Below are positions 1 to 64,000 of a stretch of DNA of 64,000 nucleotides, piece after piece. The notes beneath the pieces are model-generated. The model was not told where the DNA came from. It ran no database searches and saw only the letters and a list, made by a program, of their open reading frames with translations. This DNA comes from Opisthorchis felineus. Lineage: Eukaryota; Platyhelminthes; Trematoda; Opisthorchiida; Opisthorchiidae. Within the stretch, counting starts at the first letter, position 1; each line of letters starts with the position of its first letter. The stretch is from NCBI GenBank assembly GCA_004794785.1, contig SJOL01006405.1:785251-849250 (forward strand), read 5' to 3'. Both the position numbers and the translations under genes were made by a program.

Positions 1-1
1 C

Positions 2-163
2 AAGGCCAGAGCAGGTTTTATGAACCTGCGCGCTGAGGACATCAAAAACACTCCGTACTTGACCATCAGTGTCTTCGGAGCATGGCCCAAGTCTGATGAG
101 AACACCGAATCAGTAATTCAGAAGTACGTGGAATGGTTTTCGGAAGAAATGACTCGTCCATGA
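2..163 (+). CDS. Partial C-terminal open frame, unidentified
   Basis: A frame open from the window edge runs 53 codons to a TGA at 161-163. Its composition looks protein-like: charged and aromatic residues are mixed, with a stretch reading TISVFGAWPKSDENTE. I do not recognise the family. It could be the last exon of a host gene, the tail of a retroelement protein, or chance. The reading frame of an RTE-type LINE begins within about ten bases of its end, so the fragment may have been interrupted by that insertion. No start or splice site can be judged because the window cuts it. Confidence 0.3.
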   Translation, partial: KARAGFMNLRAEDIKNTPYLTISVFGAWPKSDENTESVIQKYVEWFSEEMTRP

Positions 164-400
164 TGGATGAACTGGTCACGCCCCACAGGTTGCGCTGGCT
201 TTGTCACGTGCTTTGTATGCCAGTCGACTGAATTGCCCTTGGCCCTTCTTGGCCAAACGCGCGAAGGGTGAAAACGAGCCAGAGGACGTCAAATAATGGC
301 TTGGCAGTTAAGTGTGTAAGCCATTACGAAACAGCTGCGCTGGTCATTGTCATCTTTCTGGATGGGGACCCCGAGACGGGATCCATCAATAGTTAGACAC
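155..400 (+). mobile_element. RTE-type LINE relic, C-terminal domain
   Basis: The frame from about 155 reads MMDELVTPHRLRWLCHVLCM, which matches the conserved HRLRWLGHVLRMP motif in the C-terminal part of RTE/SR2-like LINE proteins. Further on, reading WMGTPRRD in another frame fits the family's WGPRDP motif. A TGA falls directly after the MPVD sequence, near 237-239, and the frame must shift to continue, so the copy is dead. The orientation is plus, opposite to the LINE at 1714-3012. The 5' end is truncated inside the RT C-terminal region. The 3' end is not clear and may continue toward 560. Confidence 0.7.
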
Positions 401-1559
401 GAATTAATCACGCACTCAATCGCGCGCATCCATCTAAGCTGTTGCTTTCAATGTATACTTTCCCCTCCTGATCTCCCCAGTGAAAAGTCCACTGACATCC
501 CTGTCCCGACTCATTAAGTGTATCAGCTGCCGCCTCCAGTGCGTAGCTATCTACCCCTACCTTCCAAACCATCGGTGAACGAAACTGTGGCAGCTATAAC
601 CACTGTACAACAATTACACGGTCTCTGTGACCGGACGTAATGATGGATGATGATATTAGAGGCTTTGGAAGTCTTCAGTTTCACACTATTCTGATAGATC
701 GAGCGATAATTGTTCTTGTTACTTCCTGTGTCCGTCGTTCTTATACCATCAGTCTGTTGTTGATATCCTCGGGTGTGGTGGTTTAAAGTGATTCAAACTG
801 ATACCGATGCAATGCTCTGTTTCCTTTGAGGACGATACGTAGATGAACGGAGACTGTGCATTCGAGAACATCTATGAACTTATACATGCCATGTCTCAAA
901 TACAGTCTAGTTTGAAGGGTTCGATGAATGGAAACATATCACACAGAGTATGATCAAATTTCGTAGTTTTGTATGTTAAGTTTATCCTAGTTCCCTCTCG
1001 GGAGAAATCAATTCTGGTCCTTCCCGGTCATCCGCAGAGGAAATAACAGCGTAACTATCGTAATGTAATCTTCGTATTATTATTGTCAATAGTGTCAGCG
1101 GAGTTCACGTTCATGTGGGATCAGAGCGGCAGATGACGATGGTCGGCGTTTGTAGTCGGCAGTGGTTGTATCGTCTGTTGGTATTGGTTTAGATAAGAGA
1201 TAGGATCCACTTGTCATCGGGCCACACTTCCATAGGTCCCAATCGGATTTGCACTCGAGCGCCCCAATCGTAGGTGTTGTAACGACATTGTCCGGGAAAC
1301 TACTCCGCTTGTCCATTTCCATGGATGGTTGATGGGGCATGGGTGTTGGTTTTCCCACTCTGGGCATCGTCTGAACGGGTGTTCTTGCGTGGATGATCTT
1401 CACTGGGTTGATAAGTGACTGTACTACTGGAAGTTCGTGCAATATTGTGCCACAGTGAACTGAAATTGTACGCTTTAACGCAACGGTATTCGAGAGTGAA
1501 CAGACCCAATACAGTGTAGTGCTCTTCGGATACCATGTTTCTTAAATCCATCATCATCA
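401..1559. other. Unassigned stretch, probably LINE 3' flank
   Basis: No gene is recognised. Two short minus-strand frames (115 and 101 codons, 1095-1605) overlap each other and match nothing I know. The stretch lies between two RTE relics of opposite orientation, so part of it may be their untranslated tails. Confidence 0.4.
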
Positions 1560-3012
1560 AAGACAGCAACATCAGTGTTGACACTGATGCTTCACTGCCG
1601 TACAACCATAAGGTTCATCCTATTATACTTGAAGCCCTAGAGTGAAAAGAAGAGGAAAAGAGTGGGTGAGGGAGGGGACATAGTGTTGGCCTATATCAAG
1701 CATTCTGAGGTGCCTACACCTCCGAGCGCTCAATCAGACAATCTGGAAAGAAACTGACANNNNNNNNNNNNNNNNNNNNNNNNNNNNNNNNNNNNNNNNN
1801 NNNNNNNNNNNNNNNNNNNNNNNNNNNNNNNNNNNNNNNNNNNNNNNNNNNNNNNNNNNNNNNNNNNNNNNNNNNNNNNNNNNNNNNNNNNNNNNNNNNN
1901 NNNNNNNNNNNNNNNNNNNNNNNNNNNNNNNNNNNNNNNNNNNNNNNNNNNNNNNNNNNNNNNNNNNNNNNNNNNNNNNNNNNNNNNNNNNNNNNNNNNN
2001 NNNNNNNNNNNNNNNNNNNNNNNNNNNNNNNNNNNNNNNNNNNNNNNNNNNNNNNNNNNNNNNNNNNNNNNNNNNNNNNNNNNNNNNNNNNNNNNNNNNN
2101 NNNNNNNNNNNNNNNNNNNNNNNNNNNNNNNNNNNNNNNNNNNNNNNNNNNNNNNNNNNNNNNNNNNNNNNNNNNNNNNNNNNNNNNNNNNNNNNNNNNN
2201 NNNNNNNNNNNNNNNNNNNNNNNNNNNNNNNNNNNNNNNNNNNNNNNNNNNNNNNNNNNNNNNNNNNNNNNNNNNNNNNNNNNNNNNNNNNNNNNNNNNN
2301 NNNNNNNNNNNNNNNNNNNNNNNNNNNNNNNNNNNNNNNNNNNNNNNNNNNNNNNNNNNNNNNNNNNNNNNNNNNNNNNNNNNNNNNNNNNNNNNNNNNN
2401 NNNNNNNNNNNNNNNNNNNNNNNNNNNNNNNNNNNNNNNNNNNNNNNNNNNNNNNNNNNNNNNNNNNNNNNNNNNNNNNNNNNNNNNNNNNNNNNNNNNN
2501 NNNNNNNNNNNNNNNNNNNNNNNNNNNNNNNNNNNNNNNNNNNNNNNNNNNNNNNNNNNNNNNNNNNNNNNNNNNNNNNNNNNNNNNNNNNNNNNNNNNN
2601 NNNNNNNNNNNNNNNNNNNNNNNNNNNNNNNNNNNNNNNNNNNNNNNNNNNNNNNNNNNNNNNNNNNNNNNNNNNNNNNNNTTCTCATTATTTCATCAAT
2701 GATGAAGTTGAATAGGAATGGAGAGAGTGGACATCCTTGTCGGATACCACTTTTTGTAGGGAGGCTTTTGGAGAGCTCACCATACACTCTCACCCGCCCA
2801 GAAGTATGTGAATATAGGGATCGGATTATGTTTACAAACTTCTGGGGCATACCCTCTTAAGCAAGTGTATTTAGCAGCACTGACCGATCGACAGAATCGA
2901 ACGCACCCTTGAAGTCAAGGAATACCAAGATTGTGGGTCGTCTGTACATATGGCGTTGCTCTAACACCTGATGGAGTGTAAAGATGTGGTCAACGCAGCA
3001 TCTACCCGGCTG
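1560..3012 (-). mobile_element. RTE/SR2-like LINE relic with RT domain, split by N gap
   Basis: Read on the minus strand from 3012, the RT begins with a PGRCCVDHIFTLHQVLEQR stretch. Motif A follows (FLDFKGAFDSVD, near 2886-2924) with its catalytic aspartate. Then come a TAA stop at 2857-2859 where the family usually has a charged residue, MPQKFVNIIRSLYS, and motif B (GIRQGCPLSPFLFN, near 2706-2748). The catalytic YADD box would fall in the N run. The ORF resumes after the gap as a short C-terminus ending at 1714. A 3' flank of about 150 bp (1560-1713) is repeated near 42720-42930 beside another RTE relic, so it is probably the element's 3' UTR. The copy is 5'-truncated near 3012 and non-functional. 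Confidence 0.85.
1760..2681. other. Assembly gap (922 N)
   Basis: There is an uninterrupted run of N from 1760 to 2681. Both flanks belong to one RTE LINE, so the gap most likely reflects repeat collapse. The reading frame is formally open across it, but this means nothing. Confidence 0.99.
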
Positions 3013-3410
3013 CTACAGCTAACAGCACTCTCATGTCACATCGGCCGTCGCGTGGTGCGTTAAATCCGCATTCGACTGTTTCGCATTGCATTAAATCCTC
3101 TCCAGTTTTCAGTGCTCCTCAGAGCACAGGCGTAGGTCGGTTCGTCGCCCACTTGAGTGTCTTCAGAAGCTTTGACACTGTCTGTGGTTCTGAGAGCGAT
3201 CAATTAGTTGAGCACTTATCTTAGAAGCATGTCCTTGTTCAGGTCGAACCTTGAGCACAGCTCCAAATCGCGTAGTTCCCCCACAGTCCGGGCCGAGCTC
3301 ACGGATTTCATGTACACGAAGGGGTCCCGTGCTCTGTCTACGGATAGATGTCGGCATGAGCAACGCTCATTGGATTACCGGCAAATCAGTCCGGTCATAC
3401 CTAATGTCTT
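3013..3410. other. Unassigned stretch between repeats
   Basis: Only overlapping short frames on both strands are seen. None is recognised. Confidence 0.4.
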
Positions 3411-3543
3411 CATTCAGAGGTAGCTACACCTTAGGAGGCTCAAGAAGCATATCCAAGTCGAGATGCAGAGGTCAGGTTCTTACCACGGACCTTCCGGTCA
3501 GTAAATTCGCGCTCTAACCACTGAGCCATCTCACCCCGGAATT
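3411..3543 (-). repeat. tRNA-headed SINE, family F, partial
   Basis: The reverse complement opens with GAGATGGCTCAGTGGTTAGA, a Pol III A-box-like head (complement 3514-3533). After GACCGGAAGGTCCGTGG comes a decayed B box at 3474-3485. The same head and spacing occur at 38140 (plus) and 13830-14037 (minus). The tail past about 3420 does not follow the other two copies, so this copy is truncated or chimeric. It is not a functional tRNA gene because no closing acceptor stem is present. Confidence 0.65.
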
Positions 3544-3544
3544 G

Positions 3545-4115
3545 GTGTAGTGTGACACGTACTCGTCACTTTGTACAGGACCAGCCGCAGCAGATTCCAT
3601 CCTTCAGAAGGGACCATATTTGGCTCATTCCTTGAATTTTAGGACTTTGGGGTGAACAAACCTAGGGTTGGACTACGGAGCAGTTGCTCAGAGCAGAATT
3701 GCTCTCGAAAGAGAAAGCAATCATCGACACGGATTTTTATGATGTACAATTTAGCATTTTGGCGCATTTGAATGCTGCCTTCTGAAATTCCTAAAGATTG
3801 ACCATGAGTAAGGCAAACACAACACTGGTTTTGCACAGTTTTCTGGCTTAGTTTGTCGGATTCGCAGATGCGCGTGCCGTGGTGATTAACAAGGATAAAA
3901 CCACCCACCGGTCACACCGGGTATGCTAACTCGTCTGAGCTGAATGGCTTGACGGCAACTTAGAAGGTTTCTGAATATGTGGCTGGGTAGAAGGAAATAA
4001 TGCTGTAAAATAGTGCTGCCATGGCTCAAAAATGTTTTTTTTTGTATCATGAATGAAAAGTGATGTTTCTCAACGAAGATTCCGTCCTGTAAGTGAATCC
4101 CATCTGTTCTGAAAG
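3545..4115. other. Unassigned stretch
   Basis: No recognised gene. Two minus-strand frames of 87-89 codons cover it without any known motif. The part next to 4115 is probably the tail of the repeat at 4118-4262. Confidence 0.35.
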
Positions 4116-4117
4116 GC

Positions 4118-4262
4118 CTAGAAGCTCTGTGAGTCTGTTTCATCCTCATTGGGAATCATCAGCAGCTCGTGAACCCCCTGGGAGATTCTAACTCGCAACC
4201 TATCGACCAGCAGTTGCGTGCTAAGCCGTTCGACCACTGATCAGCAGGGTGGTCAACACGCA
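4118..4262 (-). mobile_element. tRNA-headed repeat with hammerhead, family D
   Basis: On the minus strand the order is A-box-like GTGGTCGAACGGCTTAG, a decayed B box (GAGTTAGAATC), then a hammerhead-like segment at 4122-4168. The core reads CTGATGA (complement 4156-4162), a stem II with TCC/GGA pairing, and GAAA (complement 4138-4141). Stem III should be the palindrome ACAGCTGT as in the copy at 33550, but here it is mutated to ACAGACTC. Only the first three pairs of stem I remain, so the ribozyme is probably inactive. This order of tRNA-like promoter followed by hammerhead is that of schistosome Sm-alpha SINEs. Confidence 0.65.
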
Positions 4263-4264
4263 CT

Positions 4265-6970
4265 TAGACGGAATATAGCAATATTAACTACTCAGTCATG
4301 GAATATATACTACAGCTGTATGGCTATGATTAGGCTATCTCCCGTGAACGACAGTCTTGTAAAAACCCTCTTTTATACCGAGCAGTCACGCTCCCGCTTA
4401 TGCTGCAGCGTGCTGTAGACGTCGATAAAATTTTCTGGAGAACCGTTAAAAAACCAGCATCGTTTTTGAAGAATTCTTCCTGAAGAGAGTCAGGAGTACA
4501 AATACATCTGGCGTGGTCGAACGAGGTGCGCGTCAGACTACTTTTATAGGGTAAACGATTAAAACTGTAAACTTGCAAATATTACCCAATCTATGAGGGC
4601 TTACGATACACTGAGTGCTTAAAAGTGCCATCTGGGCGTCTGGCAATAAGAATATCTAAAAATACAAAACTGTTGCCAGTTTCCTTGTCAAAATAGGCTG
4701 AAGGATTTGAAAGTAATCTGCTCACACGGGTGTACAGGTTCTCAAGTGTCGTTCACATATCGTTTGTATAGTGGCGTACTGAAGATCTGGTCATGCCTAA
4801 AAAGACATCCTCCAACAATGGTCCAGGTGGGCTACACACTGCCACGCCATCGATTCGTTTATAGAGTTGGCTTTCAAATTTAGGTCTAATCTGTGTTTAC
4901 TACTAGACTGATGGCCAAAGTACCGAATCTCACACAAAGGTGGGTACTATCACTACCACCTATCACTCCCGTCACCGACCGTTTTCTGACCGAAATCGAG
5001 AGACGCTTATGCTAACATGAAGGCCTCGAGTTACCCGTCTAACTCTGAAGAGACACATTGGGTGGGCTCTGAATTTGGCTGTATTTGTTAGCCCTGGTGC
5101 GCAATACTGGTGCTTACGTGCCTGTCCAAATTGTACTTACCGCGAGGTGAAGACTCAATCAACTTGGTGTTGTTTGGCTATACTGGATGACATCCAAATT
5201 AAGAAACAAACATTCCTGCGTTTTGAATCAACAGGGCCGAGATTTCAGCCTGGTCAAACAGGAATTAATACACCTCTCAACACAAGTTATGATTTCGGCT
5301 GTATAGAGAGGTAGCCGCATCTTGAGGGAGAAAACACTCATCTGGTACTGCTGGACGAACTTAATGTAGAGGAGTACTGCAATGTTTTATTCCCAAGTAT
5401 AAACATTGGTTCAAGGTGATTTCAACTGACAAACAGAACTTGCGGTGCAGTCTCCCTCCACGACGCCCCCCAGAGGGGACAACTGTTGCCAGGCCCGTGG
5501 GCGGCCCATGGAGTGGCCTAGTGGACTCATGTGACGGAGGCACTCCGCGATTAAATAGATTCTGGTCACTGCCTAGTACATCTTACTGATGAGCTTTAGT
5601 GTATCTTAGAGCGTTTTCGAGGTCGTTGTTTACAGGCTGTACTAATGCATCCGCGATAGAACAGACTTTTGTGTGTGTGCGTTACAAGAAGAAAATACAG
5701 TTTAAATGCGAGGAAAATTCGGCACGATTCATATACGTCATCTTAAAACAGTTTCTGTCATCCTCCGACATAACACTGGATGGAAAACAAGAACTGTCTA
5801 TTGTAAACGGTTTTTGGTCGCTAAAAGTATACCATCTTGAAAAATGCTCACCCTCTCTCTCTGTTATCCCCCTTATAACTAGAAGGTCACATAGTTACTT
5901 GATCAATAATTCAGACCTTTGTACTGTCACTCAAATCAGCAAAATTCTTAGCCTACAGACCATTGACAAATCAATAACAATTCTGCTCATTTGACAGTTA
6001 AACGGCTAGACTCAAGGACAGTAGCTTCTTGTTTTTCACACTCCTATATGAGTCACCTCTGTCTCTCATCCATATGACAGTGGTTGTTTGTCATGCGTTC
6101 AGAAATGAGTCATCTTTTGTGTATGGTGGTATTCACCTATCGTGGTCAAGAGGCAATCCCATCTAAGCTGTTCGATTAAATGAGCTGAAACCGGAATGGC
6201 GACTAGCCAATGTCACGTTGGTCAGGTACCCGATGTGTCAAGGCATAACTCGATGTGCTGCGTTCTGCAGATACAGTGGAAATAGAATCCACCGCTTAAG
6301 TGTTGGTCTATACGCACGTTTGCACCGGGTACCCGTTTAGGCTTGCAGCCGTTTCATCGATCGTTTGTGCATGCGACACACCATTGTCTGCAAGCACTTG
6401 CAACATGTTGTACACACACAAAACTCAATCCAAACTGAACGTAGCGCAAGTTGTGGGCTAACGGCGCGCTGATGATTTGCATGTTTCGTTTGGCGCAAGG
6501 TTTTGGTACCTTTTCGAATACTCTGAATAAACCTCGCTAAGGATGCGAACCGGGGTAGTTTGATCAGTTACACGTACTGTACATTCCAGCACACAGACAT
6601 ACAGTGCTGCTTTCTCCAAAAAGGCGCCCCTAAAAAAGAAAATGTTTCCGATAGGAGAATAGTTTCCCTCCCAGAGAAGTGCCTGAGCGCGTGACCTCCT
6701 CACCATTGTAAGAAAATATTTATTGTGCGATGCCCAACCTGCAATAACAGAACGATGTTTCAACACTCACGGAGATGAATAAAGGACGTGAGTTGGTTAA
6801 CTTATGGGTAAAATACAAGTTCATCAGTACCGGTAAATCTACGCACTGCGAGACTTTGAGTCCGTCAGAGGATTCTGACCCATCGGCTGGTAGTTGTCAA
6901 CCGGCCACGATCACATTTTTGACGTATCTAAATACTATGTCTAGGCGTAACACAATACTCACGAAGTTGC
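4265..6970. other. No recognised gene
   Basis: Scattered short frames only. The longest is 131 codons at 5599-5994 (plus); it is rich in I, L and S and carries no motif I know. A short TG-rich tract lies near 5670. I see no exon with a convincing splice pair. Confidence 0.35.
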
Positions 6971-7162
6971 CAAAGACCATCGGTTTCGCCCTCCTTGGAG
7001 CTCAACAGACGGGTGCATTCCCCTAGTTTCCGTCGATGTCTTGTTCTACTTGAACCAAAGATGGACGGAATTCGCCAAATACTATCGTTTGCATACTGAT
7101 TTGGTTTTGACGGGATACTCAGCTCAATCTACCTGAATCTCTCATTTATGATGAGGGAAGAC
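6960..7162 (-). repeat. Family-A ribozyme repeat, decayed copy
   Basis: This segment shares the order of blocks seen near 51200 and 56700: a hammerhead-like box (complement 6975-7015), then ATACT..TTTGCA, then a TTTGGTTTTGACGGG block, then a CTGAATCTCTCATTTATGATG block. The core reads CTGTTGA instead of CTGATGA, which breaks the essential A6. Stem II (GCTCC/GGAGGGC) and GAAA are still visible. It is judged to be a dead copy. Confidence 0.6.
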
Positions 7163-7164
7163 TT

Positions 7165-7525
7165 TATCGTAAGTATGTAACGCCATTCCAATACGGGAGA
7201 CAACAGTAGCTATATCCGCTCAAACTTGCATTCGTAAGCGTTATTTGGTCAATCTCCTCGCTGACTTTCAGATTTCACGCAACACAATAGATTTCAACTT
7301 TATGCTGATTTTCGACATCGGTTTGGTGATCGCGATGGCCCGAAAAAAGCTAAAGCAGATTCTCCTTTCGACTAAAAAGCGAATGGTGGCGGTCGAGTAA
7401 AACAATACGCTATAACGAGTTCAGATGCACAACACTGTAAAGCCGAAAACAAAGACGAAACTCGGGGGATTCGAGTACCAGAGAGGATCAGAATAGAACA
7501 GAAATGTTGCTCGTAGGTGGTTTTT
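7165..7525. other. No recognised gene
   Basis: Nothing is assigned between the two repeats. A minus-strand frame at 7372-7866 runs into the repeat at 7530 and is taken as a shadow of it. Confidence 0.35.
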
Positions 7526-7529
7526 AGAT

Positions 7530-7830
7530 TTGTATAATCCATGTTCACATCATTTCCGTTTGAACAATCCTCCCCATGTCCTGGCGCAATTATTATAGGG
7601 AATGCACAGAAAACGGGGAAGAACTGGACTCGACTTTCGTTTTTATTAGAACTCATCAGCAGTGTATATCCTTGGTCATGCATAGAGTTTGAACTTTGGA
7701 CATGTGACATTCGAGTTGAACGTGTTACCACTACTCCAACATAAGCCGGGCGCATCTGAATTATCACATCTGAACAGCCGAATGTGTTCGCGCTTGAGCG
7801 AGGTGATTGCTTTGTCCAACGCTTCGAGAG
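7530..7830 (-). mobile_element. tRNA-headed SINE with hammerhead, family E (left copy)
   Basis: On the minus strand there is a 5' block containing TCGCTCAAGCG, an A-box-like head (TGGAGTAGTGGTAACACG), a B-box-like AAGTTCAAACTC, then a hammerhead at 7622-7665 and a tail with AATTGCGCCAGGACA. The 5' block, head, hammerhead and tail all recur in the plus copy at 7990-8290. The two copies therefore form an inverted pair of about 290-bp units separated by roughly 150 bp. A tail-only fragment lies at 28485-28600. The head carries Pol III-type promoter boxes, so transcription from its own promoter is plausible. Confidence 0.75.
7622..7665 (-). ncRNA. Hammerhead ribozyme, family E, near-intact
   Basis: Read on the minus strand: stem I CACTG, core CTGATGA (complement 7653-7659), stem II GTT/AAC closed by the usual G-C pair, then GAAA (complement 7635-7638). 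A short stem III GTCGAG and cleavage site GTC follow, then CAGT, which pairs back with ACTG to give four stem I pairs. Stem III looks like a single C-to-G change from the palindrome ACTCGAGT, which would weaken it. All catalytic core bases are present. This is hand-paired, and activity is untested. Confidence 0.75.
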
Positions 7831-7989
7831 TGATGTGAACGTGAATTCTACATATCCCGAAACCACCTACAACTAATCGAGACTTGTCCAGCAGGTTCCA
7901 AGCGTCCGTGGCGCTATTGAAATGGGTAGTCCTGATAGTCTGATCAGTCAGTCAGTCGACACAACCAGGATAATTACTGGGTCGAGTCG

Positions 7990-8290
7990 TCCAATAAACA
8001 AATCATATCGCTCAAGCGTGTTTGCCCATTCGGACGCGACAATTCAGAGTAGAGATAACACGTCTTCCTCGCATGTCGGAGGTCCCGCCACGGCCAAGGA
8101 TATGCACTGCTGATGAGCTCTCATGAGAATGAAACTCGAGCCTAGTGCTTGTCATCTTTCGTGCAGACTCACCAGAATAATTACGTCAGGACAGGAGCAG
8201 GATGGAAATGTTGGTTTGAAGATAGTAAGTTCAAAGTTTTTGAGTGAATTTTGATAACAGGTGAAAAAACAAGTTGGTCATAAAAACGTA
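7990..8290 (+). mobile_element. tRNA-headed SINE with hammerhead, family E (right copy)
   Basis: The order of blocks is as in the minus copy at 7530-7830: TCGCTCAAGCG, an A-box-like AGTAGAGATAACACG, a poorly kept B box, a hammerhead at 8104-8148, then a tail with AATTACGTCAGGACA. It diverges clearly from its partner, so the inverted pair is old or arose from two separate insertions. No coding capacity is expected; the small frame at 7922-8113 is a shadow. Confidence 0.7.
8104..8148 (+). ncRNA. Hammerhead ribozyme, family E
   Basis: Stem I is GCACTG (8104-8109) pairing with TAGTGC (8143-8148), six pairs including one T-G wobble. The core CTGATGA is at 8110-8116. Stem II (8117-8130) contains TCTC/GAGA pairing. 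GAAA is at 8131-8134. Stem III is CTCGAG followed by CC. The expected T at position 16.1 is C here (ACTCGAGC rather than ACTCGAGT). This should disturb the A15.1-U16.1 pair, so cleavage may be reduced. Confidence 0.7.
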
Positions 8291-8294
8291 GGGA

Positions 8295-10615
8295 AAGTTG
8301 TTGCACAATAGGAGACAGCAAGCAAGCAGAAAGTGATTATCCGAATTTGGTTGTGAGAAAACTCGTTGATTCCTCAAAAAGAAACACGCGGAATTTTCGA
8401 CAGAAACTACATATGACTTTATGTCCGGTGAGTATCCGTCAGGACTGTGCGGCGAATTACTGTAACAATAGGGCTAAACTCATGCGCCCTCAAAATAGTG
8501 GGCTTTTGAGAAAAGCACGTTTTCAACCAGCTATTCGGGGGGAGGGGACAAAAAACACTCAGAACAGCTTGGGTTTATTTGGTCTCCTGGAGGTTTTATT
8601 GAATTTTAAGACCCTAGAACCACTGCTTCTCGATTCGGACAATGAATCGCTTTTTGCAATATATTTTCGGCAACGCCCTCCAAGTGAGACCTTATTACGT
8701 TTGCTTTTTCGACGAGCTATTTCCAGCTCTCGTTCTCCTGTAGACTGACCATTGCAAGTTCAGTAAATGTGACAACTGGCCGCTAGCTTCCCCTGGCATC
8801 CTACTTGCTTCGATCGCATCCATAATTATTCATTGTGTTCAGGTCGTGGATCTTTATCAGATTAAAACCGGCTCAAACTGCCGTAGTTTTTTTGACAGGG
8901 TATGCGAAACTCGCTCATCCCAACCGGTATGATCTCCGGCTTTCCATTGTAGCGAACCTGGTAGTCGATTATCCCAGTTTGAGGCTTGCGAATTCGAACG
9001 GAGTATATTCACCCCCCTGGGATGTAATTTGTAGACAAAATGTAGCCATCTGCATCTGCCATCAGGTTGACGCTGGTGGAAGATGTATTCGGAACACTGT
9101 AAAAACTACAAAACATTCATTTTGTAACAAATAAAAGCCGTTTACAGGTGGTAAGGAGGACCCACTATCAAAGAGCTGTCGGATATAGTGATGATGATGG
9201 TGTGCGTGAAAGTTGGAAGGACTTACTGAGAGGAGTACTGCCGTGGCAGTGGTGACGAAGAGAGATAGACACGTCAGGTCCGGAAAAAGGGTTAGATGAT
9301 TGGAGTAGTTATTTGAAGAAGAGTAAAGTTGAGATGAATGACATTCTGAACTTGGTCAACTAAGTATACGGAATTTGTAATAAAAAAAGGTGTCTGAGAC
9401 GGTACGAAGAATTTTCGGGATACAAGCAAGGAATGCAAAGTGTACCGATTAGAAGGGGCTGTACGAAACCGTCCGTACAAGCACGGTGAAAACAGGGGTA
9501 GCTGAAAACAGAAAGAAACATAACGAACCGCGATGAAAATATGCAACAATTCAGAGGAGTTGAATTTGCCTTCACTGGTTGAACTTTATAGAGCAGTTTC
9601 GGAAATCCGGTGTCCATAATGTTCGTGGTTTGTATCCGGTCGTCAGAAATATGTAGGATGACAGAAAGGTGGAATGAATTCGAGGTGCAGTACCGAAGGT
9701 TATCTTTTTCAGCAAATGCAAGATTCTACACCCAATCGGCGGGAGAGGCTTTTTGAGATAGCACACTGAAAAGCAGGAAGTAACGTTCTTTCACAGAAGA
9801 GACCAGCTTATCGTGTATCGTGCTGTTTCCCATAGATCTTGGATTATCTGCCTTGCTTGACTGGGCCTTGTCATGATTGTTCAAATGTACCAGTTAGTTC
9901 AACTGCACTGCGAGCCACGTTGAGTCATGCATGGACAATCTGTTCCAGTTGAGTAGAAACTAAGTAAAAACCATTTTTTTGCGGTCTTGATGAGGGCGCG
10001 ATAGTGGACAGCAAACGTACTTCAGCTGCAGGTTGTCTCGGTCTAGCGGTCCCCAGAAGGACGGGACAAAGAGACGGCGTGAGTGGTATGCACTCACACG
10101 GCGGAAGGAGGCTTGCGACGTCAGACCAGCTATCCGAAAACAGACAAACATATGTAGGACGACACAAAGGAACATGAAGCCCCTAAGGGGAAAAAGTCAG
10201 TGAGGTTTTGGTTGACGGAACACATCAGAAAGTGAGTTAACTGAGTCTATCGATTTTCTCGATGCACGTCAGAGGTTTGAATTGGCCAGATTCCGGTCAG
10301 TAAGGATTGGAAAAGTGCATGTTAGGTGGAAGGAAACGTAAAAGAAACCAAGGGAATGGGTGCAACAAAGTAGTTGTGCAGAGCCTGTCGAGGGAATTTT
10401 CGGCGTGCACGTCTGCATTATCATGATTTTCAGATGTCCATCACATTCAGCCACTCCTGTCATTACACACTATGGAAAAGTAGTGACGTACTAATTGTTC
10501 AAGGCGCAGCGCAGCAAACAATGCCGTTAAACAAATAGTCTAGCGATGTTGCGTAAGGTAGGTAGCTCGAGTGAGCCGCTGGGTTGTTGGAATCTGTCGA
10601 GCGAGCTTGGTGGTT
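8295..10615. other. No recognised gene
   Basis: The longest frame is 133 codons at 8347-8748 (plus), without a motif. Two places about 500 bp apart (9648-9678 and 10148-10177) share a similar ATGTAGGA(T/C)GACA..AAAGG string, hinting at an old diverged duplication. I could not extend the match. Confidence 0.35.
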
Positions 10616-10619
10616 GGAG

Positions 10620-10662
10620 TTTAAGCCTTTCATCACCAATCGAAGTGACATCGTCAGTGCAC
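10620..10662 (-). ncRNA. Hammerhead-like relic, family B
   Basis: On the minus strand the core is CTGACGA (complement 10651-10657). It is followed by the family-B stem II TCACTTCGATTGGTGA and GAAA (complement 10628-10631). The stem III and cleavage site are altered to AGGCTT, where the copy at 34855 has ACGTT. The sequence past it resembles, in decayed form, the GAGCT..GCGAACAAGC flank at 34905. It is probably not active. Confidence 0.55.
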
Positions 10663-10664
10663 TG

Positions 10665-13490
10665 GTGCTCGTACTTCTTCACAGATTACTCACCTGACCA
10701 TTCCCTCCACCCACAACAGTCACTACTCGGTCGCATGTGTATTTATCGATCGGAGAGAGGCTGTCATCTGAGCGCTATTGGTTTGTGTGCGCTACTCAAA
10801 TGAAACATGACATGGTTCGCATGTGCCTGTGGTGTACGAAGTTTGGTCACAAAAGGCACAATTTGAGCTTGATTTAAGGAGCAACAAGTCAAGTCCACTG
10901 TGCTCCTTAAGCAGTGTGCTTTACTCCCGTAGATATCAAACTTGGATCTATTTGGACTTCAACGAAGGCTCACCCTTAATCTTACCGTGATCGTGTCCTA
11001 ATTAGGCCGTACGTGGTAGCCACGTGGGACTAGTCACGAGTAAGCGCTAATCGGCTTCGGCTTACCCCTGATCACACCTAAGCCCTGTGATTTATACCAC
11101 GGACTTCACTCATCTAGGCGGATGAACTAGGGAAGTTCAAACTTTTGGATAACCCAGATGCATGAGGATCCGGGTTGGAAGAAACAATCTGTACTTTGTG
11201 CTTCGCCATTGGGGTGACCGTTTGAAATAAAACTTATATGCACACTACGTGACGATAAGCGCTTAAGAGTATTTGAGCGTAGGCTGGTGTTCGGAAGTTA
11301 ATCTCTCAAAAGGGGAAGTCAAACTTCGACAGTTTCATTATGGTTTCCATTGTAGATCAGTTTTTACGTCTTCATACCTCATGTAAGTAATAAAGCCTTT
11401 TTATGTGGGGCTAATTTTACAGATTTCAGGCTCGTGGAGAATCCAGAAACAAAAATGTTCCATACTTCATTGTTGATGAAGACAACCTTTGAGACATTTT
11501 CTAATGACAAACCTCGAAAACTGTGTCAAGAACAATGAAACATTTAGCTGAGATTCGTAAGAGACTGCTGCCAACATCATCGTACATTGCGAATCGATGT
11601 TTGTTACAACTGCAGAATAACTACGAAAGTATTAAGGGAATAAGCAGCTTGGTAATTCTTTGCCGAGACTTGTATTCACTGGAGTAGGAAGGAAAGATGG
11701 CTGTCGTCCAAATTGCTGGCCGATTCACCTGTCACAGTCAACGATTGGAAGCACGCCAACTCAGTGCTAATCGGCACTGAATTTAAAGCTTGGCTCTTCA
11801 AAATGAGTCCAGTAACCTGGCAGAAAAAAACCGACACCTGTGCATTGTACCAACACCCATTGTAGATTTTGAAGACTTGTCTTTACGATGTAGTTTAACA
11901 TGCATTTTTCATTCAGTAACCCTGTCTCCAGACAAAGAGATGCTGTGGCATTCCTGCTTGGCCTCCTAACTGTAACTGTCACCTTAATTCCCATAGTGAA
12001 CCAACGAATTTACAGACGCCTTGTTGGTGGCATGGTTATATTCTTGAATTCATTTGTTACCACAAAGGGACTACTCCGCTCTTTTAACTCAGCCCACTCA
12101 GTAATTCAAGTCAACCGCCTGTTTCAGTCTGTTGACCTTGCATTAGTTTGGAAACGGAAGAGTGCTCTGCGGAGACGGATGTACTGAAGGCCAAAGTGGC
12201 CAGGCCAGTACGCAAAATTCCACATTTTTTGTGGGTAAGCAGTATACTGAAACCTACATAAGTGTCTGTCACACAAGGATCATAGAAATGACTGGAATCT
12301 CACAAGTGGAAATAAGGTGAACTCTATTTCTTGGACCGTGAAATTAAACGAGTATCCAGAAAATTCATACTGAGATTTCTAAAACAGACTAGTACGAAGG
12401 GAGAAGAGAAATTCCGTCAAACCCTAAATTGTCTCTGTCAGTTTGTCTTTTAAAAGCTGTGGGGCTTTCGTAATCATCACCCTTCCAAAGGAGAATTTTT
12501 TGTGCTATCAGTTTGGGCTTATTATCAGCTTTGATTGCTTTCTGAGCACCATCATCCAGGATAAGCTACAGTCCACAAACCTTCTTCGAGTATCTGTTCT
12601 TTCGTCTGCGAATATGGTACAAACTGTGCGGATCGTGTGACGTGACACCTGTCTCAGTAAATGACTGAGCATCTGTCATTGTGTCGTGGAACTCACAAAC
12701 TCAAGCGCATGACCAGCAGGATCGCGGCGTACTTAATTGCTACGAGTCGCCAGTTCGTTCCAGTTCTTCCTTTCAGACACACCGCAACGGCCAAAATCAT
12801 CGTTATTGATCTTCTTCGGCCTTCCGTCTGTCAAAAGGAAGGTCACATGAAAGTACTGACACTATATTGGTCAAACAACCACCTACCTCCGACTTATTCC
12901 AACTAACTGGCATAAATACGGGCATACTTCTGCATCATTACATGGATGGCATTTTCGGCCTTGTTTTCTGACCTTATCAAAAACGGTTTTTCGAAAAACA
13001 ACATAACCTCAGGAGTTTTGGGACAGTGGGCGAATTAATGAAACAAAGTGGGTGCTTGACTAGGGTGTTGGGCAAACAAGAATTCATTTAGGACGTTTCG
13101 ATTTATCTCTGTCGGTTTCTCGAGTAACGTGGCACTTTTGAATATCATCCCCCATGTACATTGTTCCGTTTCGTTACTGATGATAATTTTCAATGGAACG
13201 TTGCGCGGCTTAATGACAGTATGTTCTACTCCCCCCCCCAATGCTCAGTGTCGCTCTTCCCTAATTGTGAACTTGTAGGTGAATCAGTCGAGTTCACTGG
13301 TTTGCCCCTACAACATTGTGTCTTAGCCGACAATTCTGACACACAGGTGCTTCCTTCAGCTGTTTTTCGTACACACTATTGTGCACTTGGAATTCTCATT
13401 TCAAGAAATTTGAGCAGCGATCACGTGTCGCACTTCCACTTTTTTCTGGTTGCCATAGCATGGTTCAATTGGGTGCACTGTAGCACAATA
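10665..13490. other. No recognised gene
   Basis: Short frames only, for example 95 codons at 11900-12187 and 131 codons at 13161-13556 (plus, ending in the TG repeat). None carries a motif I recognise. A small inverted repeat lies at about 11010-11035 (ACGTGG..CCACGT). Confidence 0.35.
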
Positions 13491-13500
13491 CCTGCGTTCG

Positions 13501-13538
13501 TGTGTGTGTGTGTATGTGTGTGTGTGTGTGTGTGTGTG
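13501..13538 (+). repeat. (TG)n microsatellite
   Basis: About 19 TG units with one TA interruption near 13513. Confidence 0.95.
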
Positions 13539-13829
13539 ATAAGAAGCCAGAGCTAATCGGAGAAGTTTTGCTTTAGTTTTGTTCTAACTTGGAAGGAACC
13601 CATGCTGGGGTGCCCGGTTCCGTATTATTCTCGTGAGTTCTGCAGGCTTGTTTCTTAGGTTATCCACAGACTGATGGAACAGAGGGAGGTGCGGTCCTTG
13701 TGGTGGGGAACAACATTTTCTGTGAGTCCAATCATCGTCAGTCTCAGATTGGCCTGTCAAGATGAGCGCGAAATAAAAACCGCGAGAGATCTGTCCTTTA
13801 TCTGAACTTTTATTTTGTTGGTCAGTATG

Positions 13830-14037
13830 AGAAATGGCGGCGGAAACAGTAACAATAATCGTTCAGATGTAACGCCTTTTTGGTGCCTTGCTGCCATGCA
13901 ACCCGAAGGAAGGAGCGCCCAGATTCTGCCAGTTGCCCAAGCTTGGACAGGAGCAGTCCTGATGCATGGTTTGGGTTCGAACCACGTACCTTCCGGTCCG
14001 TAAGCTGGCGACTTAAGCACTGAGCTATCTCGAGCAC
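13830..14037 (-). mobile_element. tRNA-headed SINE, family F
   Basis: On the minus strand it starts GAGATAGCTCAGTGCTTAAG (A-box-like, complement 14013-14032). A clear B box GTGGTTCGAACCC follows (complement 13971-13983), then a tail containing GGCAACTGGCAGAATC, GGTTGCATGGCAGCAAGGCACC and GCGTTACATCTGAACG. Head and tail both match the plus copy at 38140-38340. No hammerhead is seen in this family. The small frames on both strands here are shadows of the repeat. Confidence 0.8.
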
Positions 14038-14277
14038 ACGAAATGGGGTGAATAGCTTATATTACGTAGCAGTTCACAGGCTCACAATATTTGACTGCTA
14101 CTGTAGGATAGGGGTCAGCTGTTATGTGGTGACGTGAACGGCGTGTCCGTTGACATACAGTGAGAGACTGGGAAGAAGGAGTGCAATTCACTTCTCTGTA
14201 CCTATAGCGCAGTGGTGTGTAAGATATGATCACAGTCGTCCGAATGGCTTAAACATCCCCATGGTTTGAACGAGAAC

Positions 14278-14326
14278 ACAGTGACGAACATTAATGTTTT
14301 CGGGATCTCGTCATCAGGTCAGTATA
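14278..14326 (-). ncRNA. Hammerhead ribozyme, family C, at PLE 3' side
   Basis: On the minus strand: stem I ACTGAC before the core CTGATGA (complement 14311-14317), a nine-base stem II region (CGAGATCCC) that pairs poorly, and GAAA (complement 14298-14301). Stem III is the perfect palindrome AACATTAATGTT, then C and GTCACTGTG. The last strand pairs with the 5' side as GTCA/TGAC plus further pairs after one mismatch. Core, stem I and stem III are convincing; stem II is the weak point. It lies about 110 bp downstream of the PLE nuclease ORF on the same strand. Hammerheads are known in PLE terminal repeats, so the placement supports the call. Confidence 0.65.
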
Positions 14327-14437
14327 TATCTAATGGTTAAAATAGGAGCGAAAAATGAAATAGACAGCGAAGAGTGGTTAGTGAAATGCAAAACGTGGAG
14401 ACACGAACGACTGGTTGTCTGCGCCCCCACGTCGCAT

Positions 14438-15440
14438 CTAATTGGATGCTGTGAGACAGTCTAGAGGGTCGTTGAGTGACTTGGCCGGTTGATTCGTGTC
14501 ACACGACCAAGGCAGACTCAGCGTTCGTACGAAACGATGTTGACAGCACAGTACCGGGTTTCGCAGGCATATAGCGACTGCCTCAGCTGTAGTCAAGCGA
14601 CGCTGTTGGATAGATAACGGTAGTCTATTGGGTCCACGGTAAATGACATGAAATGACTCATTCGGAATGACTACGTGCCCGGTGTCAATTAGGTGGGACG
14701 CATTTGAGCTTTCGGCTGAACTGTTGAGTCTAGTGGTATTCCGGTAAGAGAGATGCTCACGTAGTCTCTTAGAAAGTTGCCGTGTCGTGCGCCCAACATA
14801 CTCCGCTGAACGGCAGCAGGAGAAAGAATAAACAACCATATTCTGGGTGAGCAATGTCATCTTGTCTTTGAAGTTTAAGTTGAGCAAGGGTTTGTTCTAA
14901 ACCAAGACCGCAGAGTTCCAGCCGGAAACGTGCGTCGTAGGGAATGAAACAAGCGGCGATTGTCTATGTCCGCAAACAGGTCACCTTTATACAGTAAACT
15001 CAAGTATATTGGCTTCTTTCCAACGGTCGTGATAGGCGGTTGGATAGGGCGATCGGACATATTCTTGGTTATCAATCTCTCCGGGTACCCATTGGAACGG
15101 AGCACGTTAACAATGTGTCGCAGTTCAGAGACCAGTGTATCAGCAGAGCAAATACACTTTGCTCGGTTTGTTAAAGTGTGAGTCAGGGTTCGTTTCCGCC
15201 TCAGTGGCACAAAACTCAGGAAGTTTGTGTACTATCCCGTCCACGTGGGCTTCCTGTAGACAGTCCTCTGAATTGAACCCGTGGAAAGTCTGACTAACTT
15301 AACGTCCAGGAAGTGGAAAGCGTTGCCACTTTCGGTTTCAAAGGTGAATTGAATAGAGGGGCGTGCTTGGTTAAAGTTGGTCAGGGGAGCATCCATTTCG
15401 GAACCGTTTAATACTAGCATAAAGTATCATCTTGTCATCC
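14438..15440 (-). mobile_element. Penelope-like element, RT C-terminus plus GIY-YIG nuclease (broken)
   Basis: Minus strand, 5' to 3'. A DDTF-like RT active-site remnant lies at about 15425-15435, one base out of frame. Next is LVLNGSEMDAPLTNFNQ followed by IQFTFETESGNAFHFLDVKL and YRKPTWTG, the RT end typical of PLEs. A TAG at about 15229-15231 interrupts an otherwise continuous frame that goes on to FVPLRRKRTLTHTLTNRA and NGYPERLI. A frameshift near 14885 leads into the nuclease frame. That frame has VVYSFSCCRSAEYVGRTTRQ, RLREHL and a C-terminal AEAVAICLRNPVLCC. The GIY-YIG hallmarks YVGRT, Arg and Glu are visible. The element is truncated 5' of the RT active site. The hammerhead at 14278 is probably its 3' end. 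Confidence 0.88.
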
Positions 15441-15444
15441 GAAT

Positions 15445-16870
15445 TGTTTGGACACCATCAGTTATGGGTTGTTTACTGAGGACGGAGATAGTCCCTTGAA
15501 GAGGGCCTTCAGCAAATTGAAGCTATCAGATATTCGGGCGAAACGTCACCTAGACTTGATGCTGAGCATAAGGCAAAATATAACTTTGTATATATATCAA
15601 CAGTTCAGGCTTCAAACAATTGGCGTCTTCAGTTGATACTTACTTGAGAAATCGATACACGTATTCATCTTTCTGAACCTTATCGATTCACATGCGCTGA
15701 AGGTGAATGCGTTCGTTGTTGTCTGGTATTCGAAAGTGTACCTAGAACAATATGAGAAAAGGGTGGCCGGACTCGAAATTCAGATGCTCCTTGTTTCGAG
15801 GGGTAAAGGATGCGTTAAACCGCATTTCCACCTTTAAATACCCGGATGCGGCCAACTAGTGCGTGGTTAACGGGCAATGAATAATCTGGCGATATCCACT
15901 GACCATAAAGTTCATTTTGTGTGTGCGTGGGATGACACACAATTACTTACTGGGGGAGGATTGACTTCACATCACTTCTGTTGTTTACGTTCATTGGGTA
16001 GTTTATTAGGTAGGTAGACCACAAGGGTGATCGTTTTAGGTCCATCTCGTCTCTACAGCTCTGGAGAGATTGCTTGTTTTTCAGCAGAGACCAGTCTGTC
16101 AAAACCTTCTAAGCTATTCTTTGCTTTTCTGTGTCAAGTGCCAGGTCCTTCGATGATATAAAATAGTTTTTTAATTTTTCACTTATTGGCCGACTGCTGA
16201 GGAGTGATTTTGCGATGTGAGTTTTGACTGTCCGTCTCTAGTAACCTAAGCAATAGGGTTGGTTTTGTAAGATACTGAAAAGTATTTTTGTTGGCTTATC
16301 GAAAAAGGTGGGCTCCCGTGACTCGATCTGTCCACTCTATTCGAGGGATTTTGCATATCTATTTCACGTGAAATCGATAAAGTACTGGAACAACTCCTGT
16401 GTAGGTTGTCCAGGTTACACTATCATACCATGGTGAGAACAGTGTAGCAGTCCCATACAATATATTTTCTACACCTGAATTTGCTGGTTGATCTAGACGT
16501 GTTTCACAAGGCAGCCAAGTATTATGCTGGGTTCCATAGCCAGTCTAAGGAGCTCGCTAGTAGGCTTTGAGTCTGCGAACAGCATGCTGCACGGTGTCCC
16601 ACAAATGTTCAACGGAAAAGTGTTCGGTTTTTTATCGAACCCCTGGTACATGCTGATAAACAACAAATGTTTATAAACATTTATGTCTGATCCAAAGCGA
16701 CATGTCGCTGAACTAGAGACTGTGGAGTCAGCTAATGATTTCCGCTCTAAAATTCATAACTGAAATTCAATCGTCCACGGACCTTTATTAACCGTAACCC
16801 TCGAAAAAAAAACAGTTTGATCCATTCAGATCGAATGGAAAAGCTTTAGTGATGTCAACAAACTATGATT
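15445..16870. other. PLE 5' flank, no recognised gene
   Basis: Just 5' of the PLE, on the plus strand, is the string GATATTCGGGCGAAACGTC (15528-15546). It looks like the GAAAC-GTC end of a short-stem-III hammerhead, but the CTGATGA box is not kept. The remainder has no feature I can name. Confidence 0.35.
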
Positions 16871-16878
16871 TTTTCTTT

Positions 16879-16903
16879 GTGTGTGTGTGTGTGTGTGTGT
16901 GTG
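16879..16903 (+). repeat. (GT)n microsatellite
   Basis: An uninterrupted GT run of about 12 units. Confidence 0.95.
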
Positions 16904-16904
16904 A

Positions 16905-19900
16905 ACAAAGTGCTGCGTGTAGTTTTGTCGACCTATTAAAGCCTAGAAAGGTGAAAACTAGTTCGCCGGTTGATGACCATTGGAAAGACGCAACAGACTC
17001 TGTCCCAGGTGTCATGAAAATGGTCATTTTTCTTCACATCCACGCACATCATCTAGTAATATCAACCTTATTAAAACTGTGTTTCTAAAATCCAGTTTTC
17101 TTGCACGATGTGACTGTTGACGGAAAGATGCCGTGTTCCTACGCCGACTTAATGCACACACCAATTAAGTCTCTAATTTAACTGACAAACTGCAAAATCT
17201 GCAGTTATTCAATGAGGCTATGCAACAAAACGGTTTTGTCTTTTAACAAAGACCATCAAGTGACCAAGTTATACTGATCGATATTTTATATGAAGTACTT
17301 AATTTGGGTGAAAGTACCTGTGATATCCTAAGCCAGAACTGCTGACGGTTTTAGAACCGCCGAATTCGGTATATCTCTTGGTTTACAGAGAGTTAAAGGA
17401 TGCTTATACGGTTCCAGGTGTGATTTTCTGCAAACCGCTCTGTGATCTCACATACCCTAAGGCGGTTCTGTTTCCACAGTATGGTTTTAGACTCCTACAT
17501 AGCACGAAGATCACAATATCTCGTGTATCGCGCAGTTACCGCAGTCAGGTCGGTTGGTCTCCTGTTGCAAGTAGGTTTAGACTGTGTAGGAATTTGAGCC
17601 AAAAGTCTTCTATTGCTTACAGGAACAGTCCGTGGTATCGAACATAACCGACGTTTCTTCCCTTTTCGTCCTCTGCTTGCCATTAGTCATCCTCACATGG
17701 TTAAAGCTCGGGAACATAAGCTCCGGACAGTGTAGCTTGTAAGTTCATTGTGGCACTGAGGCCTGACCACTGCGCCAATTTGGCAGCTTTTGGTGTAGTT
17801 TTATCCTAGTAGTTAAACAATACACTGACACTCTGGCTTCCTTAGGTGGATTCACACAACCTGAACCCTCCATGCAAGGTATTACTCTACTGTTCTTGCG
17901 AGTGCTCTTCCAGACCGCTCCGGAAACCGGTTCGTAAATGAACCAAACTTTCTCGCCCAGGCGACAGCACACACACGGCTTTAAATCTGAGTCGCGCGAT
18001 ACTTTCCTGTTGCAAATGTAAGGCTTGCTACCGGTTCTACTCCCTTCGATATCATCACCACCATCATCTTCATCATCATCAACAATATTCCGGCCTTTTG
18101 AAAAAATGCCAGTTTGAACAGAAAACTCTAACATTGACGTTGCCACACGTTACCTCCATATGAATGAAAGTTTGCGATTTTCCTAAATGAACGTGGTATC
18201 GATCGAGGCTGTAGAGCTAATCAAGCCAAACAGATTATTAAACAACCGCCTACCTTGTATTGCCAAGCAACCCCAAACCGAACTGGTGTGATCAATGGCT
18301 AACGTTTGCGAGAGATTGGGAAGCAGTCGCCATGGTGAGTTTGGCACGAATTTCATTCAGGAAAATCTAGTAATCGAAAGATCAAAATGAATGAGGCATT
18401 TTAAACTAAAGCACTCTCTGCCTAAAAGAGAACTTTGCCCGAAAAGTAAGGTTTAGCTAGACAGTAGCTAACGATTATTTCCCGGCAGCATTTGGTTAAA
18501 TGGTCACCCATTTGTTTTTCATGTTTTCTGAATTAGTATTCTGTGTCTTGTTTGTTGTGCGAACCTCATGTTCTTACCCCGTACCGTTGATTGCAAGCGT
18601 TTTTTTTTAAAAAAACGTTTCTTTTTTCGCCCGGGAATCCGGTGAAATGCACCCGCCGGTAGATCGGATAGTCCAGGGGAAGGAGCAATAAGCCTATGAG
18701 TGATAAAAAACACGCCGCTGGTTTTGAAGAACAAGTTGAAAAGCGCGAGTGCGTTTCGTTTTGTAACTCATCGTCACGTTTGCCTTCGAACAGGGGTGTT
18801 TTAGTGATGCGACATCACCTATAAGTCTTTTTTGGCAAGCTGATTAAGTTTGTGGAAAATCCTAGCCCTTTTTTGATCACAGTTATTCTTGTGGTTTTAA
18901 ATCAGGTCGCTGCTCGCCGAGCTGTGCAGTTTGCCTTCAGATGGTTCTTCACTATCGTGGAGACATCATCGGTACGTGGTTGCTGATCGAATTGATTGGT
19001 GATTGATTAATTGGTGCAACTATTGGTGACGAAAAATCTGCAAGCTAACTGCCAAAATCGACGACCGATCAACAGCTACCTGATCTAAAACAGTTTACAA
19101 CACTCGAGCTACCGATATTTCGATATGTTACCAGATTAACTTGTCTGACCAGGTCAACTTCTTGGTCTGCAAGAAAAATATACAGACCTTTCAACAACTT
19201 CTGCATAGTAATCTTCTCACACCCTTCAGGAAGTAGGGCTCAGCATGACCGGACTTCCAGAAAACCACCACAGCGGTCACTGAACCCAACACGTAAGCTG
19301 ACCCATCCATTCCGTCGGTTGTATCTTCACTGGAGGCTTCGAATTTTTCGGCTAATGTGATCGTGAGCAGTTTACGCAGTATCTGGTTACCTCGCATGCA
19401 CGAGCCGTCTCCATAAAGTGCGTATCTTACGCGGATGTCCTGAACAGGTAGAAAGTTCATCAACCTGCTGCAGATTGTTTAGCACGCACACAAGGCTAAA
19501 ACCATGGCAACTGGCTACCGCAGAGATAGATTATTCGCGTGGCCTAATTGAGAACTAGGTCTTCTAATTATGTCACGTTCCAAATTTGCACCAGAATTAT
19601 CACACAATCGTACCTAATTTGCTTCCTACAAATCGATAATTGCCACATTGGCTGCGGACTTTTTCCGTTACCTGTCAATGGTGCTAAACACCATTACTTA
19701 TTCGCATCCTACCATTAGTTGAGGATACATGATGCCAATACGATGCATGCCTGTTTGCCCTAAAACGGTACAAACAAACACTTGGAAAACTAAGTAGCCT
19801 ACCAGGACTCACAAAAAACAGATTTTTTAGACCCGGAAAGGTTGTTTGTGGGTGGCTTTAACTGATATGCCCGCAAGACCACATCAATAGCTGACTCTTC

Positions 19901-22900
19901 GACATCTAACTGCTTATCACTCAAGCTGGCAACACTCCAAAACAAACTGAATAGTTAAAAAACGAACCGTATTTTAGCGCAAATAGGTTACACTACTTAT
20001 CTAACACAGGGTCCTAGAGACTGGCGAGAACCCCAACAAGTCTCTATATAAACAGCACTAGATTTCATGCAGCAAAATTCTCGTATTTCGTGAAGTATGT
20101 GTGACCTACGGTGCACTGCAGACGGTAGAAAGTGTAGTCCTCAAAACCTGACCGGATAAACCGTGACCAGTGACTTCCATATGGGTTTTTTTCACTCCTT
20201 AGTTACCAATGTGTTACGAGAGTGCATTCAGGCTACGGAATTCTGGTTAAATATATCAGAAGATTCCAGTATGATCAAGACACCGTTGAAATGTCATCCT
20301 GCGACGCCGTGGGAGACAGGACGACTTGACAAGTAGTATCATGTCAAGCAAGTGTCAGTCCTTTGTCCCGATTTGTCCTTCATTGTATCATCAGTTTACT
20401 CTTGATCTCTTTAAGTACCAAACCTGGTTATTTTTTTTGTGGATCACCTCTTTGACAAAAACGCAGTCTTGCAAGTTTGGGTCCCATTACTGTCATGCCG
20501 ATTTACACCATCAGAAGACAAATTCAGTTGCAGCCTAAATGAATGGGAATTAGGGACCCATCTTGCATTAATTGCGCGAGATCTTCATAAGCAATCACAT
20601 TTCGGAACGGCATTACTGATACGACACCAGCAGCAGATTCTGTACCGACGGAAGTAGTTTTAGACTTAGTTCTGACAGAAGAAGCCCACCAGATCTCTAC
20701 AACTTTAGATATTCTCGCAAATCCACAACTAAATAGCACAGCTATTGACGGAAAGCAGCCAAAAAAATGCACGGTTTAGCTCGGTGCATGTGAGCGATGC
20801 TGATTAGACAGGTATAGCCTAGGTGAACAGTTCATCGCCCCCAATATTCGAAAGAGGAGAAGCGTACAAGCCAACCCACATATGCAAGGGAGTAAATCAG
20901 AAATAGCGCAAAAGTAAACTACCATTTTTGCACCTTCGTATGCTCCTCAGGCTAAGGTGCCTTCGTGCTAGGAACAAAAAAAAAGGATATTCATACTTTC
21001 CTCACTAATTCATCTGAGCAGAACAACATTCAATCTCAGAAAAGTACTGGACCCAAATATATACGTCAGTCGTGTGCAGCAACTGAGACAATCCCTTTCA
21101 CACTCCCTAGTTCAAGGAGACTTACATCTAGGATGAACGGATCAGGTGGGGCAGCGTATCTATCGGATCAGTGAGAACAGTGTGACTGGTCCGAACTATG
21201 TAATGTAATGTTGACACGACCTTCAGAAAAAACGATATTTTCAGATTTGTGGCTTCATGGTGGACTGAGCTTCAACTTTTACTGGAAGGAAGAGCCTGCT
21301 AGCTACGCTGGGCCCAGGTGACCGCGTCGATGTGATTGCAAACTACCATTTCGACAACTGGAGTTTTAATCTCACGTAAAGAACCTCAACTGGGTGCTTG
21401 CTCCCGTTCTAATAACCTGTACACAGTTCGTAGCAGCTACCAAACATAACGATCTTTCGAACATCTATAGACGTAGTACAGTACTACTTATAAACATCTA
21501 TGTTAAGGAGGGGAACAAAATGTTTGAGTCCATGTAATGATGTACCGGGATATAATCCATAACTGCAAATGACCCGTCAAGTTACTACAGATGTTCTGGA
21601 GTTTTGGGCCAACAACCGTGCTAGAACCGACTTCGCCGTTATACAGCCGTTATACAACTCAGCCGTGGTACTGGCGCAAACCTACAGATTCCTTGCATGG
21701 TTTATAACCGCAAAACCCACACTTTATCTTGCCAGTTTGTTTATTTGTTTTCGTCTGTGATGCATTGCATATCTGCATCGTACTGCAAAACGCGAGAATG
21801 CACGTAATTTATCCTATTGTATTACATTCTACTACATTTTTGCTCTCGCTTTCCATCAATGAGTCTCCAGGTATCTTGCCCTAAAGCTCTAGATATTCTG
21901 CAGTGCTAAACCTAACAGTGGGCAGAAAGTGGCTTTTCTTGACCACCCTTACGCAGACCGAGCTGATTGCTGCTCATCACAAGTTAGCCATTTGTATGTG
22001 GCTCAGATACGTGTCCTGAATGGTGTGAACCACCAGACTATGCCTCACATGCTCTCCAAGTACAAGTGATAACTCTGTCTAGCTGTTTCCAGATGGTTTG
22101 ACACTTATGCGTCATCAGTTGAGCATGCTGACTGTTTAGAGTTTTTCCTTTTGTCAACCTTCCGAGTTTGTTCCCTCAAATTCGCACTAGGTACAAGATG
22201 TTAAACACACGCGGCTGAATCCAAACCGAACGTGACGTTACCTGTTTTACACGAAAACTCAGTAGTGTAGTTCGACATTGTGAGGAAACCTGGAAGCGGA
22301 CACCAACACACCATGTACTAGCTGAACTAAGCGCTATCTGAGTGTTGCGTTTTGTTCACATGCTCAGCAACTCCTAGTGTTATAGAAATCTGAGTGCCAG
22401 GTATGAGAATTGTGAAACCAGCCTTCATATTCCTCATTACTTGGGCGGTAAATTTGCTAGTCCATGGACCCAAACCAGACCCAATTAAGACGTCCGGGTC
22501 ATCACGGTGAAAAGCTCGAGGTAGTGTAACGTATCAGTTGCTGCCACGTTGATTATCTACACAAAAAATACAGGAAGACTCAAGAATGCTTTGCATGAAC
22601 TGTAAGCGCATGATCTCGATGCCCACCAGTGGTGTCTTTCCAAGAATCTTTACCATTGAATATACTTTATGTGCTTCTCATATACTTCGTGTGCTTTTCG
22701 AGAGTTCAAAGGTTTTTACTCAAAGTTCGAGTTGAATAGTTTTGTGGTTGCCAGTCTTCCAATAACAACGAGGTGCATATTACGATATTACGATTTTACA
22801 CACGATATGAGCAAAAAAGTATTCACATACTATTTAACAAATAATCACGTAGGTGACTGGGATACGGTTACACACATATGGATTTGAAACATGTGTGTGA

Positions 22901-24995
22901 CCTTTCCAAGCTGAATCAAAGACTTGGATCACATCAACGCAGTCCCCTCGTTACAACCCAGTTTTCTGTAGGCTTCCTCAACGTGACCTTTTACCCCACT
23001 ATTCTGTTTCATCTCACGGTTCACCCTAAAGTGTAGCCGTGTAGTCAACCTTGGAGAAAATGATATCCCCAAAGCTATCATATCTTGGCATTACTGTTGA
23101 AATGTGCCGGCAAACCATGGCACAGCATTCTTCCCAACAAACATTGTCTTCTTGGATCACCTGTTTTGGGGCTTTATGGAAGTTTACCGAATGTTGGCAG
23201 GAATCGGGGAAATTTCGCCTCTGTGGTAAGATATGTCACTAACCAGTCAACAAACTGAATGTTATTTTCGACAATACATTAAGAATATTAGTAGGTTACC
23301 TTCTAACAACCCCCTTACGGGTTTGTCACGGAAGTTCAGGTTTCCTACGTCCACAATATGAGCAGACACAGAATTTATTTGTACTAATACTTACGGTGGG
23401 AAAACACTTCGATATTTTAAAAATCGATCCAGATAGACCCCGAAGCATCAGCTGTATCTCGCACATTTCTTAGAAGAACATCAAAAGCCCGTTCGAATCT
23501 TCAGCTTGCACCAAATAATATGCAAACTTATGAATAGTATACAACAAGTGATTGAATAACCGGTGAAAGCGCTACTGAAAATTCACAAGAAACACTATTT
23601 GCCTATTGTTTACTCACTACTTTGGTATTTCCGGCAGCACTAACAGAACACAATGACGGCAGCTTTTTCCTGACCAAGGAAGTGAATACAGCTTGATCAA
23701 ATTAGCTGACTACTACGTCAAAATAGTGGAAGCCTGCTTCCCTGTTGCCGTATATCAGTAGGGGATCGAAAGTGCCATTTCCCCTCTTTTTCCTCTCCAT
23801 CAAAGGACCACTTCATCAGTGGTTTTACCACGCTATTGGTTTTCCTACGGCTATTGCGTATTTAGAACAAGTCACTGGCCACAAATTTAACTGAATGAAG
23901 TAGCTAACTGGTCAGCGAAGAGCTCTTTTGACCTCCCTGACCCGAACTATCAGGATGGTATCTTTTCTCCCACCTCCGGTCAACACTATAATGACCTACT
24001 CACTAATCATCAGCCCCTTACTGTGTTCAGCGCCACCCTACTGGAAAAAAAATCTACCGTAAAGTGTCTAGATACGATCCTACCGTGTGGCCTCACTTGG
24101 CCCTCTACATTCACGGAGTCTTTTGACCGTTTTGACGTCTAGCTTATTATGCAACGAGACTTGAAGAGCTGTCGGTTCCTCTCAGTGTTATTCCTAAATA
24201 CGTTAAAACTAGTATTGTCTCCCACCGATTTTATCGTTCCCTGTTCTCTTCCAGGGATTCCATTGGTGCGGTGTAATCTCAGGGGACGTCTTCGTTGACG
24301 TCGTGATGAGTAAACATTTATGCTTGTTGCAATCCAAACTGGTGAATTTTTCCAATGCCGTACACCTGTTCACCAACACCATGGTAGTCAACGAAGGTAG
24401 GTAAGCGAATCGCCATATCGACCGATCGATTGACAGACCAGCACTTTCGTCTCTGCCAGATGAACTTTAGATGTAGGTGGTCGTGCAATATGCGGGGTGG
24501 GGTTAGTCGACTGTAGTTAGGTTCTGCCAAGTTAACCAGCCTTCATTTTCTATCTCCAGGGCCCAGTTAGGAAGTGCACGGTATAACGCGGTGGGTGGTT
24601 CACACAAAGCACAGACGGCTCAACAGATTGAGATGAAATTTGGGCCGCATGTGTGAAATTAGGTTTTGCACAACTACCAAGCTCTGATTATGTCAAATGG
24701 AGTGGTGACGAAACAAATTACCGATTTTTCCAACGTTATAACCTTCATTGTATGTGAAATTCGCTCTAAATATATAACTACGAATATCTGTAAATACATT
24801 TGATGTGATCCTACTCTCAATAAAAATACGCGGTAAGCTTTCACAGAAAATACCAAAAATACGCATAATACCCCGAATAATGGCTTGAATATATCAGGAC
24901 GGTGCCTCATTGTTTCGATTTATTTTATTGCGGTGGGTCTGACTGCTGACTCGAATGTTTACAACACTTTATATTTTCATTTGGAGAGCTCTTGC
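16905..24995. other. Long stretch without recognised genes
   Basis: Only short frames occur. The longest is 133 codons at 17745-18146 (minus), with an acidic run DDDEDDGGDD encoded by a CATCAT-rich tract near 18055-18090, so it is probably low-complexity. A self-complementary run of T then A lies at 18597-18622. Around 23050-24400 there are traces such as KLSYLGITVE that could be a retroelement relic, but I cannot place them. This could be intron or intergenic DNA. Confidence 0.35.
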
Positions 24996-25009
24996 CAAAA
25001 CATGTAACC

Positions 25010-25065
25010 GCAAAAGATCGATCTTCTCCCGGTCGTACCGTCATCAGACAGCATATGCGTCTATG
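25010..25065 (-). ncRNA. Possible hammerhead relic with 12-base palindromic stem III
   Basis: On the minus strand the core CTGATGA is followed by a hairpin CGGTACGACCG, then GAGA where GAAA is expected, then the perfect palindrome AAGATCGATCTT. The order is that of a hammerhead. However, A14 is G, and the two flanks do not pair as stem I. It may be a decayed ribozyme end or chance. Confidence 0.3.
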
Positions 25066-25069
25066 ACGA

Positions 25070-28000
25070 ATGGTGCATGAACTATGTTTATCTGTTGACC
25101 GCGGGATTTACTCTAAACACCATAAGTTGAGATTTAGTTTGGCAAACACTTTACAAAAAGCGCGTGAGTAAACAGTGAATAAGGTATATCACAGGCCTGG
25201 CGGTGAAAGCAAGAGTGGGTGAGTGATGAGCAGAACCGACATGAACCGTGATTAGGGATGGTCGAAGAGAATCTGGAACTCTAAACGTGAATCACTCAGC
25301 CTATTTAGCTTACCGGACCGATCGATATGATGTCCAAAAACTAGGTCAACGTATGTGAAATGAGAGAAGCATTATGACTGTGTATAATGGGAATGCGTTT
25401 TTAAATGTAAACGCTAGCCAGTGTCTCACTACTCCCGGTTCGGCCCTGTAGCATGCAAGTTGTGTTCGATTCACAATCGGTGAACACAAGAACACTCTGG
25501 TGTAAAAAAAACCTAGTACAATTTAATGGGACCTATTCGATATTTCTCATAAAAATAAGTGATTTTTTAATACTTATTATCTTGAAAACTGAGGATTTAA
25601 CCCAGGTATTCCTGTCATCAGAAAAACATCCATGAGCTTGCCAGAAAGAACCATCATCAAATCTAAACCTTACGACCGCAATGTGAAAGTGCAGCGATAG
25701 GCGCAAAGTTAACAGCTGTGCAATCAACTGCGGAAGACAAATTTTAAGGAAAAATTCCATCATCCACCCCAGGTGGACATTTCGACCTCTATCGGAACGG
25801 TTTGTTCGTTGTCTTGAACAACCCTTATTTGTGTCCTCTGGTGACACCGTTTGCTTTGAATGTGAATAGAAAAGGCTTCTTGAGTGTTGGAGGCATTTCG
25901 ACACTCAGAGAGAACTAATTTAGGCTATGATAAATCGTGTGACTTAGACCTAGCTTTCTTTCAACTTGGGCTTTCGGAAACAGTTTTCGACGTCATTCCT
26001 TCCTTCTTGGCTTCCCTCTTCCGCAACGACTACATGCTTCAATGCTGTCAGTCGCCGTACCAGCTAAGCTGCGCATTCTACTTGCTTCATCTACGTTATT
26101 CATGCTGTGGATTCGGACAATTGGACCAGTTGAGTGACATTATCAACCTGTGCGGCTCCAACACACCATTGACTATTGGTTAAATACGAGGATAAAAACG
26201 ATGAAACTGCAAATTCGAGTGCCCAGAACGTGACTGGAAGTGCCTTAGACATTTTACCCGTGTGTACAAAGTAGTAGTTAATTTTTAAGATTAATAGACA
26301 TTCGTTTTTGAGCAAAGTGGAGAGTAAATAAGACACAGTATTTTGAAAGTGCCTTTCTGTCCTAATGATTTTTGCAGCACGCATAGAAGTTGAAGAGCTA
26401 CCCTGACATTTTGACTCCTCAGACAAGGCACTGCGGTTTACTAATGAAGAGAAATTTCAGGAGAGGTCGTCGTTGCTGTCTGTCGTGTCCACCCGATCAG
26501 GTTGTTAGATTTCAGAGGCCAGAATATCGGGAAACCGTATGGTTCCGGCAATAAAAAAACTTGACAGTTTTGTAGGTTTGAGGCACGATCAAAACCTAAT
26601 CAAGTACGTAGCGAGAAATTTGTACTACAGACACGCCAGATACACTACTGAACCTTTTCTTAAGAACCTTGAGGAAAGCTGACTACCTTTAGAAATTTGG
26701 TACGTGACACCAGAGACGGCCAAATGATGTTGGGAAACAGGGTGACCACTCAATCACTTCTCCTGTAACAGAGGCAGAGTTGCTGAAAAGGTCATGCGAC
26801 GACTGACAGCCGCTCGCAAAAAGACACTAGTTGCCACACATCTGTTAATGACTGTCGAATGCTCACCAACAATTCGAAGAGTAAGACGCTCATCCACGAA
26901 TAATAACACGCCTTCACCTAATTTTTTGTGTTGTGTTTTGTGTTCCCCATGCACTGTTGTACGCACAATAATGATTTCTGGGTGCATACAATGCTCCAAC
27001 CAGTCTACTATACTAGTCCACCTGGCAATCGGGATTACCGCCCAAATGATCGATATTACTCACTGAACTAATTCCGAAGAATCGTTCAGCTTGGTTGACG
27101 AAATATCATTGTCCGACAAAATGGATTCGGGACCGCTGAAGCAATGGCAATTTGATTAAGTTGACCGACTGTTTGTCACCGGATGCATCACGTAAATCAG
27201 TTGATTCCGCCCGGGCATAAAAACCTCTGAATTCAGGCCGAATATAGTAATGAGCCAAAGTTGGACAGGACATCACTGTGCAGGAAAACTAACCTGGACC
27301 AACTAAATTCTACACTTTTTAGATGCAGGCAGTAAAGAAACCTCAGCAATGAATGAAGCAACCAGCGGATTTCTGTCGACTCTCAAAAGACATTACCGTC
27401 TTGATATTTTTCATTCATATAGTCCGATAAATGGGTTACTTACAAAAAAAACAGTAGTATGTCCCACTCATGGAGGGGCCAAGGTTCAAGAGGTTCATTG
27501 TTTGAAAGTTTTAAACTTCTGTTAACCTGTGATAGAAGAATGGCACACTTTCCCGGGGAAACACGATGACGGTGAGGCAGTATGTCATCATTTGAAAGTG
27601 TTTCCAGGATGAGTGTACTTTAAAAATTCATTGCATATAAATTTGCTCATTTAAGTAGAGAACTCTTCCTTCTGTGGACAACTGTGATGCGCCATATTTC
27701 TGGGCTATATAAAAAGCATTTTGGATGCTGTGCAAAGTCCGTTAAAGTGTGATTTTGCTATAATATCTTCTAGTTCTTGATCACACAGCTTTCGAGGAGA
27801 AAAAAACAAGTTATACCGACTGTTGGAGTAGTTTGACCTAATCTTATATGTCGGGCACTTATTTACAGAATAAATCGCTTCTGCACTCTCTGACGGCACT
27901 GCATTTTCCATACCAGTCTGCTGGTGTTTCGTTTGTCTATGTTGTCAGGTTAGATTTGGTGTGACGCATCGAAAAACAGTCGTGACATTTTGTTGACCAG

Positions 28001-28480
28001 GACCGGTTGGTTTGCATGCAATCGGCTGAGCTGTGCAGCTAAGGTAAGTTATTCATCAAATGATGAATAGTCAGCTCCGCACTGACTAAAAGAAGGTTCG
28101 ACTTTTGCATGTGTCCTGGAAGTTTGCGGCTGATATTGATTGAACAACTCTAAGCAATAAACTGGGGCCATCAGGTCAGTATGTCCCCGCAGCGACTGAT
28201 TAGAGAGACTTAGCGAACAGCGACCGATAAACGTGATATGGAAAAGCTGAAGTAGACTTATTGTTCTCTCAAGTTCTTTTTTAAGAAAGCAGCAGCTATA
28301 GCCGTCTAGAAGTTTGGTACCTGCAGTTTGTTGTGTGATGTTTTAATTCACACAAACATTTTACCAGATACAAAAATATTAGGAAATTTTGAGTCACAAC
28401 GAAGCTTTGATTTAAAACTGGAAGAGATCAGATCAAACATTGGGTAAAATAGATTGTTTTTTTTTGGGTGATTGTGGGAT
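25070..28480. other. No recognised gene
   Basis: Short frames only, the longest 123 codons at 25533-25904 (minus) and 108 at 26100-26426 (minus), without known motifs. No repeat family described here was found in it. Confidence 0.35.
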
Positions 28481-28484
28481 TCGT

Positions 28485-28600
28485 ATAATTCAAGTTCACT
28501 TCACCCTCGTTTGAACAGTCGTCCTCCTGACCTGACGCAATCATTTTGGTTCGTTTAAGTTAGCAACAGGATCGACTGGGTCAACTCCGGTGGGGGGTGA
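28485..28600 (-). repeat. Family-E SINE tail fragment
   Basis: The order AATTCAAGTTCAC, CGTTTGAACAGTC, CCTGACGCAATCATT and ACAGGATCGACTGG follows the tail half of the family-E repeat at 7530-7640. The hammerhead core and tRNA-like head are absent. Confidence 0.5.
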
Positions 28601-28604
28601 ATTT

Positions 28605-29160
28605 TAGGGATAAGACTTTGGAATGAAAGGTGCATTTAGCCAACAGAATATTAAAATTTTAACAATATTAGAACAGAAACTTCAAAAAAGGCCGTTTAAA
28701 CTAAGGCACAAAATTTTCCGCCTTCTCTCGGTCCCGCAGGTATGGAATGGAACATTTCCACAGAAGGAGGCGTACTAATTCGGGAAGGTGTCTCTTAGAG
28801 ACCATTGTATTGTACCATATTGTACTAACCAAGTTACCTTCAAACTGTAGGCATATATGGGAGTTTCTTGTTTCTGATCAATGCAGCAGTCACGACGCCT
28901 TTGTTCCGGTTGACCTCAGGAATGCCGCTTTCGGTGACCCCGGATGTAAAAATAGTTTTGTTCGATGTATGGAACTTTTCCGGCATATATTCTGTTTCGG
29001 TATGGAAGCCCCCATTTTTAACGCATCTGGTTCATTATTCTCCACGCTTCAACCAGTGTTCCGTCAAAACTCCAAGAGGGAAATTTTAAGTTCCAGATGT
29101 GAATTCTGTTGTACCGTAAAATCCATCCATGCTATACCTTCAATAGACAGTGCACACGGT
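28605..29160 (+). other. No recognised gene; unassigned 142-codon frame
   Basis: A plus-strand frame at 28747-29175 is among the longest clean frames in the window. Its product is Cys-, Phe- and Ser-rich (for example SSRCEFCCTVKS) and starts MEHFHRRRRTNSGR. It has no signal peptide and no domain I know. In a 64-kb window one or two such frames are expected by chance, so I do not call it a gene. Confidence 0.2.
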
Positions 29161-29163
29161 TGG

Positions 29164-29250
29164 TCAGCAGTGTGATTAGCTCTCATTTAAACAGGGTCTT
29201 GTGTGACTGCTCACGTCACATGGCGTGGTAATGCTCAATTTTCCGACTGA
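29164..29250 (-). repeat. Family-D repeat, 5' arm fragment
   Basis: The string CAGCAGTGTGATTAGCTCTCATTTAAACAGG matches the block just outside the tRNA-like head of the family-D copy at 37573. Only this arm is present. Confidence 0.55.
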
Positions 29251-29269
29251 CAAGTGCGCAGAAAGAAAG

Positions 29270-29590
29270 CCATTGTTATTGGCGAAATGCTCACACTTGC
29301 AGAATAAGTTGATTTTAGTGGAAGACTGGGTTGAATCCCAGTTGAATTTCTCGTTCATAGTACTCTTCAGCTAAATGTGCAGCCCGAAGATTGCCTCTTG
29401 TTTTAGTTGGTGTAATACTCGATATGTCGCGACACATTTCCAAGACGGTTGCTGAAAACTCTTTGACAGCTCACAAGCGGTCTTATCCCTCTTATCAGGT
29501 AGAAGAGGATTCCAAGTTTTTATCACCCTCATGTTCCTTTTGAGGCTTTTGTACAGCATATCTAGTTGAGGAAAACCACAAGCAAGAGAT
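29270..29590 (-). repeat. Family-A ribozyme repeat, decayed (left of inverted pair)
   Basis: It contains the family-A blocks TGGCGAAATGCTCACACTTGCA, GAATCCCAGTTGAATTTCTCG, GTGCAGCCCGAAGATTGCCTC and GAAAACTCTTTGACAGCTCAC. A hammerhead relic follows at 29469-29505: CTGATAA instead of CTGATGA, and the GAAA box is lost. Its partner in the opposite orientation is at 29600-29810. Confidence 0.65.
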
Positions 29591-29599
29591 TCAGCCGAG

Positions 29600-29810
29600 T
29601 TCATTTTCGTCTCCCGTCAGCACCAACTTAATTTGCAAAATGAGTGAATTTCACCAGTTGCGTGCAGTCCGGTATTCAAGTGGAACATATGCTTGACGAA
29701 ATCTTGGGGACTGCACTGATCTACTGAGCCCAAAGAAGGGTGAAACCGGTCATGCACTGTCGAAGATTCTTCAGGAGTTTTGTGAATACCAGAAAAATTT
29801 TCCATCCTGC
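29600..29810 (+). repeat. Family-A ribozyme repeat, decayed (right of inverted pair)
   Basis: Plus-oriented family-A hammerhead relic at about 29715-29770. It reads CTACTGAGCCCAAAGAAGGG, TGAAACCGGTC, then ATGCACTGTCGAAG. Stem II, GAAA and the ACCGGT stem III are kept. CTGATGA has lost three bases and reads CTGA, so it cannot cleave. The unit is the mirror of the copy at 29270-29590. Confidence 0.65.
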
Positions 29811-29814
29811 GGTG

Positions 29815-32800
29815 ATGAAGGATATGTATTTTGCACTTAGTGAGGTCTCAGATAATGAGATTTTCCGGGTAATCTAGAAGATGTGAGGCATTTCCGTACG
29901 ATTTTTCCTTAGATTCGGCGCATATGAGCCGTAAATCTAAGGTACCTTCAGGTCTATGTTATCCGATATTTGGTGACCGTAAGCCTTATGGACCGGTGTC
30001 AACGAGTCTGCATTACGATAACTGTTGTGCAGCTGGAGTTTCTACTGTAGACGACATCCAGCAGGAGAAACAGTGATGTTTTGGTAATCTAATGCACACG
30101 CCGAGCATTGTTTCCCTTACATCACTCAAAGTCGCCTGAACAAAGAAATGGTTAACCATTTTCCAGGAAGAGGATGCTAAATCTTTCGAGAAAAAAGGCG
30201 CAACTCATTTTCCAGAGGAAAGTTTACCTGATCACCCCGCTGTTTGACTGTAAGCCCCACACGTTATCTCAGCTAATCAATGGATTTCCAGTTGCCAGTT
30301 TGAGTGTTTAGAGATACTCGCACCTATAAATGTCTTCAGGTTGTCGACTTTGGTTCACTTCGTTCTATCTGCTGTTCCTTTGCACGACAAGTTCTTTCCA
30401 CTAACTCATTTTTGGGCGTCACTGAAAGTTTGGGCTGAAAACTACTGGAAACAGTAAAACCAAGGTCTCAGTCATTGTACATTTAAAGGAGTTTGTGCAG
30501 TAGTTCTTACCGTAGGAACGATCTCGAGGTAACGTTGCAACCTTTTGGACTATCAATGAAGCAGAACTCCCTGTTATTACAGAACAGCACGGCAGACGAA
30601 AACGAAATCTACCTGATCTATTCAGTAGAACCGTATCCAGTGCAGTTTAATCTGATATAATTGCTCCATATGTCAATTATCGCGTAAGTTCATTAGATGG
30701 GAATTGCTATAGGATGTACTGATAAAGACCCACTATGGTCACCTGCGCCGTTAGTATAATTCTTTTAGAGTTATCAGGCAGTATGTCAAACGACAAAGTT
30801 GTAGTGACCATGCAGCCCTGTTCCTTGGTGATGGTTAATTTTTTCATCTTCAGAGCGACCAAATCACTTCAAGTATCATGTTGCTCGCATTGAACTTAGA
30901 GATGCCCACCTGTGTGTCATGTTAGTTCGACATTTGTGCGGTAATTACAAAGGAACTGATGGTTGCGGATGCATACGTTATGCGGCCATACTCTTTCAGA
31001 TACCTTGCATTCACACGTAGGAAACATCAAATCGATTCACACAAACTAGTGTTTGGCACACAATGCATGAACCACATCTGCGGGTGGTGTGGAACTAGCA
31101 CACTAGTGCACAATGCAAGCAGCTTGTATGGAATTTCTGAGTGCAAATCAGCTGATAAGCGTCAACGCGCCATATATGGCTTCAATTTGGTTTGTGATAC
31201 GTATCAATCAATGCATTTACAGGTGCGCACGCACGTAACTGACCAATCAGAGCCCAGTGTCCGTTTAGAGACACGTGCTGTAGTCTCATGCGTTCGTAAG
31301 ATGTCGGCTTTGTGACGGAGAAAAGTGAATCAGCTCGCCAGTCCTGTCCCGAAATTGGTCGTGGACTATCAAATACAAATAAGAGAACCTTATTACTGCA
31401 TCCTTTTGTTACGACATTGTTATATCCGCACTGCGCTTTGCGTTAACATAGTAGCGGGAGGATGTTCGGTGTGTTGCTGCTTGTCGAACGATTCCATAAT
31501 TAACACAGGGCTAGTAAGATTTCAAGAGAAAGGGTTAAAATGACTATACTGAGAAATACACCAATTTGACCCATGAGTAAAATATCCACAAAATAATTGT
31601 TATTGACCCAGATGCAGCCGCCTTCTAATGCCATTCGGAGGCGGGTTCGGTAATTCTGTGTGAATCTTTGTTGTAATTGTTGTCTACCGTAAATGGTCAC
31701 AGTGTACTTCATACAGAATAAGTACACTCCGATTGGAAAGTTTAGACAGCAAACACAGCCAGACAAATATCCAATGATCATCCCAAGACGGGTATCGTGC
31801 GGTACGCAGAGATTCAACCCTAAATGTTGTTGTCTGTGGGGAACATCGGGAGTGTAGTAAAGACACCATGACGAATGGCGATACTCGTGAAGAATAGCCT
31901 CATTGTTCAAAACGAAATCACTCACTGATGAGATTGCTACACAGTATAAAACATTAATTTTGGTTGTCTACGCTCTCTGTTCTCCGAGGAATATCTTCCA
32001 TGTTGCAGCTGAACGTATTCCAACACAGGGACAGTACTGTGCAGATAAACTGAGTTGAGTCGATGACAATTCCCGTACATGGCCATGCGGTTGTGTGCGG
32101 CTGATGTTCGGACTAAGTATCTCACTACTCACTAAGATATCCTCGAACAGAAGCGTCTTGCATCCGGAGGTATTTCACGAATTTCAAATGGGTTTGTCGT
32201 TAAAATTTTTATAGTGCACCACCGCAGTGATAATCCCCACCAAATACAGGCGAAAGAGGCATTTTCAGTTGGTTAGTGCCTACATTACCACCCTGAAGAG
32301 AGATTGACTTGAGAAGAGGGACCTTCTGGCTTCCTTTGAGAAGGGGCTTCTATTCGGGTAGGATGCATCGAACTATTAGTTGAGCCCACGAAGAACAGCA
32401 GTCCCTTCATAAAAATACTTGCACTAGGTAATTACCATCATGCAAAATACTTTCACGGGAAATGTCTTCCCAAAAAACTCGGGTGCTTACTGTTCTCGTG
32501 GAACTTACTCTCTGAAAGATGGTTCAACTGTGGCATCTTTTTAGTGCATAGCTGCCGTTCAACTCGCAGTAGGCACGAGGACTGCGATACTACCAGATGG
32601 ACCACTGCTAGACACAAGCAGTCAAAAGGCAAGAGTAGGGCCAGAAGCACTGATTTTTTGGTCAGTAATTTCGTGCCTTATCTCTTCAGCTATCTTGAAG
32701 TTGCTATGAATAAAACCAACTACTGATTCAATCAAGCAAAACAGAACACAATCATTTTGGATTTGAAGTTGCTTCTAATATCATGCATCTCTTTACCTAA

Positions 32801-33540
32801 CATTGTTACACGATTTTTCCTATCACCTAAACTCATGGGTGAAGCAGCTCTCATTGCATAAAAACCGGCGTTACTTCGTACTCTCAAGCCGACCAAAAGT
32901 GATGGTACCCTTCAAACGGGCCATTTTGTCAGCCGCCCCACATTTTGCACGTCCCAATGCCACCAGGTAGTTATCTGTGGGAACTTTGTCCTCAAGTTTG
33001 CTTGAAGGTGAAACGTACCAAACCCTGCTGGACTGTACAATAGGATTCTCGTGAACGAGTTCCTTTCGACTTTTCACTGCCCGACCAAACCTTGGTGGAA
33101 TTTTTGCGGAACTCTTCGTGTTTTCCCTATACTATATCTTCCTGCCTTCTGTAATCGTCACAAAATGCATGGTACTAATGAGCTTGTCTACATCAGAACA
33201 ACACAAATGCATGCAGGCTTTTTGGGTATGCCCCGCACACAGTTAATACAGACTCAGACAGAATCAAAGCTAATTTAGAATGCATTGCTGTGTGCTTCGC
33301 GGGTTAGAGAAGCTGGATTTATAGATAGAATAAAAACTTATGAAGGTTTACACGTGACCAGTTCAAAACCATCGTTTCCTGTTAAAAGATGAATTGCAAC
33401 CATGACAGTTAAAAGATTGAATTTCTTTCTGCGCTTTTACCTTCAGAAGAATGAGTGTAAATTATCAAGATAAGATGTTGTAAGTGTGAGGAGATCTAGG
33501 AATTTGTTACTGAAATATCGTACTGTAAGTGAATTTCACT
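29815..33540. other. No recognised gene; two unassigned frames
   Basis: A plus frame of 118 codons at 30959-31315 and a minus frame of 141 codons at 31500-31925 are the longest. The latter has hydrophobic stretches (LSGCVCCLNFPIGVYLFC, and a C-terminal IGVFLSIVILTLSLEILL), so it could encode a membrane segment. I see no matching splice sites or family. Neither is called as a gene. Confidence 0.25.
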
Positions 33541-33549
33541 CTTCTGTGT

Positions 33550-33725
33550 AGGAAAAGTGGCCGAAAGGTTAAGTATTCAGACTACTATTCGGTAGTTTAT
33601 GGATTCAAGACTCCTTAGAGTTCCATGCTATTCACACTGCTGATGATTGTTACTAGGGATGAAACAGCTGTACAGTGCTTTTTGCTCTTCAGCATAGATT
33701 AGTATTACTTACAGGATGAAATCTT
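33550..33725 (+). mobile_element. tRNA-headed SINE with intact-looking hammerhead, family D
   Basis: The A-box-like GTGGCCGAAAGGTTAAG (33557-33573) is followed by the B-box-like TATGGATTCAAGACTCC (33598-33614). The hammerhead is at 33635-33677, and a tail ends near TTACAGGATGAAATC. The same order of Pol III-type head then hammerhead is the layout of schistosome Sm-alpha SINEs. Related copies here are at 4118, 37370, 50720 and 57690 (all minus) and a head-only piece at 55140. Confidence 0.8.
33635..33677 (+). ncRNA. Hammerhead ribozyme, family D, best copy
   Basis: Stem I CACTG (33635-33639) pairs perfectly with CAGTG (33673-33677). The core CTGATGA is at 33640-33646 and GAAA at 33661-33664. 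Stem III is the palindrome ACAGCTGT with no loop (33664-33671), and the cleavage-site base is A at 33672. A loopless four-pair stem III cannot fold well in one molecule but can pair between two, as in dimeric hammerheads. Stem II (TTGTTACTAGGGAT) pairs poorly and is the weak point. Confidence 0.72.
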
Positions 33726-33774
33726 AATTGAAAATATCAGGATGGAGATAGACAGCGGATCTGAAGGCGTCCAT

Positions 33775-33842
33775 GCGAGGTTCGAACCCAAGCTCCAGAA
33801 ATGATGACCAACAATCTTATCCACTCGGCCCTACTGTGTGAA
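33775..33842 (-). repeat. tRNA-like SINE head, other family
   Basis: On the minus strand GGGCCGAGTGGATAAGA resembles an A box and GCTTGGGTTCGAACCTC contains a canonical B box (complement about 33780-33796). The spacing is tRNA-like. No acceptor stem closes it, so it is taken as a SINE head rather than a tRNA gene. It lies just 3' of the family-D repeat, in opposite orientation. Confidence 0.5.
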
Positions 33843-33859
33843 AAGCTCCTGTTTCATCT

Positions 33860-34695
33860 GCCAAGATAGCTTACATAGTTTACTTGACTAATGCTGTGGC
33901 TGTCATACTTTCGTCAGCCTTCTGTTCCAGGTATTCGTCTGGAACCAGATTACTGCTCATTTTCGGCGATCACTGTTTCCTGAATCTTGCCAGATCAATG
34001 CTGGAACAAAGCTGCTCATGTAAGAACTTTCAACCGGAAACTTCTTGCAAAATCCCTCAAACGCGAAAACGGAAAATATGACACACATGATACACATGAC
34101 AGCAAATTTGCGATCATGTGCGCTAGCACCACAAATTCAATAAGTTACTTTTACCCGGCGATCTTAGCTTTGACAGGAGACGCCTTCTTGAGGTACGATC
34201 GATAGAAACAACAAGATGAACAACCAAAAAAGTGTGTCGCAATTCGAATAGGACCAGCAAAAATGACAATGATAATAATATGCATCTAAATCTGGAACTT
34301 TATATACTCACCGCAATCTACACAAGAACGTGATCGAAGTGTAAGTGAAAATTTGGAATATAATTACACTACTTAATGGCCTACTGTTTGGCTACTAATA
34401 AAATAATTCTCGGAGGCACCAGTTTCTAAACATGACTACTTCTTTCGCTGAATAAGGAATGCATAATGAATAGTGATCATACCGGAAACCAAATCATTTT
34501 GTTTCGGCCTGTCGTTGTTCACTGGTTGCACCGAAGTGCTTGTGCATTCGATGACCAAACTGTCAAAAATGGAGATTTCAGTGTTCTGTCTTCCATCGAT
34601 TCTTTCTGCTTTGCCATTTTCAGATGGTGTGAACCTACCTGTTAAGACATAGAGGTGGGTTTTCTATAGAGGAAAATGTTGGTAGCTCAGGTAGC
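33860..34695. other. No recognised gene
   Basis: Only two overlapping frames of 65-72 codons on the plus strand, without motifs. Confidence 0.35.
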
Positions 34696-34735
34696 GTAGA
34701 TGGTCGTTGGCTTGTTCGCTGAGCTGGGCAATTTG

Positions 34736-34780
34736 ATTACAAACGTTTCATCACCAATGGAGGTGACATCATCAATGCGT
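34736..34780 (-). ncRNA. Family-B hammerhead, left arm, C3 mutated
   Basis: On the minus strand it reads TTGATGA (complement 34769-34775), where the right arm has CTGATGA. The same stem II with TCACC/GGTGA, GAAA, and ACGT stem III follow. Loss of C3 should abolish cleavage. Confidence 0.6.
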
Positions 34781-34854
34781 TATTGGGGAGCGTAGTGATG
34801 CGTAGCGATGGCACAACTACCAATCCATCGCTACGCATCACTACGCTCCCCAAT

Positions 34855-34900
34855 AACGCACTGATGATGTCACCTCGATTGGTGATGAAACGTTTGCAAT
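34855..34900 (+). ncRNA. Hammerhead ribozyme, family B, core intact
   Basis: The core CTGATGA is at 34861-34867. Stem II, TGTCACC/GGTGAT around a CGATT loop, is at 34868-34886. GAAA is at 34887-34890, then CGTT: stem III is the four-base palindrome ACGT, and the cleavage-site base is T. TGC after the site pairs with GCA before the core to give three stem I pairs. Stem I is short and stem III is too small for a monomer, so any activity may need a dimer. Confidence 0.6.
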
Positions 34901-34939
34901 CAAATTGCCCAGCTCAGCGAACAAGCCAACGACCATAGA

Positions 34940-35390
34940 GATGGGTAATTCAATACAAAACGTTTCGTCGAGTCCGTATTTCGCTTGTATTGTAATTTCA
35001 GGGTAGAACCCACCACTTTTCTGAAAAGTCTAGCTCTGCTAAGGCAGGTCCAAACGTTCGCTACGATCTTGCTACAATGTCATAACCACGCACTCTGGAC
35101 AACCGGGGTGATAGAAATAACCCATGCTAGAGGTTCCGGTGACGAGGTGGGTGTTGCTGAAATCATACCATCAAAGATTCGCAAAGTAATTGGTTTTCCC
35201 GAATGCGCACCTCTACGTACCGTAGCTCCGAATGAATTCGCGCGACTAAGCATAACACGGAATGGTCCTGTAGATTAAAACCTTCTAGACGTCCGGATAA
35301 ACAAATTTATCCGATTCATGACTAGGGAAATAAAAGTTATCTCAAAAAATCCCTTGATTTTTATCAGTGGTATGTGTAAACACAATTGTT
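34940..35390. other. No recognised gene
   Basis: One plus frame of 97 codons (34985-35278) without a known motif. Confidence 0.35.
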
Positions 35391-35394
35391 CTAC

Positions 35395-35600
35395 TTCAAG
35401 TACAACCGTCTTTCAGAGGCTATGATTGTTTTCATTTGAAACGGCATTCAAAATATCGTAGTATGTTATCTTGGCATAACGCACCACTCAAAATTTTACT
35501 GAAAGCTCTTTGACAACACACCACCGCTTTCGCCCTTCTTGGGGCACATTAAGAAGACGTAGACCCCGAGTTTTCATCTTTTTTGTTTTAACTGAACAAT
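35395..35600 (-). repeat. Family-A ribozyme repeat, decayed (left of inverted pair)
   Basis: Blocks AAAATATCGTAGTATGTTATCTTGG and GAAAGCTCTTTGACAACACACC are followed by a hammerhead relic at 35515-35560. Stem II with loop (GCCCCAAGAAGGGC) and GAAA are perfect. The CTGATGA box has become TTAATGT and the stem III palindrome ACCGGT is AGCGGT. A CCCCGAGTTTTCAT block follows, as in other copies. Confidence 0.65.
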
Positions 35601-35689
35601 GGAATTCTAGTCAGGTTGCGAACCACTGTCAGTTGCGAATAACACTGGTATTAACGGGGGATTTAATGGTTTCTCTCGTTTGTGATGTT

Positions 35690-35830
35690 ATCCATCTGAT
35701 TATGCTACTAAACACTAGGTTTGTGAAAACTTGGAAAACCCCAAGAAGGGTGAAACTGGCGTGATCTGTCAACAATTTCTAGAAACCTTTTAAGTAGTCT
35801 ATTATGTCAAGTGATGTTGTTCAGTCTGTT
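35690..35830 (+). repeat. Family-A ribozyme repeat, decayed (right of inverted pair)
   Basis: A plus-oriented relic at 35729-35770 reads AAAACCCCAAGAAGGGTGAAACTGGC, then GTGATCTGTC. Stem II and GAAA remain and the core box is lost. It mirrors the copy at 35395-35600 across roughly 100 bp. Confidence 0.6.
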
Positions 35831-35834
35831 GAAG

Positions 35835-36539
35835 CAAATTTCAGTGCTAAACTTCACCCCAGAAAGCGCCACTTTAGATCGATATCTTTGGGTGTTCTCC
35901 GAAGCAGGCAAAAACTTCATATCCACAAAATTTTTGGACGAAAGGATACCTCGTATCGTTTGCTAACCCGTACACTTTATTAGCTGATTAACGTGTACGT
36001 CCTTTTCAGTTTATGTGTTCTGACAGGCCCAAAAAGAACGTGAAAGAATTGAAGTTTTTCTTGCATGCTGTTTGAATGCAGCTTATTTAACTTTGAAAGC
36101 ATTTCAAAAAGGCAGGAAGCTTGAAAACTCAAAGTGAGTACCAGGAGAATATTTTTTGCACACACAACAATAAACTGTGGGGCGGAGTGAGCTACCAAAA
36201 AATACCGGTGCTTTTTTCACCTCGCATGACAGAGGAGAGCATACATGTTATGTCCACGTGATGCATTTCCACTTCACAGGAACTCATAGTGAATGGTTCA
36301 TGTAAGTTGCCATTTTTGTGTCAGCGTTTGTAAATGATTCATCTTAGTCATGTGATAAGGTTTCATATTTCAGCAAAACATAATACCGGGTTGCAGCATG
36401 TGTGCAGCTCGGCATGTGATAAAATCACGTGTTGGTGGGTCCGGACTACATCCTGAGCACGGCTTATGCTTACTAATATCCAGTTGGAAATGCAGGACAA
36501 ACCACCGGATGCTTTTGGTGAACTCCTACAAATCTACTG

Positions 36540-36540
<1 letters not shown>
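35835..36540. other. No recognised gene
   Basis: Nothing beyond a 72-codon minus frame at 35980-36198 and the frames that read through the CTAT repeat. Confidence 0.35.

Positions 36541-36629
<89 letters not shown>
36541..36629 (+). repeat. (CTAT)22 microsatellite
   Basis: An uninterrupted CTAT run. The YLSI repeats in frames here are translations of it and not protein. Confidence 0.98.
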
Positions 36630-37368
36630 AGTTTACCTAATCATCAACCTAACTATCGATGTGTTTGACAATTCACCAACGGTTAGTTAGTGTAGTTCTA
36701 GAGTTCTAAGGCGAGTTCGGTACAAAGCCAACATTATTTCTGTCAAGTCGTTTCTGAGTTATGGGAATCTTTGGAACCATTGCAGCTTAAGTTTTCATTT
36801 CTTAAGTAATCGATGTTACCGTGTTTATCCATTAATTCGATCACATAAGTTAAAACTAGTGGGTACATGTTGCAATTGGAGTGAAAAAACCAGACTGACG
36901 AAACAGCACCACAGACCCTACTTGTAAACTTTACTGGCAGTCAACGTCACCCAAACCCTGTAGACATGCCAGCCTAGCACATTGAAAATTTATTTACAAC
37001 AAGAATATGATTGTAGTTGAAAAACAACTAATTGCGGCTTAATTCACTGGAATACCTGTAAGATTAGGTTTGTCCATTCTTATCACACTGCACTCTTACG
37101 CCACGCTCTATCAACTTTGATGTTTTTGTGAGATCGTTTGCAGCATTTCAGGCTGTTCAGCACTTTGGTCCGTTTTGCGTACATGTGCCTATGGTCATAC
37201 CTCATGCTCATACCTCACTCTTGACTGCACACAGTGTGGAGAAGCAGTTGAGTTCTCGAGATTCCAAACACCACCAAAATGGACGCTTGAGATGAGCACT
37301 CCATTAACGACTTAGCAAAATTGGCGCTCTGCAAATAAGGTACACACATGGTGGGGTCGTTGATTCTG
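36630..37368. other. No recognised gene
   Basis: I see no supported feature. Confidence 0.35.
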
Positions 37369-37369
37369 G

Positions 37370-37740
37370 GAAATAGTCCGTTGAAACAGACACTTCTGGA
37401 TGGAAATTTCGTCCTTTGAGTGAAGCCAGTCTATGCTGAAAAGCCGACAGGCATTGTAAAGCTGTTTCATTACTACTACGAATGATCATCATCGAAACTA
37501 GAGGGTGTCTTGAACCCTCCACCACTCGGCTACTAGTTTGAACACTTTACCGTTTGGCCACAAGCGGCTGATAAGCAGTGTGATTAGCTCTCATTTAGAC
37601 AGGATATATAGTCACTCATCCTTCAATCACGGGAACCACATCACGTGGTCACATGTGTTGACTGGCCACTCGAGTGACGACTTCTCAGAAGCAAGCTTCA
37701 CTCATCTCGTGAAATTATTCTTCCTCTGAGCTACTTATAG
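37370..37740 (-). mobile_element. tRNA-headed repeat with hammerhead relic, family D, long copy
   Basis: On the minus strand a 5' arm of about 170 bp includes TGGCCAGTCAACACATGTGACC and GAGAGCTAATCACACTG. The A-box-like TGGCCAAACGGTAAAGTG and B-box-like GAGGGTTCAAGACAC follow, then a hammerhead relic (complement about 37445-37500). There GATGATGA replaces CTGATGA and ACAGCTTT replaces the ACAGCTGT palindrome. The tail has GACTGGCTTCACTCAAAGGACGAAA. The full arrangement repeats at 57690-58030, so the long 5' arm is part of the element. Confidence 0.7.
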
Positions 37741-37744
37741 ATTG

Positions 37745-38135
37745 GTGGCACGCAAAAAGATTGCACTTGTGACACTCCTGATACCATATCGTTCTGACTC
37801 TTTTTTTACCGCGGGAGAGTGGATACTAAGAGATTGATCGGAGATGACCCAAAAGCTTTCTCTTCAATGAGATAAATCGAGAAACTTGCTAGCAATATGT
37901 CAGACGTGAAGGCAATAGATGATTTATGTTGGCACCATGACAATTTGACAGAAACTCGCCAACGCTGAACTGCTGCACAGCTTCATCTGTCAGGTTAGCA
38001 AAGGTGAACAATAACAATCCATAAAGCAAACTGAACCGAGAAAAATGCGGTCGAGATTCGTTTACTTTCTGGTATCTAGGATCCATCCTAACAACATGCA
38101 AATCTACCCGTTAAATGTTACGTGTTTTGAGGCTC
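37745..38135. other. No recognised gene
   Basis: I see no supported feature. Confidence 0.35.
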
Positions 38136-38137
38136 AG

Positions 38138-38340
38138 TGATGGCTCAGTGGTTGGAGTGCGAGTTTACTGACCGGAAGTTTCGTGACTCGAACCCGACCT
38201 CTGCCTCTCGACTTCCCCTGTCTAGGCTTGGGCAACCTGGCAGCATTCCAGCCCTCGTGCTTCCTGCGAGTGGCATGGCAGCTAGGCGCTGAATAGGTGT
38301 TACAGCTGAACGCGTTCATGGGTTAATAAACGAACAGTAA
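38138..38340 (+). mobile_element. tRNA-headed SINE, family F
   Basis: The A-box-like GATGGCTCAGTGGTTGGAG (38140 on) and B-box-like GTGACTCGAACCCGACC (38182-38198) are at tRNA-like spacing. A tail follows: GGCTTGGGCAACCTGGCAGC, GCGAGTGGCATGGCAGC, GTGTTACAGCTGAACG and a final AATAAACGAACAGTAAACC. It matches the minus copy at 13830-14037 through head and tail. No ribozyme core is present. Transcription by Pol III from the internal boxes is the expected mode for such elements. Confidence 0.82.
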
Positions 38341-38344
38341 ACCT

Positions 38345-41055
38345 AAGTCCACAATTTTGAAAGGAGGTGATCTCAAAGACCACTCCGTACAGTAGTGACA
38401 GCTTACTAGTAAAGCAGGAAGATATATCATACGCTTCATTTATCCTTTGGATGAGGATAAAATGGGTGTCGTATAACAAATAGAAATTTATTCTTCACTT
38501 AACACCTACTAGGAATTATCAGCAGAGAAATGGCTTTTTTTGAACGCCCAAAGCCGTCTATGTGATTCCATACACTGAGGAAGTTAGTTATCGGTGAATC
38601 CTCAGCGCGCCAACAGGGTGGCTGTTGCTTGCCTTGAGGCAGACTTTTTCTGAAAACCTGCTTATTTCACCATCTTCGTCGTAGTTTACTAACTTGCTGA
38701 GATTGAAACGCTTCTGCATGGGGGCACTTCGTTCTAAACACTTCTCCACCCGCCCAAACCAGGAAAGCATGGTTGTACTGTTGGTTTCGACAGCTGCACA
38801 GCTCACGCCGAAACTATCTGACTTCGACTTGCATCCTATTCACTTCTACTCTGTGGTTGTCAAATCCGTAGTCACGAAAAATCGATTTTTGGAAGACCTG
38901 TTTGACACTCAAGGCCTTGTAGGTATTTACATAGCTGACTGAAAATCAGGATACCTAAATGACTAGACAGTCTTTGGCGTAATCCTTCAAAATGCATCGT
39001 AATTAGGAAAAAAACAAAGCCGTATTACTGTGTTGTAACGTATTTTCAAAATTAACGGAACAGTGATGTTCACATAAGAATAATACATACAGGCTGATTT
39101 CAGACAGATGGATGTTTTGTGTCCTTTTGCACGCTCTAGAGGTGTTAAACCTCATGATTTGTGTGTTACGACGGGTGGGCTTTTTTCTAAGATTTTTTGC
39201 CGAGGAAGAGGGACAGTTCTTCTGATAACCCTAAACAGACTATACAACAACCATGAAATTCTCACCTCAGGATAGTAGTCACAAGCCACTGTAAAACAGT
39301 CTTGGAGTCCTTAATCACAACAGACCTCTGTATGACCTGGAATTGAACAGATCTGCATGAAACAATGACTGGTGGGTATACATATTACACAGCAAATTTG
39401 GTGCGTCCTCTGGGGTGGTTGGAATCCACCTGGACCAACGTGTTTACTGAGGCAGCACACCCACAAGGGGGGTGACAAAAAGCGATCCCAAAGCAGAACA
39501 TTTACAATGTTTTCAATCAATAGTTCCTCAGCTCTAAGCGATTTCCCCATCGTAGAGGAGACCGAAATCCTTCGTACCTTTTATTCGAAACGAACAGTGA
39601 AACCAGTTCATGGCGTCCCACCTAACCGAAGACTCAAATAACTCATCGGAAACAATGTGTTCATTGACAAGGATGATCCTGAAGCATCATGAAGCACTCC
39701 TGCTGAAGCATCATGCTCTTTAATTCTACCGTATTTCGCCTTCCATTTGAACACACTACAGATACAATTATAGCGAGTTTCGGCGGATCAGCAGTCAAAA
39801 TTTAAGGCAGTACCACCGAAAACCTATTCATTTCAGTTCCTCCAAAACAACCGTTTGAAGTTTTTCCCATTAGTTTCTGTCTTTTGATTGTGTGTACAAC
39901 CTAAACGGGTGTCCTGTGTGTGTTTACGCCCCTTACTTGAAGATCAGGCCAAAGAATGCAGGAAGCCCTGAAACCATTCTATGTCTTGGAGTTTGTCTAA
40001 ATTCTATGACATTTACAGCGTGTCGTTAACCTAAATTTCGCGACGCTCCAGCAGGCCGTCTACGGAATAAATGAAATTGATAAAATAAAGAACATTTCGA
40101 TGTAATAGAAATTAAAACAAACAAAAGTGGAACAGTAGAGAATTTTCGTCCCATAATTGTTGGGACGGAGTTAAACAGGCAATCTTTCCTGATTTCGGAT
40201 TAGGAGCCGTCTGATTGAAAAACGCGCATTAGCGGGTCCAGAAAAATACAGCAACTGTGGTGGGCCTTATCATGCTAAAGATAAACGACCTCAGATGATG
40301 CCAGCTCTGTTTTTGCGTGTAAACGGAAAATGAACTGTGTTTCTTTCCACAGGTTTATAAATGCATAGAGATTTCTTACGCAAACCGAGAAGTTAACCAC
40401 TCCACAGGCTACCGGAATTATTCCTGCGGTCCTTATTTTTCTGGGCATGTAGGCCGCTTCTCAATAAACGGATCTGAGTTATTCGATATATTTGTGGTCA
40501 TTTGTGACTGAAACCAAGTGACCAAAACTGGGTAAAAGGCATATGCTTTGATAAAATAAACTTGAGCAGTGCTTTAGTCTTCCGGTCATAATCATATCCA
40601 GAAATAACTCACATTATGACAAAACAATATCAACTATTTTATCTCGATCAGCTCCCCAACTGGGCACTCTGGTAGGAGGTAGATCCTAAATGAACTTGGA
40701 GAGACAGCACACATCAATCTCTATGAGGTGTTTCGAAATTTGCCAGCAAGAAGGATTTCAGGAACACACTTACATAAGATTCTTTGCTAGTGCGATTTCA
40801 TACCCATGATAACCACGGCTACGTAATAAGTGTACTTTTCTCCACTGCCCGCAGTGTTTATCATGAGCACCTTTACAATCATCTTGTCCGTTCGATCCGT
40901 TATCAGCCTCCCCCCTCCCCACTAATAAAACTGTTACAACAATTTTGATGGACTCCCCGTTATTCTTTCAATTCCGTCGACTTACCACTTATTTTCACTT
41001 GTTCATTTAAAACAAGAATGCAGTTCAAACCGGGTCTTTACAAAACAGATCACAG
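38345..41055. other. No recognised gene
   Basis: Short frames only (82 codons at 38694-38942, 89 at 39372-39641). No motif. Confidence 0.35.
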
Positions 41056-41057
41056 TC

Positions 41058-41122
41058 AGCGAAATGCACTCATTCGCAAGCTAATTTGGTTTCCAGCTGA
41101 ATCTCTCATTTATCATACTCTT
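41058..41122 (-). repeat. Family-A repeat fragment without ribozyme
   Basis: GAAATGCACTCATTCGCAAG, TTTGGTTTCCAGCTGAATCTC and TCATTTATCATACTCTTC match the conserved block that lies beside the hammerhead in family A. The ribozyme part is missing. Confidence 0.55.
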
Positions 41123-41124
41123 CT

Positions 41125-42645
41125 GTCTGTTTTTTAGCAGTGATGTAATTTTGCGGAATAGTTGACGTCGGCAGCCTGTACACGACGAAGTTATCGAAAG
41201 CTTGAAATCTACGCCAGATAGACACAAATTCGTGACAAATTACCCAGAACACGTAGAAACCTCTATGAGGTTTCGCAAATGTACTGAAAACAACGTGCTT
41301 TGAATGTGCAGCTGAGCGGGTTATCGCTTGCAGCAGTGTACTCTGTTCCGTGGCTTGCAAAAGAAGATCTGTGAAGCACGTGAGGGAAGACCTTGACCGC
41401 AGTTTTGCAAACATACGTGATGGAGTGTCAATCGTTCAGGTGCAAAGCCTCTCACCCCAAACAACGGTCAAGTTGAAAGCTATAAGCCCTTGTCAAGTGA
41501 CGCGCAATTAGAATGCACTCTTAATAGGACAGAATGCCGACAACTTATTGTGAACGTACTACTTGTATTATGTGTTCATGACGTAAATACACTATAAATC
41601 ATTCGTTATCAAACTTAAAGTACCTCATAGGTACAGTTAATTAAAAAGACAATAATAAACGACATTCTGTTAGGTCAAGCATCATAGAACGAGTGTATTT
41701 TCGACCAAGTCGAATTCTGCTCCCAAGGGAATCAACAGCCAGTGTCTTCAGGTCCCCTCCACTCAAGTTTTTCATCAGTCTGGTTGGGTTTTTGGAAGGT
41801 TATATTGTCGAGATCTGGCGTGAAATGTGCAGCCCCCCTGAACCTCTATCCTTGTCACCTGGATATAACAATACCAAAATGCATGTTACAACAGATACCT
41901 GAACTTACCCACATTAGTAACCATGTGCGATCCTTCGCTCTGAATAGGATGGATTTCATGAGAGCAGAGGGTTTGGTCACGTGAAGAAATCACACAGCCT
42001 GTAGTGCCAAGGTGTTAGAGAAATTAGCATATCATAACACGCTAGAACTCTCTTTAGTCCGTTGTTGCGACGTCGCAGGGTTTAACCAGTCTACACTTGG
42101 AATACCAGTATTTACCAACTTTAAACATAATTATTGATCAGAGAAACTTATCCAGACCAAACTGAATTGCCTTTGTACGTGACCTGTCACAGTTAACGCA
42201 GTTGAGTGTATTCTACTGTCACACACACATCCCAGAAAGATGCGATCTTACCATAAAAACGCAGTGTAAGTTTTTAACTGCTGCGGTGGATGAAATGTTC
42301 GCGTGCAGCTTTGTGCCTCCTGTTTTGAACTAAATTATAAATGGAAAACTGATTTTGTACAAATCACTAACATGGTAGAGCCACAAGATTTTATTGATTG
42401 GATTGCTCACCGTCGATAATCGTGGTCTTGGTCACACAGCTATTGATCTGAAAGTCTGAAGCTTGTAGCTGAATATCTATCATGTGGTTAGAATGGTAAA
42501 TCTCAATGCTGTATCATCGCAACTTCGACGAACTCAAAGTTCGTCGGCTAACGTAAAGTTTCAGTTAGCTCCCATTTGATCTGCATTTCTGTATTTCAGG
42601 CTGTATTCCCGGCTTCACCATGCTTTTGCGTATTTATCGATTTTT
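41125..42645. other. No recognised gene
   Basis: A minus frame of 102 codons (41106-41414) and plus frames of 69-80 codons. None is recognised. Confidence 0.35.
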
Positions 42646-42649
42646 GAAT

Positions 42650-43590
42650 ACTTATGTGCCATACGAACGAAAGCAAACTGGTAGTGTTGAACACTGACGC
42701 TTCGCTACAGTAACCAATAAACAGTCGTCATCTCTGACAGCAACCCTAGACGAGAGCAGTGGTGCTTCACTACCATACAGCCAAGTCAATTTATTTGAAT
42801 AAAGCCTTATAGTAGAAAGGACAAAAGACTGGAGAGGGGTCTAGAGCTAGCCCACCACAAACATCCGTGGCGCCTACACCTACAGCAATCAGTTAGACAA
42901 TCAGCATGAAGGCCACTGACATCGGTTAGACACCATATACTTCAGTGTCTTGCATAGACAAGGTCAAGTGGACCCCATCCAGGGAGGGGAACAGCACCAG
43001 CAGCACCCACACTTTTCATAATATCCTTCATTCCACAATGTCCTGTCAAATATTGTGCACCTCTAGGTTTCCGCCACTACAAATCAGGCACGAAAAACAG
43101 TGGTCTTCTCGGCAGGCGGCAACTCGGCATGTGTAAAACGTGACCCAGTCACCTTAAGTAGCAATGCTGGATGTGGTCAATGCGTGAATCAACCGACGCT
43201 TCACCGAATATTCTCCTTCTTATCACTTCCTTGAGATTCGAGGGATCCAGCCGGATATAGTTATACTTCTGAGGCACCAATGGTCAATGAATTAAAGATG
43301 TCACAGATTCTCCAGCCGAAGTTACCGGTTCACGCAGTCGTACAACGATACAGTTCATACTGTCCTTTGAGAACCGCCGATATGCGTTTTCGAGGCAACA
43401 AGTGGGGCAAATTGGTATCGGGATTTATTCGCCTACTTTTCCCGAGACATTACCATCAGAGCTAATACTACGTCCAAGATACGTATAGCGTTGCACAACT
43501 TCCAGTGTCATTCCTTGGATTCTGAGGGGCTCGTTCAGGATACCTGACTAATGCAAACTGCAAATGCCTGTGTGATTCGACCGGCTCCAA
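42650..43590 (-). mobile_element. RTE/SR2-like LINE relic, RT thumb and C-terminal domain
   Basis: The minus strand reads LNEPLRIQGMTLEVVQRYTY and LGRSISSDGNVSGKVG (RT end, near 43440-43540). Then come IRRRIFGEASVD, LGHVLHMPSCRLPRRPLFF, WRKPRGAQYLTGHCGMKDIM and LPGWGPLDLVYARH. These are the classic C-terminal blocks of RTE-type LINEs. Several stops and shifts occur, for example before LGHVL. The element is 5'-truncated near 43590. Its 3' flank (42720-42930) is shared with the relic at 1560-1760, showing both belong to one family. Confidence 0.85.
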
Positions 43591-43599
43591 TTTAGAGAA

Positions 43600-46500
43600 A
43601 ACAAATGAGATTTTGATTACTCGGAACCTGCATACTGTTTACTGTGCTCAAGTTCAAGAAAGTGATCGGGTGACACCTAGTGACACAAATCCGCTGAATC
43701 CCGTGAAGCATCCTGAAAATCACCCCTACACACAGTTGATACTATAGTATTAGCCTGCGTTTCTGATTTGAGTAATTTCATCTTCTTATTTCTACCGGCA
43801 TTCTTCATGACACAAATTCCCCATCAACCACTACCGAATCAGAATTTAGCCTTACAATGCCGTCCACACCGTACATCATATATGAACCCTGCCTTGTACA
43901 CCGACGTTATTATCAAGCTAAATCTCCTTGGTTTATGTCACTGTCCATCACAGGATGATGTGTGTTCACTTCGGGACAGTCGGGTTCTCAACCCTTTCAT
44001 CAGTGTTACCTTGATGGCTTGTGTAAGCGAAACAGTCGCACTGTCAATCATGGTGATAGAGTAAAACAGAATATCGTGTACAACGCTGTTTAACTACGTA
44101 TGTCCGCTGAACGACAAGGGTGTGCTCTGCTGGACTGTTTGTTGCTGCCAGCCATCTTCCAGCCTCTCCATTGGTTCATCAGACAGGCGACTATATGTGG
44201 TCGTCCTCATTCAGCCTCCTCTGGCTTGACACCGACAGTCTGGGACCTTGATTATATGGAAACCAATTCCAGCACCCATAAATCAGTTCGTTTAAATGGT
44301 GCACGCCTAACATAGACGATTAGGATAAACAATCAGCATATGGTCAGATATGTGGTTCGGTATGCATGTGGATCAGCACGCATGGAAAAAAACCTGAGCC
44401 AATCTGTAAAATGAGTGAAACTAGCCGGTTAAACATACTGGGTTATCTAAACAGTATCGGCAACAATCAATATGGATGCAATAAACTGCCATTGTACCCT
44501 TGCAGAATTGAGTTGGATATGCGTGCCGAACTGTTGCATGCACGGATTACTGGCCAAGTTGATTGAAAAGATCATGCGGCACTTGACAATCCATTACAGT
44601 GTTTCCATCGGATATTCGTATGGTCTGTCAATGTTCACTTAGTACGAGCCATTTCTAAATGCGATCATCTCAATAAGTGAACTAAGGCGCATTCGTTTGA
44701 CTCCGCAAATTAGAAGGAGTTTGCGTGCACCAAACGGCTTTGTACGGACGATAAGCTAAGGAGGTGTAACGTGGAACTAACATCTGCAGGAAGGTAATCG
44801 GGAAGGCAATCGATATGTTCTTGTTTATCAGCAAAAGAGAGACCGTGAAAAGCGAGCTGGAAACTAGTGACATATGGAGGAAACCGCCTGAAATAACATT
44901 CGGTAGCGGGGTCTGATCCCTGTCATCTCAGCTCAACGACGAACTTCTGGGGTTTCCGTATATCGTGGCTCAGGACTTATTGTTGATTGGGTGGCCATAG
45001 TTTGCCTAGCCGCCGTTCCCATGTGCTCTAAAATGGTGAACTTCTCTGAGGCAGTACGATGAGAAGGTCCACTTTAACCTGGACCGAGAGACAGGCAGCT
45101 AAGCCTAGGTTAGTCCCATTTTTGTTTCCTCCGGGAGTCGGCGTATCCTACCTTACTGAAACACGAATTTCAATCAACTACTTACGAGTAGTCCATTTTA
45201 TGCGGAAGTGGCTTCCATCCATATCAATGCTGTCAAACGTCACGTGGTGTCCATCGCATGACTGCCACTGTCATCGGCACCTTGGTTTGCTGATACCGTG
45301 TCTTCGATAACAATATGCAGTTGTTTAACGAGTATGCGCACTATCGGTTTCCGAAGTTGGCACACTACTAAGAGCAGAGCGATTACATTATTCCCGGTCA
45401 TCACTGGTTTGGACACTAATACTGTGTTGTGAGCAAATGTGCTTGGCGTGGATTCTGCCACCTCAATTGATCACTCATGTTTTCCCGAACCTCTTTAGGA
45501 AGCACTCTCTATGGAAGACCGCACCGAAGGCTCACTAATGGCACTGGCATTTTCTTGACCATTGATCAGTTAGCTAGGCGAGTGGTGAATCAAAATTGGC
45601 TTTGGATGACGCTATCCTTGGAAATTCAGCTAGCAGACCGTTAGTCAAACAGGCATTTGGTTATTGGTTCAGCAGAGATTCCAGGTCTGTTTTTCGTTCA
45701 CACCTTATGTCACTGTGCCCCTCAGCTCAAACATGTTGAGTAGTACTATTAGAAGACGATTTTACATAGCTAGTTTCGAGAAATGATATATAGGAGCAGT
45801 GCACAGAACCTCGTGAGTGGTGGAAAACTAGAGGAAGATGCAGGATGTGGTCGTGGATGGTTTGCATAGTTCTGAAATATAGTGGAACGCAAAAGCATTG
45901 TTTTCACTGGGCTGAACAATTATTAGTTTTGGGAGAAGGCCCAATTAACTTTGCTTTCAACCCACCGAAGAAAGACTAGAAATGGCGTCATTGCTGGCAA
46001 GTTTTTTTGATACTGCTGGGTGTCACAATAAGAGTAAAGCCAGTAAACAGGGTTTGTTTTATGTGGCTGCTCGTGTTAGTTAATACAACACGAATTCAAC
46101 TGAAATTAGACGAGACTCACATGCATGGTATGATACATTTATGGACAGAGATTTCAAAAGGGCGGAAGAGTGCACGAGTCGATGAGTCACGAACTGGTTT
46201 GATTGGGAAAGGATCCGCGATCCGCATACTATTCACACATTTCAATTAGGTACCCATGAACGTATTTAACAATGCAGGTGGTTTGTGTCTAGTTTCATTA
46301 AAATATGTGACGCATTAGGTCGGGTGATAATGTACAGAAAACGCCATCTTCATTCGCATTACGAAGTTGGTTTGCCTGGAAGACGCTGAAACAGACATTT
46401 TTGTGAACGAGCAAGCAAGCGAGACTCAATCAACACAGGGGATTATCGTTGATAGGTTGGTTTCACGCCAGAATGCGGTTACCGTCTCTAAAGTCCATGC

Positions 46501-46980
46501 CCGGTATTCATGAAAGGGACAAAATAGGGAGTCGGAAGATGTCGCGTGTCAGTGTAATAACGCTTTGATGAAGCTGATCCCCGGTCGCCTAAATGTAAGT
46601 TACGCCGCATTATTTCAGTCGATGTGTCTCCTTATACACAATTTTACTCCAATGCGTTATCTTCTGACGGTATTCAAGATCCCCAAATCCACCGAATCAC
46701 GTATGGTTCGGAAAATTACGGGATCCAGTGCATCTGGTTGACTTTGGGAATAATGACTACTGGGAACGTTTTTACTAGTAGTATAACCACTTAGCCCATG
46801 TTCGCTAGCAGAATCACTGGCCTTTCTTTTGTATAAGGAAAATGCCTGCGAAGAGTTCTACATCTAATCGAAGGGCGCTATACACAATTGTTACAAACAC
46901 TTAAAAAAATCACCCATAGTTCTTGCACAATACAATGAACTATAATAAATAAATTCCTTTAATGGCATTGGGAAGTTGGG
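43600..46980. other. No recognised gene
   Basis: Frames up to 98 codons (43768-44064, plus). I see no exon signature or known motif. Confidence 0.35.
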
Positions 46981-46984
46981 TGGA

Positions 46985-47125
46985 GTGCCGGTCCTTGATG
47001 ACATTGGTGCCAGAAGGTGAATAGGGTAGTGGTGTAACGGCGTATACTACTAATGAGGCATGCGAGTAATCTGTGGTCGTGTCGAAGCTCCGCTCAGCGT
47101 CTAATGAAAGGTGAAGTTTATTACG
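46985..47125 (+). repeat. Possible tRNA-like SINE head
   Basis: GGGTAGTGGTGTAACGGCG resembles an A box and GTGGTCGTGTCGAAGCTCC a decayed B box about 60 bases on, followed by CGCTCAGCGTCTAATGAA. No second copy was found in the window, so the call rests on the two boxes alone. Confidence 0.4.
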
Positions 47126-47129
47126 GAAC

Positions 47130-47940
47130 TTGTGGAACTGCTTTACTGTGCTCGTTTACAATTGAGTGATAGTCAATCAATATCCATGAAGGTTCAGTAA
47201 GGCACGTGAGAATGTTCACTTTTTAAAAACTATGTGCATATGAGACGTTTACTTTCGTGTCCAATAGCCTGCAACTGTTTAGTTGGTGTTTGCTAGTAAA
47301 CTGCTTCGCAGCGAAGGGGTTTCCTCCTTTCAGTGGTAGCAGCATTAGTAGAGGGGGCCCGCAGAACCACCTCTTCACAGTGTCAGCTGAGTATTCCAGA
47401 GGTTACTCTGGGTGACCTAGGAGTTCGACAACACCAGACGGGTCCAGCCACACTGTTTAGTCAAGTCTGACAAAGACCAACATGGTCCATCTATCACCCC
47501 TGCACCAGTTCTAACGATTACACAGGAGACTTGTCAGCAAGTGCTGTAAGTAGAAATAAGTCGGATTCACATCCACAAAAGCGTTGACACGAACGTGGTC
47601 ACCAGATTGACCTGTTCTGGTTGTTTCCGCCGGCTTCCGACGAAGACTGGCCTGAGTCAACACTGCCGACAGGCACAACCCAGCCAGGGTAATACAGATT
47701 AGCCTGGCCAAGTGAAGATTTCCGGTGCCTGCTGGTCCCAACAAGAGACACGGTCACTCTTGCGCCTGGTTGGAAAGTTATATCCCTCTCGTGATACGTA
47801 GACCGCACTACTCGCGAGAGTGGAACAATATTTCCCTGGTTGACTGGCTATCATTATTAAAACCAGGTTTTATGTGCTTAACTGGCAAGCACACTCGGAC
47901 CACTTGTCATCTGGTGACCCCACGAAACCATCAGTCAAAC
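47130..47940. other. No recognised gene; upstream of R2-like element
   Basis: Overlapping frames on both strands. The 275-codon plus frame at 47725-48552 runs into the R2-like element, and only its downstream part is recognisable. I cannot find the zinc-finger N-terminus that intact R2-type proteins have. Confidence 0.35.
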
Positions 47941-47949
47941 ATTCTTCCC

Positions 47950-50320
47950 ATTCTGCAGCCTGTGCCACCTAGTTCAGTCAAACTGTGGGGTGACAGTTTA
48001 CCTGCTAGTTTTCACCTCGACTGTCGTCCGAGGGTTGCAGTCTTGCATCATATTACCGGAGCAATTCCTGTCGCTTCTGGCTCTGCACTCATACAGGACA
48101 TTTCCACACACGTGGAAACTTATCTCGGTGCAGTCATCCGTGAAATCATCATATGCCGGCCAACCGAAACGGATGCTCCGAGAAGATTACGTCACTATAC
48201 AGACATTTTGTTACCGGAGGCGAAAAGACACAGTGTCTGCTGTGCTCGATGGGTCATGGGAGGAACTATACGAGCGAAGCGACGCCGAACAGTAATGGAT
48301 ACAATTGTTCTCTGCTCCACGTGGACAGCCGGCCAACTCGCGCAATGCTACCATTGGAGTGCAGTAGAGTCAATCCGATTAAAGGAAAGAAAGTTGGCCG
48401 TACGGTCCATTCGATGGGCAACACCTCCTCAGATCTTGTCAACCTCATGCCTGGGACGCTTCCTCGGTGCTCATGTTTTTGCTGGGTATTTCAACTTGCT
48501 GCTATTATCCTGGAGTTTTCCACCAGATTTTTTCCTGCCTGAGTTATTCTAGTGTTGAAGGTCCTGAATCCAACTTTGCCAGACCAATTGAGACCAATTT
48601 CATTGTCTTGTTCGATTCTTCCATGTAGTGCTGGCTGATCGCTGAGGCTATAAGTTACAACTACCTTCACTCCAGTTTGCATTTTTATATCGAGACGGTT
48701 GACTGGAAGCCACCTCGCTGTTGCAATTTTTGCTTTGTCACTCTTCAAAGACTGATCCTAACTTCCTTTTGTCGTTTCTTGACATTTGGGACATTATCAC
48801 CCCGATACATCAACACATCAGTCATATGACAAGGCCTTAGAAATTCTCCCTCTCCTGTCACACAGGAGTGAGGCATGGCGATCCACTGTGCCAAATGCTG
48901 TTCATTAATGCCATGGACTTGTGTGCTGGATTGTCGATGCCGCCACCAACCTGCTAGTTCCATGACGTCTTAGTGAATGTTTTTGATCTTGGTGTGTACG
49001 GAAAGCCAGACTCGCCTTAAAGAGATGAAGAGGTTGAGTTGAAGAGGGTCGGTACGGTGATCAATACGCGAAAGGTGAAGGCAGCTGTAAATTGTGGAGA
49101 TACTAAACATCTGTCGACCGCAGTTTCATTCGAATCCTTCTGGTTTGTTCAGGAGCTCATCATTTCTGTGGATCCAACAAACACCGTGCCTTATTTGGGC
49201 GTTCCCTTCGGTTCCAAGAGGAAGGGTGTCTGCTACCTACAGGAGAAACTGCTGAGGATGTTAAATAAGGTGACATTTTCCCCGTTGAAGTCGAAGATAG
49301 GAATGGAGATAGCAACGAACTACCCGATGCCAAGGCTGGCACATTCGCTCGTGCTGGGCAAAGCCTACCGAAGCACCTCAGAAGGTTGGACGGATACATC
49401 AGTTAGTTTATTCGTGACTGTCTACGTCCACCGAAGGACACCTCAATCGGCTGCATCCACGACGGCAAACAACCTGGGGACTTGGTATTCCAAGCCTGAG
49501 CACAACCATCCCGATACAGCGGGATGCGCGTACAGAAAGGCTGCTGCCTATGCAGTGCTAAGTTTCATGCGACAGGTTTGTTTGGCACGACTGTTCGGAA
49601 ACTCAGTCTTCCGCTCCTGGTCCAAAGTATGTGCTTGATCGCAAGGTGGAAACGGTGGTTGCCTGGGGCGACAGAACGCAAAACAGTCTTGCTGGCTGTG
49701 GCTTGCGAGGGTTGCTCATTGAGTCTCTTTCAAATCGACGGCTTGTGTTTCCAGAACGCATGCTTCCCCAGGCACTTATCTGTGGTACCCGGCTTTAGTG
49801 CAACCTAACAAGGATGTTGATTAGACAACTGTGGCATAGTCATGGTAACCAGACGATTCTCTTGAAACTGTAGAATCTGTTATAAAGCGGGGAGTTTGGT
49901 GCCCCTCTTGAAGTTTTGTTGGACCACGCATAATGCATGATGTGCACGTTGTGATCGGGTTGCAAACGAACTCGAAAAACGTCTCCGTCATCTGGCTCCT
50001 ATTATCTTCGAGGAGCTGGAAGTATCTACTTTGACTTTTTCAACAAACCGGACCTAATCATTGTTCGAGAGCTTTGAGCAACAACAATACACACAGGCAT
50101 AATGTCGGACGGGTGTGGAATACTTGTGCGAAATGGCGATTGTTCCGTCACTATCACCTCAGCCCCATGTACCATCTGAGTTTTGGTTTACGGGCCGATG
50201 ATCATTTCAAATCGAGGAGCCTTAATCCGCCAAATCTGTGCTTGGACTGGAACTATCCAAGGTCACAGTCAATGAGTTTTGTTTGCCCATAATTCTGGGC
50301 TCTCTACATATGTACGACAC
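47950..50320 (+). mobile_element. R2-superclade LINE relic: RT plus REL endonuclease, many frameshifts
   Basis: Pieces in order are as follows. The pre-RT linker is KRMLREDYVTIQTFCYRRR with AVLDGSW (about 48160-48280). RT fingers are VNPIKGKKVGRTVHSMGNTS, then AGYFNLLLLSWSFP (48481-48525). KVLNPTLPDQLRPIS (48558-48602) comes next. Motif B is GVRHGDPLCQMLF (48865-48905). The catalytic box is degraded to FHDV (48958-48969). After a TAA at 49018-49020 come KRVGTVINTRKVKA, DPTNTVPYLGVPFG and PRLAHSLVLGKAYR. The thumb end is PPKDTSIGCIHD with GLGIPSL. The nuclease region has RDRVANELEKRLRHLAPIIF and NKPDLIIVRE (50042-50071), the PD motif of the restriction-like endonuclease. The motif order fits R2/NeSL-type elements. 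The frame changes many times, so it is dead. Confidence 0.87.
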
Positions 50321-50324
50321 TTAC

Positions 50325-50715
50325 TAGTGGTATTTGGCGCTGAGTGTAAATTCTTGCCAATGATTTTGCTACCCCCAGGCGAAGGCACTCTGAGCCTGAT
50401 TTCTGAGCCATGATTGTGCTTACTGCGCCTTGAAGAGCACCGAGCATTGTTTATCCTTTCTTCACCTGCTAGTCCATACACGTGTGTTTTTCTTGTCAAA
50501 CATTCTCAATTACCTTGGAGATCATTTCACCTGGCTGACAAACTAGTGATGAGAGGCTATCAGTAGGAATGTTGCCTTCATTTTTTATTATTTTCCCCGT
50601 ACATTCTCCTATATCTTTCTGTTGCATTTTTTGCATCCACGCTTATGGACTTTAAAAATAAACAATACTTGGTAGTAGTGTACTGCTGAGTGCTAGTCAC
50701 AAATGAATTTCAGGT
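50325..50715. other. Possible R2-like 3' region, no gene
   Basis: Perhaps the last codons and 3' UTR of the R2-like relic. No motif beyond the endonuclease can be placed. Confidence 0.3.
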
Positions 50716-50719
50716 GTGA

Positions 50720-50835
50720 GAATTCACAACAGTAGTTAGGCTACAAGAACTATTCGGAATATTTAGTAGAGATTTCGTTCTGTCTCTGGAGCCAATCTGT
50801 GCTGAAAAGCACTGTGCAGCTGTTCCATTCTTGTT
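50720..50835 (-). repeat. Family-D hammerhead relic and tail
   Basis: On the minus strand it reads CTGATAA in place of CTGATGA, GGAA for GAAA, then ACAGCTGC, CAGTGC and the tail with GATTGGCTCCAGAGACAGAACG. The tRNA-like head is missing, so this is a 5'-truncated copy. Confidence 0.55.
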
Positions 50836-50839
50836 GGAA

Positions 50840-51148
50840 GTTATCAGTATATATCCATAAGTGATTAAAAAAGTAAGGTACCGCTTGTGGTACTTCAATG
50901 GTTGAGTAAAGTTTGAAAATGTTGTAAACGCAACTCAAATGTGACACAGGGGACGAGCCACATAAGTTGGAAAAAGTCTTTTTTGGTAAAGGTATAATTC
51001 AGGTCTGCATTGAGCATTTTCGTTCGGCTGTAATAACTTGCGTTTCCTCCATCAGTCTCTGCAAGTCCTTCTACAAGCGTGCGCATAGTTGGCGCTAATA
51101 AGCTCCCAACCAGGCCTGGAGACGCACTGAACCCAACTTAGAGAGGCG
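50840..51148. other. No recognised gene
   Basis: I see no supported feature. Confidence 0.35.
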
Positions 51149-51149
51149 T

Positions 51150-51381
51150 TCGGTTCGCCTTTCTTTAGGCGATCACGTAACCAACAGCTTGTTTTTCGAC
51201 AGCCCACGACCGGTTTCGCCCTTCTTGGGGCTAATCAGGCAGGCGCAATCCCCGATTTTTCGTTGTTCTAATTGAACCCAAATTGTACGAAATTAGCAAA
51301 ATACACTCATTTGCAAACAAATTTGGTTTCGCCGGAGACTCACCTGAAACCTATTTGAATCTCTCGTTTATGATGTTTTCA
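51150..51381 (-). mobile_element. Family-A ribozyme repeat (left of inverted pair)
   Basis: It carries the hammerhead at 51202-51244, then CCCCGATTTTTCGTTGTTCTA, TTGAACCCAAATTGTACG, ACACTCATTTGCAAACAAAT, CGGAGACTCACCTG and GAATCTCTCGTTTATGATG. It joins end to end with an oppositely oriented unit at 51382-51700. No coding capacity or Pol III head is seen, unlike families D and E. It resembles a roughly 300-nt retrozyme-like or PLE-terminal unit. Confidence 0.75.
51202..51244 (-). ncRNA. Hammerhead, family A, one core base lost
   Basis: On the minus strand: stem I GCCTGC with GTGGGC (six pairs counting G-T wobbles), and a core reading CTGATTA (complement 51232-51238) in place of CTGATGA. Stem II GCCC/GGGC with loop CAAGAA is perfect. 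GAAA is intact, stem III is the palindrome ACCGGT, and the cleavage-site base is C. G8 is replaced by T. G8 is a catalytic residue of hammerheads, so this copy should be inactive despite its perfect fold. Confidence 0.8.
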
Positions 51382-51700
51382 AGTAGATTGGGTTCGAGTA
51401 AAACGTAAGTTTTGCTGAAACTCGGAGACTTTGCCTATCTGATGAGCCCCAAGATGGGCGAAACCGGTCGTGGGTTGTCGAAGAATTTTCAGCAACCTTG
51501 TGAGTAGTGCATTACGAATATACATGTATCGCGATATCTCGAATATCGTAGTAACTGAAACATGAGGCGGCCTGGCGCAGCACATTCAGTTGCTTGAAAA
51601 CATCATAAACGAGAGATTCAGCTGGGTTCCAGGTGAGTCTCTCGCAAAACCAAATTTGTTTGCAACTGAGTGTATTTCGCAACTGCTTGTTTGTTTCAGG
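51382..51700 (+). mobile_element. Family-A ribozyme repeat (right of inverted pair)
   Basis: A plus-oriented unit: GATTGGGTTCGAGTAAAACG, the hammerhead at 51433-51475, GTTGTCGAAGAATTTTCAGC, TCGAATATCGTAGTAACTG, ACATGAGGCGGCCTGGCGCA, CATCATAAACGAGAGATTCAGC and GTTTGCAACTGAGTG. The block order is the exact reverse complement of the minus units, which defines the family-A unit as about 300 bp. Confidence 0.78.
51433..51475 (+). ncRNA. Hammerhead ribozyme, family A, best copy
   Basis: Stem I GCCTAT (51433-51438) pairs with GTGGGT (51470-51475) through six pairs, three of them G-T wobbles. The core CTGATGA is at 51439-51445. Stem II GCCC/GGGC with loop CAAGAT is at 51446-51459, closed by G-C as in the consensus. 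GAAA is at 51460-51463. Stem III is ACCGGT, a loopless palindrome (51463-51468). The cleavage-site base is C at 51469. Every conserved core base is present. Three base pairs with no loop cannot close within one strand. Two molecules can form a six-pair stem III, so a dimeric ribozyme is expected. Confidence 0.85.
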
Positions 51701-51704
51701 CTGT

Positions 51705-54700
51705 GATCCACAGTAAGCCCAGCCTTTCGCTCGGCCGGCGGCTGTCAACAGTACATGTTAGAACCATTACCCAAAAGTGGTGTGGCATGAAGTCTCTTAA
51801 ACTGAGGTTATCCGGATCAACCAACAGGTAGTCACGTGATACTACTGCTAAATATGAGAAGCGTAGATTAGAAAACGATTAACAAATGCTGTGAACGTCC
51901 GGTGGTCGAAAGGTTTGCCATGTTTGACCAATATAGAAAACGTTTGTACTATCTTGTAATGTTAGCAGAACACAAATGACACAAGTGGTTAATTCTGCTT
52001 GTTATTCCGACTGATAAACAGGGTGAGAATGTGAGGACATTGATCCACCACACAAGTCCATTAACAGACCATTCACATGGCACCGCACAGCCGTGACGAA
52101 AATGAATAAAAATCATTCCTGCAGGACAGTACCATACAATCTGCGTCCAATGCATAGTCCAGCCATTCGACCGTCTTCCCACTACTTTCTGTTTGCCTTT
52201 GTAACTGAAGTCTCTTTGTTTTCCTCACTGGGGGTTCATTTAACTGACATGCGACCCATTCTACCTGGTTATCCAGGTGTGTGTGTGAAGAAACGGCGCT
52301 TCGAAGTGATCACAAGACAAACATCAGTTTCACAGACAACTGAAGCAAACATTGAATACCTTCCTAGTGTTTTCAAGAACAAAAGCTCGGTATTAAACTG
52401 AAATTCTACGATAATATGTACCGCTTTTGTTTTTCTCAACCAACACAATGTTTATTGTGGTGCCCAGGAAAGTTGTGTAGCGGTAGAACAGGAAGATTAC
52501 ACGGTTTTCACTGAGGAAAAATCACTTAGTATGCAAAGTCAGTCATGCAAAACTTGAGCAATGCTACCATAAGGTTTTCAACTTTGAATGCAAAGCAATT
52601 AGTAATACAAGAATTGATTAGTTCGCCGTTCATCAGTGAAGTTGACCTCCTGAGACCGAGTAGTACATAGTAGTACAAGTATATGAAATGAATAATTAAT
52701 CTTTTCAGTTGGCGCATTCCAATCAGTTCACTGTGGAATGACAAAAAAAACATTTAAGGCACACCTAATACGTGTATCTGAGGAGGATGCAAGCACGAAC
52801 GAGGGCTGTACAGTTTTCTACTGGCTCAGGTTGCTACTACATTTGGATATCGATGGTATAGGATGGGCGTTATATGAGGCCCACGATTGGGGATAAGCTG
52901 TGGGATTTCGCCATGTCACTGCATGTGTCTAGACATTGATTACAAGGAGAGGCATCAAACGATGTGAAAAAACTGCTAAACCCCGTTGTTAGGCTTTTCG
53001 TGCTCACATTTCGGATTATGCAGTGTTCACTTGGGGCAATGAACAGCGAGGCGACCTTTCAGTTGCCAAAGGAACAACACGAATGAGAAAGGGAATCTAG
53101 TCTAACAGTATCACACCATCCAGAGAGTCACCACTCGATCAGATGTCACATCAGAATTACTACGTTGGTTCTCCGAAACATATGTGCAGGGTTCTGAAAG
53201 CACTGCTGTTCAACTATTGTCTGTCTCCCTTCCTGTCCAAAGCGCAGTGGACGTGAAACATAGCCACGAATCATTAGCGGACACATTATAGAATCGAAGA
53301 CGCTGCCTTGTACTGACTAAATGATGTCAAATCGTAGTTAAATTTGCCCGAGCGAGACTAAATGTAAAGCCGGGCACAAACCTTCTGGCAATTTGCTGCC
53401 AGTACTGTCATCCGATAAGACACTGCTACTCAGAGAACTGAATTCTCAAGCACATACATCCAAGCATACCAGTCATTATAGGGTTCAGAACACAGACCGA
53501 CGAAACTTAGTGTTTTCGTGACCTCTTCTTCTGGCCAGCACAGATCGAGGGTCTAACAAACCATAAGCGAGCGATCCATACAAGTAGAACAAGAATAAAG
53601 CGGAGTCTACTGGTAAAAGTGTGAAAACTGTTGTCGTAACGATTGATTGGCCTGAGTAGACCATGGTCACGTGAGCAGAACATGGAAGACTCAATGCGTG
53701 TAAAAAAAAGCTTTCTGAGTACACAGACTCTGTTTGCCTCATCTGTGGCCAGACACTAATATCGGACGGATCTTGGTAGGTAGACAGGTGGTTGGTACAG
53801 TATTCAGAAGGCATCGTAAGAACTAATCACGTGACTCGTATCAGCCATGTGAGCGGCAGCTATGCTGGTAATCGACCTTATTGATCGGATTGTCAGCCAA
53901 AACAGGTTATTCTCCTCTATTAACTTGTATAACTGCCGTGTCGTGCGCCCCTAGATTATTCTTGAGATACAGGGGCATCAGCCGAGTGATCATCAATGAC
54001 TCTTTGAGTGGAGTGGCAGGGAAGGTTATCCGAAGTGTGTGATGTAGACACCGACTAGGACAGTCGGTGGCCATATCTCTCTAGAAAGGAAGATTGATGA
54101 AGATAGTTTTTCCCTCTTGACTGTGGTCGGTTAGGCCTTCTCAGTTGTAGCAATTAGTTGTTTTGAGATAAATCTGTCTGGATAATCGCTTCCATGAAGC
54201 AAGCTAACTAGCAGGTGATATTTGGCCCCAAATTCGCTTTAAGGACACATTTTTCTTGCCTTATAACCAAACTAAATTTCGGTCATATTTTAGTGGGACA
54301 AAGCTGTTGAAATTAGTGTATTGTCCCGTCCTAGTCGATTTACGGTAAACCGAAAGTCTAACTGAACCATCAGTGACTCTTGGTGGCTGCACATCCAGGA
54401 ACTACATTCAAATCAAGCAAAAATAATACCAAGATTTTGTTGTTCAAAATTATTCTTCGGAAATAGCGGAAACATCATGGCGGTTAACCGGGGGCGAATC
54501 TTGGGCGCTGATCACAATCACAACGACGCTGATTTCCAGAGTGTTTTTCATAACTTCGTTTGTATATTAGTGGTTTTACGAGGCGAATCATGGATTTGGA
54601 CTGTTGTTAAAATTAATCTGAGTCGTCAGTCGAGGGTTAGTCACTGCAGAGGTTATGTGGTCACAAAACACTCGTTGGAATAGTCCCCCTGCTGTCTCCA

Positions 54701-55130
54701 GTCTACCCTGAAGTCTGGAGGCATGGAACTCAAATTTATCTGCCATCTGGACTTATCAGCAGTAGACAGAAGTAGAACTCATCTGAAGTGTGAGGTGAGA
54801 GTCTTCCCGCTACTCCGCTGGCGCATGATGGCACAACTGAACTCTCGCTTCTGAACAGGCTAGCATGTTCACCCTTGAGCTGTGTAGTTAGTTTGGCTGG
54901 CGCCAGAATAACTGCATCGAAATAAAGAAAGGACGGAATGAATTGAAATCGGATTCCATCTACCAAGCAGATACTCACAACCACAGGACTTATTCGAACA
55001 AACCAGAAAGTGATGTCAGTTGACTGATTTACCGCACTGAAAAGGTGTGAACTTTGGAGGAAAAGCCACAAAATTTAGGAAGAAGAAGTAAAGAAGGATC
55101 AGAGACAGAATGATCTCACAAGATAAGTTA
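51705..55130. other. No recognised gene
   Basis: Frames up to 109-111 codons (53485-53814 and 54736-55071, both minus; 52093-52401 plus, 102 codons). No motif or splice signature is convincing. Confidence 0.35.
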
Positions 55131-55134
55131 AACT

Positions 55135-55280
55135 TTCATCTGAGAAGTCTTCACTAGAGAGGCCAGTCAACACGTGACCACGGGATGTAGTTTGCGAGAC
55201 TGAACGATGAGTGGAGCTATGCCTGGAGCTAATCACTGCTGATCAGCCGCTATTAGCCGAACGGTCAAGTGTTCAGACCA
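55135..55280 (+). repeat. Family-D repeat, 5' arm and tRNA-like head only
   Basis: GAGGCCAGTCAACACGTGACC, GGAGCTAATCACTGCTGATC and the A-box-like TTAGCCGAACGGTCAAGTG follow the 5' arm of the copies at 37370 and 57690 in reverse complement. The B box and ribozyme are absent. Confidence 0.6.
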
Positions 55281-55284
55281 CTAT

Positions 55285-56085
55285 GACATACGATATATTA
55301 ATGTTACAAAAAAGGGCCGCATTGGAAGAGAAGGTTGGCCGTTTCTTTGAGGTGACCTTCCTTCAAAAGAGCACCAAGCGCCAATATGAGAGTGATGGGG
55401 AATTTCTTTCTTCGCACTGTCCATCGAAGTGACTTGATTTTGAATAAGTTTCTCAGGAGATTACCGGTTGGAAACTCGGATGGAACGTTTGAGTCAAGGA
55501 TTCATGTGAAGGCGAAGAACACCTGTTTTTTAGTAGCTTTCCACCAACCAGCCAGTCACGTTTTCAAACCTACACATGAACAATGAAACATTTGTCCCGT
55601 CAGCCGGTTTAGTTTCCCTCTCAGAAAAACTGGCGACCTTTAATTGTCCATCTTCAAGTTCAAACTAATGAGTATACTGAGCGGTCGATATGACTATCAT
55701 TTCCTCTAAATGAGCCCGATGGCCAGCAGATATGTTTGAAACATGTTTGGTGCGTGTGAGAAAGTAGGCAGCAATAACATATGTTAGTAGGAGAAAACAA
55801 CATACTCATCACTCTCCACTGCGAACTGTTTACAGAGACTGGCTTTAAAGGCGAACGAAAAGAACGAAGCTTGGAATTATGCCTTCTCCGTCAAAACTTT
55901 CATGCAGATGCTGATTGATGTAGATAGAAATGCAACCTGATAAATAGGCTTACAAGCAACTTATGGTGGTTCTGACGACAGACTCGTGTCACTCACTTCA
56001 AAGATCCCTTCAGAAAGAAGCACGTCATCTTCCTGCTTTATATACTTGCTAGATTTGAACAATCTGTCCGCTCATGGGCAAAGGA
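55285..56085. other. No recognised gene
   Basis: Two overlapping plus frames of 66-73 codons, without motif. Confidence 0.35.
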
Positions 56086-56089
56086 GAAT

Positions 56090-56330
56090 CTTATTAACTA
56101 CTTAAATTTTCAGTCTATTCTAGCACGCCCGGTGCTCGCTTACCGACTTAAACACTCACATACTAAAGCAAACGTTGGAATCAACGGCTCAGTGTACCAT
56201 GTGATTGCAGACCTGCTGTGTGCTGCCTTCAAGTAAGAATTCGACTCAGTCAACTGGCGGAAGTTCCTTTTGCGTAGTGTGACCGACAGAACAGTTTGTC
56301 CGAAGTTTGTGGATACCTGACAAGAATCAA
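56090..56330 (+). mobile_element. Possible LINE reverse-transcriptase remnant
   Basis: Plus frames read HVIADLLCAAFK, a stop, then EFDSVNWRKFLLRSV and CPKFVDT. This is reminiscent of the motif A neighbourhood (AFDSVN..L..L) of LINE RTs. No motif B or YADD follows convincingly. It may be chance. Confidence 0.3.
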
Positions 56331-56702
56331 TGCATTGTGATATGAGCGCTTTCCTCGTCAAAAACTCTGATCTATGAACTGATAAACCCTATACTCGGAC
56401 AACATGTTGTCTGATAGTACAAAGAGTCTGCTTCCGGACACTTGCTTTCATTGTTAGAAGGATCGACTGTTGCCTGCAAGGTGACAATTTCTAGACAACA
56501 ATAAAAATTCCGATGGGTGCAAAGAAGCAACGTAAAAGCAAACCATTGTGGATGCAAAGTAAACCGACTATCCCTACTTGTCAATGCTTATAAGCGTAAG
56601 TATATATGTTGCTCAATATGACTTAGCTTCAGAGTCTGTTGGGCTGATCACGGGTCACTCTACCGGAGGACTACTCATAAGTTTGCCGAAGACTCTTCGG
56701 CA

Positions 56703-56747
56703 GCCCACAACTGGTTTCATCCATGCACTTCGGCTCATCAGTTAGGC
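56703..56747 (-). ncRNA. Hammerhead relic, family A, first tandem unit
   Basis: CTGATGA (complement 56735-56741) and GAAA (complement 56715-56718) are intact and stem I GCCTAA/GTGGGC is mostly kept. The stem II region is 16 bases long and no longer pairs, and stem III is ACCAGT, not the palindrome. Confidence 0.6.
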
Positions 56748-56995
56748 ATGGTACTCGAGTTTCCGTCAACTTCATGTTTCAATTGAACCCAAATTGTACA
56801 CAATTGGCAAAAGACACTCCTTTGCACATCATTTTGGTTTTAAATGGAGACTCAGCTAAGTCCCAGCTCAATCTCTCGTTTATGATATTCCTCAACTAAG
56901 TGGGCTCTACAAGGCCACCTCATGTTTGAGCTAATGCGATGTTCAAAATGTCGCAGTATATTTTCTTAGAGGAAACTGCTGGAAACTCTTCGACA

Positions 56996-57035
56996 GGCTA
57001 CAACCGGTTTCGCCCTTCTTGGGTGGTAGGAGCAT
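56996..57035 (-). ncRNA. Hammerhead relic, family A, second tandem unit
   Basis: Stem II (CCC/GGG), GAAA and the ACCGGT stem III are perfect. The CTGATGA box is replaced by CCTACCA, so it is inactive. Confidence 0.6.
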
Positions 57036-57244
57036 GTAGGAGCAGCCCCCGAGTTTTCACCAACCTTATGTTCTACCTGAACTGAATTCAGCTGAAATTC
57101 GGCTAAATCCCCAATGAAAACCAAATTGGCGAGCAAATGAGTGTAGTTCGCGAATTTCTTACCAGCTGTGGAAAAACACAATAATAATTCCATAGATGTC
57201 ATGATCTACCGTTTCAGTTGCCGTGGGTGACCCCCGTCAGGAAC

Positions 57245-57685
57245 AAATTAATCGGAATCACAAAGCAGAGATGCAGTAACCTTTCTGTTTTTCCATCACT
57301 AATCAGCCTAAACAGATGTCACACACAGCGAATTCTCTGATGGACCTCGTTCGTACCGAATAGGAAACAGATGTGCTAAAAACCCCTCTGACAACTTTCG
57401 ATGCACATATTCTTGACAACATCCTTTGTTGACAGTGAACCTTGATTTACTGCAGGGATAGTTAAGTTATAAGGAGTGTACAGTTTGAGAGTTTGCAGAC
57501 AGTTCTGAGCGTGACATTCCCATCTAACATCCTACTATGACAGAATCTGCCGATTGGTTATTTGCATCCATTTGTTGGCGTTCAGATGTAAAGATAAGGC
57601 TCGGAACATTCTGGGGTTATGTCTAAATGCACCTGCTTTTCGAATGCCTATTCAAATGAGTTTTCGGTCTTGTGTTAATTTGGTT
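57245..57685. other. No recognised gene
   Basis: One 62-codon plus frame at 57554-57742, taken as chance. Confidence 0.35.
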
Positions 57686-57689
57686 GTCA

Positions 57690-58030
57690 ACAGTTTGGTC
57701 GTTTGTAGTGCGAGGAGATTTGGGATTTCGTCCTGTGAGTAAAACCAGTCTTTGCTGAAAACCCGAGAAGCATTGTACAGCTGTTTTACCTCATAAAACT
57801 CAAGGAAGCCTCGAACCCGCGACCTTCCGGCCATTAGTTTGAGCAGTTAACCTTTTGGCCAAGAGCGGCTGATCACCATTGAAATCAACTCGCACTCAGA
57901 CAATATATATCTCCATTCACCATTCAGTCACGGAAACCAAATCACGTGGTCACGTATGCTAACCGGCTCCTCGAGTGGCGACTTCTCAGTTGCCCTCATC
58001 TTGTGAAACTATTCTTCCCCCTTCATTTTG
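57690..58030 (-). mobile_element. tRNA-headed repeat with hammerhead relic, family D, long copy
   Basis: It has the same layout as 37370-37740: a long 5' arm, an A-box-like TTGGCCAAAAGGTTAAC, a clear B box GGTCGCGGGTTCGAGGC, then a relic where the core is lost but ACAGCTGTACAATGC remains, and a tail with GACTGGTTTTACTCACAGGACGAAA. This copy has the best-kept B box of the family. Confidence 0.72.
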
Positions 58031-58034
58031 TATG

Positions 58035-58500
58035 CCACGAAATGCCTCCTGTCTGTCTCTGTATAAAGGTTTTATTTGGTGGAAGTCACCCAGAATCACC
58101 CGGAGAAAAGACACAGCCCACATCGCGTTCAATCATTTTCATGATACAGGACATGCATATACTCATTTTTAGACCTCACTCTGTGCTACTCACGTACGGA
58201 GAACACAAAACACAAAGCATAATCTTGAGTTACATCCCAAGGCTTTAGCTTATACGGTACAGTAGAAACCCGTTATCATGACCTCCAATTTTGATGTGAC
58301 ATCATTTCTCTCAACACAGGAAAGCTACAACAAAATGGAATATTCATATTTGTGAAGGTCATAAGGGTCTTTCAAACATTTGTGGGTTCCAATCCCGATG
58401 AACGAAATGTGACGACACAATGCACCCTAGTCTCGAGGGCCTGAATGATTAATTTTGTACGCCAAGTAATGAAGTATTATTGATCCGCACACCCACACAA
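58035..58500. other. No recognised gene, upstream of the PAN-like exon
   Basis: A 100-codon plus frame at 57946-58248 overlaps the family-D repeat and is taken as a shadow. Confidence 0.35.
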
Positions 58501-58505
58501 ATTTG

Positions 58506-58529
58506 ATTGGTCCACCTTGTCCTATAAAT
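58506..58529 (+). promoter_or_regulatory. TATA box and inverted CCAAT for the PAN-like gene
   Basis: TATAAAT at 58523-58529 lies 41 bases before the ATG at 58570, so transcription would start near 58553 with a very short 5' UTR. ATTGG, an inverted CCAAT, is at 58506-58510, closer to the TATA than is usual. Confidence 0.5.
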
Positions 58530-58569
58530 TACTTGTTCTGCCCGAAACATTCGCTGGCCAATTCCGACG

Positions 58570-58815
58570 ATGAAGCCAGCAATTTTCGGCAGCATCTCTC
58601 TGCTACACCTGGTGATAGTGCTTGCAGGTGGCTCTGACTGTCTTACATTGCCAGAAGACCACGAATTTTCTCCATTATGTCCCGGTCATCGCATACAATG
58701 GTTCCGCTCAAGAATGATTGCGAATGGACCCAAACATCGTCTTCACACCGAATCTTTGGAACAATGTCAGCATGGATGCATGAAAAAGGTTCATTGTATT
58801 GCTGTGGAATATGAG
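58570..58815 (+). CDS. First exon of a secreted PAN/apple-like protein
   Basis: ATG at 58570 begins 82 codons ending at a consensus splice donor (GAG/GTAAGC, 58813-58821) in phase 0. Residues 1-23 form a signal peptide with a hydrophobic core (ISLLHLVIVLAGG). The mature part has CPGHRIQWF (Cys37), then SLEQCQHGCMKKVHCIAVEY with Cys66, Cys70 and Cys76. That spacing, S..(E/Q)C...C.....C.A..Y, is typical of the first half of PAN/apple domains. The remaining cysteines should come from later exons. A frame-compatible candidate with a TATGCAG acceptor lies at 60207-60389 (CGTSPEKEHVV to a stop at 60387-60389), but its domain fit is poor. PAN proteins bind carbohydrate or protein. The role here is unknown; secretion is inferred. 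Confidence 0.65.
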
Positions 58816-58919
58816 GTAAGCAGTATAGTCTACAAAGTGTATTCTTATGTGCTCATCATTTGTTCGCAAGATTGTTGTTTATCCCAAACCCCAATAACAA
58901 ATAGCCATATATAATAAAA

Positions 58920-60475
58920 GCCAACGTGATGTTGACTACCCGGAAGTATGAGAGAGGCTTCAAGTTGTCTCACTTATGAGGAAGAGCGAAAACTTGCGTT
59001 TCTGAATCGTTCAGAGGGACTGCAGTTCAGTTAACCACCGACAACAACAAGACTGCAAGGTTATTTCCTTAGATTAAAAAATCAATCGACGGCTAGGTTA
59101 GAAGTAATCTTTCCAGTTTTTAGGGATGCCGGCTAGATGCGAAAGCCTGGTAGGGAGCTGTCCTCCGGGTTTGAGATAACCGTCCTAAACTATGTATCTC
59201 AAAACTAGTGAGGTGTATTATACATCTTTTCAATATATTTTCATACAAGCCAATCTTCCAGCATTCCAGTGAGGAACTACAATGGGATAACGAACACCAT
59301 GGACTCCATCTGGTCTCCTGTACCAGAGGTCCTGCCATGCGACAGCGTACACTATGCAGTTTGTCAGCCTTCTTTTGTGTGAATTCTTCCCAATATCTCT
59401 AACCTTGGTTTCCCCCGCACATCCTCCTGCCTATAGTAAACTAAGAAAGCTCAGCAACCGAAACGAGGAATTCCGTCGGATTTCTAGAGTATTCTGCTAC
59501 TTATTTCGTTATTGATTAGTCAGCTATTCGATAAGCGTACCGACTTTGTCTGCAACCGTTGTCACTATGTGAGGTAGCATCATTACTGTTCGGTATGTCA
59601 GTCTGTAGGTGGCGATCCATGCCTTCTGTTGGGTTTATTGGCGCTAGTTCCAATTCGTCGACGTCCATTGCCCTCTCTGTTCAGCTCAAATTTGGTCACC
59701 TTTCTTCATTTGGTTTCACCTTTGTATCATTTGATCTGTCCGCCTGACGGGTGGCACCGGTCGAGCTTTGCAAACCACAGAGCCTCCACAGAACATCTTT
59801 AATAGAGGGTCACAGTTTGATCAACAAATCGTACAAAAGCAACAATCACACGAAAAGCACTCTATATCAATACCCCACTGAACTATGACCTTGCGAAACA
59901 CTAAGGAGATCACATCGATTGGAAGGAGATTTTTCAACAAACGTACTATGCCCACGCAAAATTCAGCTAACAGTCAGACCATCTGAGCTAACGGCAGCCA
60001 CCTACTGCGATTTCACCGAGTTGTTGTGGCAAAACCTTATTGAATACATGCGGTAATGGACACCCTGTGGAGAAATTTGGGTACCATGCGGTTTTTTAGC
60101 GTAATTTTGTCACTGTGAAGCATTATGACTTAGTTCTTAATCTTGTGTGGCATGTTTGTTCCATAAACTCGATTTATATGCAACGTATTCGTTCCTAATT
60201 ATGCAGTGTGGGACTTCTCCCGAAAAGGAGCATGTTGTCTCAGGTTTCACAGACTTCATTAGGAGATCAGTGGGAATTACTGCTCCCGAAAACGCCCAAA
60301 ACGAATACAGTTTTCAGGAAATAGAAAAAACGAACAGATGTAGGATTTACATTGATTTTTATGTGGCTCTTTTCGGCTATTTCGACTGAATGCAAAGTTT
60401 AGACTGGTGACATTAGACTGGTGATATTAGGTGGGCACTCCTGGTACCGACTAATGAAAGCCTCAAGAAAAAATC
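58920..60475 (+). other. Probable intron or downstream region of the PAN-like gene
   Basis: No clear second exon. Besides the candidate at 60207-60389, a stretch near 59260-59400 follows a CTTCCAG acceptor and is open, but it carries no PAN pattern I would trust. Confidence 0.3.
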
Positions 60476-60479
60476 ATCT

Positions 60480-61135
60480 AGATTTAGCACCGTTCTCTGA
60501 ACTGGGCAGTTTGGTTGCAAATGGTTCATCACCAATCGAGGTGACACGTTCAGTGCTTAGAGGGTTAGCCGAGCGCTGAACTTTTGCAGCACGTCGATGT
60601 AGGGGTTATGAAGAATGCTATGCTTCTGCTTACATGTCTTCTTGACCGGGAGAGGAATGACATCCGATTATGATTGGCCAATTGAATGGTGAGCCCTATT
60701 TGCTAGATGATGGTCTCGATTCCTGATTGGTCGGCGTTCGGATGCCTTTGAGTTTGACCCGCCTTACTCATTCTTACTTTCTTACTCGCATTCGTCTTAC
60801 TCTTCTGACCATGGCTGTTATTCCTGCCACTTGATCCAATCTTCTGATCGTCGGTTCCATTTGCCTTGTCCGATTATGTTGGTTGTAGTGTTGCGTAGAC
60901 TGGATCGATTTCTGTACCTCGGTCGATGGAGTTTACTGGTGAAGTACCATGCTTCCAGAACCTGTCTTTTCTGTCGCATTTTCCCGCTTGCCAAGATTTC
61001 TAGCTTTCTAGACTGAATTTTTGTCCTGTATTGAAACCAAGCAGATCGGATAATGTCGCCTAATTGTTGCATTGTGTTAGTTTATCCTGTTAGATAGTTT
61101 TCGTGCAGTTTGCCCAACATAGTGTTCATGTCAGT
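60480..61135 (-). mobile_element. Penelope-like element relic: GIY-YIG nuclease with family-B hammerhead end
   Basis: The minus strand reads YVGQTARKLSNRIN (61121 downward), then a stop, then IRRHYPICLVSI and KARNLGKW-like sequence. These are the GIY-YIG core and its neighbourhood. In a shifted frame ILASGKMRQKRQVLEAWYFT and LHRPRYRNRSSLRN follow (about 60880-61020). This fits the PLE C-terminal pattern ..R...EAW.S...INRHID..Y..LR. About 270 bp further on the same strand is the family-B hammerhead relic at 60515-60556. RT is not seen, so the copy is strongly 5'-truncated. Confidence 0.72.
60515..60556 (-). ncRNA. Hammerhead relic, family B, at PLE 3' end
   Basis: On the minus strand CTGAACG replaces CTGACGA or CTGATGA. 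Stem II GTCACCTCGATTGGTGAT is perfect. GAAA is GAAC. The flank CAAACTGCCCAGTTCAGAG matches the outer block of the palindrome at 34700-34936. It is inactive by sequence, but it ties family B to a PLE. Confidence 0.6.
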
Positions 61136-61139
61136 CCAG

Positions 61140-61890
61140 TTTGGTGACCGCCACTGCCTCTGGTATTCTAATCGGTCTTCTTGTTCGCTCGTAAGATGGC
61201 GGTGGAATCAAAAACCCTCTCTGTCAATACGGCTGAACAAGAAGCTCTCATGAATGCACTCAAATTTGACGTTAAAAATGTCTTTCATGAGGATTACTTT
61301 GCCGGCTCCAAAATTCCTTTGAAAATAAGATTCACTTTAGAGGAAGTCCAACATTAGACTCAACAATCCATCGACGGTAGCAGCCAATGAAAGTTCATTG
61401 TGGGCAATGAAATCAACAAAATAAACCTAATTTTAGACGGAGTTACAAGCAAGACCCGTCCTTGGTAGCATCACAGTTCAGTCACCCTGATAATTTGACC
61501 ATCGAAAATGGCCAAGATAGTTCCGCTGAATGTTAAGTTGCCACCGGGTTAGAACCTCACCGATGTATCCCATCAATAAACACAACTATGGAATAAAACT
61601 AAGGGTGGTGTGAAAAGATTTGGAAATTTCAACTTGAGATTTTGCCTTGTAAGTGAAGCAAATGCTTACCGAAAGCGCTAGTACAAAACGGGTATGTTCT
61701 CATCTAGACAGCTTTGTCCTCTGGATTGTTTTGTAAAACACGAATAGAACGACAATATTTACTCAACTTTATCCACTAGCTGTCAGTATTTTACTTAGCA
61801 TTAGGAATATTTCATGTCAAGAGGACAAAATACAGAGACGCACGGTAGAGGTTGAAAATCACCCTTGTAAAAGAGGATGAGAAACTTTCA
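61140..61890. other. No firm gene; short plus frame with start
   Basis: A plus frame beginning ATGGCGGTGG at 61195 runs about 53 codons (AVESKTLSVNTAEQEALMNA, then ALKFDVKNVFHED) to a stop near 61356. The LS....E...L...LKF pattern is loosely like the N-terminus of PLE proteins, but this is weak. A family-D-like tail (TTTTGCCTTGTAAGTGAAGC) lies near 61640. Confidence 0.3.
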
Positions 61891-61894
61891 TGAA

Positions 61895-62170
61895 GAACTC
61901 AACTTAATGTCTCGTTTATGATATTCTTCAGCTGAATTTGCTGCGCAAAGGCCGCCTCATGTTTCATTTGGTAAGATATTCGAGATACCATAGTATATTT
62001 CCATACAGGAAACTTATCATAAGGTTGCCGAAAACTTTTCGACAGCTCACGACCGGTTTCGCCCTTCTTGGGTCTCATCAGGTAGACACCGTCCAATTTG
62101 AGTTCAAGTAGAACATAAGGTTGAGGAGAGATTCCGTTGAGTCTCTAGTGGAAACTCAGTTGATATGCAA
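61895..62170 (-). mobile_element. Family-A ribozyme repeat with intact core
   Basis: Blocks CTCGTTTATGATATTCTTCAGC, GCGCAAAGGCCGCCTCATG, AGATATTCGAGATACCATAG and GAAAACTTTTCGACAGCTCAC lead into the hammerhead at 62045-62087. Past 62097 the sequence GTTCAAGTAGAACATAAGG is the reverse complement of the block that should follow. The unit therefore flips orientation there, as in the inverted pairs elsewhere. Confidence 0.72.
62045..62087 (-). ncRNA. Hammerhead ribozyme, family A, core intact
   Basis: The core CTGATGA (complement 62075-62081), GAAA (complement 62057-62060), the ACCGGT stem III and cleavage-site C are intact. Stem II GACCC/GGGC has one A-G mismatch. Stem I GTCTAC/GTGAGC keeps the first three pairs, with a C-A mismatch next. 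It could be weakly active. Confidence 0.75.
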
Positions 62171-62174
62171 GTGA

Positions 62175-62285
62175 GAGTAGTTACCAGACGAAATGGTCGA
62201 TACAATGAATAGATATTGCTTCTATCCAAAGGCAAAGAAACCTCAGACATTTTATTTTTCACTCATGCTATTCCAACGCTAAAGC
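62175..62285. other. No recognised gene
   Basis: A short interval between the family-A unit and the LINE. Confidence 0.4.
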
Positions 62286-62289
62286 CGGC

Positions 62290-64000
62290 CACTGGAATGG
62301 GACACCATCTACCGAGAATGTCACATCCTGTTTGATTACGAACAACTACAGCTGCTAGGCAACAGTATACCGGTGTGAGATGTCTTGATAATGCTGGATG
62401 ACTGGAACACCCGAGTGAACGGATGGGACAGTAATACTCGCCTCTTTCCTGGTCGGTTTGGCTTCGGTTAGTTCTGTGAGAATACCGATAGTTTAACTAA
62501 CTAACCAGCATATAGCTCTAACACGAAAAATAAAACCCAGATTAAGGTGACACAGCTGTGCGGATAGACTGTATTTTGGTGGACATAGTTTTGAGAATAA
62601 CGGGTCTTATGGAGGCGGTGAGACTGGAAACTCAGGTGATACGGACAAGACGTTTGTTCATGTCAGGCTCAAACTCCTTCTGCCTTCCACTCGGAAAAAA
62701 GCGTCCCTATAAAGTGTACAGACACTATGCTACTCAGTCACCATGAAAAGCAAAGACTGCATCTACAACCACTAGATTGGATGCCATCAGCTCTAACATC
62801 TTTGAGAACTGGTTCTGATAAACTACCGGTGGATATCGCGGGAAACCTCAATTCATCAGGCTCACGTCAACTATGTTGGGCAACACAAAAACGCCTGGAT
62901 ACGTGCGGACACAATATTTATCTAAAAAGGCAACCAAAACACACCTCATTAAAGCAACTGACCATCGCATTTTGCACCGATAGGCCACACAATCTGCCAT
63001 GAGGGATGGAAGGTCATACTGGTCGGAGTGGCATCAGGTATGGAGTTCGCATCCAACGTGGGAAAATGCATCCGACTCTATCGCTTCATGCAAACGACTT
63101 CAAGCGAATTCCGGTCTCAAGTACGTTTTCTTAGTGATAGAGTTGATGATTTTATCATTGGCCAAAATGGGACGGTACAATATTGTTTGGAGTACTTTAA
63201 ACAACTAGTTAATCACCAGTCAGCTCGGGCCCCCGCGTTTCTCCATTCTTTCCATAAATTACTTTCTCAGTATGGAGAACGAAATGTCCCCCCGGACGGT
63301 CGCACTTCAGTAATACTGCGATTCTGCAAAATAGACCTGATATCAGTGTGTCATGGGATCCCTCTAATCAATACTGCGACTGTAATATTCGCTTCCCGTT
63401 TCTCCCTGGGAGTCAGACACAAAGACAAAACAAAGGCAGTTTCTGTGATAAAGGGGGCTCTGTGGACCAAATACTTGCCCGATATCGAACCTTCGAACAC
63501 GAAAACGAAGCTCAAAATCCTAACACAGAAAGTTTCGTCAACTTTGACTCTGTTGCATCTTCTAGTTGAAGGCATACCTGCAAAGCGTGTGAGTATTGAG
63601 GTAGAACCCTGGACGGTGAATGTGGAACCCCCTATGGCCACGAAGGTGTATGGCTGTAAATGTTTTCTCAAGCGCCACCGAGTTTCTGGTCCGGATGGCC
63701 TCCCACCCATATTGTCCAAAGACGGGGTGAAATACTTAGTCAGCGCTCGTCTGATCGGTTTACCTGCATTTGGGAAAAGGAGATTGTCCCAGACAACTGG
63801 GGGGAGTCGGTGATAGTGCCCATTTTCAAAAAAGGGGCTCGTAGTGAGCTTGACAACCACGGGGGGCTCAGCTTGACCCCGGTCGTAACGAGACTGTTGG
63901 CGTCACTCGTGCTTCTTCGCCTTACGGTGGCTCGTGAAACACTGACTCGAGAGCAGCAAGCGGGATTCCGGCCTGGTAGGGGTTGCGTTGACCAAATCTT
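62290..64000 (+). mobile_element. RTE-type LINE: APE endonuclease and RT, broken, runs off the window
   Basis: The plus strand reads IMLDDWNTRVNGWDSNTRLF and GRFGFG (62388-62470), the GDWNARVG block of APE-type endonucleases. RIDCILVDIVLRI (about 62558-62600, the QIDYVLV block) is next. After a shift, FVHVRLKLLLPSTRKKA closes the nuclease. A linker follows. Later VEPWTVNVEPP and RVSGPDGLPPIL (63604-63715) open the RT. In another frame WEKEIVPDNWGESVIVPIFK and then REQQAGFRPGRGCVDQI run to the edge. The nuclease and RT blocks are in the right order. At least three frameshifts show decay. About 340 bp at 63230-63600 do not fit the RTE linker and may be an insertion. Motifs A, B and YADD would lie beyond 64000. 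Confidence 0.85.

Follow-up and report, generated by a model that had tools for sequence, protein, structure and literature searches.

The 64,000-nucleotide stretch of Opisthorchis felineus DNA analysed here (the window) carries, on sequence grounds, the remains of five hammerhead-bearing retroelement families of three kinds already known: a GIY-YIG Penelope-like element (PLE; type C and probably type B), a retrozyme-like non-coding unit (type A), and two related SINE-like families (types D and E). Close opposite-strand pairs of these elements stand in strict head-to-head order, an observation that is new here. We propose, with a probability of roughly 0.6, that the five families belong to these known kinds and that a PLE enzyme acting on hammerhead RNA, priming from both sides of the target, gave rise to the head-to-head inserts; one kind of enzyme may have copied most of the five families.

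Results

The earlier note had named seven well-kept hammerheads, and our descriptor scan bore out each of them, with the core CTGANGA...GAAA and the stems described for it (Table 1). The type I core CUGANGA...GAA, with H17 other than G, is present at 7/7 sites, the type E site at 8110+ lacking U16.1 and having A.C in place of A15.1-U16.1. The descriptor is blind to family and combines the core with a palindromic or near-palindromic stem III, H17 not G and a stem I no shorter than 3 bp; it matched exactly these seven sites in the 64-kb window, whereas 300 dinucleotide shuffles averaged 0.093 matches per window and never gave more than 1, a comparison to be read with the fact that the descriptor was relaxed once the sites were already known. 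A stricter earlier version found four (33640+, 34861+, 51439+ and 62081-) where 150 shuffles gave 0.033 apiece, and the bare core alone discriminates less, with 17 in the window against 4.5 per shuffled window. Strict pairing of the stems holds at four of the seven sites, both type E copies have one mismatch each in stem III, and many further family copies in the window have a broken core or are decayed.

The checks that the note had proposed gave a mixed outcome. The covariance-model scan of the window with Rfam returned no hammerhead match at gathering scores. Below those scores, Hammerhead_HH9 (RF02275) matched at 51423+ (32.5 bits), 51256-, 62096- and, partially, 7008-, and Hammerhead_1 (RF00163) at 7665- (23.2 bits); among Rfam models these two fit best, to four copies of type A and a single copy of type E, and together the matches cover three of the seven sites. 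The remaining four (8110, 14317, 33640 and 34861, three of them also searched as short stretches) gave no Rfam hammerhead match, and for this reason Rfam was dropped as the only judge of hammerheads. Minimum-energy folds of isolated transcripts (seven folded, judged by eye) did not yield a full hammerhead, and folding of monomers was set aside as uninformative.

Table 1. Hammerhead sites, element copies and flanking repeats in the window
Feature	Position	Strand	Core start	Remarks
Type E head-to-head pair	7563..8205	.		7776-7563 (-) and 8009-8205 (+)
Type E hammerhead	7623..7663	-	7659-	stem III AGTCGAGT
Type E hammerhead	8104..8148	+	8110+	stem III ACTCGAGC; A.C at 15.1-16.1
Type C hammerhead	14282..14321	-	14317-	core intact; stem III AACATTAATGTT; stem II weak, CGAGATCCC
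GIY-YIG endonuclease reading frame, putative PLE carrying type C	14441..14896	-		Pfam and relatives
Second type A composite, order y'x'YZX	29279..29787	-		ribozymes decayed
Type D SINE-like copy	33556..33759	+		nhmmer
Type D hammerhead	33635..33677	+	33640+	stem I CACTG/CAGTG; U.U at stem II base; stem III ACAGCTGT
Type B head-to-head pair (palindrome)	34700..34936	.		112-nt arms, 97% complementary, 13 nt between
Type B minimal PLE-like hammerhead	34858..34897	+	34861+	core intact; stem II TCACC/GGTGA with U.U at base; stem III ACGT
8-bp direct repeat GCTTGTTT, left copy	51187..51194	.		putative target-site duplication around 51195..51684
Type A head-to-head composite, order y'x'YZX	51195..51684	+		inverted copy, then direct copy with 51439+
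Type A hammerhead	51433..51475	+	51439+	core intact; stem I 6 bp; stem II GCCC/GGGC; helix III A-U plus palindromic CCGG
8-bp direct repeat GCTTGTTT, right copy	51685..51692	.		putative target-site duplication
Type A structure, order x'YZXY	56671..57153	-		two hammerhead regions ~290 nt apart, both changed; outer repeat not found
Type A hammerhead	62045..62087	-	62081-	core intact; one mismatch in stem I

The hammerhead types are repeat families of the 630-Mb genome. Whole-genome patterns (A, C) and profiles in 24 unselected stretches totalling 203 kb of non-N sequence (A, B, D, E) agree with the earlier view that ribozyme-carrying repeats are abundant: the 31-nt A ribozyme pattern has 5,099 near-exact copies and the 32-nt C motif 104, each with a backward control of 0, counts that are evidence of repeat abundance, not selection. 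The exceptional density that had been attributed to the window did not hold up, its 14 A, 6 B, 6 D and 4 E copies comparing with 6.6, 2.5, 6.3 and 2.2 per 64 kb of unselected sequence, only 1-2.4 times as many. Seven ribozymes look intact in the window, which was picked for them, versus one in the first 20 unselected stretches. The five families are distinguishable and lie in separate element contexts, as had been claimed, with D and E being related families and not independent types.

Greater conservation of cores than of other columns, also expected from the note, is seen in A (0.718 versus 0.661; 8 window copies), B (0.755 versus 0.615; 5 window copies) and C (0.96-1.0 versus 0.86-0.88; 14 copies), but single-mismatch C copies do not avoid the core significantly (6 of 39 changes fall in the core, which makes up 9 of the 32 positions; p 0.11). 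Stem covariation likewise appeared in part: window A copies taken alone do not rise above shuffles, whereas D plus E do so on some measures (score and cells paired each reached in 3/500 shuffles, cells changed on both sides in 7/500) and not on others (pairs with two-sided change, 370/500; pair types, 169/500). That the sites are chance or decayed sequence devoid of ribozyme meaning, as the Rfam result, the frequency of the bare core in shuffles and the isolated folds might suggest, is hardly credible to us in the face of the descriptor result, the D/E covariation and the abundance of the A and C patterns beside empty backward controls, abundance again not being selection.

Hammerheads in endonuclease-containing PLEs have reportedly been described by Cervera and de la Pena in 2014 and Lunse in 2017. 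Two of the features by which we recognize such an element, a GIY-YIG endonuclease upstream of the hammerhead and tandem or inverted terminal repeats, are found for type C. The window's endonuclease frame scores 19.7 bits against Pfam GIY-YIG, under the cut-off of 22.6, and has three relatives ~50% identical to it. At 20 endonuclease loci (the 19 best-scoring, from a genome-wide set of 150 matches scored out of 4,166 candidates, and one on the window's contig), C sequence lies downstream of the endonuclease at 14, its core region at 13 and an intact core at 11; loci L001-L032 have no PLE endonuclease match. Pieces of A, D or E lie beside only two of the 20 endonucleases (L045 and L048), where their density alone could explain them. 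PMC3846280 and PMC11167929 describe hammerhead PLEs with tandem or head-to-head copies, as in C and probably B, and with the hammerhead between the GIY-YIG endonuclease and the 3' end, as in C; the tandem and inverted pLTRs of animal PLEs are given there as mostly head-to-head (PMC3846280). What sets type C apart from these is a stem III that forms a 12-nt palindrome and a stem II that hardly pairs. Type B, minimal and PLE-like, is probably also a PLE; no endonuclease match was found beside the window B copies.

Type A is a ~300-bp non-coding unit. Its tandem form, one array of 307-bp units that are 99-100% identical, together with A pairs 293-307 bp apart, has the build of metazoan non-LTR retrozymes, namely units of ~150-400 bp in tandem, every one of them bearing a type I hammerhead. 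PMC7229834 and PMC7761336 describe these as small, non-coding and weak in helix III, as A is; the A helix III, one pair and a palindromic tetraloop, matches that of Amex1, and type D, with a two-pair helix III and U.U at the helix II base, matches Amex2. A departs from the retrozymes described there in also forming head-to-head composites, some within one direct repeat; a search of the main text of PMC7229834 found neither 'inverted' nor 'head-to-head'. The description of A as a plain head-to-tail retrozyme was abandoned because inverted junctions recur. In the composite at 51195..51684 the inverted copy holds a second, broken hammerhead (51238-); around the one at 29279..29787, a search of standard width found no outer repeat of 8 bp. 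Of two structures re-tested with wider flanks, only this one gave an 8-mer (29237/29796), which was left out of the count below. Short-word BLAST reported no sequence common to A and C, B, D or E, and neither the A motif nor the endonuclease had a relative in the viral and prokaryote collections scanned.

Types D and E are likened by build to the schistosome Sm-alpha/Sj-alpha SINE-like elements and W-elements, short repeats with a type I hammerhead (PMC8490949, citing Ferbeyre 1998 and Laha 2000), and differ from Sm-alpha in also forming head-to-head pairs (D 3, E 2). Upstream of its ribozyme, the D copy at 33556..33759 has, as judged by eye, TGGCCGAAAGG, which is A-box-like, and a degenerate motif resembling a B box; neither Rfam nor ARAGORN found a tRNA in D or E.

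After D/E overlaps had been resolved to the better hit and weaker same-family overlaps dropped, opposite-strand pairs of the same family at most 500 bp apart numbered 19 head-to-head (A 11, B 3 and those of D and E) and 0 tail-to-tail (two-sided p 3.8e-6). A pairs within 1 kb were 7 to 0 among the first 100 of 5,099 matches listed, and C pairs within 5 kb 5 to 0 among the first 100 of 104, with three further C pairs, 2.6-3.4 kb apart, having both members on the same strand. Among 150 scored PLE endonucleases, pairs no more than 6 kb apart were 8 head-to-head, 0 tail-to-tail and 1 tandem, the C334 pair counting in both this set and the C set; one tail-to-tail endonuclease pair, 9 kb apart, lies outside the limit. 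The ribozyme-free SINE S3, a control whose close pairs number just four (two head-to-head, one tail-to-tail and one on the same strand), too few to establish specificity to ribozyme families, lends some weight to the view that LINEs moved the SINEs, that the PLEs are old and the hammerheads passengers, and that inverted pairs reflect twin priming or nested insertions, as do the box-like motifs in D and E and LINE-type reverse transcriptase remnants at 2691-2856 and 63660-63998. We nevertheless consider this view unlikely: nested insertions predict tail-to-tail and head-to-head pairs equally. After twin priming, the inverted piece has an outer end that is internal to the element, whereas both outer ends lie at most 14 nt from the model 3' end in 3/3 B, 2/3 D and 2/2 E pairs. 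Also against it, seven A head-to-head structures each lie within one direct repeat.

These seven are among eight of 26 A structures (by set, 4/15, 0/3 and 4/8) with an outer direct repeat of at least 8 bp (8, 8, 8, 10, 11, 12, 13 and 16 bp), against 3/340 random pairs, or 24/360 with wider flanks. The other 18 have no such repeat, including three new structures tested with wider flanks, and neither does any of seven B, D or E pairs. The 11-mer at L055 is a repetitive AGTTT stretch overlapping the element end, and an 8-mer at L016 was discarded as lying inside the element. Duplications of 8-10 bp are described for animal PLE copies (PMC3846280). Measured in seven of the eight structures, the insert extends 44-53 nt beyond the cleavage site in five, and 11 and 13 nt beyond it in the other two; local alignments of type C stop 39-48 nt past the site in 8 of 14. 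Five of the seven A inserts thus end near the point where PLE copies cease to match.

Several A composites have unlike outer ends (an X-end on one side, a Y-end on the other) and variable inner junctions, as for two cDNAs. This bears on whether head-to-head copies arise by self-priming on an antisense PLE transcript, not by priming at both target ends, a route favoured for a rotifer PLE from palindromes at the inverted junction (PMC3846280) and echoed here by the near-perfect B palindrome, in whose left hammerhead C3 is changed to T. Given those composites, and given that a PLE enzyme in vitro cleaves and extends both target strands (PMC11167929), we regard self-priming as improbable.

Discussion

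The A and C end points, the order of the pairs and the outer repeats fit two-sided target-primed insertion by PLE enzymes, which for retrozymes is so far only proposed. More specifically, and tentatively, since we rate it slightly short of an even chance, we hypothesize that A units and the D/E SINE-like elements are moved by Penelope-type enzymes through priming at two ends, on uncut or circular RNA, from a start ~45-50 nt 3' of the cut. In the broader scheme proposed at the outset, transcripts of one or several units would carry the hammerhead, whose cleavage we infer, and the PLE reverse transcriptase/endonuclease would take up this RNA in uncut or re-circularised form. Reverse transcription would begin at a point ~45-50 nt 3' of the cut, from where it would run back through the ribozyme and sometimes around several units. 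Both ends of the opened target would prime, and the two cDNAs, extending in each other's direction, would become joined by their 5' ends, leaving a head-to-head insert, sometimes with tandem units, in one short target duplication. On this scheme, because synthesis would start only ~45 nt from the new 5' end, a hammerhead-cut monomer cannot be the direct template, and the RNA must therefore stay uncut or be re-closed.

The conjectural part of this scheme is that A, B, D and E make use of a PLE enzyme, that the ribozymes are active and that circular RNA forms. An animal PLE copied a host gene in trans (PMC3846280), and PLEs are held to be a strong candidate for retrozyme mobilisation on account of common hammerheads, tandem copies and co-existence (PMC7229834); counter to the scheme, mobilisation of a PLE in vitro takes place in the absence of hammerhead cleavage (PMC11167929).

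The question addressed here is which enzyme moves animal retrozymes, PLEs being a strong candidate named in PMC7229834. If our reading is true, PLE mobilisation would leave a footprint that can be read, the head-to-head insert, and its RNA substrates would have the hammerhead as a common mark. Such a footprint, a head-to-head insert with one outer direct repeat and an end ~45-50 nt past the ribozyme cut, common to non-coding hammerhead elements and the PLEs resident with them, would allow the candidacy of PLEs to be tested in any sequenced genome.

Hammerhead sites and family density

At all seven sites where the earlier note had placed hammerheads of types A to E (A, a retrozyme-like unit; B, resembling a Penelope-like element, PLE; C, carried by a GIY-YIG PLE; D and E, SINE-like), we find the assigned stems together with the hammerhead core. 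A family-blind descriptor combining the core, a near-palindromic stem III and a stem I of at least 3 bp, its criteria relaxed once the sites were known, matches the seven sites and nothing else in the window, while 300 dinucleotide shuffles average 0.093 matches each. The stricter original descriptor gives 4 matches versus 0.033 per shuffle (150 shuffles), and the bare core is much less informative (17 versus 4.5). In the covariance-model search that the note had proposed, Rfam yields no match in the window at gathering scores; below them, HH9 falls on four A copies and Hammerhead_1 on one E copy.

With nhmmer, profiles for A, B, D and E built from window copies were run on the window and on a comparison set from the same 630-Mb genome, 24 unselected stretches of 10 kb with 203,355 non-N bases in all. 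Additional window copies of each profiled type emerged, many with broken cores, giving 14 A, 6 B, 6 D and 4 E (the B profile matches seven window stretches), compared with 6.6, 2.5, 6.3 and 2.2 per 64 kb in the unselected stretches. The window is therefore only about 1–2.4 times as rich in these families as the unselected stretches, and an exceptional density is not supported. Intact-looking ribozymes number 7 in the window, which was picked by a reader seeking striking things, versus 1 in the first 20 unselected stretches. Genome-wide counts cover the A and C motifs; the B, D and E figures cover the window and the 24 stretches.

Features of the window, with positions in window coordinates
Feature	Position	Strand	Remark
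S3, tRNA-like SINE family without hammerhead	3456-3529, 13862-14028, 32523-32693, 38140-38310		
A composite, order y'x'YZX	51195-51684		flanked by direct repeat GCTTGTTT
Palindrome of two head-to-head B copies	34700-34936		near-perfect; 112-nt arms, 97% complementary
GIY-YIG frame	14441-14896	-	window type C ~120 nt past it
Decayed PLE endonuclease fragment	12571-12894	+	further from query
Decayed PLE endonuclease fragment	53735-54019	-	further from query; weak type C flank match beside it, 53570-53486
Reverse transcriptase remnant	2691-2856	-	weak Pfam RVT_1, below cut-off; LINE type by eye
Reverse transcriptase remnant	63660-63998	+	weak Pfam RVT_1, below cut-off; LINE type by eye
N run, masked or unsequenced	~1752-2690		adjoins reverse transcriptase remnant
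Frame with weak PAN-domain match	58528-58911	+	below cut-off
(ATCT)n microsatellite	36532-36629		~25 units

Structure of the families

The A unit consists of three parts in the ring order X (~85 nt), Y (~120 nt, bearing the ribozyme) and Z (~85 nt). Its 31-nt ribozyme has 5,099 genome matches at up to one mismatch (backward control, 0). One locus carries a tandem array of 307-bp period whose units are 99–100% identical, with 11 exact ribozymes by motif and 12 Y parts, the last running into N; same-strand A neighbours at other loci, among the first 100 listed places, are spaced 293–307 bp. Helix III of A is a single A-U pair closed by palindromic CCGG, the same arrangement as described for the axolotl Amex1 ribozyme (PMC7229834). 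Short-word BLAST of A against C, B, D and E reported no common sequence.

The 32-nt C motif has 104 genome matches at up to two mismatches (backward control, 0). Just downstream of PLE endonuclease matches, 20 genome loci were inspected, the 19 best-scoring of 150 plus one on the window's contig; the query was close to the window's own element, which biases these loci toward its relatives. Type C sequence is found at 14 of the 20 and absent at 6, with the core region at 13 and an intact core at 11. In 14 copies the core columns are conserved at 0.96 and 1.0 against 0.86–0.88 in the flanks. Changes do not significantly avoid the core in the 39 one-mismatch copies (6 in the core, which spans 9 of 32 positions; p 0.11). 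Stem II of C (CGAGATCCC) is poorly paired; a variant, CGAGATCTC, in four of the copies listed permits GAG/CTC pairing. At one locus, L045, a type C ribozyme, an E copy and a head-to-head D pair follow the PLE endonuclease, in this order, within ~0.7 kb (177-911 in downstream orientation). Elsewhere, the endonuclease match G000:C1838:442826-443179 lies within an open frame of reported 1,928 aa, far exceeding the others listed.

Iterated D and E profiles cross-match each other's copies, and both types have stem I CACTG/CAGTG. Stems II/III are approximately UCCC/GGGA and CAGCTG in D and GCTCT/AGAGC and CTCGAG in E, with pairing kept in the better copies. Over 15 aligned D/E copies, covariation scores 0.291 versus 0.212 in shuffles (equalled by 3/500), an excess explained in part by inheritance of the D/E split; two of five measures are not above shuffles (370/500 and 169/500). 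The U.U at the stem II base and the two-pair helix III described for Amex2 are both found in D. Motifs resembling A and B boxes were read by eye upstream of D/E ribozymes, and neither Rfam nor ARAGORN finds a tRNA in these elements. The B motif is minimal, with stem III ACGT, as PLE hammerheads are described in PMC6155905 and PMC7761336; no endonuclease match was found beside the window B copies. Presumably because of its hairpin, the B palindrome matches microRNA precursor models of Rfam, at scores under the gathering thresholds.

Orientation and ends of neighbouring copies

Close neighbours, defined as same-family copies at most 500 bp apart, are never tail-to-tail in the four families scored: A has 11 head-to-head and 11 same-strand pairs, B 3 and 0, D 3 and 3, and E 2 and 0, so that opposite-strand pairs stand at 19:0 (two-sided p 3.8e-6). 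Four of the 11 A head-to-head pairs come from genome loci L001-L008, selected for the hammerhead and not for orientation. Among the first 100 listed genome places, head-to-head to tail-to-tail ratios are 7:0 for A within 1 kb and 5:0 for C within 5 kb. PLE endonuclease pairs up to 6 kb apart comprise 8 head-to-head, 0 tail-to-tail and 1 tandem (150 scored of 4,166 first-look candidates), the single tail-to-tail pair being 9 kb apart. The ribozyme-free S3 (25 copies) has 2 head-to-head, 1 tail-to-tail and 1 same-strand close pairs, a control too small to prove specificity.

Outer direct repeats of at least 8 bp flank 8 of 26 A structures, 7 of these 8 head-to-head, with lengths of 8, 13, 8 and 16 among the first 15 structures, 12, 11, 8 and 10 in another 8, and none in three further ones. 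One 8-mer among the first 15, internal to the element, was not counted; the weakest repeat is the 11-mer of locus L055, a repetitive sequence overlapping the end of the element. A repeat of 8 bp or more arises in 3/340 random position pairs, or 24/360 with wider flanks, and in 0/7 B, D and E pairs. The Y-side end, measured in 7 of the 8 repeat-flanked inserts, lies 44–53 nt past the predicted cleavage site in 5 and at 11 and 13 in 2; type C local alignments stop 39–48 nt past it in 8 of 14.

Discussion

Priming at both ends of the target would have the cDNAs meet at their 5' ends with 3' ends outward, which is the head-to-head pattern observed. Twin priming would also leave an inverted piece, one without the element's 3' end; the outer ends of most B, D and E pairs argue against it, both lying within 14 nt of the model 3' end in 3/3 B, 2/3 D and 2/2 E pairs. 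We infer two-sided priming mostly from the A and PLE sequences. In published work, both target strands are cut and extended by a PLE enzyme, which begins synthesis inside the RNA (PMC11167929); animal PLEs with endonuclease have tandem and inverted terminal repeats, head-to-head commonest, duplications of 8–10 bp in described copies and, in one case, a host gene copied in trans (PMC3846280). Among the titles and abstracts listed in searches of open-licence papers, none reports such an insertion footprint for retrozymes.

We suggest that cDNA synthesis may start ~45 nt past the cut. RNA already cut there would yield only ~45 nt of cDNA, so that uncut multimers or circles would be needed as template; the tandem A units, including the 307-bp array, appear compatible with either. 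Mobilisation of retrozymes by PLEs has already been suggested in print (PMC7229834).
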